Position numbers and translations under genes: made by a program. The notes below the pieces were generated by a model. That model made no database searches. It had not been told where the DNA came from and saw only the letters and a list, made by a program, of their open reading frames with translations. A stretch of DNA of 64,000 nucleotides from Sabellastarte sp. h YS-2021. Taxonomy: Eukaryota; Annelida; Polychaeta; Sabellida; Sabellidae. The stretch spans positions 126,057,530 through 126,121,529 of the forward strand of contig OZ024931.1 in NCBI GenBank assembly GCA_964017235.1. Reading direction: 5' to 3'. Positions 1 to 64,000 of this stretch are shown piece by piece. Position 1 is the first letter of the stretch. Every line of letters starts with the position of its first letter.

Positions 1-1205
1 AGATTTTTCCCAACCTTGCAAATTCCGCCTTCTAACTTCAACAGCAAATTTCTTAGAAGTTTTTGAAAGTATTGTCTCATCTAGTCACATTGACAGTTGA
101 AGTTCATTTAGTGGTGTGAGGCATACAGGAAAATGCCAGTCTAAATTTTTATAACCTTGAAACAACTAGCCAATGGAAACAGCTTTTAGGAAAACTTCAC
201 TCAAGATAAAGTTCTGCAGTATGGCAATATTAGGTAACTCATATTTTTGGTCTATTATATGTATTTTGTCATTAAAATACAGCAAGTATTGTGTTTGAAC
301 AAATATGAGTACATCCATCAAAATTGAGCAACTGTACTTTGTTTATTGTAACCAAATTTTTGTATAAATGTGTAAAAATTGCCATTAAAACATTCAATTT
401 ACTACTTGCTTAATAGGTTGATAAAACTGTAAACCACCATACAGTATATGCATATGACATAAAATTGGGCATTGTTACAGTACAGTAAAGGGTTCTGTAG
501 AAAATATGGTACAGTGTAGATTGCCACACTCCAGATTCCAGAACTTTGACTCCAGTCAGGTTTTCAATAACACTTGGTTTCATTGGTTAGATTGATTAAT
601 TAAGTTTACAGATAAAAATAGACTGGTTACATGAATTTTTATTCATCTTAAGGCCTCACTCCTCTGAGTGAACTTCTATAGTTCATTTGACTATGCGAGA
701 CACTTATTACAAAAACATAAAAAATGTACACTATTATAGCCAGAAGGAGGAAAATTGAGCGATACACCATTAATGAACTGCACTTGCTTGTATGACTGCA
801 TGACACAATAATTGCATAACTTTAAAGAAGTTAACTATTACAGCCAGAAGATGGAATTCTGGAATTTTCATAATATGCAAAAAAAAATCAAAACATCAAA
901 GAAAAAAAAAATTGTCTAAAAATATTTTGCTAAAATATAACATGAAAACTGAAAAAAAAAAACATGTTACTGGTGCACCCAATACTTTTATATTTCTGTA
1001 CTGATTTCATGCCTGTAAAAAGTGCCAGAAACTACATTAAATGTGCCTTAAAATGGTAGGCCTTCAAATTGGCATGAAAGAATTTTATCTTAAATCCAAG
1101 AATAAAGGCTTTAGTAATTGATTTCTACAAAATTTTTGAACCATTACTACACTGTTTTGCTCTGGAAAAAATGTGACAGAAACTACAATAAATTGCCTTG
1201 AAACT
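1..1205. other. AT-rich non-coding DNA upstream of the SINE
   Basis: No coding exon, hairpin, tandem array or terminal repeat was recognised. It holds several A-runs (about 880-965). I looked for the first TOP3A exon (an AEK/AAK-type Toprim start) and did not find it. It is most likely part of the first TOP3A intron. Confidence 0.5.
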
Positions 1206-1400
1206 GGCATGTCAGGGTTCGGTTCCTGGCCCTACCTCCAGTGGGAAAGCTGTTGGTTGCTTGCCATTGGTCGGCAGTTTACAGTACAGAACCTTGACCA
1301 ACCGTATGTACTGGTTTCCTCTGCCCTTCGAACTACCCGTCGTGGTACGACCTGTACAGTGTTGAAAGCGAAGTAAAACCCCAAATAATAATAATAAAAT
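1206..1400 (+). mobile_element. 5'-truncated tRNA-derived SINE
   Basis: GGGTTCGGTTCC near 1212 fits a pol III B box (GGTTCGANTCC). It is followed by a GC-richer body and a tail of AATAATAATAATAA at about 1384-1398. The segment near 1340-1378 resembles the conserved 3' body of mollusc SINEs as I remember them (established knowledge, family name not certain). No A box is seen, so the 5' end is missing. The composition stands out from the AT-rich surroundings. Confidence 0.6.
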
Positions 1401-1658
1401 ATATTTATTTAGTCAACATTCACAAATATACAAGATGCAAGTCTAGTTTTGACACCAGCTGAAACCCTACTCAAGTTAATTTACTGGAATAGGGCAAATG
1501 AGTGCTGCCATACTGAAGAATTTCTTCTGGAATGCAGTGATTTACCATATTTCAACCACTTCATACAAAATTCTCTGTGTCAGGCACCTGTTATCTAAAG
1601 TAAACAGTATGTGTCAGGTCAGCTATTCATTCCTATTTTGTCACAAAAGATTACAATT
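1401..1658. other. Intron DNA between SINE and copy A
   Basis: AT-rich, no feature recognised. A 108-codon open frame runs across it into copy A but shows no known domain and crosses an element border, so I do not call it a gene. Confidence 0.4.
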
Positions 1659-3869
1659 ATTACATATTATTTTTGCTTTTTCCGCCATCCGGCGTCACAC
1701 TTGGTTTCCAGACATTTTAGGCAACATTTCTTATCCTATCTTTACCAAATTTGGCATGCAGGTTTATTGGGTTAATAGCTTGTATGGGATTGCTTTTGGT
1801 GATGATAGCTCTATAGCTAACTGAGTAATAGCTACTTTGCTACTTTTGAGTATCTCTTTGGTTTCCAGACATTTTAAGGAATGCTATTAAGCCTATCTTT
1901 CTGAAATTTGGTATGGAGGTTCATTGGATTAATAGCTTGTATGGGATTGCTTTTGGGGGGAATCGCTTCATAGATCAGTGAGTAATTAATTAAATAAATG
2001 AGTAATTGGCTATTTTGAGTACTGAAAAAGGCAAATGTGCTCATATCTCCTAAAGCGTGCGAGATAGAGCGATTTCGTCGAAATTTTCGACCCATAGGGT
2101 ATCTAAGGAATGTACTCTTTGCAATTTTCAAAAAATTTTCCCCTCTGAGCTTTGTACTCTTGGCAATTTTTACAAAATTTTCCCCTCCCCCAAAATGGCA
2201 GCCATTTTGAATTTTCGAATTTTTGCCCAAAATGAAAAAACACAAATTTGCTTCTATCTCCTTAACCGTGCGAGATAGAGCGATTTCGTCGAAATTTTCA
2301 ACCCACAGGGTATTTAAGGAATGTACTCTTTGCAATTTTCAAAAAATTTTCCCTCCCCAAAAATGGCGGCCATTTTGAATTTTCAAATTTTTTGCCCCAA
2401 AATGGCAAAACACGAATTTCCTTCTATCTCCTTAACCATGCGAGATAGAGCGATTTCGTCGAAATTTTCAACCCACAGGGTATCTGAGCAATGTACTCGT
2501 GGCAATTTTCAAAAAAATTTTCCCCTCCCCAAAAATGGCGGCCATTTTGAATTTTCGAATTTTTGACAAAAATGGCAAAACACAAAATTGCTTGTATCTC
2601 CTTAACCGTGCGAGATAGAGCGATTTCGTCGAAATTTTCAACCCATAGGGTATCTGAGCATTGTACTCTTGGCAATTTTTACAAAATTTTCCCCTCCCCA
2701 CATATGGCGGCCATTTTGAATTTTCGAATTTTTGCCCAAAATGGAAAAACACAAATTTCCTTCTATCTCCTTAACCGTGCGAGATAGAGCGATTTCGTCG
2801 AAATTTTCAACCCACAGGGTATTTAAGGAATGTACTCTTTGCAATTTTCAAAAAATTTTCCCCTCCCCAAAAATGGCGGCCATTTTGAATTTTCAAATTT
2901 TTTGCCCAAAAATGGCAAAACACAAATTTGCTTCTATCTCCTTAACTGTGCGAGATAGAGCGATTTCGTCGAAATTTTCAACCCACAGGGTATTTAAGGA
3001 ATGTAATCTTTGCAATTTTCAAAAAATTTTCCCCTCCCAAAAAATGGCGGCCATTTTGAATTTTCGAATTTTGGCCAAAAATGGCAAAACACAAATTTGC
3101 TTCTATCTCCTTAACCGTGCGAGATTGAGCGATTTCGTCGAAATTTTCAACCCACAGGGTATTTATGGAATGTACTCTTTGCAATTTTCAAAAAATTTTC
3201 CCCTCCCCAAAAATGGCGGCCATTTTGAATTTTCGAATTTTTGCCCAAAATGGCAAAACACAAAATTGATTCTATCTCCGTAACCGTGCGAGATAGAGCA
3301 ATTCGTCAAAATTTTTGACCCACAGGGTATCAAAGAAATGTACTCTTGGCAATATTCAAAAAATTATCCCCTCCCCACATATGGCGGTCATTTTGAATTT
3401 TCGCCCAAAATGGAAAAACACAAATTTCCTTCTATCTCCTTAACCGTGCAAAATATAGTTATTTCGTTGAAATTTTCGACCCATAGGGTATCTAAGAAAT
3501 GTACTCTTGGCAATTTTCAAAAAATTTTCCTCTTCCCAAAAATGGCGGCCATTTTGAATTTTCGAATTTTTGCCAAAAATAGAAAAACAGAAATTTGCTT
3601 CTATCTTCTTAACCATGCAAAATTCGTCAAAATTTTCGACCCAACCAATGCAAAAAGGCATGAAGCTGAAATAATTTACATGTACACTAATAAATATTTA
3701 AGCATCATTGATATATTTTACAAATGAAACAGGGTCTTGTAAGACTACTGTACAATTTTGGCAAAAGGTTCATGGGGTGGACATTACACATGATAATGTG
3801 TGTTCTTCTGTGCTATCCTGTTTCTATTCATATGTCACAGCTACTATCAACAGGGCGTCCTATTTCTAG
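1659..3869 (+). mobile_element. Helentron-like non-autonomous element, copy A (same family as B and C), 5' end eroded
   Basis: The 5' palindrome present in copies B and C is missing, but the following CATATTATTTTTGC and a reduced GC-rich leader (near 1680-1697) align with them. The body at about 2040-3650 holds around nine copies of the 169 bp monomer with GCGAGATAGAGCGATTTCG and AAAATGGCGGCCATTTT. The 3' end has GGTGGACATTACACAT, a hairpin ACACAT-GATA-ATGTGT (3786-3801) and terminal CTAG (3866-3869) followed by T. No protein is encoded. Copy A is more divergent than B and C and so is the oldest of the three. Confidence 0.75.
2040..3650 (+). repeat. Tandem array of 169 bp monomers in copy A (about 9 units)
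   Basis: The phrase GATAGAGCGATTTCG recurs at about 2065, 2277, 2447, 2616, 2785, 2954, 3124 (diverged) and 3293, mostly at 169-170 bp spacing. Each unit carries one near-palindromic AAAATGGCNGCCATTTT. Short open frames occur in several frames because of the repeat; none is a gene. Confidence 0.85.
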
Positions 3870-5013
3870 TTACTGTAACACGTCATCTTTAGTCAGCACA
3901 CAGTATCAAGAAAACGAGGGAAATGTGGCAAATATGAATATTCATGAGCAAAGTGAAATGTGTTGACCTCATTATTGGACTGCAGATAAGCTACATCTAC
4001 ATTTGTTTGTTTCTCTGGGATTGGGTTGAAAATAAAGTTCAAACAGCGGGTTGAAAGGTGAAACATCTTTAAAAAAGTGACTTGAAACATTTCTAGGGTC
4101 CAAATGTCTGGTAATTCCAATATTTTATTAGAAATGCTGTTTAATGATTTTTATTTACTCAGATGTAAGCAAAATAGCAATTTAGAAGTAATATATTGTC
4201 TCCTACCACACATCTGGATTTACTTATGAATATTCATGTCTTCCCGGTTAACCATGTTTCTGTTAAGCATGGAAATAAAGCACTACATTATTGCCACAGA
4301 AATGCGACTTTAGTCTCACTTTTATGCATGGCGGTAGTTGGTAGAAAGGGCAACAGGGAAGTAAAGCAGAAAAGAACTTAGGTTGAAACAGTTGGCATAA
4401 CGTGACAGCCGGGTAGTTGCTTGCATTAACCATTGACCAACTGGTTAACTGTTCTGAGGTGTAGCATTCCTGAGGAAGTGCCAAAATTGTCGCAAGGCCA
4501 TGTGCCCTCAATGTAAACAAACAATATGGCGGATTGTGAGATGCTAGAAATTAGTATCCAGTGATAAGTGGTAGCAGACAGTATATACAGGAAAATAGTT
4601 AACTAGTTCGACAGTATTGGCATTGACTAGTGCTTTGGTAACCAAATATTTGGTAAGCACAGTTAATTGCGTCAGCCTTGTAGCGAGCAATAAAATACCA
4701 CATTTTGTGCAAACTGTTGTAAATTGCTACTTGTAAGTGATCATTTTTAAATCTTAATTTATGGTATGTACTGCAATGTGTGTATCACCCGGATTGCATC
4801 AAGTAAACAGATAAAGCAGTTTTGGTTCATTTGGGGAATGAGATGGAGCCCGATTAACATTTTCACAATATAATGATACCACTAATTAGTATATGATGTG
4901 TTCAACTGAGGGTAAAGTTTATATTGTAACATCCTAGATGAACTTGAATTGCTTTCATGCCTAGCAGGCCATTTGAAAAATTTATCAATTTTTTCTTTGT
5001 ATGTTATTTACAG
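3870..5013. other. Intron DNA before exon A
   Basis: About 1.1 kb of AT-rich sequence with no recognisable element or exon apart from the acceptor tract TTATTTACAG before exon A. A 2-3 bp-level check for terminal repeats found none. Confidence 0.5.
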
Positions 5014-5147
5014 CGTGAAGGTATGTCCAAGTACAACAAAATCTATGAATTTGACTATAATCTGATGAATCAGAATGTTACTATGGTGATGACATCAGTG
5101 TCGGGTCACCTGCTGAATAATGACTTCAGTGGTCAATACAAGCATTG
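5014..5147 (+). CDS. TOP3A: TOP3A exon A (first visible coding exon)
   Basis: The exon reads [16 protein letters not shown]... and ends at W, with TG of the tryptophan codon before the donor GTAAGT. It starts after TTTACAG in phase 0. The stretch [11 protein letters not shown] is a hallmark of the Toprim region of type IA topoisomerases. It is 134 bp, 44 codons plus 2 bases, and matches the segment that follows the start of the Toprim fold in animal TOP3A. Confidence 0.93.
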
Positions 5148-8100
5148 GTAAGTGAATGTTAGTAAAATGAAGTTTACATAAAGATTTAAAGTTTGGTTTT
5201 ACAATTATGCATGTAATCTGATCCTTGAATCTCAAATTAAGGGACCCGTTAATATTTTTATGAGTAAGCAGTCAGCACTAGTCATAATGTCACCAAATTA
5301 TTAGTTTGTGGTGATTATATACAACATAAACTGTTATTTTACAGTGACGTATTCTTTCTTTGTCATATGTTTCTGCATATATTATAACATAAAGTTATCA
5401 TCAGACCTGGGCGAATACTTTGAAGAGTATTCAAATGTGAATATTTCCCGTTTTGTTGAATAAAAATATGAATGCAATTGCAACAATTTGAAGACTGTTT
5501 GAATATGAAAACTTTTGCATAGTACTCAAATACATTTATGATAACTTATCATTATAAATTTATAAACTTTTACAGAAACCTTTGCATCATGATTGTCTAA
5601 ATTAGGGATCAGTCTTTTTTGAGAGTAAATTTACCCCCATTTTGGTGTAAAAATGAATTAAAAAACACTTTCATTTCTGGGAAAGTACACCAGTATATGT
5701 AGGTGCTGGGAAAATTATACTTACCTGAAGTGTCAAAGCTGACACACAGTTACACATGCTAAAACTCACCAGAATTTATAAAATGTACCTCTTAAATATA
5801 TACCTTCAAATTACATTGTAGAGTTGTAGAAGTGTTTCAGTTTTTGAAACTTTGAGTTATTTGTAAAATAATGACACAGTTTATGTGGTACTTTTTTGGG
5901 CTAATTCTGCTGTGTATTTACAGGAACAGCTGCAGCCCTGTTACTCTCTTTGATGCACCTGTGGAAAAGTTCTGTCCTCAAAATTTTGTGGACATCAAGG
6001 TAGACATTTAATCCAATATCTATACAGATATCCATTTTGTAAAGATCTTAGATTCGGCTTTATATTCAAGCCATAGTTTAATGTGGATATTTTTCGATAG
6101 AATGTATTATTATGTCCACCCCCCTGGGGGGTGGATATATTATTTTTGCTTTTTTCGCCGTCCGATGTCCGATGTCCGGCGTCCGGCGTCCGATGTCCGG
6201 CGTCACGCATGGTTTCCGCTCATTTAAAGGAAAAGTATTAGAGCTATTGTCACCAAATTTGGTATGCAGGCTTATTGGGTCAGTAGCTTGCTTGGGATTG
6301 CTTTTGGCTGTTGTACCTCTTTTGCTTACTGAGTAATACTTAAGTACAGCTATTTTCAGTACCCATTGGTTTCCGTGCATTTAAGCCAAAATAATTAAAG
6401 ATATTTTACTACAATTTTGAATACAAGATTGTTATGTCCATAGCTCGCTTGGTATTGCATTTGGGACTGATAGCTTTGTCAGTACATGAGTAATAGCCAT
6501 TTAGGTACTTCATTGTGTATTTTCAGTACTACTTTTGAGTAATTTGCTAATATCTCAGAAACCGTGTGAGATAGAGCGATTTCGTCGAAATTTTCGACCC
6601 ACAGGGTATTTAAGGAATGTAATATTTGCAATTTTCAAAAAATTTTCCCCTCCCCAAAAATGGCGGCCATTTTGAATTTTCGAATTTTTGCCAAAAATGG
6701 CAAAACACAAATTTGCTTCTATCTCCTTAACCGTGCGAGATAGAGCGATTTCGTCGAAATTTTCGACCCACAGGGTATCTAAGGAATGCAATCTTTGCAA
6801 TTTTCAAAAAAATTTTCCCCTCCCCAAAAATGGCGGCCATTTTGAATTTTCGAATTTTTGCCAAAAATGGCAAAACACCAATCTGCTTCTATCTCCTTAA
6901 CCGTGCGAGATAGAGCGATTTCGTCAAAATTTTCGACCCACAGGGTATCTGAGCATTGTACTCTTGGTAATTTTAAAAAAATTTTCCCCTCCCCAAAAAT
7001 GGCGGCCATTTTGAATTTTCGAATTTTTGCCAAAAATGGCAAAACACAAATTTGCTTCTATCTCCTTAACCGTGCGAGATAGAGCGATTTCGTCGAAATT
7101 TTCGACCCACAGGGTATCTAAGGAATGCAATCTTTGCAATTTTCAAAAAAATTTTCCCCTCCCCAAAAATGGCGGCCATTTTGAATTTTCGAATTTTTGC
7201 CAAAAATGGCAAAACACCAATCTGCTTCTATCTCCTTAACCGTGCGAGATAGAGCGATTTCGTCAAAATTTTCGACCCACAGGGTATCTGAGCATTGTAC
7301 TCTTGGTAATTTTAAAAAAATTTTCCCCTCCCCAAAAATGGCGGCCATTTTGAATTTTCGAATTTTTGCCAAAAATGGCAAAACACAAATTTGCTTCTAT
7401 CTCCTTAACCGTGCCAGATAGAGCGATTTCGTCAAAATTTTCGACCCACAGGGTATCTGAGCATTGTGCTCTTGGTAATTTTTACAAAATTTTCCCCTCC
7501 CCAAAAATGGCGGCCATTTTGAATTTTCGAATTTTTGCCAAAAATGACAAAACACTAATTTGCTTCTATCTCCTTAACCGTGCGAGATAGAGCGATTTCG
7601 TCGAAATTTTCGACCCACAGGGTATCTGAGCATTGTGCTCTTGGTAATTTTCCAAAAATTTTCCCCTCCCCAAAAATGGCGGCCATTTTGAATTTTCGAA
7701 TTTTTGCCAAAAATGGCAAAACACTAATTTGCTTCTATCTCCTTAACCGTGCGAGATAGAGCGATTTCGTCGAAATTTTCGACCCACAGGGTATCTAAGG
7801 AATGCAATCTTTGCAATTTTCCAAAAATTTTCCCCTCCCCAAAAATGGCGGCCATTTTGAATTTTCGAATTTTTGCCAAAAATGGCAAAACACAAATTTC
7901 CTTCTATCTCCTTAACCGTGCCAGATAGAGCGATTTCGTCAAAATTTTCGACCCACAGGGTATCTGAGCATTGTACTCTTGGTAATTTAAAAAAAATTTT
8001 CCCCTCCCCAAAAATGGCGGCCATTTTGAATTTTTGAATTTTTGCCAAAAATGGCAAAACACAAATTTGCTTCTATCTCCTTAACCGTGCCAGATAGAGC

Positions 8101-11100
8101 GATTTCGTCAAAATTTTCGACCCACAGGGTATCTAAGGAATGCAATCTTTGCAATTTTCCAAAAATTTTCCCCTCCCCAAAAATGGCGGCCATTTTGAAT
8201 TTTCGAATTTTTGCCAAAAATGGCAAAACACAAATTTCCTCCTATCTCCTTAACCGTGCCAGATAGAGCGATTTCGTCAAAATTTTCGACCCACAGGGTA
8301 TCTGAGCATTGTACTCTTTGCAATTTTCCAAAAATTTTCCCCTCCCCAAAAATGGCGGCCATTTTGAATTTTCGAATTTTTGCCAAAAATGGCAAAACAC
8401 AAATTTCCTTCTATCTCCTTAACCGTGCGAGATAGAGCGATTTCGTCAAAATTTTCGACCCACAGGGTATCTGAGCATTGTACTCTTGGCAATTTTTTAA
8501 AAAATTTCCCCTCCCCAAATATGGCGGCCATTTTGAATTTTCGAATTTTTGCCAAAAATGGCAAAACACTAATTTGCTTCTATCTCCTTAACCATGCGAG
8601 ATAGAGCGATTTCGTCGAAATTTTCGACCCACAGGGTATCTAAGGAGTGTACTCTTTGCAATTTTCAAAAAATTTTCCCCTCCCCAAAAATGGCGGCCAT
8701 TTTGAATTTTCGCATTTTTGCCAAAAATGGCAAAACACAAATTTCCTTCTATCTCCTTAACCGTGCGAGATAGAGCGATTTCGTCGAAATTTTCGACCCA
8801 CAGGGTATCTAAGGAATGCAATCTTTGCAATTTTCAAAAAATTTTCCCCTCCCCAAAAATGGCGGCCATTTTGAATTTTCGAATTTTTGCCAAAAATGGC
8901 AAAACACCAATCTGCTTCTATCTCCTTAACCGTGCGAGATAGAGCGATTTCGTCAAAATTTTCGACCCACAGGGCATCTGAGCATTGTACTCTTGGTAAT
9001 TTTTTAAAAATTTTCCCCTCCCCAAAAATGGCGGCCATTTTGAATTTTCGAATTTTTGCCAAAAATGGCAAAACACAAATTTCCTCCTATCTCCTTAACC
9101 GTGCCAGATAGAGCGATTTCGTCAAAATTTTCGACCCACAGGGTATCTGAGCATTGTGCTCTTGGTAATTTTTACAAAATTTTCCCCTCCCCAAAAATGG
9201 CGGCCATTTTGAATTTTCGAATTTTTGCCAAAAATGACAAAACACTAATTTGCTTCTATCTCCTTAACCGTGCGAGATAGAGCGATTTCGTCGAAAGGGT
9301 ATCTGAGCATTGTGCTCTTGGTAATTTTCCAAAAATTTTCCCCTCCCCAAAAATGGCGGCCATTTTGAATTTTCGAATTTTTGCCAAAAATGGCAAAACA
9401 CTAATTTGCTTCTATCTCCTTAACCGTGCCAGATAGAGCGATTTCGTCAAAATTTTCGACTCACAGGGTATCTGAGCATTGTACTCTTGGTAATTTAAAA
9501 AAAATTTTCCCCTCCCCAAAAATGGCGGCCATTTTGAATTTTCGAATTTTTGCCAAAAATGGCAAAACACAAATTTCCTCCTATCTCCTTAACCGTGCCA
9601 GATAGAGCGATTTCGTCAAAATTTTCGACCCACAGGGTATCTGAGCATTGTACTCTTGGTAATTTTTAAAAAATTTTCCCCTCCCCAAAAATGGCGGCCA
9701 TTTGAATTTTCGAATTGTTGCCAAAAATGGCAAAACACTAATTTGCTTCTATCTCCTTAACCGTGCGAGATAGAGTGATTTCGTCGAAATTTTCGACCCA
9801 CAGGGTATCTAAGGAATGCAATCTTTGCAATTTTCAAAAAATTTTCCCCTCCCCAAAAATGGCGGCCATTTTGAATTTTCGAATTTTTGCCAAAAATGGT
9901 AAAACACAAATTTGCTTCTATCTTCTTAACCGTGCGAGATAGAGCGATTTCGTCGAAATTTTCGACCCACAGGGTATCTAAGGAATGCAATCTTTGCAAT
10001 TTTCCAACAAATTTTCCCCTCCCCAAAAATGGCAGCCATTTTGAATTTTCGAATTTTTGCCAAAAATGGCAAAACACAAATTTGCTTCTATCTCCTTAAC
10101 CGTGCGAGATAGAGCGATTTCGTCGAAATTTTCGACCCACAGGGTATTTAAGGAATGCAATCTTTGCAATTTTCCAAAAAATTTTCCCCTCCCCAAAAAT
10201 GGCAGCCATTTTGAATTTTCGAATTTTTGCCAAAAATGGCAAAACACAAATTTGCTTCTATCTCCTTAACCGTGCGAGATAGAGCGATTTCGTCGAAATT
10301 TTCGACCCACAGGGTATCGAAGAAATGCAATCTTTGCAATTTTCCGAAAAATTTTCCCCTCCCCAAAAATGGCGGCCATTTTGAATTTTCGAATTTTTGC
10401 CAAAAATGGCAAAACACAAATTTGCTTCTATCTCCTTAACCGTGCGAGATAGATCGATTTCATCAAAATTTTCGACCCACAGGTATTTCAGCATTGTATT
10501 CTTGGCAATTTAAAAAAAAATTTCCCGTCCCCTAAAATGGCGGCCATTTTGAATTTTCAAATTTTTGTCAAAAATGGCAAAACACAAATTTGCTTCTATC
10601 TCCTTAACCATGCGAGATAGAGCGATTTCGTCGAAATTTTCAACCCACAGGGTATCTAAGGAATGTAATCTTTGCAATTTTCAAAAAATTTTCCCCTCCC
10701 CAAAAATGGCAGCCATTTTGAATTTTCGAATTTTTGCCCAAAATGGAAAAACACAAACTGGCCTTAACCGTGCAAAATAGAGTTATTTCGTTGAAATTTT
10801 CGACCCATAGGGTATCTAAAAAATGTACTCTTGGCAATTTTCAAAAAAATTTCCTTTTCCCAAAAATGGCGGCCATTTTGAATTTTCAAATTTTTGCCAA
10901 AAATAGAAAAACAGGAATTTGCTTCTATCTTCTTAACCGTGCCAGATAGAGTGATTTCGTCAAAATTTTCAACCCAACCAATGCAAAAAGGCATGAAGCT
11001 GAAATAATTTACATCTACACTAACAAATATTTAAGCATCATTGATATATTTTACAAATGAAACAGGGTCTTGTAAGACTACTGTACAATTTGGGCAAAAG

Positions 11101-14100
11101 GTTCATGGGTGGACATTACACATGATAATGTGTGTTCTTCTATGCTATCCTGTTTCTATTCGCATCTACTATCAACAGGGCGGCCGATTTCTAGTTACAA
11201 CTGTAGCTGTATCATATTGCAATAGCTGGGTTACTGCTCAGTGAATCTACTAATAAAATTGAAAAAAAAATGACATCTAAATCATGCTTGGTTAGCTGGA
11301 ACAGCTGTGTTAATATGACAGAAGGTATGTAAAATTATTAAAATGAACTTGAAAGATAACAGCCTGACTTTAGAACATCCTATTGTCTTAAACTGAATTG
11401 TTGAGACTATGAATGGATGATTGTAACATGACACATTGGTATCCACATTTCTGATTGGTTAAGAAGCTGTCTAAAATTCTACAGCTAAAGCTCTTAATCT
11501 GTAGTCACTATGCACTCACTTTTTGAACTTTCTACCTTTGTGTAAGAACCATTTCCTTATTAGCTCTTTAGGAATCAACTTAACAATTAAGCTTTTACTT
11601 TGCTTCTGAATAACAATTGCAGCACAGTACTTTGGTGTCCCTTTCTGCTTTCACTTGTACTTTAAATGTTAAACTCTTATACTGGATATATAGTACATGT
11701 ACATTTATACCACATACCTTATACCAAATTGAGAACCAAAAACTGAAACTTTTTGTGTATATTGGGAAAAAACAAATGCTGCGTACATAAATGATGTACC
11801 CTCTTAAGTCATACTTCAAGTGATCAAAAAAATATTTCCACTTTTCCTGGATATCCAAATAACAAGGTAAATTTTATTGGAAAAAGGCCTTTTAAGGCCT
11901 AGGTGTGTACTTTTACTGATAAGGTACTTCCAGTTTTCTGAGATATATGTATAGAGTGTTTACTGTATGGGAACTCTGCAGAAAACCTTGGAGCGTGAGG
12001 TGCGGGGTTGTGATAGCCTGGTGATATGGACTGATGGAGATAGGGAGGGAGAAAACATAGGCTACGAGATCATAGACGTGTGCAAAGCAGGTGGGTTCAA
12101 TACATCTGCACTGTGTGGATATCAGACTCTATTTGGTTACTAGATCCACAGAAAGGTCTCCCAAGTATTGTGTTTTGGCTCAAGTTAAAATTCTGTTTAA
12201 GATAAAATATATAGTGGATGATCGTAAAGTCGATCACTTATAAAGAGTGATTGTTCTCACTCAATAAAATTAAAATCAACCTCAAAATATAAAGGTACAT
12301 TGAAAAATACGACTTCATAAAGCAAATAAACTGACAAACTGCTGCAATACTTCCAAGATTTTTTTTCAACAGAAAGTTCAAACTTAGGGTTCAAAATGCA
12401 GAAAAGAGACTATCATTTCTAAGATTGATCATTAAGTAGATCACCTAGTACCACCACTTTCATTGGCGTCAAAAAGATGAAAGATTTGTTGCAAGATGAT
12501 CAATTATATTAATCTATCGAACAAAAATTTGTGCAGATATTTTATATTAGTTGTATTATAATAAACTTTATGGTTTATTTCTGTTTTGAGGTAATATTTT
12601 AGTGTTTATTTCAGAAAATATAAAAATATGTCTGCCTGGAACACATTGCATGAGTATTTTTGTAAAATATATTCAAGAAAAGGGTGCTTGTTTATTTGCA
12701 AATTCAACTGAAGTTAGCTATGTGCAGTAAAGCTCTCAATGCTGACTGATCGACTTAATAAGCATATCGACGTTACAATCATCTACTATACTTAGAGCTA
12801 GTTTTTATGTCAGCTGACTTGTCAGTCAGCTGACATTATGTCGTCACTCTGCGGCGTGGGCGTACGCATCCGCGTCCGCGTGAACAACTTCTCCTCCAAA
12901 ACTACAAGGCCTAGAGACGTGCTGTTTGTTTTAAAAGATACCTTATCTATCGAGGATGAAAAATTGTTCAAGGCATGCAAATCTGTCTGTTCGTCTGTTT
13001 GCTAGAGACATTACAAGGGGGGTACCCCCACCAAAAGTGTGAAAATTTCAACACTTATTCACAATTTTCTCAGTGACTATTGCAGGGATTTCTCTCATAT
13101 CTTGCATATATGTACTAGGCCACAGGTAGATTCTCTTGTGTGAGTATGAGACCTGGATCTGTCTTACTTTTTTTTTAATAAATTTTTTTAATAAGTTTTA
13201 ATGCATTAAAATTCATGAAATCATGCACAAAATCATTTATAACTTGAAAAGTGTTGCATTTAGAGCATTTTGTTAAAATATGTTATTCAGCTACTTTTTT
13301 CATAGCTACAATATGGTGAGTAAGTTGGGTGCCTGTCTCAATAGCTAAGTGAGTAATAGCTACTTTTGGGCTTTTCAGTAACTTCCATCATGAGTAAAAT
13401 CACTTGTAACTTAAAAACTATTGCATTTAGAGAATTTCGTATAAATATGTTATTCAGCTACTTTTGGGTCAGCTATAACATAGTAAAATTGCAGACCTGT
13501 AGCTCATGTCATAGCTGAGTAATAGCTACTTTTAGGTTATCACTGTTGAGTAAATCGCTTATAACTTCAAAACTATTGCATTTAGAGAATTTCGTATAAA
13601 TATGTTATTCAGCTACTTTTGGGTCAGCTATAACATAGTAAAATTTTAGACCTGTAGCTCATGTCATAGCTGAGTAATAGCTACTTTTAGGTTATCACTG
13701 TTGAGTAAATCGCTTATAACTTCAAAACTATTGCATTTAGAGAATTTCGTATAAATATGTTATTCAGCTACTTTTGGGTCAGCTATAACATAGTAAAATT
13801 TCAGACCTGTAGCTCATGGCATAGCTGAGTAATAGCTACTTTTAGGTTATCACTGTTGAGTAAATCGCTTATAACTTGGAAACTATTGCATTTACAGTAT
13901 TTTGTTTCAATATGTTATTCACCTATTTTGGGATCAGCTATAACATAGTGAAGTTTCAGATCTGTGGCTCATTGCATAGCTGAGTAATAGCTACTTTGAA
14001 GTTCTCACTATTGAGTAAATCACTTGTAACTTAAAACCTATTGCATTTAGAGAATTTCGTATAAATATGTTATTCAGCTACTTTTGGGCCAGCTATAACA

Positions 14101-17100
14101 TAGTGAAATTTCAGATCTGTAGGTCATGGCATAGCTGAGTAATAGCTACTTTAAAGTTCTCACTATTGAGTAAATCAGTTGTAATTGGAAAACTATTGCA
14201 TTTAGAGTATTTCGTATAAATATGTTATTCAGCTACTTTTGGGTCAGCTATAACATAGTAAAATTTCAGACCTGTAGCTCATGGCATAGCTGAGTAATAG
14301 CTATTTTTAGGTCATCACTATTGAGTAAATCAATTGTAACTTGAAAACTATTGCATTTACAGTATTTTGCTTAAATATGTTGTTCACCTACTTTTGGGTC
14401 AGCTATAACATAGTAAAATTTCAGACCTGTAGCTCATTGCATAGCTGAGTAATAACTACTTTGAGGTTCTCACTATTGAGTAAATCAGTTGTAATTGCAA
14501 AACTATTGCATTTAGAGAATTTCGTATAAATATGTTATTCAGCTACTTTTGGGCCAGCTATAACATAGTGAAATTTCAGATCTGTAGGTCATGGCACAGC
14601 TGAGTAATAGCTACTTTGAAGTTCTCACTATTGAGTAAATCAGTTATAATTGGAAAACTATTGCATTTACAGAATTTCGTATAAATATGTTATTCAACTA
14701 CTTTTGGGTCAGCTATAACATAGTAAAATTTCAGACCTGTAGCTCATGGCATAGCTGAGTAATAGCTACTTTTAGGTCATCACTATTGAGTAAATCAGTT
14801 GTAACTTCAAAACTATTGCATTTACAGTATTTTGCTTAAATATGTTGTTCACCTACTTTTGGGTCAGCTATAACATAGTAAAATTTCAGACCTGTAGCTC
14901 ATTTGCATAGCTGAGTAATAACTACTTTGAGGTTCTCACTATTGAGTAAATCAGTTGTAATTGCAAAACTATTGCATTTAGAGAATTTAGTATAAATATG
15001 TTATTCAGCTACTTTTGGGTCAGCTATAACATAGTAAAATTTCAGACCTGTAACTAATGGCATAGCTGAGTAATAGCTACTTTTAGGTCATCACTATTGA
15101 GTAAATCAGTTGTAACTTGAAAACTATTGCATGTACAGTATTTTGCTTAAATATGTTGTTCACCTACTTTTGGGTCAGCTATAACATAGTAAAATTTCAG
15201 ACCTGTAGCTCATGGCATAGCTGAGTAATAGCTACTTTGAGGTTATCACTGTTGAGTAAATCGCTTATAACTTGGAAATTATTGCATTTAGAGTATTTTG
15301 TTTCAATATGTTATTCACCTATTTTGGGGTCAGCTATAACATAGTGAAGTTCCAGACCTGTGACTCGTTGCATAGCTGAGTAATAGCTACTTTGAAGTTC
15401 TCAATGTTGAGCAAATCACTTATAATTTGAAAACTATTGCATTTAGAGAATTTAGTATAAATATGTTATTCAGCTACTTTTGGGTCAGCTATAACATAGT
15501 AAAATTTCAGACCTGTAGCTCATGGCATAGCTGAGTAATAGCTACTTTTAGGTTATCACTGTTGAGTAAATCACTTATAACTTGGAAACTATTGCATTTA
15601 GAGTATTTTGTTGCAATATGTTATTCACCTATTTTGGGGTCAGCTATAACATAGTGAAGTTCCAGACCTGTGGCTCATTGCATAGCTGAGTAATAGCTAC
15701 TTTGAAGTTCTCACTTTTGAGTAAATCAGTTGTAATTGGAAAACTATTGCCTTTACAGAAATTTGTGCAAATATGTTATTCAGCTACTTTTGGGTCAGCT
15801 ATAACATAGTGAAATTACAGACCTGTAGCTCATGGCACAACTGAGCAATAGCTATTCTCAGGCACTGACTGTTGAGTAAATCGGCTATAACTTGAAAAAT
15901 ATTGCATTTGGAGTATTTTGTTAAAATATATTGTTCACCTACTTTTGGGTTAGCTATAACATAGTGAAATTACAGACCTATAGCTCATGGCATAGCGGAG
16001 CAATAGCTATTTTCAGGTTCTCACTATTGAGTAAATCAGTTGTAACTTGAAAACTATTGCATTTACAGTATTTTGCTTAAATATGTTGTTCACCTACTTT
16101 TAGGTCAGCTATAACAGAGCAAAAATTCAGACATGTAGCTCATTGCATAGCTGAGTAATAGTTACTTTGAGGTTCTCACTCTTGAGTAAATCAGTAGTAA
16201 CTTGAAAACTATTACATTTAGAGTATTTTGTTAAATATGTTTTTCACAGACGTTTTGGTCAGCTATAACATAGTGAAATTGCAGACCTCTATGTCATGGC
16301 ATAGCTGAGCAATAGCTTCTTTCAGGTTCTCACTGTTGAGTAAATCATTGTATCCAACCTGTAGGAAATCATGGGCTGGGAATCTGTTAATATGGTCCGA
16401 TTTGACCTTGGAACCCTCCTTCAAGGTCAAATGAGGATAGCCAAACATAAAAGTGCTTATAACTCGCTTATTATTGGTCCTAGAGGTTTGGAATGAAAAC
16501 CAACCTATAGAAAATCATGAGCTGGGAATTTTTTGGTGTGGTCGGATTTCACCTTGGACCCCTCCTTCAAGGTCAAATGAGGATAGCCAAACTTAAAAGT
16601 GCTTATAACTCGCTTATTATTGGTCCTAGAGGTTTGGAATGGAAAACCAACCTATAGAAAATCATGGGCTGGGAATCTTTTGGTGTGGTCAGATTTCACC
16701 TTAGACCCCTCCTTCCAGGTCAAACGAAGATAGCCAAACTTAAAGTGCTTATAACTCGCGTATTATTGGTCTTGGAGGTTTGGGATGGTAAACCAACATA
16801 TAGGAAATCATGGGCTGGGATTCTTTTGGTGTGGTCAGATTTGACCTGGGACCCCTCCTTCAAGGTCAATTGAGGATAGCCAAACTTACAATTGCTTAGA
16901 ACTCGCTTATTATTGGTCCTACAGGTTTGGGATGGTAAACAAGCTACAGGAAATCATGGGCTGGGAATTTTTTTGTGTGGTCGGATTTGACCTTGGACCC
17001 CTCCGTCAAGGTCAAACAAGGATAGCCAAACTTAAAAAGTGCCTATGACTCACTTATTATTGGTCCGAGAGGTTTGGGATGGTAAACCATCCTAAATTCT

Positions 17101-20100
17101 TTGGCTGGGAATCTTTTGGTATGGTCAGATTTGACCTTTGGACCCCTTCTTCATGGTCGAACGAGGATATTGCATTTATAGTATTTCTTTAAATATTTTT
17201 AACCTACTTTTTACACTTAAACAATTACCTTGTTACTTTATTTCATAATACCATTTGCAGGGCACAACTTTTTTGTCCTTTTTTTCTGTCAGCTTCGGAA
17301 TATCTTTCGAACATGCTGTTCAGTTACCATTTACTGTATTTCTGTACAGCCCTTTCCCTGATAATTATGCTTTCCTCTCATTATCACCATCACAAATCAA
17401 AAACATTCAGTCAGCTGACACAGTGCCCGTTCACGGGCACTCTCCTCTTGTTATGTACTGCTAGTAATTAAGCGTCCCGCAAGGGACGCTTGTTTGTGTA
17501 TGGGAGAGCTTCTGGCTCCGCCGGCTCCGCCGGCTCCGGCGGCTCCGCCGGCTCCGCATTTTGTTTTCCTTATAACTCTGTAACCGTTAGGCGGATTCTT
17601 TTCAAATTTGGCAGGTTTAGGCAGTAGCCTTGGGGAATTTTTTTGAATATGCTGCAGTGACATTTCAACCAATCAGAGAGGTCACATGACCAAAAATGTC
17701 TTTTTTCGATGGGGAAGCTTGTCCGGATGATAACTTGAAAGGAATTTTATCAATTCACCTGAAACTTGGCAAATACATTCATTCTATTAAAATCTGGAAA
17801 TCATTAGATTTTGGCATTGATTGGTCAAGAAATGGCCGAGTAATTAATGATTAATTAATCATTACGAATTTTCCAAATAAGGAAAGCACAAAAATGCTTA
17901 TATCTCGAAAACCGTGCTAGATAGAGCGATTTCGACGAAATTTTTGACCCGCAGGGTATCTCTGCGGAGTAGTTTTCCCAATTTTCAAAAAATTTTTGTC
18001 TCGCCCAAAATGGCGGCCATTTTGAATTTTCGAAATTTTCGCAAAAATTGCAAAACACAAAAATGCTTATATCTCAAAAACCGTGCTAGATAGAGCAATT
18101 TCGACAAAATTTTTGAACCGCAGGATATCTCTGCAGAGTACTTTTACCAATTTTCAAAAAATTTTTGTCTCGCCCAAAATGGCGGCCATTTTGAATTTTC
18201 GAAATTTTCGCAAAAATTGCAAAACACAAAAATGCTTATATCTCAAAAACCGTGCTAGATAGAGCAATTTCGACAAAATTTTTGACCCGCAGGATATCTC
18301 TGCAGAGTACTTTTCCCAATTTTCAAAAAATTTTTGTCTCGCCAAAAATGGCGGCCATTTTGAATTTTCGAAATTTTCGCAAAAATTGCAAAACATAAAA
18401 ATGCTTATATCTCGAAAACCCTGCTAGATAGAGCGATTTCGACGAAATTTTTGACCCACAGGGTATCTCTGCAGAGTAGCCATGCCAATTTTCAAAAAAA
18501 TTTTGTCTCGCCAAAAATGGTGGCCATTTTGAATTTTCGAATTTTTCGCAAAAATTGCAAAACATAAAAATGCTTATATCTCAAAAACCCTGCTAGATAG
18601 AGCGATTTCGAGGAAATTTTTGACCCGTAGGGTATCTCTGCAGAGTAGCCATGCCAATTTTCAAACAAAAAATTTCTCGCAAAAAATGGCGGCCATTTTG
18701 AATTTTCGAATTTTTCGCAAAATTGCAAAACACAAAAATGCTTATATCTCGAAAACCGTGCTAGATAGAGCGATTTCGACGAAATTTTTGACCCACTGGG
18801 TATCTCTGCAGAGTAGCCATGCCAATTTTCAAAAAAAATTTGTCTTGCCAAAAATGGCGGCCGTTTTGAATTTTCGAATTTTTGCGCAAAAATTGCAAAA
18901 CACAAAAATGCTAATATTTCGAAAACCGTGCTACATAGAGCGATTTCGACGAAATTTTTGATCTTCAGGGTATCTCTGCAGAGCAGCTATCCCAAAGAGC
19001 TTTCACTTGGTGAAGTTTCAGACCCATAGCTAATTGCTCACCTACTCAAAAAGAGTAAATGCGAATTACCTCTAAAAGTATTGCAGATGGCCAATTTTTC
19101 TCAAATAACTCATTCACCTACTTTTGGAAGAGCTTTCACATGGTGAAGTTTCAGATCCATAGCCAATTACTCACCTACTCAAAATGAGTAAATGCGAATT
19201 ATCTCTAAAAGTATTGCAGATAGCCAATTTTTCTCAAATAACTCATTCACCTACTTTTGGGAGAGCTTTCACATGGTGAAGTTTCAGACCCATAGCTAAT
19301 TATTTACCTACTCAAAATGAGTAAATGCTAATTATCTGTAAAAGTATTGCGGATACCCAATTTTTATCAAATAACTCATTCATCTACTTATGGGAGAGCT
19401 TTCACATGGTGAAGTTTCAGACCCATAGCTAATTACTCACCTACTCAAAATGAGTAAATGCGAATTATCTCTAAAAGTATTGCAGATAGCCAATTTTTCT
19501 CAAATAACTCATTCACCTACTTTTGGGAGAGCTTTCACTTGGTGAAGTTTCAGACCCATAGCTAATTACTCACCTACTCAAAATGAGTAAATGCGAATTA
19601 TCTCTAAAAGTATTGCAGATAGCCAATTTTTCTCAAATAACTCATTCACCTACTTTTGGGAGAGCTTTCACTTGGTGAAGTTTCAGACCCATAGCTAATT
19701 ACTCACCTACTCAAAATGAGTAAATGCGAATTATCTCTAAAAGTATTGCAGATAGCCAATTTTTGTCAAATTAATCATTCACCTACTTTTGGGAGAGCTT
19801 TCACTTGGTGAAGTTTCAGACCCATAGCTAATTACTCACCTACTCAAAATGAGTAAATGCGAATTATCTCTAAAAGTATTGCAGATAGCCAATTTTTCTC
19901 AAATAACTCATTCACCTACTTTTGGGAGAGCTTTCACTTGGTGAAGTTTCAGACCCATAGCTAATTGCTCACCTACTCAAAATGAGTAAATGCGAATTAT
20001 CTCTAAAAGTATTGCAGATAGCCAATTTTTCTCAAATAACTCATTCACCTACTTTTGGGAGAGCTTTCACTCTGTGAAGTTTCAGACCCATAGCTAATTA

Positions 20101-23100
20101 CTCACCTACTCAAAATGAGTAAATGCGAATTATCTCTAAAAGTATTGCAGATAGCCAATTTTTCTCAAATAACTCATTCACCTACTTTTGGGAGAGCTTT
20201 CACTCTGTGAAGTTTCAGACCCATAGCTAATTACTCACCTACTCAAAATGAGTAAATGCGAATTATCTCTAAAAGTATTGCAGATAGCCAATTTTTCTCA
20301 AATAACTCATTCACCTACTTTTGGGAGAGCTTTCACTCTGTGAAGTTTCAGACCCATAGCTAATTACTCACCTACTCAAAATGAGTAAATGCGATTCATC
20401 TCTAAAAGTATTGCAGATAGCCAATTTTTCTCAAATAACTCATTCACCTACTTTTGGGAGAGCTTTCACTTGGTGAAGTTTCAGACCCATAGCTAATTAC
20501 TCACCTACTGAAAATGAGTAAATGTGAATTATCTCTAAAAGTATTGCAGATAGCCAATTTTTCTCAAATAACTCATTCACCTACTTTTGGGAGAGCTTTC
20601 ACTCTGTGAAGTTTCAGACCCATAGCTAATTACTCACCTACTCAAAATGAGTAAATGCGAATTATCTCTAAAAGTATTGCAGATAGCCAATTTTTCTCAA
20701 ATAACTCATTCACCTACTTTTGGCAGAGCTTTCACTTGGTGAAGTTTCAGACCCATAGCTAATTACTCACCTACTGAAAATGAGTAAATGTGAATTATCT
20801 CTAAAAGTATTGCAGATAGCCAATTTTTCTCAAATAACTCATTCACCTACTTTTGGGAGAGCTTTCACTTGGTGAAGTTTCAGGCCCATAGCTAATTACT
20901 CACCTACTCAAAATGAGTAAATGCGAATTATCTCTAAAAGTATTGCAGATAGCCAATTTTTCTCAAATAACTCATTCACCTACTTTTGGGAGAGCTTTCA
21001 CTTGGTGAAGTTTCAGACCCATAGCTAATTTACTCACCTACTCAAAATGAGTAAATGCGAATTATCTCTAAAAGTATTGCAGATAGCCAGTTTTTCTCAA
21101 ATTAATCATTCACCTACTTTTGGGAGAGCTTTCACTTGGTGAAGTTTCAGACCCATAGCTAATTACTCACCTACTCAAAATGAGTAAATGCGAATTATCT
21201 GTAAAGTATTGCAGATAGCCAATTTTTCTCAAATAACTCATTCACCTACTTTTGGGAGAGCTTTCACTTGGTGAAGTTTCAGACCCATAGCTAATTACTC
21301 ACCTACTCAAAATGAGTGAATGCGAATTATCTCTAAAAGTATTGCAGATAGCCAATTTTTCTCAAATTAATCATTCACCTACTTTTGGGAGAGCTTTCAC
21401 TCTGTGAAGTTTCAGACCCATAGCTAATTACTCACCTACTCAAAATGAGTAAATGCGAATTATCTCTAAAAGTATTGCAGATAGCCAATTTTTCTCAAAT
21501 AACTCATTCACCTACTTTTGGGAGAGCTTTCACTCTGTGAAGTTTCAGACCCATAGCTAATTACTCACCTACTCAAAATGAGTAAATGCGAATTATCTCT
21601 AAAAGTATTGCAGATAGCCAATTTTTCTCAAATAACTCATTCACCTACTTTTGGGAGAGCTTTCACTCTGTGAAGTTTCAGACCCATAGCTAATTACTCA
21701 CCTACTCAAAATGAGTAAATGCGATTCATCTCTAAAAGTATTGCAGATAGCCAATTTTTCTCAAATAACTCATTCACCTACTTTTGGGAGAGCTTTCACT
21801 TGGTGAAGTTTCAGACCCATAGCTAATTACTCACCTACTGAAAATGAGTAAATGTGAATTATCTCTAAAAGTATTGCAGATAGCCAATTTTTCTCAAATA
21901 ACTCATTCACCTACTTTTGGGAGAGCTTTCACTCTGTGAAGTTTCAGACCCATAGCTAATTACTCACCTACTCAAAATGAGTAAATGCGAATTATCTCTA
22001 AAAGTATTGCAGATAGCCAATTTTTCTCAAATAACTCATTCACCTACTTTTGGCAGAGCTTTCACTTGGTGAAGTTTCAGACCCATAGCTAATTACTCAC
22101 CTACTGAAAATGAGTAAATGTGAATTATCTCTAAAAGTATTGCAGATAGCCAATTTTTCTCAAATAACTCATTCACCTACTTTTGGGAGAGCTTTCACTT
22201 GGTGAAGTTTCAGGCCCATAGCTAATTACTCACCTACTCAAAATGAGTAAATGCGAATTATCTCTAAAAGTATTGCAGATAGCCAATTTTTCTCAAATAA
22301 CTCATTCACCTACTTTTGGGAGAGCTTTCACTTGGTGAAGTTTCAGACCCATAGCTAATTTACTCACCTACTCAAAATGAGTAAATGCGAATTATCTCTA
22401 AAAGTATTGCAGATAGCCAGTTTTTCTCAAATTAATCATTCACCTACTTTTGGGAGAGCTTTCACTTGGTGAAGTTTCAGACCCATAGCTAATTACTCAC
22501 CTACTCAAAATGAGTAAATGCGAATTATCTGTAAAGTATTGCAGATAGCCAATTTTTCTCAAATAACTCATTCACCTACTTTTGGGAGAGCTTTCACTTG
22601 GTGAAGTTTCAGACCCATAGCTAATTACTCACCTACTCAAAATGAGTGAATGCGAATTATCTCTAAAAGTATTGCAGATAGCCAATTTTTCTCAAATTAA
22701 TCATTCACCTACTTTTGGGAGAGCTTTCACTTGGTGAAGTTTCAGACCCATAGCTAATTACTCGTCTACTCAAAATGAGTAAATGCGAATTATCTCTAAA
22801 AGTATTGCAGATAGCCAATTTTTCTCAAATAACTCATTCACCTACTTTTAGGAGAGCTTTCACTTGGTGAAGTTTCAGACCCATAGCAAATTACTCACCT
22901 ACTCAAAATGAGTAAATGCGAATTATCTCTAAAAGTATTGCAGATAGCCAATTTTTCTCAAATAACTCATTCACCTACTTTTGGCAGAGCTTTCACTTGG
23001 TGAAGTTTCAGACCCATAGCTAATTATTCACCTACTCAAAATAAGTAAATGTGAATTATCTCTAAAAGTATTGCAGATAGCCAATTTTTCTCAAATAACT

Positions 23101-26100
23101 CATTCACCTACTTTTGGGAGAGCTTTCACTCTGTGAAGTTTCAGACCCATAGCTATTTATTCACCTACTCAAAATGAGTAAATGCTAATTATCTGTAAAA
23201 GTATTGCGGATACCCAATTTTTATCAAATACTCATTCATCTACTTGTGGGAGAGCTTTCACATGGTGAAGTTTCAGACCCATAGCTAATTACTCACCTAC
23301 TCAAAATGAGTAAATGCGAATTATCTCTAAAAGTATTGCAGATAGCCAATTTTTCTCAAATAACTCATTCACCTACTTTTGGGAGAGCTTTCACTTGGTG
23401 AAGTTTCACACCCATAGATAATTATTCACCTACTCAAAATGAGTAAATGTGAATTATCTCTTAATAGTATTGCAGATAGCCAATTTTTCTCAAATAACTC
23501 ATTCACCTACTTTTGGAAGACCTTTCACACACGAAAATGAAAAAATGTGAATATCTCGGAAAAGCTATTTCTTCTGCTTTAATGCTCGGCGGGAGATACA
23601 CACCACGGCAGTGGTCTTGACAAAAATTTTTGTCTCCCCAAAAATGGTGGCCATTTTGAATTTTCAAAGTTTTTGCAAAACACAAAAATGCTTATATCTC
23701 GAAAACCGTGCTATATGGAGTGAACTCAACAAAATTTTGGACCTGCTGGGTATCTCTGCAGAGTAGCCATGCCAATTTTCAAAATATTTTTGTCTCGCCA
23801 AATATAGCGGACATTTTTAATTATGTCCACCCCCCTGGGGGGTGGATATATTATTTTTGCTTTTTTCGCCGTCCGATGTCCGATGTCCGATGTCCGGCGT
23901 CCGGCGTCCGGCGTCCGATGTCCGGCGTCACGCATGGTTTCCGCTCATTTAAAGGAAAAGTATTAGAGCTATTGTCACCAAATTTGGTATGCAGGCTTAT
24001 TGGGTCAGTAGCTTGCTTGGGATTGCTTTTGGCTGTTGTACCTCTTTTGCTTACTGAGTAATACTTAAGTACAGCTATTTTCAGTACCCATTGGTTTCCG
24101 TGCATTTAAGCCAAAATAATTAAAGATATTTTACTACAATTTTGAATACAAGATTGTTATGTCCATAGCTCGCTTGGTATTGCATTTGGGACTGATAGCT
24201 TTGTCAGTACATGAGTAATAGCCATTTAGGTACTTCATTGTGTATTTTCAGTACTACTTTTGAGTAATTTGCTTGTATCTCCTTAACCGTGCAAGATAGA
24301 GCGATTTCGGCAAAATTTTCGACCCGCAGGGTATCTGAGGAGTGTACTCTTTGCAATTTTCAAAAAATTTTCCCCTCCCCAAAAATGGCGGCCATTTTGA
24401 ATTTTCGAATTTTTGCCAAAAATGGCAAAACACTAATTTGCTTCTATCTCCTTAACCGTGCGAGATAGAGCGATTTCGTCAAAATTTTCGACCCACAGGG
24501 TATCTGAGGAGTGTACTCTTTGCAATATTCAAAAAATTTTCCCCTCCCCAAAAATGGCGGCCATTTTGAATTTTCGAATTTTTGCCAAAAATGGCAAAAC
24601 ACAAATTTGCTTCTATCTCCTTAACCGTGCGAGATAGAGCGATTTCGTCAAAATTTTCGACCCACAGGGTATCTGAGGAGTGTACTCTTTGCAATTTTCA
24701 AAAAATTTTCCCCTCCCCAAAAATGGCGGCCATTTTGAATTTTCGAATTTTTGCCAAAAATGGCAAAACACTAATTTGCTTCTATCTCCTTAACCGTGCG
24801 AGATAGAGCGATTTCGGCAAAATTTTCGACCCACAGGGTATCTGAGGAGTGTACTCTTTGCAATTTTCAAAAAATTTTCCCCTCCCCAAAAATGGCGGCC
24901 ATTTTGAATTTTCGAATTTTTGCCAAAAATGGCAAAACACAAATTTCCCTCTATCTCCTTAACCGTGCGAGATAGAGCGATTTCGTCGAAATTTTCGACC
25001 CACAGGGTATCTGAGGAGTGTACTCTTTGCAATTTTCAAAAAATTTTCCCCTCCCCAAAAATGGCGGCCATTTTGAATTTTCGAATTTTTGCCAAAAATG
25101 GCAAAACACAAATTTCCCTCTATCTCCTTAACCGTGCGAGATAGAGCGATTTCGTCGAAATTTTCAACCCACAGGGTATCTAAGGAGTGTACTCTTTGCA
25201 ATTTTCAAAAAATTTTCCCCTCCCTAAAAATGGCGGCCATTTTGAATTTTCGAATTTTTGCCAAAAATGGCAAAACACAAATTTGCTTCTATCTCCTTAA
25301 CCGTGCGAGATAGAGCGATTTCGTCGAAATTTTCGACCCACAGGGTATCTAAGGAATGTAATATTTGCAATTTTCAAAAAATTTTCCCCTCCCTAAAAAT
25401 GGCGGCCATTTTAAATTTTCGAATTTTTGCCAAAAATGGCAAAACACAAATTTGCTTCTATCTCCTTAACCGTGCGAGATAGAGCGATTTCGTCAAAATT
25501 TTCGACCCACAGGGTATCTGAGGAGTGTACTCTTTGCAATTTTAAAAAAATTTTCCCCTCCCCATAAATGGCGGCCATTTTGAATTTTCGAATTTTTGCC
25601 AAAAATGGCAAAACACTAATTTGCTTCTATCTCCTTAACCGTGCGAGATAGAGCGATTTCGGCAAAATTTTCGACCCACAGGGTATCTAAGGAATGTAAT
25701 ATTTGCAATTTTCCAAAAATTTTCCCCTCCCCAAAAATGGCGGCCATTTTGAATTTTCGAATTTTTGCCAAAAATGGCAAAACACAAATTTCCTTCTATC
25801 TCCTTAACCGTGCGAGATAGAGCGATTTCGTCGAAATTTTCAACCCACAGGGTATCTAAGCAATGTAATATTTGCAATCTTCCAAAAATTTTCCCCTCCC
25901 CAAAAATGGCGGCCATTTTGAATTTTCGAATTTTTGCCAAAAATGGCAAAACACAAATTTGCTTCTATCTCCTTAACCGTGCGAGATAGAGTGATATCGT
26001 CGAAATTTTCGACCTACAGGGTATCTAAGGAATGCAATCTTTGCAATCTTCAAAAAATTTTCCCCTCCCCAAAAATGGCGGCCATTTTGAATTTTCGAAT

Positions 26101-29100
26101 TTTTGCCAAAAATGGCAAAACACAAATTTGCTTCTATCTCCTTAACCGTGCCAGATAGAGCGATTTCGTCGAAATTTTCGACCCACAGGGTATCTGAGCA
26201 TTGTACTCTTGGTAATTTTTAAAAAATTTTCCCCTCCCCAAAAATGGCGGCCATTTTGAATTTTCGAATTTTTGCCAAAAATGGCAAAACACAAATTTGC
26301 TTCTATCTCCTTAAGCGTGCGAGATAGAGCGATTTTGTCGAAATTTTCGACCCACAGGGTATCTAAGGAATGCAATCTTTGCAATTTTCAAAAAATTTTC
26401 CCCTCCCCAAAAATGGCGGCCATTTTGAATTTTCGAATTTTTGCCAAAAATGGCAAAACACAAATTTGCTTCTATCTCCTTAACCGTGCGAGATAGAGCG
26501 ATTTCGTTGAAATTTTCGACCCACAGGGTATCTAAGGAATGTAATATTTGCAATTTTCAAAAAATTTTCCCCTCCCTAAAAATGGCGGCCATTTTAAATT
26601 TTCGAATTTTTGCCAAAAATGGCAAAACACAAATTTGCTTCTATCTCCTTAACCGTGCGAGATAGAGCGATTTCGTCAAAATTTTCGACCCACAGGGTAT
26701 CTGAGGAGTGTACTCTTTGCAATTTTCAAAAAATTTTCCCCTCCCCAAAAATGGCGGCCATTTTGAATTTTCGAATTTTTGCCAAAAATGGCAAAACACT
26801 AATTTGCTTCTATCTCCTTAACCGTGCGAGATAGAGCGATTTCGGCAAAATTTTCGACCCACAGGGTATCTGAGGAGTGTACTCTTGCAATTTTCAAAAA
26901 ATTTTCCCCTCCCCAAAAATGGCGGCCATTTTGAATTTTCGAATTTTTGCCAAAAATGGCAAAACACAAATTTCCTTCTATCTCCTTAACCGTGTGAGAT
27001 AGAGCGATTTCGTCGAAATTTTCAACCCACAGGGTATCTAAGGAATGTAATATTTGCAATTTTCCAAAAATTTTCCCCTCCCCAAAAATGGCGGCCATTT
27101 TGAATTTTCGAATTTTTGCCAAAAATGGCAAAACACAAATTTGCTTCTATCTCCTTAACCGTGCGAGATAGAGTGATATCGTCGAAATTTTCGACCTACA
27201 GGGTATCTAAGGAATGCAATCTTTGCAATCTTCCAAAAATTTTCCCCTCCCCAAAAATGGCGGCCATTTTGAATTTTCAAATTTTTGCCAAAAATGGCAA
27301 AACACAAATTTGCTTCTATCTCCTTAACCATGCGAGATAGAGCGATTTCGTCGAAATTTTTCAACCCACAGGGTATCTAAGGAATGTAATCTTTGCAATT
27401 TTCAAAAAAATTTCCCCTCCCCAAAAATGGCAGCCATTTTGAATTTTCGAATTTTTGCTTAAAATGGAAAAACACAAACTGGCCTTAACCGTGCAAAATA
27501 GAGTTATTTTGTTGAAATTTTCGACCCATAGGGTATCTAAGAAATGTACTCTTGGCAATTTTCAAAAAAATTTCCTTTTCCCAAAAATGGCGGCCATTTT
27601 GAATTTTCAAATTTTTGCCAAAAATAGAAAAACAGGAATTTGCTTCTATCTTCTTAACCGTGCAAGATAGAGTGATTTCGTCAAAATTTTCAACCCAACC
27701 AATGCAAAAAGGCATGAAGCTGAAATAATTTACATCTACACTAACAAATATTTAAGCATCATTGATATATTTTACAAATGAAACAGGGTCTTGTAAGACT
27801 ACTGTACAATTTGGGCAAAAGGTTCATGGGTGGACATTACACATGATAATGTGTGTTCTTCTATGCTATCCTGTTTCTATTCGCATCTACTATCAACAGG
27901 GCGGCCTATTTCTAGTTTTTTTATTTTTTGCAAAACACAAAAATGCTTATATCTTGAAAACCGTGCTAGATAGAGCAGACTGCGCTGACTTTGGTTGCCA
28001 CAACAGTATAAGGCTAGAAACGAAGCATTTTCTTAATACTTTAGCACTCACCTTTATATCCTTTTTGGGACGCTTTGTTTTTGCTATGCAAAAACATTAT
28101 CTTTTTTTTTTGCGAGCGATCCTCTAGTTTGTTTTCCTCCTAAGTCAGCAATGCAAATTCAGACAGCTAATGCTCAACGTTTACATTAAATTTCTTATAC
28201 TAACATTAACTAACTGTTCACTGGTCAGAATACCGAGTATGGCAATAAATAAATGTTGGACTGGTTGAACACTTGAAATCAGGCCACTGTAGTGGAGCTT
28301 AAACTTTTATTGAATATTTGACATTCTGTACTGTTGTGCAGCTAGTTTACTTTTCTATTTTCAGTCAAACGCAATCTGAAGGTATACAGAGCCAGATTTT
28401 CAGAGATTACAAGAGAGTGAGTGTGTTGATTGTTGAAATCCTGTATGTGATATTGAAGCGGCCTTGGTATAAATGAAGCCTAGCACTTACTTGCCACTTA
28501 AATTTTCACTTAATGCACACATGATTGATATTAGTTTACATTCAGTTTTTTACTATCCATTAGGTTCAATTCCAGTTTATAGTAATGGGAGATATATTTC
28601 GGGCCTGTCCAGATATGACTTTTGCTTTGAATGGAATGAAACACATGCAATTATTTGATATCCTCTGCTTATATAGGGCTATAAGAAGGGCAGTCAACAA
28701 CCTAGCACCTCCAGACAAGAGGGTCAGTGATGCAGTGGACGTGAGAATGGAACTGGATCTCAGAATAGGTAAACTCATGGCAAAACAGCCGGCTGAAACC
28801 TCAACTGTGAAATGTACACAATGTGTAACAGTGAATAATTAGGAAAGGAGTATCATTTATTTCCTTAATGGAAGCAGTTTACAAAGATTCTTATAAATTT
28901 AACCTTGACTGAGATATTTTTTTTTTGAGTTTTTTATAAACGATTTGGATATTTTTACATAAAAATAGAGGTAGTAAAAGACTTGCTTGAAAAGTTGGAA
29001 GTAGTTTTTGCCATCTTTAGATCAGTTATTTTCATCAGCTGTCGCACTTGTCATACGCTTGAAAACATATGCCAATGAAAAGGACAACCATTAATTGTAA

Positions 29101-32100
29101 CAGTTGTGGGTTTTGTGCCTATTAGTCCAGTGTTTACATGTTTTCAGATAATAGAAACAGTGTAAACAGTCAACCTTTTAGCAAGCTTTCATGACTGGTA
29201 GTGTAGCCTTCACACATATTCAAACTTTGGAAATCTGAAATAATGAGAACAATTTACATGTTAATTAAGCGTCCCTGAGGGCGCTTATTTGTTTTCGTCT
29301 CAGTTTCCTCGCCACCGCCGCCGCTGCCGCATTATGGTCTCCCTTGAATATCTCCCTTATTATTAGAAGGTTTGAAACCATACTTGGCAGTTATATACCT
29401 TAGGCGTGGGAAAATTTTTCTGCATGCTTAAATTTGACCTTTGACCTTTATGAAGGTCACATGATCAAAAACTATTTTTTGAAGTACACCCCCCCACCCC
29501 CACCCCCCGTCATCACAGTTCAGGAAAAACTACTTGCTACAGAGCCTTATAATTTGACACACCTGTTCATACTATCGAAAACGCGAGCTGATTAGATTTT
29601 GGGAGCAATCCCTTGAAAAATGTCTCATTTATGAGTGATTTTCTGACACCTTCCAATCTGAAAGCCTTAAATTTAGGCCAACCCCCCTATTATCTTCTTA
29701 AGTATTGCATTTAGAGCTATAAAATGTACTGGGAGGTAATAGGAAACCATATGTGGAGAGTCTAAATAGCCGGTCAGTTTTACCCCCCGACCCTCCCCCC
29801 CCCCCCCTTATGGGTCAAACTGGGGTCATAAAATAGCCGATTTTGAGTTTTTGCCTTTATCTCCTTTATTGTTGCTTTTATAGCTTCAGAATATATTAAA
29901 AGGTATTGGGAAAGCATATGTGGAGAGTCTAAATAGCCAGTCAGTTTTACCCCCTGGCCCCCCTTATGGGTCAAACTGGGGTCATAAAATAGCTGATTTT
30001 GAGTTTTTGCCTTATATCTCCTTTATGGTTGCTTTTATAGCTTCAGAATGTATTAAGAGATATTGGGAAAGCATATATGGAGAGTCTAAATAGCCGGTCA
30101 GTTTTACCCCCCGACCCCCCCCTTATGGGTCAAACTGGGGTCATAAAATAGCCGATTTTGAGTTTTTGCCTTTATCTCCTTTATTGTTGCTTTTATAGCT
30201 TCAGAATATATTAAGAGGTATTGGGAAAGCATATGTGGAGAGTCTAAATAGCCGGTCAGTTTTACCCCCCGACCCCCCCTTATGGGCCAAACTGGGGTCA
30301 TAAATAGCTGCTTTGGAGTTTTTGCCTTATATCTCCTTTATTGTTGCTTTTATAGCTTCAGAATGTATTAAGAGGTATGGGAAAGCATATGTGGAGAATC
30401 TAAATAGCCGGTCAGTTTTATCCCCCAACCCTCCCTTATGGGTCAAACTGGGGTCATAAAATAGTTGCTTTGGAGTTTTGCCTTATATCTCCTTTATTAT
30501 TGTTGCTTTTAGACCTTCAGAATGTATTAAGAGGTATTGGGAAGGCATATGTGGAGAGTCTAAAAAGCCGGTCAGTTTTACCTCCCCCCCCCCCCCCCTT
30601 ATGGGTCAAACTGGGGTCATAAAATAGCTGATTTTGAGTTTTTGCCTTATATCTCCTTTATGGTTGCTTTTATAGCTTCAGAATGTATTAAGAGGTATTG
30701 GGAAAGCATATGTGGAGAATCTAAATAGCCGGTCAGTTTTATCCCCCGACCCCCCTTTATGGGTCAAACTGGGGTCATAAAATAGTTGCTTTGGAGTTTT
30801 GCCTTATATCTCCTTTATTATTGTTGCTTTTAGACCTTCAGAATGTATTAAGAGGTATTGGGAAGGCATATGTGGAGAGTCTAAAAAGCCGGTCAGTTTT
30901 ACCCCCCAACCCTCCCTTATGGGCCAAACTGGGGTCATAAATAGCTGCTTTGGAGTTTTTGCCTTATATCTCCTTTATTGTTGCTTTTATAGCTTCAGAA
31001 TGTATTAGGAGGTATTGGGAAAGCATACGGTGCAGCTTTGTGCATTCTTAGCTTTACAGCATGCTTATTAAAACCACAAAGCATTTTAAACTTTAAGGGA
31101 CGCTTCGCTTTTGTTAGCAAAAGCATTCCTCTAGTTTTTTTTCTTTATTTGCATTATGTATTGTATTAGCTTGAAGCCGTGCTCTGTGTGGCATTTTAAG
31201 CTAGCTCCTGTGGAGGGCCCACATCTAAATGCAAGGATTTAATAGGCAAGGGGTTTCAGATGGACACACATTCCACATTTAGTAATACAGATATCTCAAA
31301 TAAATATTTAGGTTAGGTTTCACATGTTTAAAGACATAATTGAAGCCATTTAAAACAATGGGAATTAGGTACATCAGAAGGCACTCAAATTATTGATATT
31401 GTACTTGCAATTTCACAATCATACTTTCAGGGGTGTACAGAATATTGCATAATTTTTAGGCACACATATGACCCAATAAGTAGCAAAAACTCAACTTAGC
31501 AAAATATACCAGGTTTTATAAATAATCTGTGGACCTATTACATTAAAAGGTTTCAGATTTATTTACTGTATGTTCATTCTGTTGTCAAAATGGTAATACA
31601 TGAACATTCTGTAGCCATAAAAGTAACCAAAGCCAAGTGTTTTTACTGTGATGGTATCAGGATATCATCATAAAAGTTTGGTAATATGATGATGCCAACT
31701 TTGTATCCTGATGATGTCTTTAACAAGAGTAACATAATCATTAATTAGGTGACTTTTATGAATATAAGCTCAGCTTTCACACATATCCAGACACTCCAGT
31801 ATGAAAATAGTAGGAAAAATTCATCATTTACTTTAACAGTGAAAGTTTGTTGTGCTTGTAGGTGCAGCGTTCACACGTTTCCAAACACTGCGATTGAAGC
31901 GAGTCTTCCCAGAAGTCCTGGCAGATCAGCTGATCAGCTACGGCAGCTGCCAGTTCCCCACACTCGGGTTTGTAGTGGAGAGGTACAAACAGGTGCAAGC
32001 CTTTATACCAGAGCCTTTCTGGAAAATAAAAGGTATGTGATTGGTACAGGTGATCATAAGTAATATTAGTGAGTGGAATTGCCTCAATTTTCATGGTCGA

Positions 32101-35100
32101 TTATTCTTTCATTTTTCCGACCGATGATCGATCCATAATCAACTTTTTTACTCCACTTTTGGCCAATATATCATAAAACACTTTCCGGGATGAATTACAT
32201 TTCATTCTGGTAAGAATAACGGTGTTTCCAACATTTAGAATCTACCAAAAGCACCCGCTTCTGGTAAATATGGCGGTAGTTATAAACAAACCCAAAATTC
32301 ATGAGAAATCTATAGATTTATTAAAGGAAAGTTTAGAAAACTGCTTAAAATATAACAAATACATGGATATTGAGACACATAAGGAAGGGTAAGATGTAAT
32401 CGATTTCTAGAAGTTGTCAGTGACCGAACGCGATTTACCATGACACTGACCATTGATTGAACATTGGTCTAATCGTCCACATACTAATATATGGTGATAT
32501 GTACATACAGGCTCAAGCCTTTACATCAGGGCCATTCAGGAAATTTAAGGTAGGGAAATACTGGCATTATTGTCATTAATTGTCATTAATGTGCAATGAT
32601 TTAAAAAAAAAGAGCCTTGCTGGAATGTGGAACTCACAGATCTGGTACTGATGAACTTATTAAGGTGCAGTTTTACTTTACGGGTACGAGATCCGCCATG
32701 TTGTTTTGTAAAGATTCACAGAAAAATTCATTCAACATTTATTTTATTAAAGAACCGTAAAATTTATTGACAAATATGTAAATAATTCTAATTAAATATA
32801 TTTAAAACTGTAGAAGTGTTATGTGTTGGAGAGACTCTCCCCAACCCCCAGAATGCTATTATTTAAGAATTATTGATACATAAAAAAGCCCAGAAGTGTG
32901 TTACATTGGGGAGACACCTCCCAAACCCCCGAAATTGTACATTTTAAGAATTATTTAAATTTAAAAATAACAGAAGTGTTTTATATTGGGGGACACCCCA
33001 CCCCCCCCACCCCCCCAACCCCCAAATTCTATATAGCATATTCTAACTAATATATTACCTGAATCAAAGAGGTCACAACTAGTGTTAAAGTTAGTGTTGG
33101 GAATCGCCTCCAGTTGTCATGGTCGATTATTCGTCCATTTTTCCGAGCGATGATCGACCCATAATCGATTATTTTACCCCATTATTGTTTATTATTTAAC
33201 AATCACTTTCCGGGATAAAGTATAGGTCAATCTGGTAAGAATAACGGTGTTCCAACATTTAGAATCTACCGAAAGCACCCACTTCCTGTAAATATGGCGG
33301 TAGACATAAACAAGCTTAAAATTCAAGACAAAACTGTCAGTTTATTAAGTTAAAATACCTAAAATATTTTTAAAATACGTGGATATTGATATAAATCAGG
33401 AAAGGTAAGATATAAGCTTAATAATCGATCATTAGAAAAAGTCAGTGACCGACCGCGATTGTACACTGTCACCGACGATTAATCGAGCACACATCTAATC
33501 GTCCACCCAATAGTTAAAGTAGCTGTTTTCCTTGTTTTCCACTGAAGAGTTGGGGTTATACACTTTGATTAGATAAAAAAATTCTAAAAATTTGTCCCTG
33601 GACTATTCAGATTTTTTTTCCTAATCACGTACTCCCCAAAAATATCCGTCAACAGTTGTTTCTGGGATCCAGATTTCGGAAGGCTTGACTAAAGGGCATG
33701 CCATATCGATTCAATAGTTTGTGTGTGAGCCCCAGTTTCACTGTCTACAAATTCATTACCATGATTAACAGTAAAATGAGAATATCTGTCAGCCTCAAGA
33801 CAAGAGTATGACTTCCAACAATCACTATGAATAATAGATCATTTCTTTATGAATTTCCTAATAATAGGAATTTGGGTTTCTGCGGACCTATCATCAACAA
33901 TTTGAAAAAAAACAACACTTTTTGGCAACTCTCTCAATACCTCCAAACACCCAACAACCATCTACTCTGCGTCCTCTATTATACTTTCTTTTTGAAATTT
34001 ACTTTCATCAGTTTCAACTACAACTCCATCACCACCAATCTGTTCATTGTCATTAATAGCTATCTGTAAACAAACTTCCCTAGCAAAGCTATACCAATCA
34101 ACAAGAGTTGTACAACTTCCAATTCTTAGTTCTTCTTCTACAAAACTCTGTGGAAGTTTGCATACCCAGTAATAAGTTAATTTCACAATCTGTTTCAAAC
34201 TTAAATGAGAACCTGCAAACCAACTGTGGGTTTTTATAGATTTGTTTACAATTGCACTTTCGATTAGTACATCTATAAACCACATGATCGCCAGGATAAG
34301 ATTTATCTTTAACTAAATGAAAAATATCCAGAACAGCACTTATCACATAAACTATCCTGTAAGTCTGCGAAAATGTTTTTTTTTCTTGCAACCAATTTAT
34401 TAGGTTATTGTGATTTTTTTTCTACAAATTTCATAAATATCATCATACACAAGTCTTGAAAGAGACATGATTTATCCGACTTTTTAAATCTACAGCAAAG
34501 GAACAGTTTTAGTCATCTCCATAGCAGCAATGGTAACCTGCAGATAAAACTTTGTGAGAGAATGAATTTTATGATTGGACAAAATTATAATGGTGAAATA
34601 GAATATGTATGGATAAAATTGGTGTGGAATAGGTTATACCTGCGGTAAGACCCAGTTTATTGTGAAATATAATATAAAAATGACAGGAAAACCTGAAACG
34701 TTAATAAACGGATTATCGCTGAACAAAATCATGTACCGGTTAAGTAAAAACTTCCCCTTATTGAACTAATATGTGCTAATATGTGGAAAATAGAATCAGG
34801 CCATGAATGTCAGCTTCTTTCTTTAAAATCAAAGGTAGAGATTCCCGGTAACTAGAGATGGGTCAGTAGCCCCGCTGTCTCAGTATCGAGAGCATCTTAC
34901 TGAAATACTGAGATGAGATTTTTAAAACTGCGACTTCGCTTTCCAACTCATATTTTTATTGCGTTAATACATCCTATCCAATGGACAATTGCTTTACCGG
35001 TCGGCGCGACCGGTCCCGCCAAACGTCAGAAAAAGACGTCCTGTATATCCTACCGGCAGGACCGGTCACAGAGTGTGCATTCGCCAGGTGGCGCATCGTA

Positions 35101-38100
35101 CTTCATTTCCTGTTTACCTATTGACGTCATAGCATCTTTTTCGTTTGGCGCGAAAGAGTGTGCAGAAGATTTTCTTCAGAGATACGTTTTTGAAGTTTTA
35201 CAACGAACTCTTCCAAGTTTCTTGTTTTTTATTAGTACGGAGTAATTATACAACGTTACTGATCATTATGTCGTCTCCTGGACAGAAACGAGGTTCTTGC
35301 GGGCACGTTATGGCCCTTTTCGACAACCACCAGAAATGCGCGCGTTGTCGTGACAAGGGGGTGGGAGATGACCCCTGTGTTAAAAAGCTGGATTGCCAGA
35401 TCTGTAAGTCTTTTACGCCTGCGCAGATCCACCAGTTAGCAACTCCGACCTACAAGGAAAGGAAGGAACATTCTGAGCAGAAGAGGGCTGAAGGTAATGC
35501 AAGCACGACCCCCACTCTAGTGGACCCTTCAGAAGTTACACTGTTGGGACGGGTTAGCTGTGACAAGTCCTCCCCTGTTGATTCTACTCCAAAGAAGAAG
35601 AAGCGTTCTGATGGCTCTCCAAGGTCGAGTAAACGGAAGCATAGCAGCAAACCTACTTCAGACGACCTCAAGTCCCTTGATGACAAGTGGAGTGAGAGAT
35701 TTTCACGTCTAGAAGCTATGCTGATTAACCAATCCTTTGCTGTTCCGGTGAGACCGGTGACCTCTGCCTCTGTGGTGCCCAGAGAACACCCTTTCTTTGA
35801 TCCGGGTGCTTCTACAAGTGTTTTGTCTTCTGAGGGCACTGGTGACGTTGCTATGCAGTTGACGGCTACCCAACCTCCGCTGGGGGTTCCCGGTACTGAG
35901 GCTGAGAGAGATGGTGTTAAGAGTGTTAGCCACCCAACCTTTACTGGTTCCCGGTGCAGGGACGGCCACCCAGCCTTCACAGGCTCCTGGTGCGGGTCCT
36001 GAGATTCTACCTGCCGGTGTTGAAACTACGCTGCATAACCAGTCGCCTCCCATTGGCCAGGAATCTGACGTTGCTAGGCAATCTGATAGTGAGGCTGAGT
36101 TGGATGGGGAACCGTCATCTCCGGCTAGTATTCACTGCCAGGGTGATTTACCGGACACAGCTACAGATCAGGACCTCTCTGAAGACGCCAATTACAGGGA
36201 AACTATTAGAGGGGTTAGAAGTTTCATGAACTGGCATCTCATCCCAGATTATGACAACTCAGCTGCCTCTATGGATGATAATCCTTTTGCTGGTTCTAGA
36301 GTGAAGACTACCGGTAAAGTGTCAGTTAAATTGCCGGTTGATGAATGGCTTTGCAAAAAACTGGAGAAACTGAATGTAACTATTGCTGAAGGTTATCCAG
36401 CTAGAAATTCTGAAACCAGTGGACTGCTACGTGACCAGTTTGTAAAGACTCCACGTTCTCCCAAGTGGTACGACATGCAAGCAGTTAAGAAGGGCGACGC
36501 GTCTACCCAGGCTGTATCCCACTGGTCTCCGGAACCGGCAAAGCTGAACAGCATGTTCTCTAGGGTCGCAAGAAGAAGTTTACCTTCTGCTCCAGCTTCC
36601 CGTACATTCAGCCAAGATACCCTTAGAAGGTGGGAGAAGGCATTCAGGGAGCAATCCGTGATGTGTAATCATGCTGCTGGTCTATCTAGATGCCTTACTA
36701 AAGTTCAGGACTCAATGGTTACCCAGCTGAAGTCTCTCCGGTCAGATTCATCAAAGGGCAAGAGTGCTGAGAGAACACAGAAAGCTATTGAAGAACTTGA
36801 ATATCTGGTGACCTTTAACCGGTCAATCTCCCAAGCTATGCAGCGCACCATGCAGGATCTCTCAGAGGGAGTTTTCATCAGCATGGCCAACCTCACTCTG
36901 GCACGTCGGGATAGCTATCTGGAGTTTATCCGTGGTGGAGTTAAACCTGACACCTTAACTCCCTTACGTACATATCCAGTCCACTTACTCTCACTGTTCC
37001 CGGACAGCTTACTGGTCAAGGCAGAAGATGAGATTTCCCGTAGTGAGGAGAGGCGTTCTATGGGTAACACACAGAGGAAACCCGGACGTTTTCATCCGTA
37101 CGTTCCCTCCAGTACTAAACCTTCACACCAGCCGGACCGGAAACCCACTACACCGGCTTGGAAACAAATCAGAGACCGGCAAACTGGTCAGAAAGGTGGG
37201 GGTAAAGCCTCAAACTTCAACCAGAAGCCGGCCAAAGGGTTTAAGAAGCATAAATGACAATTATTGTGTTTCAAATGTGGTCGGATTGAAGGACTCTGTA
37301 ATTGTATCCGACAAGATGGAGGGTTTGAACCCACCACCAGTGACAGATCAGAAGAACAGCAAATTGACTTTAAATGTAGACTCTCATGTTGCAAATGCTC
37401 ATATTGTCACCGGGTTGCCACAAAGGAAAGGTGTAAATCCCAATATATGTCAATTGTACACAGAAATAAAATATGTGAAAGATGTTTCTTGTGTAGGTCA
37501 CTTACCTTCTGTAAAGCTTGTCACCAATGCCCAACATGCTGTTTTAGATCCCCCTGTAGGGGCGAGGTTAAACCAGTGTTGGCAGAAATGGGAAACCCTG
37601 GGTTCAAGTCCAAAAGTGGTAAACATACTGAGGGAGGGTTACACTCTCCCCTTCTGGTTCAGACCCCACTTGACAAGGTCACCGACTGTAATAAGCAACT
37701 ACCACAATCCAACCAAACAGTCCTTCCTTATAGAGGCACTGTATCAGCTGATAAACAAAAATGCAGTTGAACTGGTGGACAATCCAAATTCATTGGGGTT
37801 TTACAACCGGCTATTTTTGGTACCCAAACCCAACAACCGGTGGAGACCCATCCTAGACCTGAGCACCTTGAACACCTTTTTAAACACAGGGTCGTTCAAG
37901 ATGGAGACCCCAGAGACCATAAGAACCTCTAGGGGAGTGGGTCACATCCATAGATTTCAAAGATGCATACTTCCATATACCCATTCACAGTCAGTCCAGG
38001 AAGTACATGCGTTTTCACCTCCAGGGTCGGTCCTATCAGTTCAAAGCCCTTCCCTTTGGCCTTTCCACGGCTCCCATGGAGTTCACAGTGGTGGCCAAAG

Positions 38101-40579
38101 AGGTCAAACTCATGGCCCTTCAGAAGGGTATAAGGATCCACCAGTACCTAGACGACTGGCTGGTGAGAGCCTCTACCCTCCATACCTGTCTCCAGCATAC
38201 TCAAACCCTGGTCACACTTTGTCAGGAACTAGGGTGGCTGGTGAACAAGGAAAAGTCAGAACTGGCACCCAAACAGGTCTTCAACTTCGTAGGTTACCAG
38301 TTCGACCTGAAAGAGGGCAAGGTCAGACCAACAGAAGAACGTTGGCAGGCCTTGACAGACAAGATCAGATCAATGATGTCGGATCCGGTATGTCCGGTCC
38401 GGAAATTCATGTCCCTCATAGGTCTCCTCACAGCAACAGAAAAACAAGTCCACTTAGGGCGACTCCACATGAGACCCATACAGTGGCACTTGAAAAACAA
38501 TTGGAGGGTCCCAGAGTCACTGGAAAAGGTGATCCCGGTCCCCAAGTCCCTCCACCCCCATCTAAGGTGGTGGCTGGAGGAAAGCAATGTGCTACTAGGT
38601 CAACCATTACACCCTCTAAAACATGCTCTGCAGATATTTACAGACGCATCAAACGAAGGGTGGGGCGCTCACTTGGACGACCACACTGCAAGGGGAACTT
38701 GGTCCCTTCCAGAGAGCAAGTTTCACATAAACCACTTAGAGCTAAAAGCAGTTTTTCTAGCTCTAAAGGAGTTTCGAACCCTGGTCTGCAACAAGACAGT
38801 GTTGATAGCTACAGACAACACAACAGTGGTTGCCTATATCAACAAAGAAGGGGGGATGAAGTCGGGGTCACTGTGTGCCCTACTGTGGAGAATCCTGTCC
38901 TGGTGCACCAGACAGCAGGTAACCCTCAGGGCACGTCACATCCCCGGCCGGCTGAACGTGATAGCAGACAAGCTATCCAGACTTGGCCAGACCATTCAAA
39001 CAGAGTGGTCACTTCATCCAGCAGTATTCCAAGCTGTATGCGCAAGGTGGCACCAGCCACAAGTGGACCTGTTTGCCACCAGATTCAACAACAAACTGCC
39101 CCAGTTTGTGTCACCGGTGCCAGACCCCCAGGCTTGGGCAGTGGATGCACTCAGTCTCTCCTGGGAGGACCTGGACCCATACGCCTTCCCACTGGCAGCC
39201 ATCTTGGGCAAAGTGGTGGAGAAGCTCCAGGACTACCCCTGCAACAGAATAATTCTGATTGCCCCAGGGTGGCCCAACATGCCCTGGTTTTGGGACCTGG
39301 TAGCAATGTCAAGCCAGATCCCACTGTGTCTGCCCAACCTACCCAACCTAGTGTCTCAGCCATTCAACCAGGTCCTTCACAGGAACCTGTCAAATCTGAA
39401 CCTACATGCCTGGCTCCTAGAGCCTCAGCAATCAAGGAGCAAGGCTTCTCTGAGGCAGTGGCAGCACAAATTGAGGCTCCTCAAAGAAGATCAACCAGAT
39501 CTGTCTATGAGGCAAAGTGGACCATTTTTACAAAGTGGTGCCTCAGTAATCAGGTGGACTTCAGGGCACCACCTCTGAAAGCCATTGCTGACTTCCTCCT
39601 GCACTTGTTTCAGGACAAGAAGTTACAACCAGGCACTATTGATGGCTACAGATCCACCATTGCTGACAAACTGGGCAATTCCACCATTAATCAGCAAAGA
39701 TGAGAATCTCACTCGTCTCCTGGATAGTCTCCATAGAGACAGACCTAAGGGCAGGAGGGGCATCCCCTCCTGGAACCTTTCACTGGTTTTACATCAGCTC
39801 ACAAAGGCTCCTTTTGAACCCCTGAAAGAGTCCTCCTTGAAACATTTAACTTTCAAGACTGTTTTCTTGCTGGCTTTGGGTTCAGGTAAACGCAGGAGTG
39901 AGATCCATGCTTGGTTACATAAGAACATCAGACACCAGTCAGACTGGTCTAAGGTGTCTTTGTACCCCTCACCCAGCTTCCTATCCAAGAACCAGCTGGC
40001 TAAGGAAGGTCCAGATAGTGTGGCACCAGTGGTCATCCCAGCCCTGGCACCATCTCTGGATAGGTCACTCAAGGGTGACAGGTCCCTATGTCCAGTTAGA
40101 GCCCTGCGCTACTACTTGGACAGGACTGCAGACCTCAGGCAGAATAAGGAGTTAGTCTTTGTCTCCTTCAAGAAGGGTTTTGATAAAGACATCTCACCTG
40201 CCGCCATCTCCTCATGGATCAAACAGACTGTGGTTCTGTGCTATGAGCTCTCTGACCAGGAGGCCCTCACCTTACATCAGGTCAAAGCCCATGATGTTAG
40301 GGCCTTTGTTGCTTCTAAGGCTTTCCAATCAGGGATCTCCTTAGATCAGATCTTGTCAGCCTGCCACTGGAAATCTCACAACACCTTCACCCAATTCTAT
40401 TTGAAGGATGTTGCCTGGGCTGACTCAGAGCTTTTCCACCTGGGACCTGTAGTGGCTGCCCAGCAGGTGCACCACCAGGCCCAGAAGTGAGGGGATGTTG
40501 TATATATGTAAATATGTACATATTGTAAATATGTTAGATATGTACATAATGTAAATATGTTGAGTGTACATATATTTTC

Positions 40580-40610
<31 letters not shown>

Positions 40611-43600
40611 GACTTGCTTACTTTGGGAAGTTTATTTCTTCTGGGACTGAACTCAGCCCCTCTCTCTCTCTATCTTTCCCTTCTCAGACCATCTCTGGAA
40701 GGAAAGAAAAAGGGGGGGGCAACGTCGGTAGGCTCCCCGGTTAACCGGTGAGTTAGTGGCCGACCCTGACCTTTCAGGGTTCTCTGACCCTAGGTCAAAT
40801 GGGCCTGTTCAAATTTGTTGTTATGAGTTCACATAAGTCCCTAGCTGCTTACCCGCCTACCAAGCGGTAGTTATTCAGCAATTGTCCATTGGATAGGATG
40901 TATTAACGCAATAAAATTGCAAATTTAATAAGTAAATTAAATTTTTATAAGTTAATACCCTATCCAATGGACAGGCAAGGCCCACCCAACCGGCCCCGCT
41001 ATCAGCTTACTAGGGGTCTTACTAGGATTAGACACGAAAAAGATGCTATGACGTCAATAGGTAAACAGGAAATGAAGTACGATGCGCCACCTGGCGAATG
41101 CACACTCTGTGACCGGTCCTGCCGGTAGTATATACAGGACGTCTTTTTCTGACGTTTGGCGGGACCGGTCGCGCCGACCGGTAAAGCAATTGTCCATTGG
41201 ATAGGATGTATTAACTTATAAAAATTTAATTTACTTATTAAATTTGCAAAATGGAAGGGAAAGTTAAAAAATTTGAAACGTACCCCAAATCTGAAGAAAT
41301 TGTAAGCTTTCTTGTGCATTTGCAAACTTTTATAGCAATACATTGAGCAGAACTACCATGTTTTGGTAACAACACTTTTTACCTCAATCTCGCTTGTCAG
41401 CACATACAAAGGAAGGAAAACTGAAAATATTGTACACAAACCAGAAATCTGAAGACATACTATGCTTTTATCCCATATTTTGTGCACTTGGGATTTGCAA
41501 TTTCGTTGATAGGAAACCTCCATGTTTGATTGGGGTGTACTAAAACATGCAGTCTCAGAATCAGAAAAATTTTGCATTTTATACCGACCCATCCTAATAG
41601 TAACAGAGTCATCGTGATTAATCTGTACCAATATTTGTTGATACTTAAAACTAGATAATAAAAGACATGTATTATACTTATGAACAGTGTAATAGAAATT
41701 TAATAGATTTGTCGATTGTTGTGTGAGGGAATTGGTAATACATACTTACATAGATCATGATTAGTACATATAAACAGGTGTTGGCATTCATACCAAAGTC
41801 ATTCTGGAAGATCAAAGCTAGATGTCAGATTTGTGCACAATTTGATAGGTGTGTAATAGGGTTCATTTGATGGAATATAGAAGATACTGAATTTTTACTA
41901 ACATAGTAGAGAGGCTTGAAACAACATTTTTAATGCCCGTATCTGTTTTCTGCTACACGATTTTTGAGTTTTTTCATAATTTTCATGACGTTAAGACTGT
42001 CAACTTGTAAAAAAATAGAAAATGGCTTTGCCATGTAAAATCCCACTCAATATTGTTTTAATTTGTGTTTTATTTTTGTGTAGATTAGGGGAAAATTTTT
42101 ATGTGCAGGTTCTTAGTTTCACAGAAATTATTATTACTTTATTTCTATTGAAAGTTAAATAATTTATTCTCTTTTTTTATCAGTTTTTTGGACAAAAACT
42201 CGACTCGACATCGAGCCCTTGCGAACTTTAGTATCCACCTGGACAGGAAACAACATCCAATATAAACGAAAAAAATGTAAAGATAAAAGCTTTGAATCGC
42301 TTGAAATAGGTGATGTCACCGCATAATATATTTAACATAAAGTTAAAAATGGTGCATTATGTGATTTAATGTAGGTAATGTGTGCTTTTAATGTCTTACT
42401 ATGGCAAAATGTAACCAGTTACATGGTACTTTATATACATGTGAGGAATCGACTCTTAAAATTGGGATTGATTTTTCGTAAAATTTGGCTCGTTCACCAA
42501 GTATCGAGTGCTTGGTTGCACCCCTAAAATAGATATGTTAAAAGTTTGATATATGACATTTATACATTGTTTTTTTCGTCCTGTTCAGCCTTGGTGGTGA
42601 CCCTGTTCTGTGTATTTCCAGTCACCCTGGATACTGAGGAAGGGATGTGTGAGTTTGCCTGGAAGCGGCACCGTCTGTTTGATCACCTGGCCTGTCTGGT
42701 GATATATGAACACATTATAGAGGTGAGAAGACATGACCAGTGGAAGTTAATTGCTTATTTCCTCTGCCAGAGGAGTTATGTGATTGTTGGATTCTGTTTA
42801 TATGTTAGCAAGATTAGGAATAAAATTCTGCATTGATTTGTATTAAGTTTTCACAGTAGGTGAGTTTTGGTCTAACATAGCACTAGGGTAGGGTCGGCAG
42901 CAGATTTTCCATTTTGGTGTCCTGTCAGTATGAAACCGTACTGATTCCGGGGTACCGAAAGAAAGTGCATTCCAGCATATCCCCAATCAAATAAGCCCAC
43001 CAACCAGAAGTAAATTTAGCGAAAAAACATTGCAGTTGTTCTAAAAATAAAAAAAATGTATATGTAAAAAATATGGGATAAAAGTTATTTCTTCAGATTT
43101 CTTCAGATTTGAGGTTTGTTTTTTCACAATATTATAAACTGACATTCGAAATACCGGCTGTAAAGTGTCGCCACAGTGTTGAAGTGAAATGGTCTCGATA
43201 CCAAGATACCAGTGTTACCGACTCTGCCCTACATAAAACTTATATTTTTATTGCGTAAAATACCCTTACCTTATCCTCACTAGTGCTTACGTGTTAGCGG
43301 GAGTGTACATGGACGACCAGACGAGAATATTGTTTTAAAAACGAATATCCTTGTCGGTACCAGTATGTATGCGCATGACCGCGCATGCGCCTACCCCGGA
43401 ATAACCCCTATTAGCCTCACTTTTAATTTGGTCGTCAGGGAGTGTACATCGTAAACAAAGATTGTTTTGCGGTTTTCAACTATGGCAGAAGGTCAAATAA
43501 AAAGTAAAGGACAGAAGCTTGCGGCTCGTTGTCGCCACACTTCTTTTGAATGGGATCACCATCGTTTCTGCCTCTATTGTAGAGAGAAGAACAAAGGTGA

Positions 43601-46600
43601 TGATGTCTGTGTTACTTCTAAAGAGGAGGATTGCTTTGTGTGCCTCCAATTCACGGCTGATCAGAAGAAAAAACTCCAAGCAAGGAAAGCTTATGAGAAG
43701 AAAAAATCCACTAAAGAAACGATCTCTAAAGAGGTCGAAGATTCCCTTCTAGGGTCTGAGGATATTCAGCCCTCTCAAGCTACCACCAGTAAAGAAAAGT
43801 CTTCGAATTTACCTTCCACTTCTTCTTCCTCAACTGTGACAAACGACCCCTTACAGCTTATACTAGCACGTCTAGAAGCTATGCAGGGTCGTATTCAGGT
43901 TTTAGAAACTAAAACCACAGAAACAGCTACACAAGAGGTGTTTGGAGAGACTGCAAATCGTGAAGATTCCAGGTCCATGTTTGCAACAACTGAGGAGGAA
44001 GATCATAGTGTGGTTCAAGAAGAAGTGGAGCAGAGAACGCATCACAAACGAGCGCGTTCTCTCTCTCCTCACTCTGAACAAAAATTTCCATCGAAAGAAG
44101 AAGAGATAGACGAAGATCCTTCCTACAGACAGTTTTTAGCATCTATTAGGGGTTTGTTAGAACTTTCAACCCCAGAAGAATATAAGGAGTTCCCATCGAA
44201 GATCTTTGGGTCCAAGGACCGAAAGAAGAAACTATCTGTCTTACCTATGTGTTTACCTCCAGTGGAGGAAATTAATGCTAGATGGACAGAATTGGAAAAG
44301 AAGGTTGCAGGAAATCCATCTGAAAATGGGGAGAGACTTCACTCAGCACCTTTCAATTCAGATACGTTTCTACCTTACACCAGACCCAACATGAAGTTCT
44401 ACAGGTCTACCACTTCTGAGTTTTCCATCTCTGCACCTAAATGTCAGGATTCCTTCAAATCTATTTGCTCAAAATCTACCTCTGCCCCATCTTACATTTC
44501 TGTTCCAACTCGTCAGTTTACTACTATGGAATCAGTGAAACGCGAGCATGTCCAAGTGTTGGGGTTTGTCAGTCACTTTATTAGGGCTCTTGAAAAATGT
44601 GCTTCTAATATGGAGGATATTTTACAGTCTGGTGTGGCCAACATGGAAGACAGTATCACTAAGGATATTGAAGAACTGATGTCTTACATTCAGCTACAGT
44701 ACTCAACTATAGCTTCCATTGAAAGAGCTCTGGAAACTGTTGTGGAAGCTTCAATGACAATGTCCTGCAATATGCAGCTTGCTAGGAGGGATACTATCTT
44801 AAAGTACTCAGCTCCTCACTTACATGAGCATGATAGGAACAGATTGAGGAGATCTGGTTTCACATCAACAGATTTGTTTTCTCCCTCAGTGCCCAACAAT
44901 GTGGAGAACAAATACGAACGCAGTCATTCCCCCAAAAGACAGAAGATGGATTCAAAGCCCATTTTCAATTCTAGAAAGGGAAGGTCTGACTACAATAGCT
45001 CTTCATTTCCAAACACATCCACAAAGAATTCTTTTCATGGCCAACAAGATAACAAGCCACAATTCAAACCCACACAGTCCACCAGAGGAGGTCGTGGGGG
45101 GAGAAGGAAATGACTATACTCAAGAAGCATTGCTACCTGGAGGCCGTTTACAGTTATTTTACAAGGTATGGCAAGAAAACGGTTGTCATCCCAGAGTTGT
45201 ACACATTCTCAAACACGGTTACGAGATCATATTGAAAGATCCAATCGAATTAGCTCGACATCCCACAATTCACAGTGGTTATGCCAATCGACAAAAACAA
45301 AACTTCCTGTTGGAATGTGTACAGCAAATGTTACAGAAAAAAGCAGTGATTCCGGTAAGAATGTCTGCAACTCTGGGATTTCACAGCAGGTTATTTCTAG
45401 TACCAAAACCGGGGAAAAGATGGCGCCCAGTAATAGATCTCAGTGTTCTCAACAATCATTTAACAATTCCAACATTCAAAATGGAAACCGCGGAGGTGAT
45501 AAGAAACTCCATTTGCAAAGGGGAGTGGGTAGTTTCTGTAGATCTTACAGACGCGTATTTTCACATCCCTATTCACCAAAGATCTCAAAACCTACTTCGG
45601 TTTCATGTAGGGGGGCGTTCGTTCCAGTTCAGAGCACTACCCTTCGGCATTGCGACGGCTCCACTCGAATTCACTCGTGTAGTCAAGGAAGTAAAACTAA
45701 TGCTTCAAAACAGGGGTATTCGCATCCACCAGTATTTAGACGACTGGCTTTTGCGGGCTCCAACACGGCAGATTTGCATGGAGCAGTCAAAACAACTGGT
45801 AGAATTCGTGCAGGAATTAGGTTGGGTGATCAACTTCAAAAAATCAGAGTTGACACCAACTCAAAAATTCGATTTCCTGGGCTACAGGTTCGACTTGGTC
45901 AAGGGCGAGGTCTTACCTACAGAAAAAAAATGGCAAATTTTGAAAAATGCCATAGAAGGTCTAGACAACAGTGTCACAACAACTCCCAGGATCCTAATGT
46001 CTTTCATAGGGATCCTGGCAGCTCTAGAGAAGACAGTCCCAATGGGCAGGTTGCACATGAGGCCATTCCAATGGTACTTGAAAACCCATTGGAGGTATCC
46101 CCAATCATTGGACAAAATCATCCCATGCTCACAAATTTTGAAAAAACATCTCATATGGTGGAAAGATCAAAAAAATGTTTTGACAGGGTCTCCCCTACAT
46201 GCAGAGGAGCACAATCTCCTGTTGTTTACAGATGCTTCGGTCAAGGGTTGGGGAGCACATTTGGGAGACCTGACAGTCAGTGGACTGTGGTCGGACAGAG
46301 AGACAAATTTGCATATAAACATTCTGGAACTAAAAGCAGTGTTTCTAGCAATAAGGTCTTTTCAATCCCATCTTTTGAACAAGAGGGTCTTGGTGGCCTC
46401 AGACAATTCAACAGTGGTGGCCTACCTCAACAAACAGGGGGGGACTCATTCACTAGAAATGTGTCTCATGTTATGGCGTCTCATGGCTTTTTGTCATCCC
46501 AGAGCAATTTTGCTGAGGGCTCGACACATACAGGCCTGTCTAAATGTGATAGCAGACAGCCTCTCACGCAGGGACAAGGTCATACAGACAGAATGGTCTC

Positions 46601-49600
46601 TTCATCCCAAAATTTTTCTCAGAATTTGCCAAATTTGGCACAAACCAATGATAGACTTGTTTGCCACTAAAATGAACAACAAGCTACCCCTGTATGTGTC
46701 TCCAGTCCCAGATCCAAATGCAATGGCGGTAGATGCATTGAACATCTCTTGGGAGGCAATGGACGGTTATGTTTATTGTCCAATAGCTCTAATTCCCAAG
46801 GTAGTCCAAAAGATGAGGTCTTATGCATGTCAAATGATTGTGGTGGCCCCAGGGTGGCCAGGGATGAGTTGGTTTTGGGATCTCATAGACCTTTCCACAA
46901 AACCCCCACTGTTTCTTCCACATTGGGAGTGGCTTCTGAAACAACCATTCAGTCAAAAATTCCATCAAAATCTTCCTTATCTCAACCTTCATGTTTGGCA
47001 TCTGGACTCGAGACCAAATCACCTCAAAAATTCTCAAGCACAGTGGCAGAGAGAATTAAGGCACCTCAGAGATTTTCATCCAGAAGGGTCTATGAATCAA
47101 GGTGGTCCATTTTTGAATCATGGGGTAAAGAGAAACAGGTGGAATTCGAACAACCATCTATTTCCACAATAGCAGATTTTCTGACTCATTTATTCAATGA
47201 GAAAAATTTGAAACCCACTACGATTGCAGGTTATAGAACAGCTATAGCAGATCATTTGGGACCAGCAGGCATTGATATCAGTCACAGTTTTGAGCTAAAT
47301 AGACTGATTGCGAGTTTCCATAGAGATAGACCAGTGAAGGATAGTGGCGTACCTTCTTGGGATTTATCTTTGGTCCTTCTGGCATTAACTAAGCCTCCTT
47401 TTGAACCTCTGAAGGATACTCCTTTGAAATTACTAACCTTCAAAACAGTGTTTCTCATGACCTTGGCATCAGGTAGAAGGAGAGGTGAAGTACGTGCTTG
47501 GACCTTCAAATCCCTAAAACATAAGACTGGTTGGAAGGAGGTCACAGTGGCTCCTTCATCAGTGTTTCTGTCCAAAAACCAGTTGGCTTCAGATGGACCT
47601 AATGTGGTTCAACCAGTGGTCATTCCAGCTCTTAAGCCAATTTTGGACTCATCTTTATCTCAGGACATGACTTTATGCCCAGTCAGATCTTTAAGATACT
47701 ATGTTGATAAGACAAAAGACCTTAGGGATGGAAAACACCTTTTGTTTGTCTCTTTGAAGAATGGTTTTTCAGGAGATATTCAAAGATCGACTATATCGTC
47801 TTGGATAAAACAAACGGTCATTTTGGCTTATCAGGAATCTGACCTTGAAACTCAAAAATTATCTAAGGTCAAGGCACATGATGTCCTCTCTATGGCGGCT
47901 TCATTGGCTTTTAAGGGTGGAGTCTCTCTTGATCAGATTTTAGGTGCATGTTTTTGGAAATCTCATACGACATTCACTAACTTCTATCTGAAGGATGTAT
48001 CTTGGAAGTCAAAAGAGGGGGCAGAATATTCATTGGGTTCGGTGGTTTCTGCTCAACATATAGTGCATTTATAGTACGTATTCTAAATGAATTTAGCTAT
48101 ACATGAATCAATTGCATAATTATTTTCAACTTGTCTTGTGTTGTGTTATCCAGTTTTTATGCATATTTTATATATTTACAGGCTATCCAGGGAGGTGTTT
48201 GTAAATATTTCCTGTTGGTTCGTTGGAAGTTTTAGAAGTTGATGTTACAAGTTAATCATTGTTGCAACCACCTTTTTCAAGCAAGTTGATAACAGCCTTT
48301 GATATACAGAAAACTCAAACTGCAGATAGGGCCAAGGATCCAAGGGCTATAGGTTAGTCTTGCAAATATAACAGATTTACAAGTGTTATTTTGTCAAGTT
48401 AATTTTTTGTGTAACATAGCCTGATGCTTTATCCTCACAGGGGTGCTTGATAGTCATTCTTTGGCTTATTGTTTGGTTATTCCTACATTTGGTGTCAAAA
48501 AATATTGAATATCCCACCACCTGTATGGTTGTAATCAAGCACTAGTGAGGATAAGGTAAGGGTATTTTACGCAATAAAATGTAAAAATTTTATTGTAATT
48601 TAACTTTTTATAAGTTAAATACTTACCTTATCCTCACTAGACTCGGATTCCCACCCATCCAACCCCACATTTTCAAGATTTTTGGTTTACAATACAACGT
48701 ATTGACTCCCAAAATTAAAAGTGAGGCTAATAGGGGTTATTCCGGGGTAGGCGCATGCGTGGTCATGCGCATACATACTGGTACCGACAAGGATATTCAT
48801 TTTTAAAACAATATTCTCGTCTGGTCGTCCATGTACGCTCCCGCTAACACGTAAGCACTAGTGAGCATAAGGTAAGTATTTAACTTATAAAAAGTTAAAT
48901 TACAATAAAATTTTTACAATTTTTGGGAATGATCTGCAACAAATTCTGGATACAGGAATTTTTAAATGATTTTTTGGCCTTGGTGGAGGTATGCACCCCC
49001 TAAGTGCTCTTGTTAATGGTGTAAAACATTGCAGATGTGAAGAAACCCTTTAAACTGAACTCTGATAAAGTGGAATCCCTGTTATAAAGACAGTAGTTAT
49101 GCAGACAACCAAAAAACATGCAGTGCACATGTTTTTGTGTACTTTTATGAGAAGCAAGTACTCGTCCATTATCTGCCGGAAGTACTGTCCTTTATAGAGG
49201 TCATAAAGTACTCTCCCTCCGATATTCTTCCACATTATGAAAAAGTAAATATCCAGACACAGGGTGAGCATTTCCCATTGAAGTTACAATGCTATCTTAG
49301 AAATGCTGTTTCAAGTATTCTTTTTCTGTACCATATTTTACAGGGTTCATCTGGATTAACATTTGGTTTCTCCCAAACCGTGTACCACATGAATTTTGGA
49401 TAAATATGTGGTAAACTCCAAAATAGCTCCCAAAATAGCAAATATCAATAATTTCTGGCTAGTGTAGCTGTAAGCATTGAGGACATTCAATATCAGAAAA
49501 AGATGTATTATCGATCTCTTTCAATGTAGAATTAGGGTCTGGTTTCACCAAAGGGGTGAAAGTCAGCTCAAGTCTTTAGCTTTTTTCTGTTAAATTTGTA

Positions 49601-52600
49601 CCAATTTTTTACTTATCTTTCATCAAACCCCTCAACAAATACACTCCCAGTACGAACCTCTGGGTATTTTTTCTTTTGTAGAGCCCGGTAGCCAGAGTGT
49701 TGTCAGTGACAAGTAAACCCAAAAGTAAATGGAGACCAGTGGCTTTAGACACAGTGGTAAGAGAACCCCTGCCTTTCACAGTAGATGTTTTAAACTACTG
49801 ATTTATGTGGTCCAAAATTCCGAGTACATATACTAGTATGAGTAAACTGTGTTCAGGTATTTCCATTAGTTGCGTAACAAAATAGTAAATAGTTTCAGAA
49901 CAGTAAATATTAAAATGAGTACATTGTAAGTGTGAAGAAATGCAAGTATGTACCTCTCAGTTGAGTACATTGGTTGATGTGTAGTGGGGTGGAGAGTTGT
50001 AATGTTCTTCATCATCGGTTTTCTTTGTGCAGATTTGGCTGTGGTGCAATTTATGGGGGAGTTCCACTGAGGCCATCTTGCAATGTTTACAGTCGGTTTG
50101 GGTCGGTTGTAGTTTTCCGGCTTGTTGCAGTGAGTTACTAAAATATCAAACATGTTTGATATTTCACTGACCCTCCCTGACTCTTGCTCCTGTCCGTGGC
50201 TCCACCCACCTGGAAACCAGCTTGTTCTTATCACTTCAAGTCTTGTCCTGTGCACTCCAGTCATGTCTTTATCACTTCCAGTCTTGTCCTATCATAAAAC
50301 CGGCTTATCTCCGTCAGTTAAGTCTTATACTGCTCATTTGCAGCCCACTTTCAGTGTCATGTGAGGTAAAAATATGACAAAATTAAACTATGTTAAGAGT
50401 GAGAAAAAAAAACCCAGTATAAGTCATCAGAATCCTGAATTTAACAGGTAGAAAGGTCCACATATGTGCTGTAAATATTATGAAACCTCAAAAAATCTTT
50501 TATTTGGTCATATAATAATCAAATTATCAGCCCATTTCAACAGAGCAATTTCTGGAAAAAGAGGGATCAAGTGTCTACCTATCAAAAGCTCAAGAGAATT
50601 CGGTCAAGGGCAAGCAACGTAATATTTGGATCCTATCACATGACCAGAAATACAGCATGTTTTACCCTTACGCCCAGAATTGGGTCTTTCCCAGAGGCAA
50701 GGATTTGTTTGGTATAAATGTGTACAGAAATTGCTCACGGGATGAAATTTTGAAGGTAGCTTAGATGTCTGAATTTGGAGTATAAAAGCCAGGAACAAGT
50801 AAGAGGGTTGTCACACGAGGTATTGTCAGAAGCACATCTCCCTCTGCATGTTTGAGTAGGATGCAATACTGTCCATGAAAATTTTCTATTTTAAGTGGCT
50901 TTTCATCATAGTCTAAATCAGAAATACATTGATTTATTTCTTATATAGTATTAAATTCCAAGCCTGAAAACAGAACAAAGAAACAAAAATGTCAATGTTG
51001 TAATTTTGGTCATGTGTTGGGATCCAAATATTAGGTATTAACCTAGTTTTTAGTTTGTTGACTGGTCGACACTTGATCGCTCTTTTTCCCAGAAATTCAT
51101 CAAAACTTGACTGGCAGTACTAACTGCAAGTTTGGTGGTTACGAGTTAGTAAATTTCTCCAATCTTGTCGATTTGTCACGATGGCTTGTCATGACAACCT
51201 ACAACCTTTCTGTTGTACCTCTAAGCCTTGTCCTCATAGTTTTCTGTCTTGTCATGGAGAAAAAAATCCCGACCCAAAGTCAGGTCGCGATCTAGATCCA
51301 GACAAGCCAGGATGTACTACGTCCTGTCGGGAAGGTGAAACTGTCCCACAATTTTCCTGCGCTTTTTTCCAGATTTTTGTTTATGATCCCTGACTTTGCT
51401 AACTGGCCTTAGAGTTGTAGAGTCGGTTGTACGGTCAGCCCAAGTGGAAAACCCACATCAGGATGCACCATTATAAGACAGAATTGCATAGCCCTTATAG
51501 AGTGAGGCCTATCTATCCTTACACAGATCATCACACTTGATTTTACAGTGTTGTAGAGTATCTGCGACTTTGCACACTTGTTACTTTATTGCTGATATTT
51601 CATGCAAAAATAAAAGACCTGTAGATTTTCTCAAATAGTATAAATTTATATGGCGTTTAAACCTGAAATAATATATTAACTTTTGGATCGAGGAAGATAA
51701 AAAATGGCTGGCAGAAGGTGTCTTGTGGAGGAAGGGAAATGCTAGTATTTTAGTCAGTCAATACAGAGATATATGAACTAATGGCTCTGTGAATAATATT
51801 GGAATAATCTGTTTTCATTTATATGTTGTTGTTTTTTTTTTTTTTAAATCTGAAATTGATCAATAAATAAAGTTATCATTTTTGTTAAAATCTTCACTGG
51901 AATACCACTCTTGGCAGATGGAGGTACAGTAGGTCCTTTGTTTACATTTCAAAATTACTGGGACTTTTTGGTGAGATCTTGTGTCAGATGAAAAAAATGT
52001 GATTTTAGCTCATGTCATCCCTGCTTTTTGAATAGCTATTGAACTTCTGGCTGAAACTTTTTTTTCTTTGATGTATAAATGAAATAAATCAACTGTATAC
52101 AAAACATGGACTGTGCTGAATGATCCTATTCATATCCAGGGTTTTGTTGGGGAAAATACAAAAATTTTGTTTTGAAATCACCATTTTTGAAACTTTCAGG
52201 AGTTGGAAAAGCTTGCATCCCGGAAGTTGCGCATCAATGCCAAGGAGACGATGAAGATTGCAGAGAAGCTTTACACACAGGGCTTCATCAGTTACCCCAG
52301 AACAGAGACCAATATCTTCCCCAAAGACCTGGACCTGGTGAACCTAGTGCAGCAACAGACACAACATCCCAACTGGGGAGGTGTGTAACGAGGTTCACAT
52401 GCAAACTTTGTAAACCCTGAAGACAAAGCTTCCTTTCTCTGTTTGAGCACTGGGATGTAATTGTGTTTTTAAATTTAGTATTTCTTGTCAATTTCCAGCA
52501 TCTAGTTTCAGCCGAAAGTAATGCTTGATTTCAACTTTTCACTACTTTTAATGTTCTAAATAGATGCCTGCTTTAAGTTAACACCAGGTGTACTAGGTTT

Positions 52601-53128
52601 TGAAAATAATGAATGCCTATGTCATATTTTGAAAAGTATGACTTCAGTTATATTTATGGTGCATCCATTTAGCTAAGTGTAGTGTTTCTTTAAGAAAGTA
52701 AATTTTCCTGCATATTGCGACAGATATTTTGAATACAATAACACAACTACTGAGATATCCTGATAGCTAAGTTTAGAACAATATCATAGTGATGTATCCC
52801 AACAGTTTATGTGAATGGGCCTCAGATAATTGTTACATTAGGAATCAAGTTGAACAGATCAAAATCAATTTAGGTACAGCTATAACTTTAACCAAGTTAT
52901 GAAAATAAGTCCACAAATGAATTATAGCCCCATTATAAAGCTTTTTATATATATATATGTTTGAGAAACTGCACATAGGGTGAGACATTATGAGAATTTT
53001 TCACAGAAAAATTGACATCAAGGTATAGCATTTGGGCATGACTCTTAGTTGAATAAATATAAATGAAAAAAAACAAATTCTTGGAACGGAAATTGAGTTT
53101 AATTTTTTTACTGATTTTTGACAATGTG

Positions 53129-53167
<39 letters not shown>

Positions 53168-56100
53168 ATATGTACAATGTTTCCATACTCACAAAAAAAA
53201 AAATAACAAGAGAAAAAAAAAAAAAATAAACATTCAGGAGTAGAGCATACATAATCTACAGGTTGTTATAAAAAATATATACTTAAGAAGGGGCATTATT
53301 ATCGTTTGCTAATTACAGATTACAGATTACAGATTTTTGGAAATGGCAACAGTGATTTTAGGACAATTAGGAGACTTTTGTTTCACATGACCAGGAATAC
53401 TCATTTTTTCAAAGTTTAGAAATTAATTAAACAAAATCAAAGATTTTTTTCCAAACCACCCATTTTTCTTGAAACGAGTTGGTCTTACCATTCAACGTAG
53501 ATAAAGTTTCTTGCTCAGTGTACCTTTTATGAATTAGTTTTTGCAAGTGATAGATATTTAATTGGCCCAAGTCCTTTGCTTTGGTAAAAATATACTGTCT
53601 TGTTATAGTCAAAATGAAGTTTAATGGCCAGAAGTTGGGACCCTGTTCAGTATAACCTAATATTTTCATATTTTTAGTCAAGTTGATGTTAAGATTTATG
53701 CTTGATTTAATCCATGATATAACATTTTGCCAAAGGCTATGTGATTTTGTGCATTCAGAGAATAAATGGACAATTGTTTCTGAGTGCTCTTTACACAGTC
53801 TACACGTGTTTATATCAGAAACCTTTATTCTGAACAGAAGGTCTCGTACACCAAGGATTCTATGTAAAATACGGTACTGGAGCCATTTTAAGCTATTATC
53901 TTCTATTGAATGGAAACATATTCTGTAACGTATTCCCCATGAAATTTCATCGGGTTCCATATTTAAGTCTGAGTTCCACTTTATTTCATTTTGAGATGAA
54001 ATATTATGATTTTGTTGGAATACTTGATAGATTGTTCTACTGCCACATGACTTCAACAAAGGTCTAAGATAAACTGGTATATGTGGCCTGGGAAAGTTAT
54101 ATATGGTTCCGTTACCTGTCTTATCAATAAACTTTTTGACAAGCGTTCGAATTGTTATGTAATTCAAAAAGTTTGGTGAAAATCCATATTGATGTTTTAT
54201 CTCTTCAATCGAAATAATACTGCCATCAGGGTTTATAATGTCTCCAATTACATGTACCCCATTTGAAAACCAGTCACTCAAGTAAAGTCTTTCTGTGCCA
54301 ACCGGTTTATTTAGCCAGATACTGGAGCACATTATATCATAATTTGTTTTAATTTTTGTATTAAGGCAGAGGCTGTTATAGTAGCTAAATACTATCTTCC
54401 AAAAGGGATTTAGTTTTGATAAGGCTGATAGGCACCACTGACTTCCTAATGAGGTAAATTTAGATATATTGATGTCTTTTAATACAAGTTTTAGCCAGGG
54501 TTTGCTGTCTTGTCTGAAAAATCCTTTTAACCAATTAATTTTTAATGATTTTTCAAATTGGAATATATTTACCATTTTTAAACCACCATTTATTATGGTT
54601 GTGCAAAGTTTGTCCCTACTGACTTTATCAGGTTTCCCATCCCATATATAATTGAAAAGCAGCTTGTGTAGTGTATTTAAAATTTCTAATGGGGTTGGGA
54701 TTGACATAAATAGGTGAGTAAATTTTGGTAAGATTAAAGTTTTTATAACTGTAATTTTGCCAAAGGGTGTTAAATACCTATATTGCCAGGAGTTTATCAA
54801 TTTTTTGGCTTTTTGTAGAGCAGTTTGGTAATTTAAATTGGGTAGTTTGGTCAGGTCACAAGAAAATTGTATTCCTAATAGGTTAAACTGAATGTCTCCC
54901 CAGTCCAGCTTATGTGACACTTTCAGCATCCTTTGGGATGCCACCTCACTCCCGATCCAAATAAGTTTTGTTTTTTCACAATTCACTTTTAAGCCTGAGA
55001 GTTCCCCAAATATCTCCAAAATATTCATTGCCGACTGTAATGAGGTAGCACTACCGTCTAGAATTAAGGTAGTATCGTCTGCAAATTGTGTGAGTTTGAA
55101 AGTGGTTTTACCTATTGTTATCCCACAAATGTCTGAAGATTGGACTATGAGACAAGATAAAACTTCAACAACAAGTAAGAAAAGGTATGGAGCAATTGGA
55201 TCCCCTTGTCTGCATCCACGTTCTATAGGAATAGGTTGAGATAAGATGCCACATTGAGTTATGTATGCTTTAATGTCATTGTTGAAGAGCTTAATCCAGT
55301 TAATAAAATTTTCATCAAAACCAAAAGCTTCCAGAACATTATATAAAAAGTTCCAAGATACAGAGTCAAATGCTTTTTCAAAATCAATTAGCATGAGAAG
55401 TCCCGGAATGTTATGTTTTTTGGTATAAGACATTAAATCGTATATAAGCCGTGTACAGTCTCCAATACTTCTTCCAGAAATGAAACCAGATTGAGGTTCA
55501 CTAATTATATCATTCAAGAGTGGTTTAAGTCTTTTGGCAATAGCAGAAGAAACTAGTTTGTAGACCACAGTTAGTAATGAGATAGGTCTCCAGTTTTTTA
55601 CAAGTTTGCGATCTTTATTGCCTTTGGGTAAACAGGTGATAACAGTTTGTCGCATAGAAGTGCTTAGGATGCCCTTAGAGTAACAACAGTTTATAGCATT
55701 AGTCACAAAAAATTTTAGTTTTCCCCAAAAGACTTTCAAGAATTCAGCTGAGATGCCGTCTATACCAGGTGATTTATTGTTTTTCATTTCTCTAAGAACT
55801 TTACTAAGTTCATTTACAGATAGTTTATTCCCCAATTGACCTTCACGAACCTGTTTCAAATTGGCACCAGATATTTTTTCTCTTGCCATGTCGTTTTGGG
55901 TTTGATCATCTCTGGATTTAAACAAGTTACTATAAAATTTGTGAATTTCTTTCAGAATACTTTTTTGGTTAGTTATAATTGAACCAGAATCTGTTTGCAG
56001 TTTTCTCATTGTTTTCTCAGTGTAATTTCGATTTTCTAATTTACAAAAGAAGGAAGTAGGTTTTTCACCCTCATTTAACCACTGTAATCTGGCACGGGTC

Positions 56101-59100
56101 ATCTGACCTTTAACCTTTTCTTTTCTCAGGTTTTCCAATTCCGATTTTTTGTCCTCTAATAAAGTTAAATTAAACTGACCCTGTGGTGTGTTTTCAAGGT
56201 GGGCTATATCTTGTAACAAGTTTTTTTCCTGATTTCTTTGTGTTTTCTTTAAAAAAGATGCAAATTTGATTGTCTCACCTCGAATTCTTAAAAATAGTAT
56301 TTCTAAGAACAGATCAGCATCTATAGTAAAGAAAATATCATTAAAATTTTCTTTTATATAGGTTGGATTATATATGGGTACACAGTATTTTTCCTTTTCT
56401 TCGTCTATTATCTGATTGATTAAATTTAAATAGTCTTTATTTTTAAGTAGACTATTGTTAAACTTCCATGTACCCCTTCCGCGAATAAAGCTATCCAGAG
56501 ATATTGTTATTTCGACAGGTGAATGGTCCGATCGATAACTTGATTTGATAGCACATGAATCTATTATATCTATCATTGAACTTGAAGTTAATATATAATC
56601 TAGTCTAGCTTGTTTTATAGGATTCTTTTTTCGCCATGAGAAACGTTTTAAAGTAGGATTTAAATTACGGAATGAGTCAGTTAAGTCTAAATCGTTCATC
56701 ATTTCAATAACTTTTGACCTGGATTGGGGGTTGTTGACTTTTACATAGTTATAGCAGTCTACTGTGGGGTCAAGGGTAAGGTTGTAATCACCACAAATCA
56801 TAACATAGTTTGCTTTGTCGTTCTGTGACAACTGTTTAAGTTTGATGAAAAAGTTTGGATCATCTTTATTTGGGGCGTAAATATTAATAAGATTAAGTTT
56901 AAATGTACCACAGTCAATCAGTAGCTGTAACATATTTCCTTCTTCATCTTTAGAAATGTCCAATACCTCGTGTTCGAAGTTATTATTCACAAGGATTATA
57001 ACACCTCGAGAGTTTGATTTTACTCCATTTAAATAGCATTCTGGCCAAATATTTTTGACAGATGAGATATCACTTTCTAACAAGTGGGTATCCTGCAGAC
57101 AAACAATAGATGCATTTGTATCTTTGAAGTAAGACAGTACGTCATTTCTTTTCTCATAAGTACGCAACCCTTGGCAATTTGCAGATAATAGTGTAAATTT
57201 GTGTGGTGGTATATCCATAGTTTTAGTATCCATAGAAATTCTTAGTGAGGATTTCAAAGAGCCTAAATGGAACACTCCACAGCCGTAACCCCAATATATT
57301 GTTATGAGCCATTAATCTTGATTTAATTGATATACAATTACATGTAGCAAAGCGCAAGTGAGTTATTTGGATATCATAACAAGAAAGAACATCTTGAATC
57401 AGTATTGCCATTTCCAAAATTTCAACAAAATTATATTTACAATGAAGGTAAAGAGAAAGTAAAAAACCAACAAACACTATATACATTAGAACACAAATAA
57501 AACTCATATATATAGTGATCTCCTGGAGCAATAGTAAAACATTTGTATCATTAATTTAGGGCTTATGGATTTCACAACAACCAACAAAGTTCCTGTTGTA
57601 ATACTTTTGTATCATTAATTTAGGGTTTATGGATTTCACAACAACCAACAAAATTCCTGTTGTCGCGTGATTCTAACGAATTACAAATCCACTCTATACT
57701 TTAAAATATTATAGATTAAGTTGCTACTTTTGCAAAATAGGAAAATTTGAAAGATAATTTAATTATTTAAACAGATATTCATAGGTCTTGAACAATAGTC
57801 AGTGAGTCAACAGTAAAAAAATGTTTCTACATGAAATGTGTAACCAGTAATATACAACATTAGTATAGTGTAGTACAAGGCTGTGTGTCAGAGAGTCATC
57901 AATCTGTATTACATTTATACATTTTAATTATGTTATCATTAGCCGGTTTTATGTTTTACTAAATTATAATTGGCTAAAAAAAATGTGATTTTAGGGCCCT
58001 GGCTGTCAATAAAATTTCTTTTGTTTGCGTTTACCTGACTTTTCATTTGTAGATAATAAAATTTAAATTTAACAGTGTTACTATTACATTTCTTTTATTT
58101 TAGGATTTGCCAGCAATCTGTTACAAAATGGGCCACGGCCGAGGAATGGGAACAAAAGTGACAAGGCTCATCCTCCCATCCACCCCACTAAGTACACTAA
58201 TGGTCTCCAGGTATGTCTTTTCAATCCAGTAAGGATCCTCATCAAGGTACTGGTAATGTCAAATCTTTGACTGATGGCCTCTTAAATTGATGTATAGTTC
58301 ATAGGCTGCGAAGATTTTGAAGAATTGAAACAGATCAGCTAAAATGATCAGCTAGCTCTGTATAACAATTGTGAGTCATTTTTACCCCACAACCTTCAAG
58401 AACTGTGTGGATATTGCTTTTATCCATAGTGTCCCGATGGACGAGCAGGCGTTCGGGTGGGTGGATGGTAGTGTAGGGATTGGTGCTCGATCTTTCAATA
58501 TCGATCGATCATCCCACAGAACTGCCGATATCGACACATACTACCAGCATTTCAATATCGAAACCACATATAAGAAACAGACAAAAATAAAATAAACAGA
58601 GTAATTTTACTGCTTAAATAAATATTTATTATATAAACGCCTTAAAAAGCACATTTACAACCAAAATAAATTGGTTCAAGTCTGGCGCCATCTTTGTTTA
58701 CATTGTCAGTGACAACTTCCGGTTTCACGGAAGAGAAACAAAACCTGACAGCTAGTACACAAAAAAGCATGAAAATTCTTATTTGATTGGATTTTTGTTC
58801 ATTTTATTTAATTTTATATTGCAGAAATATATTTTTGGTGCATAAGTAGTATCTTTTGATAATTTCATGAATTTATATGTGCACGTTTTCAAATAACCTG
58901 TATTATCGCCCACGGCTTACGTTAACGGTCCCGATATTGAAATATCGATCGATCCACAACCCTAAATTTTCATTCGATATCGATCCTCAATATGGCTCTC
59001 GATCCCTATACTAGTGGATGGTGAGAAAAAGTTGTCTGGGCCGTATCTCAGAAACCCTGAGGTATAAGACTTTTTTGTGACAATGTGATAACAGGGAATT

Positions 59101-62100
59101 TTCTGAGGTAGTATTTGTTACAAAGGACGCGAAGTATGTTGGAAAGATGGCCACAGACATCCTTGATTCCTGTTTATTGTATCCCCGACGCGAAGCGGGG
59201 ATACTATGGATTCATCATCGTTGTCGTCCGCGCCCTCGTCCGCAGAGATTTCTTGTTAGCGACCTACAGTCCACATTTCTTTCCGGATTTCTTGTATATT
59301 TGGCAGGTGGCTTGATATGGTAGAGGACTCGTCACCCTATCTTTTTGGTAGGCTTTATGTCTAAATTAGGCCTGCGGTAGACAAAAATGTCTAAAATGTG
59401 GAATATTGCTTGTTAGCGACCTACAGTCCACATTTCTTTCCGGATTTCTTTCATATTTGGCAGGTGGCTTGATATGGTAGAGGGCTCACCACACTATCTT
59501 TTTGGTAGGCTTTATGTCTAAATTAGGCCTGTGGTAGACAAAAATGTCTAAAATGTGGAATATTGCTTGTTAGCGACCTACAGTCCACATTTCTTTCCAG
59601 ATTTCTTTCATATTTGGCAGGTGGATTGGTATGCTAGAGGACTCGCCACCCTATCTTTTTGGTAGGCTTTATGTGTAAATTAGGCCTGTGGTAGCCAAAA
59701 ATGTCTAAAATGCATTAAAAGTCATGAAATCATGCACTAAATCACTTATAACTTGAAAAGTGTTGCATTTAGAGCATTTTGTTAAAATATGTTATTCAGA
59801 TACTTTTTCATAGCTACAACATGGTGAGTAACTTGGGTGTCTGTCTCAATAGCTAAGTGAGTAATAGCTACTTTGGGGCTTTTCAGTAACTTCCATCATG
59901 AGTAAAATCACTTGTAACTTGAAAACTATTGCATTTACACAATTTTGTATAAATATGTTATTCAGCTACTTTTGGGTCAGCTATAACATAGTAAAATTTC
60001 AGACCTGTAGCTCATGGCATAGCTGAGTAATAGCTACTTTTAGGTTATCACTGTTGAGTAAATTACTTATAACTTCAAAAGTATTACATTTAGAGTATTT
60101 TGTTTCAATATGTTATTCACCTATTTTGGAGTCAGCTATAACAAAGTGAAGTTCCAGACCTGTGGCTCATTGCATAGCTGAGTAATAGCTACTTTGAAGT
60201 TCACACTGTTGAGTAAATCAGTTGTAGTTGGAAAACTATTGCATTTACAGAAATTTGTGTAAATATGTTATTCAGCTACTTTTGGGTCAGCTATAACATT
60301 GTGAAATTACAGACCTGTAGCTCATGGCACAACTGAGCAATAGCTATTTTCAGGTACTGACTGTTGAGTAAATGACTTGTAACTTGAAAAATATTGCATT
60401 TGGAGTATTTTGTTAAAGTATGTTGTTCACCTACTTTTGGGTCAGCTATAACATCGTGAAATTACAGACTTATAGCTCGTGGCATAGCTGAACAATAGCT
60501 ATTTTCAGGTTCTCACTATTGAGTAAATCAGTTGTAACTTGAAAACTATTGCATTTACAGTATTTTGCTTAAATATGTTGTTCACCTAATTTTGGGTCAG
60601 CTATAACATAGAAAAAATTCAGACATGTAGCTCATTGCATAGCTGAGTAATAGCTACTTTGAGGTTATCACTGTTGAGTAAATCAGTTATAACGTGAAAA
60701 CTATTACATTTACAGTGTTTTGTTTAAATATGTTATTCACATAATTTTTGGTCAGTTATAACAGAGTGAAATTGCAGACCTCTATGTCATGGCATAGCTT
60801 ACCAATATCTACTTTCAGGTTCTCACTGTTGAGTAAATCATTGTATCCACTGGATAGCCGCAGTGTGTAGAGAGATTTCACCATTACCGCTCTAACGAAA
60901 AAAATATTATAGCTATCCTTCTCAAGTTTGCAAGGTATATTAGAGGGTGCACCACAGTATTCTATTGGTAGGCTTTATGTCTAAATTAGGCCTGTGGCTA
61001 AATTACTTGCCTACTAAAAATGAGTAATTCTGCATTTTCTCTAAAAGTATTGCAGATAGCAAATTTTTCTTAAATAACTCATTCACCTACTTTTGGGAGA
61101 GCTTTCACATGCTGAAGTTACCGACCTGTAGGTAATTACTCACCTACTCAAAATGAGTAAATGCGAATTATCTCTAAAAGTATTGCAGATAGCCAATTTT
61201 TCTCAAATAACTCATTCACCTACTTTTGGGAGAGCTTTCACTTGGTGAAGTTTCAGACCCGTAGGTAATTACTCACCTACTCAAAATGAGTAAATGCAAA
61301 TTATCTCTAAAAGTATTGCAGATAGCCAATTTTTGTCAAATAACTCCTTCACCTACTTTTGGGAGAGCTTTCACTTGGTGAAGTTTCAGACCCGTAGGTA
61401 ATTACTCACCTACTGAAAATGAGTAAATGCAAATTATCTCTAAAAGTATTCCAGATAGCCAATTTTTGTCAAATAACTCCTTCACCTACATTTGGGAGAC
61501 CTTTCACTTGGTGAAGTTTCAGACCTGTAGCTAATTATTCACCTACTCAAAATGAGTAAAAAAGCTAATTATCTCTAAAAGTATTGCAGATATCCAATTC
61601 TTATCAAATAACTCATTCATCTACTTTTGGGAGAGCTTTCACATGGTGAAGTTCGAGACCCGTAGGTAATTACTCACCTACTGAAAATGAGTAAATTCAA
61701 ATTATCTCTAAAAGTATTGTACATAGCCAATTTTTCTCAAATAACTTATTCGCCTACTTTTGAGAGAGCTTTCACTTGGTGAAGTTTCAGACCCGTAGCT
61801 AATTATTCACCTACTCAAAATGAGTAAATGCAAATTATCTCTAGAAGTATTGCAGATAGCCAGTATTATTCAAATAACTCATTAATATGAAAACAACTTA
61901 TAGGAAGTCATGGGCTGCAAATCTTTACATGTGGTCAGATTTGACCTTGGGCCCCTCCTGCTTATTATTGGTCCTAGAGGTTTGCAATGTGAAAACGACT
62001 TATAGGAAATCATGGGCTGTGAATCTTTTGATGTGGTCAGACTTCACCTTGGGCCTCTGCTACAGGGTCAAATAAGGGTAGCCAAATTTAAAGTGCTTTC

Positions 62101-63508
62101 AGCTTGCTTATTAATGAAAAATGCTGTTTATCTTCTAAACTATGTTACTTGGCCTTTGTCGGTGGATACATCCAGCATCTGGCCACAGATGCGTCCTTAG
62201 TCTAGTTTTTGATGAAGCTGATGACAAATTTTTATAGTCTTGCAACACACCATTACACTGTCTGACTTTTGTTCAAGCATGAATTTGAAACCAAAATTGT
62301 GTAATTTCATACACAGAAGTAGTAGTGTAGAAGATGGTAAACTGGAAACCTATTTTGCCGACTGAAAGACACTGATCTGGTTACTTTCTGTTTTCTTGTA
62401 ATCAAATTTGAATTCCACATATATTTGTTATTTTAACATACTATAATTTCTGTAATAAAAGCCCCCCTTCTAATAATAGCCCCCCCTCCCCCCCTCGCAA
62501 ACTTTTCATATTAGATGTCAGTGACCAAGGGTAAGAAACTTAAGCATATGTTACTCAAATTTAAAATGCCCAATAAATTTCACAGATTTTTAGTCTGAAT
62601 TTTATAAATCATACCATTGTAGCGAAATCGAACATTAAACATACATCAATATTATCTTTTATGTTTTTACAGTAGCTGTGGTTAACCAAGAATATGCAGT
62701 TAAATACCTTACAATTTTCACTTTATCAGCCATGTTTGTTAATCACTACACCTGCAGAGAAAAGTAAACCTTTAAAAATGCTGAAAAGACAAAATAATTG
62801 AATTATTTAAAGGTGGATGTTTCATTGAATGGAATATTTTCATTTTTCTGCATGTTGTTCTAATAAATGTCCCCTCTTTGAAAAAAAATGGATAGCCCCT
62901 GGGCTCTTATTGCAGAAATTACGGTAAGTTTACCAAAATATTCAAAATGTAGTATTTTGTTTAATTTTATCAGTATATTAAACATTTTGTCCTGAAAAGT
63001 CTTCAAAAAGCACATTTCAGTTCATATTTATGTGCAAGTTATGTATCATGTACACATTCGAAAACTTATATCATGGCCTTTAATAAATCACACACACCCA
63101 GTTGTTATCACACACCATTTTTCGTCGACTTTCAACTTTCGGTAACTAGTTCTAACATTTGCATTCAACCACAACACTAAGAAGTTAGCCTTTGATCTTT
63201 GATTCACTTTGGCAGGTTTCTGTGATTAACATGGGCATATGTGCTAGTGTCTCTATTCTCAAGACATTGCTCCTTTACCCATTAGCCACGTGTAAAATTG
63301 CTTTTGACCGCACTTTTTTCAGGGCAACGAGGCACGTTTGTACGAGTTCATCGTAAGACACTTCCTGGCTTGCTGTTCAGAAGATGCCAAAGGTCAGGAG
63401 ACTACGGTGGAGATCTGTGTGAATGAGGAGTACTTCACGGCATCAGGACTCATGATACTGGCACGTAATTACCTGGATGTGTATCCCTACGACAAGTGGA
63501 ATGCAAAG
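5014..63508 (+). CDS. TOP3A: TOP3A gene, internal part: 11 coding exons of DNA topoisomerase III alpha (outline of the whole locus)
   Basis: This outline joins the exons listed separately below. The product is a type IA topoisomerase that cuts one DNA strand through a 5'-phosphotyrosine and passes a single strand. In animals it acts with BLM and RMI1/2 to dissolve double Holliday junctions, and a mitochondrial form separates mtDNA (family knowledge). The spliced exons give 428 codons without a stop. They follow vertebrate TOP3A in order from the segment after the N-terminal Toprim start to the segment after the active site. Intron sizes are 776, 5982, 16274, 260, 3093, 10589, 6959, 2443, 5723 and 5112 bp; all borders are GT/AG. 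The first coding exon (the AEK...-type Toprim start) was not found in 1-5013, so the 5' end is upstream; the C-terminal half with the zinc fingers is downstream. TOP3B is less likely because the residues follow TOP3A-specific stretches such as SKPKSKWRP and RTETNIFP. Confidence 0.93.
5148..5923. other. Intron A-B, with a possible hAT-like fragment
   Basis: The stretch at about 5405-5545 begins ACCTGGGCGAATACTTTG and is rich in inverted GAATA/TATTC words, a style seen at ends of hAT elements. I found no matching far end or target duplication, so this is only a possible fragment. The rest is unremarkable. Confidence 0.3.
5924..5999 (+). CDS. TOP3A: TOP3A exon B
   Basis: After TTTACAG the exon completes the tryptophan codon of exon A and reads [16 protein letters not shown], then PQNFVDIK, matching the CNP-LF-A-..-PENFVDIK stretch of TOP3A. 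The donor is GTAGAC. Its length of 76 bp (1 + 75) restores phase 0. A Helentron-like element begins only 112 bp after the donor. Confidence 0.93.
6160..6208 (+). repeat. 7 bp minisatellite GTCCGRY in the 5' leader of copy B
   Basis: Six 7 bp units alternate GTCCGAT and GTCCGGC and are followed by GTCACGC. The homologous leader in copy C has eight units and copy A about one, so the tract varies by whole units. Confidence 0.85.
6540..10980 (+). repeat. Tandem array of 169 bp monomers in copy B (about 26 units)
   Basis: Monomers repeat every 169-170 bp with the landmarks CTCCTTAACCGTGC, GATAGAGCGATTTCGTC, GACCCACAGGGTATCT and AAAATGGCGGCCATTTT. A 339 bp dimer is duplicated almost exactly (about 6660-6998 and 6999-7337). 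One unit near 9290 is shortened. The array is not coding: 169 is not a multiple of three and frames close every unit or two. Confidence 0.92.
11195..11981. other. Remainder of intron B-C
   Basis: Ordinary AT-rich intron DNA between the CTAG end of copy B and exon C. Nothing further recognised except the acceptor tract before exon C. Confidence 0.5.
11982..12090 (+). CDS. TOP3A: TOP3A exon C (Toprim acidic motif)
   Basis: The exon reads [16 protein letters not shown] followed by [15 protein letters not shown] and DVCKA, and ends one base into the next codon before [15 protein letters not shown] is the DxDxxG Toprim motif that binds Mg2+ in type IA enzymes; both aspartates are present. It is 109 bp and starts after CTCTGCAG. 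Confidence 0.94.
12214..12787. mobile_element. Tc1/mariner-like MITE (574 bp)
   Basis: Inverted ends GTGGATGATCGTAAAGTCGA and GTAGATGATTGTAACGTCGA (right end read on the - strand) match at 17 of 20 positions. Both ends are flanked by TATA, fitting TA target duplication. There is no open frame for a transposase. The flanking TATA is self-complementary, so the exact border is uncertain by 2 bp. Confidence 0.65.
13200..16345 (+). repeat. Tandem array of 155 bp monomers (about 20 units)
   Basis: GGGTCAGCTATAACATAG recurs every 155 bp (for example 13466, 13621, 13776). Units also share ATAGCTGAGTAATAGCTACT and ACTATTGCATTTAGAG. Sub-types alternate (ATTTCGTATAAATATG, TTTTGCTTAAATATG and TTTTGTTTCAATATG forms), suggesting local duplication of unit blocks. 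Non-coding. Confidence 0.9.
16345..17165 (+). repeat. Tandem array of 146 bp monomers (about 6 units)
   Basis: GCTTATAACTCGCTTATTAT recurs at about 16455, 16601 and 16747 (146 bp apart), with AAATCATGGGCTGGGAATCT and CCCCTCCTTCAAGGTCAAA in each unit. The same monomer appears in element 5 near 61886-62115. Confidence 0.88.
17884..18990 (+). repeat. 169 bp monomers, D-type variant (about 6.5 units)
   Basis: Units carry CTTATATCTCGAAAACCGTG, CTAGATAGAGCGATTTCGAC, CAGGGTATCTCTGCAGAGTA and AAAATGGCGGCCATTTTGAA. They are clearly homologous to the 169 bp monomers of copies A-C but form their own subgroup (CTAGATAG and TCTCTGCAGAG instead of CGAGATAG and TCTAAGGAATG). Confidence 0.88.
18990..23515 (+). 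repeat. Tandem array of 133 bp monomers (about 34 units)
   Basis: GAGAGCTTTCACTTGGTGAA recurs every 133 bp (for example 19795 and 19928). Units share ACTCACCTACTCAAAATGAG and AAGTATTGCAGATAGCCAAT. A ten-unit block of 1,330 bp occurs twice in direct order (20041-21370 and 21371-22700). The array is bounded on both sides by 169-type sequence. Non-coding, no spacers of CRISPR type. Confidence 0.93.
20041..22700 (+). repeat. 1,330 bp higher-order repeat (10 x 133 bp), two copies
   Basis: Private variants recur exactly 1,330 bp apart: GCGATTCATC at 20391 and 21721, TCACCTACTGAAAATG near 20500 and 21830, an extra T in CTAATTTACTC near 21026 and 22356, and GTAAAGTATT at 21203 and 22533. Identity looks almost complete by eye, so the duplication is recent. 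Confidence 0.9.
23823..27915 (+). mobile_element. Helentron-like non-autonomous element, copy C (4.09 kb), nested in element D
   Basis: It has the same 5' palindrome, eight-unit 7 bp minisatellite and leader as copy B; the leader to about 24270 is almost identical to 6112-6545. About 20 monomers of 169 bp follow, then the 3' block (27700-27915), almost identical to copy B, with hairpin 27839-27854 and CTAG 27912-27915. The flanks are element D sequence on both sides, with AATT on the left and T-run on the right and no obvious target duplication. Its closeness to copy B marks it as recently active. Confidence 0.85.
24270..27700 (+). repeat. Tandem array of 169 bp monomers in copy C (about 20 units)
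   Basis: Same monomer as in copy B, with local variants (TGAGGAGTGTACTCTTTGC is frequent here, while TGAGCATTGTACTCTTGG is frequent in copy B). Unit starts spaced 169 bp, for example near 24751, 24920, 25089 and 25258. Confidence 0.92.
28128..28364. other. End of intron C-D
   Basis: Ordinary intron sequence of 237 bp with the polypyrimidine tract and TTTTCAG before exon D. Nothing else seen. Confidence 0.5.
28365..28416 (+). CDS. TOP3A: TOP3A exon D (52 bp micro-exon)
   Basis: A short exon between TTTTCAG and GTGAGT. With one base from exon C it reads [17 protein letters not shown] plus two bases. It matches the [15 protein letters not shown] stretch of vertebrate TOP3A. The 16 kb intron before it is filled by mobile elements; the intron after it is only 260 bp. 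The exon is easy to miss because of its size, but both phases agree with its neighbours. Confidence 0.92.
28677..28768 (+). CDS. TOP3A: TOP3A exon E
   Basis: The exon follows TTATATAG, completes a glutamate codon, then reads [18 protein letters not shown] and [12 protein letters not shown], ending one base before GTAAAC. This matches the TOP3A stretch with [17 protein letters not shown]. Length 92 bp (1 + 90 + 1). Reading past the donor gives a run ending in intron codons, which is not coding. Confidence 0.93.
28769..29266. other. Start of intron E-F
   Basis: About 0.5 kb of AT-rich intron DNA with no element recognised before element E begins. Confidence 0.5.
29267..31134 (+). mobile_element. 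Helentron-like non-autonomous element E (1.87 kb), same termini as D
   Basis: The 5' palindrome AAGCGTCCC-TGA-GGGCGCTT is like that of element D, followed by a GC-rich leader (CGCCACCGCCGCCGCTGCCG). The body is an array of about 157 bp monomers (29730-31025) unrelated at most positions to D's. The 3' end has GGGACGCTT (31098-31106), hairpin GCTTTTG-TTAG-CAAAAGC and terminal CTAG (31131-31134) before T. Several C-runs occur in each unit. No coding capacity. Confidence 0.8.
29730..31025 (+). repeat. Tandem array of about 157 bp monomers (8 units) in element E
   Basis: TATGGGTCAAACTGGGGTCA recurs at 156-159 bp steps. Units share ATATCTCCTTTATTGTTGCT and AGTCTAAATAGCCGGTCAGT. C-runs of variable length before TTATGGG account for the length variation. 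Confidence 0.88.
31135..31861. other. End of intron E-F
   Basis: AT-rich intron DNA. Near 31640-31720 there is a loose inverted pairing of ATGATGATATC-like words but no clear element ends. Acceptor CTTGTAG before exon F. Confidence 0.4.
31862..32032 (+). CDS. TOP3A: TOP3A exon F
   Basis: After CTTGTAG the exon completes G and reads [18 protein letters not shown], then [20 protein letters not shown] and [11 protein letters not shown]. It matches TOP3A in the region between the Toprim domain and the gate domain; [14 protein letters not shown] is a conserved type IA motif. 171 bp, donor GTATGT, ending one base into the next codon. Confidence 0.95.
32067..32486. mobile_element. hAT-like MITE, diverged copy
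   Basis: This segment aligns along its length with the MITE at 33092-33512: GTCGATTATTC near 32096, GGTAAGAATAACGGTGTT near 32211, AATATGGCGGTAG near 32267 and CTAATCGTCCAC near 32469. The ends are TAGTGAGTGGAATTGCC and ...CGTCCACATACTA. A target duplication is not clear (TAATAT flanks both sides). No coding capacity. Confidence 0.6.
32810..33055. repeat. Three tandem units of about 80 bp with C-rich core
   Basis: AGAAGTGT followed by a TTGG(G)GAGAC word and a CCCCAACCCCC run starts at about 32812, 32890 and 32970. Each is followed by an AT-rich half (TTTAAGAATTAT in two of them). The last unit has an expanded C-run. Confidence 0.7.
33092..33512. mobile_element. hAT-like MITE with 8 bp target duplication (421 bp)
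   Basis: Flanked on both sides by GTTAAAGT (33084-33091 and 33513-33520), an exact 8 bp duplication typical of hAT. The ends are TAGTGTTGGGAATCG and, on the other strand, TATTGGGTGGACGATT. The inside holds GATCGA/ATCGAT words near both ends and no transposase frame. Confidence 0.75.
33680..34467 (-). pseudogene. Decayed Merlin-family (ISXO2/IS1016-like DDE) transposase
   Basis: On the - strand, 34258-33962 reads a stretch with [19 protein letters not shown] and then VVDWYSF-like and [14 protein letters not shown], the first catalytic-D block of Merlin transposases (V-IDESKFGK in intact relatives). Upstream, near 34330-34240, [12 protein letters not shown] fits the N-terminal zinc-binding part, and 34467 begins [10 protein letters not shown]. 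Downstream, in other frames, are WVFGGIER (about 33960), IHSDCWKSY and TIESIWHA (about 33720), the rest of the DDE core. The frame is interrupted by frameshifts and stops, so it is dead. Terminal repeats were not located. This family resembles bacterial IS1016 and is found in many animals. Confidence 0.8.
34468..34953. other. Intron DNA between Merlin and the first DIRS element
   Basis: AT-rich. The last 100 bp (34853-34950) begin TAGAGATGGGTCAGTAG, in the style of a hAT end, and may be a fragment cut by the DIRS insertion; no partner end was found beyond 41249. Confidence 0.3.
34954..35143 (+). repeat. Left inverted terminal repeat of the first DIRS element
   Basis: Begins TTTTATTGCGTTAATACATC and is matched in inverse by 41034-41249. 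It contains several ACCGGT/CCGGT words and GACGTC sites. Confidence 0.88.
35268..37257 (+). pseudogene. gag-like region of the first DIRS element (fossil)
   Basis: Begins [14 protein letters not shown]. The N-terminal cysteine/histidine pattern (CGH...C..CRDKG..DD.C...DC.IC) is shared with the gag-like protein of the second DIRS element, then follow a Ser/Lys-rich stretch and a longer region ending in a basic tail. This part is identified by position and by similarity to the other copy. Confidence 0.7.
37560..39440 (+). pseudogene. Reverse transcriptase and RNase H region of the first DIRS element (fossil)
   Basis: Recognised by [46 protein letters not shown] and [12 protein letters not shown], the DIRS-type RT and RNase H signatures. 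The region then continues with [12 protein letters not shown] and [13 protein letters not shown], the connecting part seen in this family before the recombinase. Confidence 0.85.
39450..40490 (+). pseudogene. Tyrosine recombinase region of the first DIRS element (fossil)
   Basis: Shows the tyrosine-recombinase blocks: GSGKRRSEI (first Arg), [10 protein letters not shown] (HxxR) and [19 protein letters not shown] (box with the Tyr). DIRS elements use this enzyme to insert a circular intermediate, without an integrase and without target duplication. Confidence 0.85.
40878..40973 (+). repeat. Internal complementary region of the first DIRS element
   Basis: The first half (GCAATTGTCCATTGGATAGG onward) is complementary to the left end of the element and the second half (to CCTATCCAATGGACA) is complementary to the right end. 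In DIRS this region serves to rebuild both ends through a circular intermediate (family knowledge). Confidence 0.88.
41034..41249 (-). repeat. Right inverted terminal repeat of the first DIRS element
   Basis: Inverse complement of the left repeat with about 26-30 extra bp at the outer edge, as usual in DIRS. I see about one mismatch over the shared part by eye. Confidence 0.88.
41250..42621. other. End of intron F-G
   Basis: AT-rich intron DNA. Near 42505-42535 GTTGCACCCCTAA looks like one end of a hAT element, without a visible partner. The acceptor ATTTCCAG before exon G is the only other feature. Confidence 0.4.
42622..42722 (+). CDS. TOP3A: TOP3A exon G
   Basis: The exon follows ATTTCCAG, completes valine, and reads [20 protein letters not shown] then [13 protein letters not shown] before GTGAGA. 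It aligns with V-FNWKRHRLFNHTACLVLY of vertebrate TOP3A. 101 bp (2 + 99), ending in phase 0. It sits between the two DIRS elements, 1.37 kb after the first and 0.52 kb before the second. Confidence 0.93.
42884..43231. mobile_element. hAT-like MITE (348 bp)
   Basis: Inverted ends TAGGGTAGGGTCGGCAGCAG and, on the other strand, TAGGGCAGAGTCGGTAACAC match at about 15 of 20 positions. Flanks CATAGCAC and CATAAAAC agree at 6 of 8 positions, fitting an aged 8 bp duplication. No transposase frame. The second DIRS element begins about 15 bp after its right end. Confidence 0.6.
43246..43432 (+). repeat. Left inverted terminal repeat of the second DIRS element
   Basis: Begins TTTTATTGCGTAAAATACCC and is matched in inverse by 48711-48918, with about four differences by eye. 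The outer ten bases are the same as in the first DIRS element. Confidence 0.88.
43482..45113 (+). CDS. gag-like protein of the second DIRS element
   Basis: Open frame of 543 codons from the ATG of [11 protein letters not shown]. The N-terminus has a cysteine/histidine-rich pattern ([17 protein letters not shown], then DDVC and DCFVC) shared with the first DIRS element. A Ser/Glu-rich, probably disordered middle and a basic Gly/Arg-rich tail (RGGRGGRRK) follow. In this family the protein is thought to package the RNA; that role is inferred from position and composition. Confidence 0.75.
   Translation: MAEGQIKSKGQKLAARCRHTSFEWDHHRFCLYCREKNKGDDVCVTSKEEDCFVCLQFTADQKKKLQARKAYEKKKSTKETISKEVEDSLLGSEDIQPSQATTSKEKSSNLPSTSSSSTVTNDPLQLILARLEAMQGRIQVLETKTTETATQEVFGETANREDSRSMFATTEEEDHSVVQEEVEQRTHHKRARSLSPHSEQKFPSKEEEIDEDPSYRQFLASIRGLLELSTPEEYKEFPSKIFGSKDRKKKLSVLPMCLPPVEEINARWTELEKKVAGNPSENGERLHSAPFNSDTFLPYTRPNMKFYRSTTSEFSISAPKCQDSFKSICSKSTSAPSYISVPTRQFTTMESVKREHVQVLGFVSHFIRALEKCASNMEDILQSGVANMEDSITKDIEELMSYIQLQYSTIASIERALETVVEASMTMSCNMQLARRDTILKYSAPHLHEHDRNRLRRSGFTSTDLFSPSVPNNVENKYERSHSPKRQKMDSKPIFNSRKGRSDYNSSSFPNTSTKNSFHGQQDNKPQFKPTQSTRGGRGGRRK
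44899..47172 (+). CDS. Reverse transcriptase-RNase H protein of the second DIRS element
   Basis: Open frame of 757 codons overlapping the gag-like frame. Signatures in order are [40 protein letters not shown] and HQYLDDWLL (RT), then [37 protein letters not shown] and NVIADSLSR (RNase H). A family-typical [12 protein letters not shown] and [13 protein letters not shown] part precedes the overlap with the recombinase frame. Confidence 0.92.
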   Translation: MWRTNTNAVIPPKDRRWIQSPFSILEREGLTTIALHFQTHPQRILFMANKITSHNSNPHSPPEEVVGGEGNDYTQEALLPGGRLQLFYKVWQENGCHPRVVHILKHGYEIILKDPIELARHPTIHSGYANRQKQNFLLECVQQMLQKKAVIPVRMSATLGFHSRLFLVPKPGKRWRPVIDLSVLNNHLTIPTFKMETAEVIRNSICKGEWVVSVDLTDAYFHIPIHQRSQNLLRFHVGGRSFQFRALPFGIATAPLEFTRVVKEVKLMLQNRGIRIHQYLDDWLLRAPTRQICMEQSKQLVEFVQELGWVINFKKSELTPTQKFDFLGYRFDLVKGEVLPTEKKWQILKNAIEGLDNSVTTTPRILMSFIGILAALEKTVPMGRLHMRPFQWYLKTHWRYPQSLDKIIPCSQILKKHLIWWKDQKNVLTGSPLHAEEHNLLLFTDASVKGWGAHLGDLTVSGLWSDRETNLHINILELKAVFLAIRSFQSHLLNKRVLVASDNSTVVAYLNKQGGTHSLEMCLMLWRLMAFCHPRAILLRARHIQACLNVIADSLSRRDKVIQTEWSLHPKIFLRICQIWHKPMIDLFATKMNNKLPLYVSPVPDPNAMAVDALNISWEAMDGYVYCPIALIPKVVQKMRSYACQMIVVAPGWPGMSWFWDLIDLSTKPPLFLPHWEWLLKQPFSQKFHQNLPYLNLHVWHLDSRPNHLKNSQAQWQRELRHLRDFHPEGSMNQGGPFLNHGVKRNRWNSNNHLFPQ
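46749..48074 (+). CDS. Tyrosine recombinase protein of the second DIRS element
   Basis: Open frame overlapping the RT-RNase H frame; the first ATG in it is at 46827. It contains [13 protein letters not shown] (N-terminal SAM-like part), [13 protein letters not shown] (first Arg), [16 protein letters not shown], and [19 protein letters not shown] (Tyr box). Members of this family integrate by site-specific strand exchange rather than with a DDE integrase. Confidence 0.88.
   Translation: MGGNGRLCLLSNSSNSQGSPKDEVLCMSNDCGGPRVARDELVLGSHRPFHKTPTVSSTLGVASETTIQSKIPSKSSLSQPSCLASGLETKSPQKFSSTVAERIKAPQRFSSRRVYESRWSIFESWGKEKQVEFEQPSISTIADFLTHLFNEKNLKPTTIAGYRTAIADHLGPAGIDISHSFELNRLIASFHRDRPVKDSGVPSWDLSLVLLALTKPPFEPLKDTPLKLLTFKTVFLMTLASGRRRGEVRAWTFKSLKHKTGWKEVTVAPSSVFLSKNQLASDGPNVVQPVVIPALKPILDSSLSQDMTLCPVRSLRYYVDKTKDLRDGKHLLFVSLKNGFSGDIQRSTISSWIKQTVILAYQESDLETQKLSKVKAHDVLSMAASLAFKGGVSLDQILGACFWKSHTTFTNFYLKDVSWKSKEGAEYSLGSVVSAQHIVHL
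48539..48640 (+). repeat. Internal complementary region of the second DIRS element
   Basis: GCACTAGTGAGGATAAGG onward, through ACGCAATAAAAT, is complementary to the left end; the following half, to TTATCCTCACTAG, is complementary to the right end. Confidence 0.88.
48711..48918 (-). repeat. Right inverted terminal repeat of the second DIRS element
   Basis: Inverse complement of 43246-43432 with an extended outer edge ending AATTTTTACA. Confidence 0.85.
48919..49681. other. End of intron G-H
   Basis: Ordinary intron DNA with no element recognised; acceptor tract TTCTTTTGTAG before exon H. Confidence 0.5.
49682..49756 (+). CDS. TOP3A: TOP3A exon H (25 codons)
   Basis: A 75 bp exon in phase 0 between TTTTGTAG and GTAAGA. 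It reads [19 protein letters not shown] then VALDTV. The [14 protein letters not shown] stretch is specific to TOP3A among type IA enzymes. It precedes the active-site exon. Confidence 0.93.
49757..52199. other. Intron H-I, with a 24 bp perfect palindrome
   Basis: 2.4 kb of intron DNA without a recognisable element. At 50141-50164 there is a perfect palindrome with arms AAATATCAAACA. GTCTTGTCCT/ATCACTTC words repeat loosely near 50225-50290. Acceptor CTTTCAG before exon I. Confidence 0.4.
52200..52380 (+). CDS. TOP3A: TOP3A exon I (catalytic tyrosine)
   Basis: The exon starts after CTTTCAG and reads [20 protein letters not shown], then [20 protein letters not shown], then [10 protein letters not shown]. 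The tyrosine in ISYPRTET is the catalytic residue that forms the 5'-phosphotyrosyl link; the R and T next to it are also kept. 181 bp, ending one base before GTGTGT. The gene therefore looks functional through its active site. Confidence 0.95.
52381..53312. other. Start of intron I-J, low-complexity DNA
   Basis: AT-rich, with (AT)n near 52949-52960, a run of 31 T at 53132-53162 and A-rich tracts to 53227. No gene or element end recognised before the LINE tail. Confidence 0.5.
53427..57233 (-). CDS. LINE ORF2: apurinic-type endonuclease plus reverse transcriptase (1,268 aa)
   Basis: The frame starts at the ATG of [13 protein letters not shown], although it is open 14 codons further. Endonuclease, residues about 12-240: SANCQGL (metal-binding N19), QDTHL at 47-51, GDYN at 148-151 and SDHSP at 235-239. 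Reverse transcriptase, about 480-760: [17 protein letters not shown] (617-623 catalytic D), RQGDP at 675 and FADDT at 717-721. A C-terminal zinc-like CRLC...[10 protein letters not shown] lies near residue 1170. This order is that of L1/Tx1-group ORF2. The usual QETH is QDTH here, a conservative E-to-D change also common in such elements of marine invertebrates. No stops interrupt it, so the copy is young or still active. Confidence 0.92.
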   Translation of the reverse strand: MDTKTMDIPPHKFTLLSANCQGLRTYEKRNDVLSYFKDTNASIVCLQDTHLLESDISSVKNIWPECYLNGVKSNSRGVIILVNNNFEHEVLDISKDEEGNMLQLLIDCGTFKLNLINIYAPNKDDPNFFIKLKQLSQNDKANYVMICGDYNLTLDPTVDCYNYVKVNNPQSRSKVIEMMNDLDLTDSFRNLNPTLKRFSWRKKNPIKQARLDYILTSSSMIDIIDSCAIKSSYRSDHSPVEITISLDSFIRGRGTWKFNNSLLKNKDYLNLINQIIDEEKEKYCVPIYNPTYIKENFNDIFFTIDADLFLEILFLRIRGETIKFASFLKKTQRNQEKNLLQDIAHLENTPQGQFNLTLLEDKKSELENLRKEKVKGQMTRARLQWLNEGEKPTSFFCKLENRNYTEKTMRKLQTDSGSIITNQKSILKEIHKFYSNLFKSRDDQTQNDMAREKISGANLKQVREGQLGNKLSVNELSKVLREMKNNKSPGIDGISAEFLKVFWGKLKFFVTNAINCCYSKGILSTSMRQTVITCLPKGNKDRKLVKNWRPISLLTVVYKLVSSAIAKRLKPLLNDIISEPQSGFISGRSIGDCTRLIYDLMSYTKKHNIPGLLMLIDFEKAFDSVSWNFLYNVLEAFGFDENFINWIKLFNNDIKAYITQCGILSQPIPIERGCRQGDPIAPYLFLLVVEVLSCLIVQSSDICGITIGKTTFKLTQFADDTTLILDGSATSLQSAMNILEIFGELSGLKVNCEKTKLIWIGSEVASQRMLKVSHKLDWGDIQFNLLGIQFSCDLTKLPNLNYQTALQKAKKLINSWQYRYLTPFGKITVIKTLILPKFTHLFMSIPTPLEILNTLHKLLFNYIWDGKPDKVSRDKLCTTIINGGLKMVNIFQFEKSLKINWLKGFFRQDSKPWLKLVLKDINISKFTSLGSQWCLSALSKLNPFWKIVFSYYNSLCLNTKIKTNYDIMCSSIWLNKPVGTERLYLSDWFSNGVHVIGDIINPDGSIISIEEIKHQYGFSPNFLNYITIRTLVKKFIDKTGNGTIYNFPRPHIPVYLRPLLKSCGSRTIYQVFQQNHNISSQNEIKWNSDLNMEPDEISWGIRYRICFHSIEDNSLKWLQYRILHRILGVRDLLFRIKVSDINTCRLCKEHSETIVHLFSECTKSHSLWQNVISWIKSSINLNINLTKNMKILGYTEQGPNFWPLNFILTITRQYIFTKAKDLGQLNIYHLQKLIHKRYTEQETLSTLNGKTNSFQEKWVVWKKIFDFV
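57545..57660 (-). repeat. Two tandem units of about 61 bp upstream of LINE ORF2
   Basis: TTGTATCATTAATTTAGGG and GGATTTCACAACAACCAACA occur twice, about 61 bp apart, with very few differences. The position upstream of ORF2 on its strand suggests a 5' leader of the LINE. Confidence 0.8.
57664..58103. other. End of intron I-J
   Basis: AT-rich intron DNA, nothing recognised beyond the acceptor tract before exon J. Confidence 0.5.
58104..58210 (+). CDS. TOP3A: TOP3A exon J
   Basis: After TTTTAG the exon completes glycine and reads [20 protein letters not shown] then [15 protein letters not shown]. The AHPPIHPT motif is conserved in type IA topoisomerases just after the active-site tyrosine. 107 bp (2 + 105), donor GTATGT, ending in phase 0. 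Confidence 0.94.
58469..59013. mobile_element. hAT-like MITE with exact 8 bp target duplication (545 bp)
   Basis: Flanked by GTGGATGG on both sides (58461-58468 and 59014-59021). The inverted ends are TAGTGTAGGGAT and, on the other strand, TAGTATAGGGAT. AATATCGATCGATC occurs inside both ends. There is no transposase. It lies in intron J-K, 260 bp after exon J. Confidence 0.82.
59252..59710 (+). repeat. Three tandem units of 157 bp in element 5
   Basis: CTTGTTAGCGACCTACAGTC starts at 59252, 59409 and 59566; each unit also has TTTTTGGTAGGCTTTATGT and AAATTAGGCCTG. This monomer is found only here, apart from a partial copy near 60975-61010. Confidence 0.9.
59710..60850 (+). repeat. 155 bp monomers in element 5 (about 7 units)
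   Basis: GGTCAGCTATAACA recurs about every 155 bp with ATAGCTGAGTAATAGCTACT. Clearly homologous to the array at 13200-16345 in element 1. Confidence 0.88.
61010..61880 (+). repeat. 133 bp monomers in element 5 (about 6 units)
   Basis: GGGAGAGCTTTCAC recurs about every 133 bp with ACTCACCTACTCAAAATGAG. Homologous to the array at 18990-23515 in element D, but with its own variant GACCCGTAGGTAATTACTC. Confidence 0.88.
62441..62924. mobile_element. Tc1/mariner-like MITE (484 bp)
   Basis: Inverted ends CTATAATTTCTGTAATAAAA and, on the other strand, CCGTAATTTCTGCAATAAGA match at 16 of 20 positions and are flanked by TA on both sides. The stretch just inside the left end has GCCCCCC runs. No transposase frame. 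Confidence 0.75.
62925..63322. other. End of intron J-K
   Basis: Ordinary intron DNA; nothing recognised apart from the acceptor tract before exon K. Confidence 0.5.
63323..63508 (+). CDS. TOP3A: TOP3A exon K (last exon in window)
   Basis: After TTTTTCAG the exon reads [20 protein letters not shown], then [10 protein letters not shown] and [17 protein letters not shown], ending NAK before GTAATG. It follows vertebrate TOP3A closely ([25 protein letters not shown]). 186 bp, 62 whole codons. The gene continues beyond the window. Confidence 0.95.
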
Positions 63509-64000
63509 GTAATGATTACTGGATTACATATATAGTCTGAATTTCTTTTATTCAAACTTTAAGATTTTTAAAGTTCATTTGCAGAATGATAGAATCTTGT
63601 TTTTAGTGCATCACCTATTAAAAGTATTTGACCATCATAGTAATGGTTGTGTCATTGTAGTGCAAATTTATGATGCCGCATCATCTATGTGCTGTGTATT
63701 CATTGTATGTGATATCTTATACAACAATGAATGTTGTTACTTGTACTTGTCTGAGTTTCACCTTATAGACCAGGTATTGTTTGTGATTTATGAATTGTGA
63801 AAATGTTCAGTCAGTATCAGCATTCAAAGGTTTATAAAATCAAAGAGTGAATATGGCATAGACAAGGGCAAATAACTATTTTGGAAAGTAGCAATAAGTT
63901 CACAAAAGGAGAAATGTTTGGATGTTGTAGGGGTAGAATAACAGAGGTTCTGCCACTTATATTAGAAAGAAAAAAGTTTAAAGTAAGTATCCCCACAAAG
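63509..64000. other. Start of the intron after exon K
   Basis: Begins with donor GTAATG. AT-rich, no exon or element recognised up to the window end. Confidence 0.5.

Follow-up and report, generated by a model that had tools for sequence, protein, structure and literature searches.

The window analyzed here, a 64,000-nt stretch of DNA, contains seven elements that are very probably non-autonomous Helentrons (HINEs), carrying a satellite array as an internal part, with arrays and termini recombined between families. The elements fall into at least four families by terminus (A/B/C, 1, D/E, and 5), in line with the preliminary description of this DNA, which had counted four or more kinds of terminus. 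Their assignment to the Helentron/HINE type is supported by an empty site in the window without target duplication, by ends that are constant in 19 of 19 genomic copies, and by the presence, in this genome, of a similarly organized element encoding Rep, PIF1, and a probable endonuclease.

Layout of the seven elements in the window

All seven elements lie on the + strand and share one order of parts: a palindrome, a GC-rich tract, a variable lead-in, at least one tandem array, an inverted copy of the 5' arm, a hairpin, and an end followed by T. Copies of the B/C family elsewhere in the genome were found on both strands, and the uniform orientation in the window is thus a local feature. The single layout claimed for the seven elements was borne out for the order of parts, both in the window and in genomic copies, but not for the CTAG end of element 1. 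The tandem arrays, which had been claimed throughout, are present in all seven elements as defined by TRF and decomposition into units.

Element A (1659-3869) has indeed lost its 5' palindrome, which had been described as eroded, and consists of a GC tract (1683-1700), a degenerate dimer lead-in (offset 157), a 169-bp array (2026-3643), and a 3' subTIR (3776-3784) followed by the hairpin and CTAG (3866-3869). Element B (6109-11194) comprises a palindrome (6112-6138), a GTCCGAT/GTCCGG microsatellite (6157-6208), a lead-in dimer (6210-6529), a 169-bp array (6541-10976; 26 full units), a subTIR (11108-11116), a hairpin (11118-11133), and CTAG (11191-11194). Element C (23822-27915) is nested in the 169-bp array of element D and includes a palindrome (23823-23849), a microsatellite (23868-23934), a 169-bp array (24266-27697; 20 full units), a subTIR (27829-27837), and CTAG (27912-27915). 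Element D itself (17466-28127), interrupted by C, contains a palindrome (17470-17491), a (GGCTCCGCC)n tract (17513-17557), a lead-in, a 169-bp array (17867-18995), a 133-bp array (18996-23528), further 169-bp units (23622-23821 and 27928-27976), and a subTIR (28067-28075), then the hairpin and CTAG (28124-28127). Element E (29263-31134), which belongs to the terminus family of D, has a palindrome (29267-29287), a GCC-rich tract (29299-29330), a lead-in, a 157-bp array (29691-31027), a subTIR (31097-31105), a hairpin (31107-31124), and CTAG (31131-31134).

In element 1 (12805-17450), a palindrome (12807-12836), a GC tract (12839-12880), and a lead-in precede a 155-bp array (13230-16352), a 146-bp array (16354-17169), and a 155 fragment (17170-17211), which are followed by a subTIR (17410-17421) and a hairpin (17422-17441). 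Element 5 (59174-62205) carries a palindrome (59179-59204), a GC tract (59216-59250), a 157-bp array (59248-59712), an element-1-like lead-in with a 155-bp array (59709-60849), a 157 fragment (60941-60997), a 133-bp array (61001-61883), and 146-bp units (61890-62116), with a subTIR (62162-62170), a hairpin (62175-62192), and CTAG (62202-62205) at its 3' side. The family ends are ATGTCCACC and CTAG for B/C, AAGCGTCCC and CTAG for D/E, and GTATCCCCG and CTAG for family 5.

The first, strict version of a scan for this order of parts recovered only elements 1 and D on the + strand, against a null mean of 0.01 and a maximum of 1 in 100 runs. With thresholds loosened after the elements had already been seen, the relaxed scan produced 10 matches on the + strand, namely six real elements (B, 1, D, C, E, and 5) and four spurious matches (two arms in the array of D and two at 51-52 kb), and 0 matches on the minus strand of the whole window; 60 simulated runs averaged 0.37 matches, with no run above 4. 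Element A was missed because its 5' palindrome is gone, and the inverted copy of the 5' subTIR near the 3' end was recovered in six of the seven elements.

For each of the 5' palindromes that had been claimed (in B, C, 1, D, E, and 5), at most one of 200 shuffles folded better; the exact 5' starts are uncertain by the length of a T run. A GC-rich tract after the 5' end, also part of the earlier claim, was found in all seven elements: the best 40-mer reaches 62-90% GC in six of them (top 1.4% of the window or rarer) and 55% in A (top 5.2%). The motif, proposed to be functional, has the same position in the coding element described below, but a structural role has little backing from the folds. 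Shuffles at least as good as the single-strand fold of the tract numbered 152 (B), 183 (C), 17 (D), 197 (E), 50 (1), and 120 (5) of 200, and the fold of the 18-nt remnant in A was equalled or beaten by 3 of 200 shuffles; folding was rejected as a role of the GC tract. Apparent loss of the 5' palindrome was observed in three terminus families (window 1655-1680 and the genomic loci L089 and L096), and at L089 the loss falls between direct repeats TTATGTC, which flank the palindrome in element 1.

At the 3' side, the claimed inverted copies and hairpins were seen in the elements, with a hairpin of 3-4-nt loop after the 3' subTIR in all seven. Shuffles folding as well as the whole 3' end numbered 0 for D, 1 for 5, 4 for 1, and 9 for E (of 200 each), and the folds of A, B, and C were unremarkable by this measure (51, 27, and 18 of 200). 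The arrangement of hairpin and CTAG, whose constancy was to be checked, proved variable, the spacing being 6 nt in E, 9 nt in 5, about 27 nt in D, and 57 nt in B.

Other features of the window include two elements on the + strand (35133-40490 and 43455-48074) that we name DIRS-like retroelements from their domains, each with a reverse transcriptase and an RNase H-like domain; this second domain is below the cut-off in the second element, and a Phage_integrase match is below the cut-off in the first. On the minus strand, a LINE-like open frame (1294 codons; 53427-57311) encodes an endonuclease and a reverse transcriptase. No lead came from scanning the window against Rfam or for tRNAs, nor from pattern, protein, and DNA scans against viral and phage collections.

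Ends and insertion sites of genomic copies

The elements have a high copy number: when the genome (1.79 Gb in 647 contigs) was searched with end queries, each query returned 665-1912 first-look candidates. In every search the best 40 of these were scored, a selection biased to the best matches, and the ends reported below may therefore over-run by a few chance bases. For the A/B/C family, the flanks of the three window copies diverge after CTAG, which fixes the 3' end of the family. Among 20 fetched genomic copies of the B/C family, both ends were obtained in 19, the array of the remaining copy extending past the fetched stretch. All 19 read TTAATT before ATGTCC at the 5' end and ATTTCTAG followed by T (CTAG, then T) at the 3' end; since the query contained 5' bases (TTTTTAATT) without the 3' end, the CTAG result is free of this query effect and TTAATT is possibly over-represented. 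The base before TTAATT was T in 8, G in 7, and A in 4 of these copies (n = 19), and element B has TATT at the corresponding place. At locus L012, the 9.8 kb following the 5' end of a B/C copy contain no 3' end.

Among the best 40 matches scored for family 5, all 40 start 3-7 bases before the palindrome at the 5' end (the query began 7 bases before it), and all 39 non-self matches stop 2-13 nt after CTAG at the 3' end. Likewise, the 39 non-self matches among the best 40 for D all stop 5-12 nt after CTAG. For E, TAATT precedes the palindrome in 19 of 20 copies and TTATT in one, and a genome search with its 3' end gave no match, hence no confirmation from other copies. Element 1 behaved differently: 36 of the 39 non-self matches among the best 40 scored end before the last base of the CTAG at 17461-17464, just past CTCTTG, and all 12 fetched copies of its family read CTCTTGTTATG at the 3' junction. 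CTAG was therefore rejected as the 3' end of element 1, which is placed directly past CTCTTG at 17450 (at most 5 nt further), leaving the downstream CTAG outside the element; the 5' end of this family was defined from the window copy alone. Genomic copies thus bear out an end of CTAG followed by T for B/C (19/19) and a match end shortly past CTAG for families 5 and D (39/39 each), but not a CTAG end for element 1. Direct adjoining of D to the terminus of element 1 was likewise rejected, as about 10-15 bases lie between them. At locus L090, a family-1 3' end is followed by 133-type sequence that begins at AGAGCTTTCAC, which is also the starting phase of the 133-bp array inside D (window 18996).

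A canonical Helitron (Helitron1, with 5' TC, 3' CTRR, and A/T insertion) was considered and rejected: CTAG would fit three families, but B/C elements begin TTAATT. The insertion of C into the 169-bp array of D provides an empty site: once joined, the flanks match an intact unit and stay in phase. At the junction the sequence is T-rich, with no target duplication of the kind by which a different transposon class would be recognized. T follows CTAG in 19/19 B/C copies and TTAATT lies upstream in 19/19, the latter partly from the choice of query. These sites also bear on the proposal that the ends belong to a MITE, as bivalve "pearl" elements were first described. The terminal inverted likeness and the small non-coding size agree with that proposal, but the inverted repeat is subterminal and asymmetric, the nested case is without target duplication, head-to-tail copies exist, and a Rep-PIF1-endonuclease element has a similar layout. 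We disfavor the MITE reading and regard it as very improbable.

Under the Helentron reading, a Rep/helicase/endonuclease made elsewhere would nick the T-rich boundary, and rolling-circle replication would copy one strand from the 5' palindrome end through the 3' subTIR and hairpin to the C-T-(A/T)-G end. The copied strand would then be inserted among Ts, leaving the target unduplicated. The satellite array belongs to the interior of the element and varies in length in whole-unit steps. Arrays and termini would have been recombined between families, after which the mosaics would spread as families.

Comparison of B and C outside their arrays revealed 414 identical positions, 0 mismatches, and 29 gap positions on the 5' side and 217 of 218 identical positions on the 3' side. 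The 19 B/C genomic copies contain 11.3-40.2 units, with fractions of.1-.3 in all 19, i.e., they differ by whole-unit steps. For 15 of the 20 units of C, the nearest relative is another C unit and for 5 it is a B unit, the last two matching the last two of B; among 465 units from the 19 copies, the nearest neighbor lies within the same copy in 16% of cases compared to 6% expected. Head-to-tail junctions were found at L018 (B/C) and L081 (family 1), and L089 and L096 look like such junctions lacking the palindrome. Two loci on different contigs, L016 and L019, have identical flanks (100/100 and 300/300) and arrays of 22.3 and 24.1 units, which reflects either a segmental duplication or an assembly effect. 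Four further B/C loci (L010, L011, L021, and L028) have common short flanks of about 36 bases on the left and 24 on the right, with mostly different outer sequence; at L011 these flanks are inverted repeats (TGTCCATTGGATAG), which gives the element the look of a passenger in a small inverted-repeat transposon.

Shared arrays, the 45-bp box, and a coding Helentron

Array families are common to elements with unrelated termini, and segments of one mosaic are found again at other places in the genome. By decomposition, the arrays read 155/146/155 in element 1, 169/133/169 in D, and 157/155/157/133/146 in element 5. The 133 array is 92% alike between D and 5, the 155 array with its lead-in is 90% alike between 1 and 5, the 146 array is common to 1 and 5, and the 169 array is common to A/B/C and D (79-81%). 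Each of the 155, 133, and 146 arrays thus occurs under two terminus families, and element 5 carries four array types. Because the 5' and 3' sides of family 5 were sampled from different loci, they represent half-copies: all 8 of the 5' sides start with 157, and 7 of the 8 switch to element-1-like sequence within 300 bases; among 12 other 3' sides, 10 run from 133 through 146 to the end, one from 155 to 146, and one has 146 alone.

The foreign blocks in these mosaics are abrupt. In D the 169 array stops at phase 99 and resumes at 106 beyond the 133 block, and in element 1 the 155 array stops at phase 17 and resumes at 28 beyond the 146 block. Such blocks in older arrays would be expected if the arrays were ordinary host satellites, captured repeatedly as filler DNA by unrelated Helentron ends, with the sequence box described below being a likeness of chance or composition. 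Units of different families are mostly unalignable beyond this box, which also agrees with capture. However, the interrupted 157 array of element 5 is not resumed in phase, and the box has no match of at least 5 bits in the 36,479 bases of the window outside the elements. Capture of host satellites is a real possibility in our estimation, if somewhat short of an even chance.

The box is a weak motif of approximately 45 bp found in most units, six of the seven array units (for example, TTATATCTC..AAACC..TAGAGC..ATTT at 17898-17942 on the + strand). The "TTATA(A/T)CTC" lead-in, which the preliminary description had presented as a module of every element, is instead part of this box. A box model placed 154 sites scoring 5 bits or more in the elements, every one on the + strand, and most of these are a consequence of training on the same units. 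When the tested family was left out of training, the models outperformed 488 or more of 500 shuffles for 10 of the 11 units and lead-ins, with no match in the 157-bp unit of element 5; in the 133 unit and the lead-in of element 1, the match lies away from the place used in training. This leave-out test is not fully independent, since the 146-bp unit aligns with the lead-in of E (z 9.3) and these two and the 157 unit of E are interrelated. With a units-only model, the box was detected in the lead-ins of D and E (0/300 shuffles each), weakly in those of B (15/300) and C (9/300), and without support in those of A, 1, and 5 (61, 37, and 60 of 300). Decayed dimers make up the lead-ins of A and B (0/300 shuffles), and dimer structure was not seen in those of D, E, and 1, which led us to reject in-register monomers as the nature of the lead-in in all families. 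Conservation of the box within the 169-bp family is nothing special (rank 87 of 167 windows), and its candidacy as the most conserved part of that unit was dropped.

An autonomous Rep-helicase element had been proposed as a partner for these elements. A genome search for the Helitron Rep domain produced 24 matches, and the stretches at eight of them were read. In the copy on C3, the element is 12,266 bases long and has a single open frame of 2245 codons, of whose protein 1889 residues were scanned. DUF6570, Helitron_like_N (PF14214), and PIF1 (PF05970) scored above cut-offs, and Exo_endo_phos (PF03372), at 21.8 bits under a cut-off of 24.5, marks a probable endonuclease. Parts of the copies on C2, C4, and C11 are 95-99% identical to it at the protein level, the C2 copy being in several frames; three other Rep loci are 26-29% identical to the C3 copy, and the stretch at the Rep match of L036 gave no protein match.

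The order of parts in the coding element is a palindrome, a GTCY microsatellite, tandem units of approximately 167 bp, the gene, an inverted copy, and CTCTTG followed by T. In both C3 and C4, the 5' palindrome reads AGGTGGGTTGCG...CAACCCGCCT and recurs as AGGCGGG... 600-764 bases further on, and the microsatellite lies behind the palindrome, with three to four units of 164-187 bp in tandem after it. The two copies share TCATTTTT before the palindrome, which is compatible with a 5' TC. At the 3' ends of C3, C4, and C2, the inverted copy CGCAACCCGCC ... CCCTCTTG is followed by T (CTCTTG, then T), and the flanks diverge afterwards; the 3' hairpin is weak. The C3 copy interrupts an array of the 157 type, similar to the one in E, that continues in phase on the far side of the Helentron. 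A 157-like piece downstream of the C3 gene was discarded as part of the Helentron, as the three-copy comparison puts the Helentron end before this piece, which belongs to the surrounding array.

A coding element of similar layout with Rep, PIF1, and a probable endonuclease is thus present, but its subTIRs differ. The coding copies carry a fifth subTIR sequence (AGGYGGGTTGCG), unlike those of the window families, and in the stretches read at eight of the 24 Rep matches none of the coding copies had the subTIRs of the window elements. The CTCTTG end followed by T resembles the end of element 1, not that of the CTAG families. It is plausible that one transposition machinery serves several families, and the Helentron protein may mobilize HINEs in trans. 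Two neighboring observations concern sequence near Rep genes. Beyond the end of the C3 Helentron, L029 (6880-7120 and 7690-7910) contains tandem pieces with GTTTCCGGACAGTATCTC...TTCAAATTTGGCATG behind GTCGTC-type motifs, lead-in-like in arrangement, with box matches of 7.7, 5.1, and 4.5 bits. At L035, element-1-type sequence (89% over 242 bases) lies in opposite orientation 3' of a Rep gene 29% identical to that of C3.

The tandem units of the coding element raise an alternative to host-satellite capture, in which the box and the array are part of the Helentron replicon and are inherited from coding elements; with a box-bearing array already present in coding elements, arrays would be born within the elements. 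Units of 164-187 bp right behind the palindrome and microsatellite point in this direction, as do the leave-family-out matches, the decayed dimers in the lead-ins of A and B, and the alignment of the 146-bp unit with the lead-in of E. The window box model placed one of two coding unit variants above 1000 of 1000 shuffles, but the second variant had no match and the units-only model was equalled by 12 and 23 of 1000 shuffles. In pairwise comparison with the coding units, the lead-in of D alone matched clearly (1/300 shuffles) and two pieces of element 5 weakly (13 and 16), while the remaining ten pieces from the window (38-300 of 300) fell in a range similar to that of eight control stretches (38-273). 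The likeness of the coding units to the box is thus suggestive, not firm. The partial dependence and off-place matches of the leave-out test, the ordinary conservation of the box in the 169-bp family, and the lead-ins of D, E, and 1 without dimers also count against a replicon origin, which we put forward tentatively as the weaker side of an uncertain question.

Relation to known elements and implications

The layout of oyster HINEs, Helentron-derived elements with a microsatellite and a satellite array, is already published (PMC7492417); the kind of element is thus known and its grammar is not new. In the sections of that work cited here, Cg_HINE of Crassostrea gigas shares with the window elements a 5' subTIR with a complementary inverted repeat, a variable segment, and a central satellite array; GTCY, GTCC, and GTCK microsatellites in several elements; a 3' subTIR, a 3' palindrome, and a T-rich target without duplication; and several unrelated terminus families, at times with two arrays per element (PMC7492417). 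Within the same sections, each satellite cluster has one flank pair, whereas here arrays occur under two terminus families, and array sharing is thus a difference. Nor could an autonomous partner be related to Cg_HINE there, whereas here a coding element has a similar layout with other subTIRs (PMC7492417). With respect to the oyster work as cited, the layout of the coding element and the sharing of arrays between terminus families are the additions, and the weak box of approximately 45 bp in most units also goes beyond it.

In the cited part of a second study, C. gigas Helitron-N elements likewise have end boxes common to several elements with different satellites, and Helitron-N2 and N2C have a common 156-bp segment between microsatellite and central repeats (PMC8268682); ends are shared and arrays differ in that case, whereas here arrays are shared under unrelated ends. 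As described in the main text of PMC4067079, Helentrons, HINEs, and DINE-1 share the Rep-helicase-endonuclease protein, palindromic subTIRs, a 3' stem loop, a T-rich TT target without duplication, and, in some copies, microsatellites or tandem repeats. CTAG appears once in that main text, in a Phytophthora proto-Helentron, whereas three of the four window families end in CTAG. Oyster Helitron-like elements, in the portion of PMC7992393 considered, share the CTAG 3' end and have subTIRs in 257 of 751 cases, a third of these with a 5' inverted repeat. They differ in their TC start and mostly A/T insertion, with a microsatellite in only one of those examined (PMC7992393); in the window, palindrome, GC tract, and CTAG occur together in three families, and B/C copies begin TTAATT. 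Pearl elements and the BIV160/Cg170 satellite family, according to the passages cited from PMC7492417 and PMC5139131, provide bivalve elements with central repeats of approximately 160 bp and related monomers that keep two conserved motifs.

The origin of bivalve satellites and the missing autonomous partner of HINEs are among the questions left open in the cited sections of PMC7492417, and a coding Helentron of similar layout together with shared array modules makes both testable by genome-wide counting. A broader reading, which we consider rather unlikely, is that Helentrons and HINEs form one modular system, in which a box-bearing array would be a constant part of the replicon, present also in the coding element, while arrays are swapped and mosaics amplify. 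If so, these elements would be a source and shuffler of satellites, beyond being carriers of captured ones.
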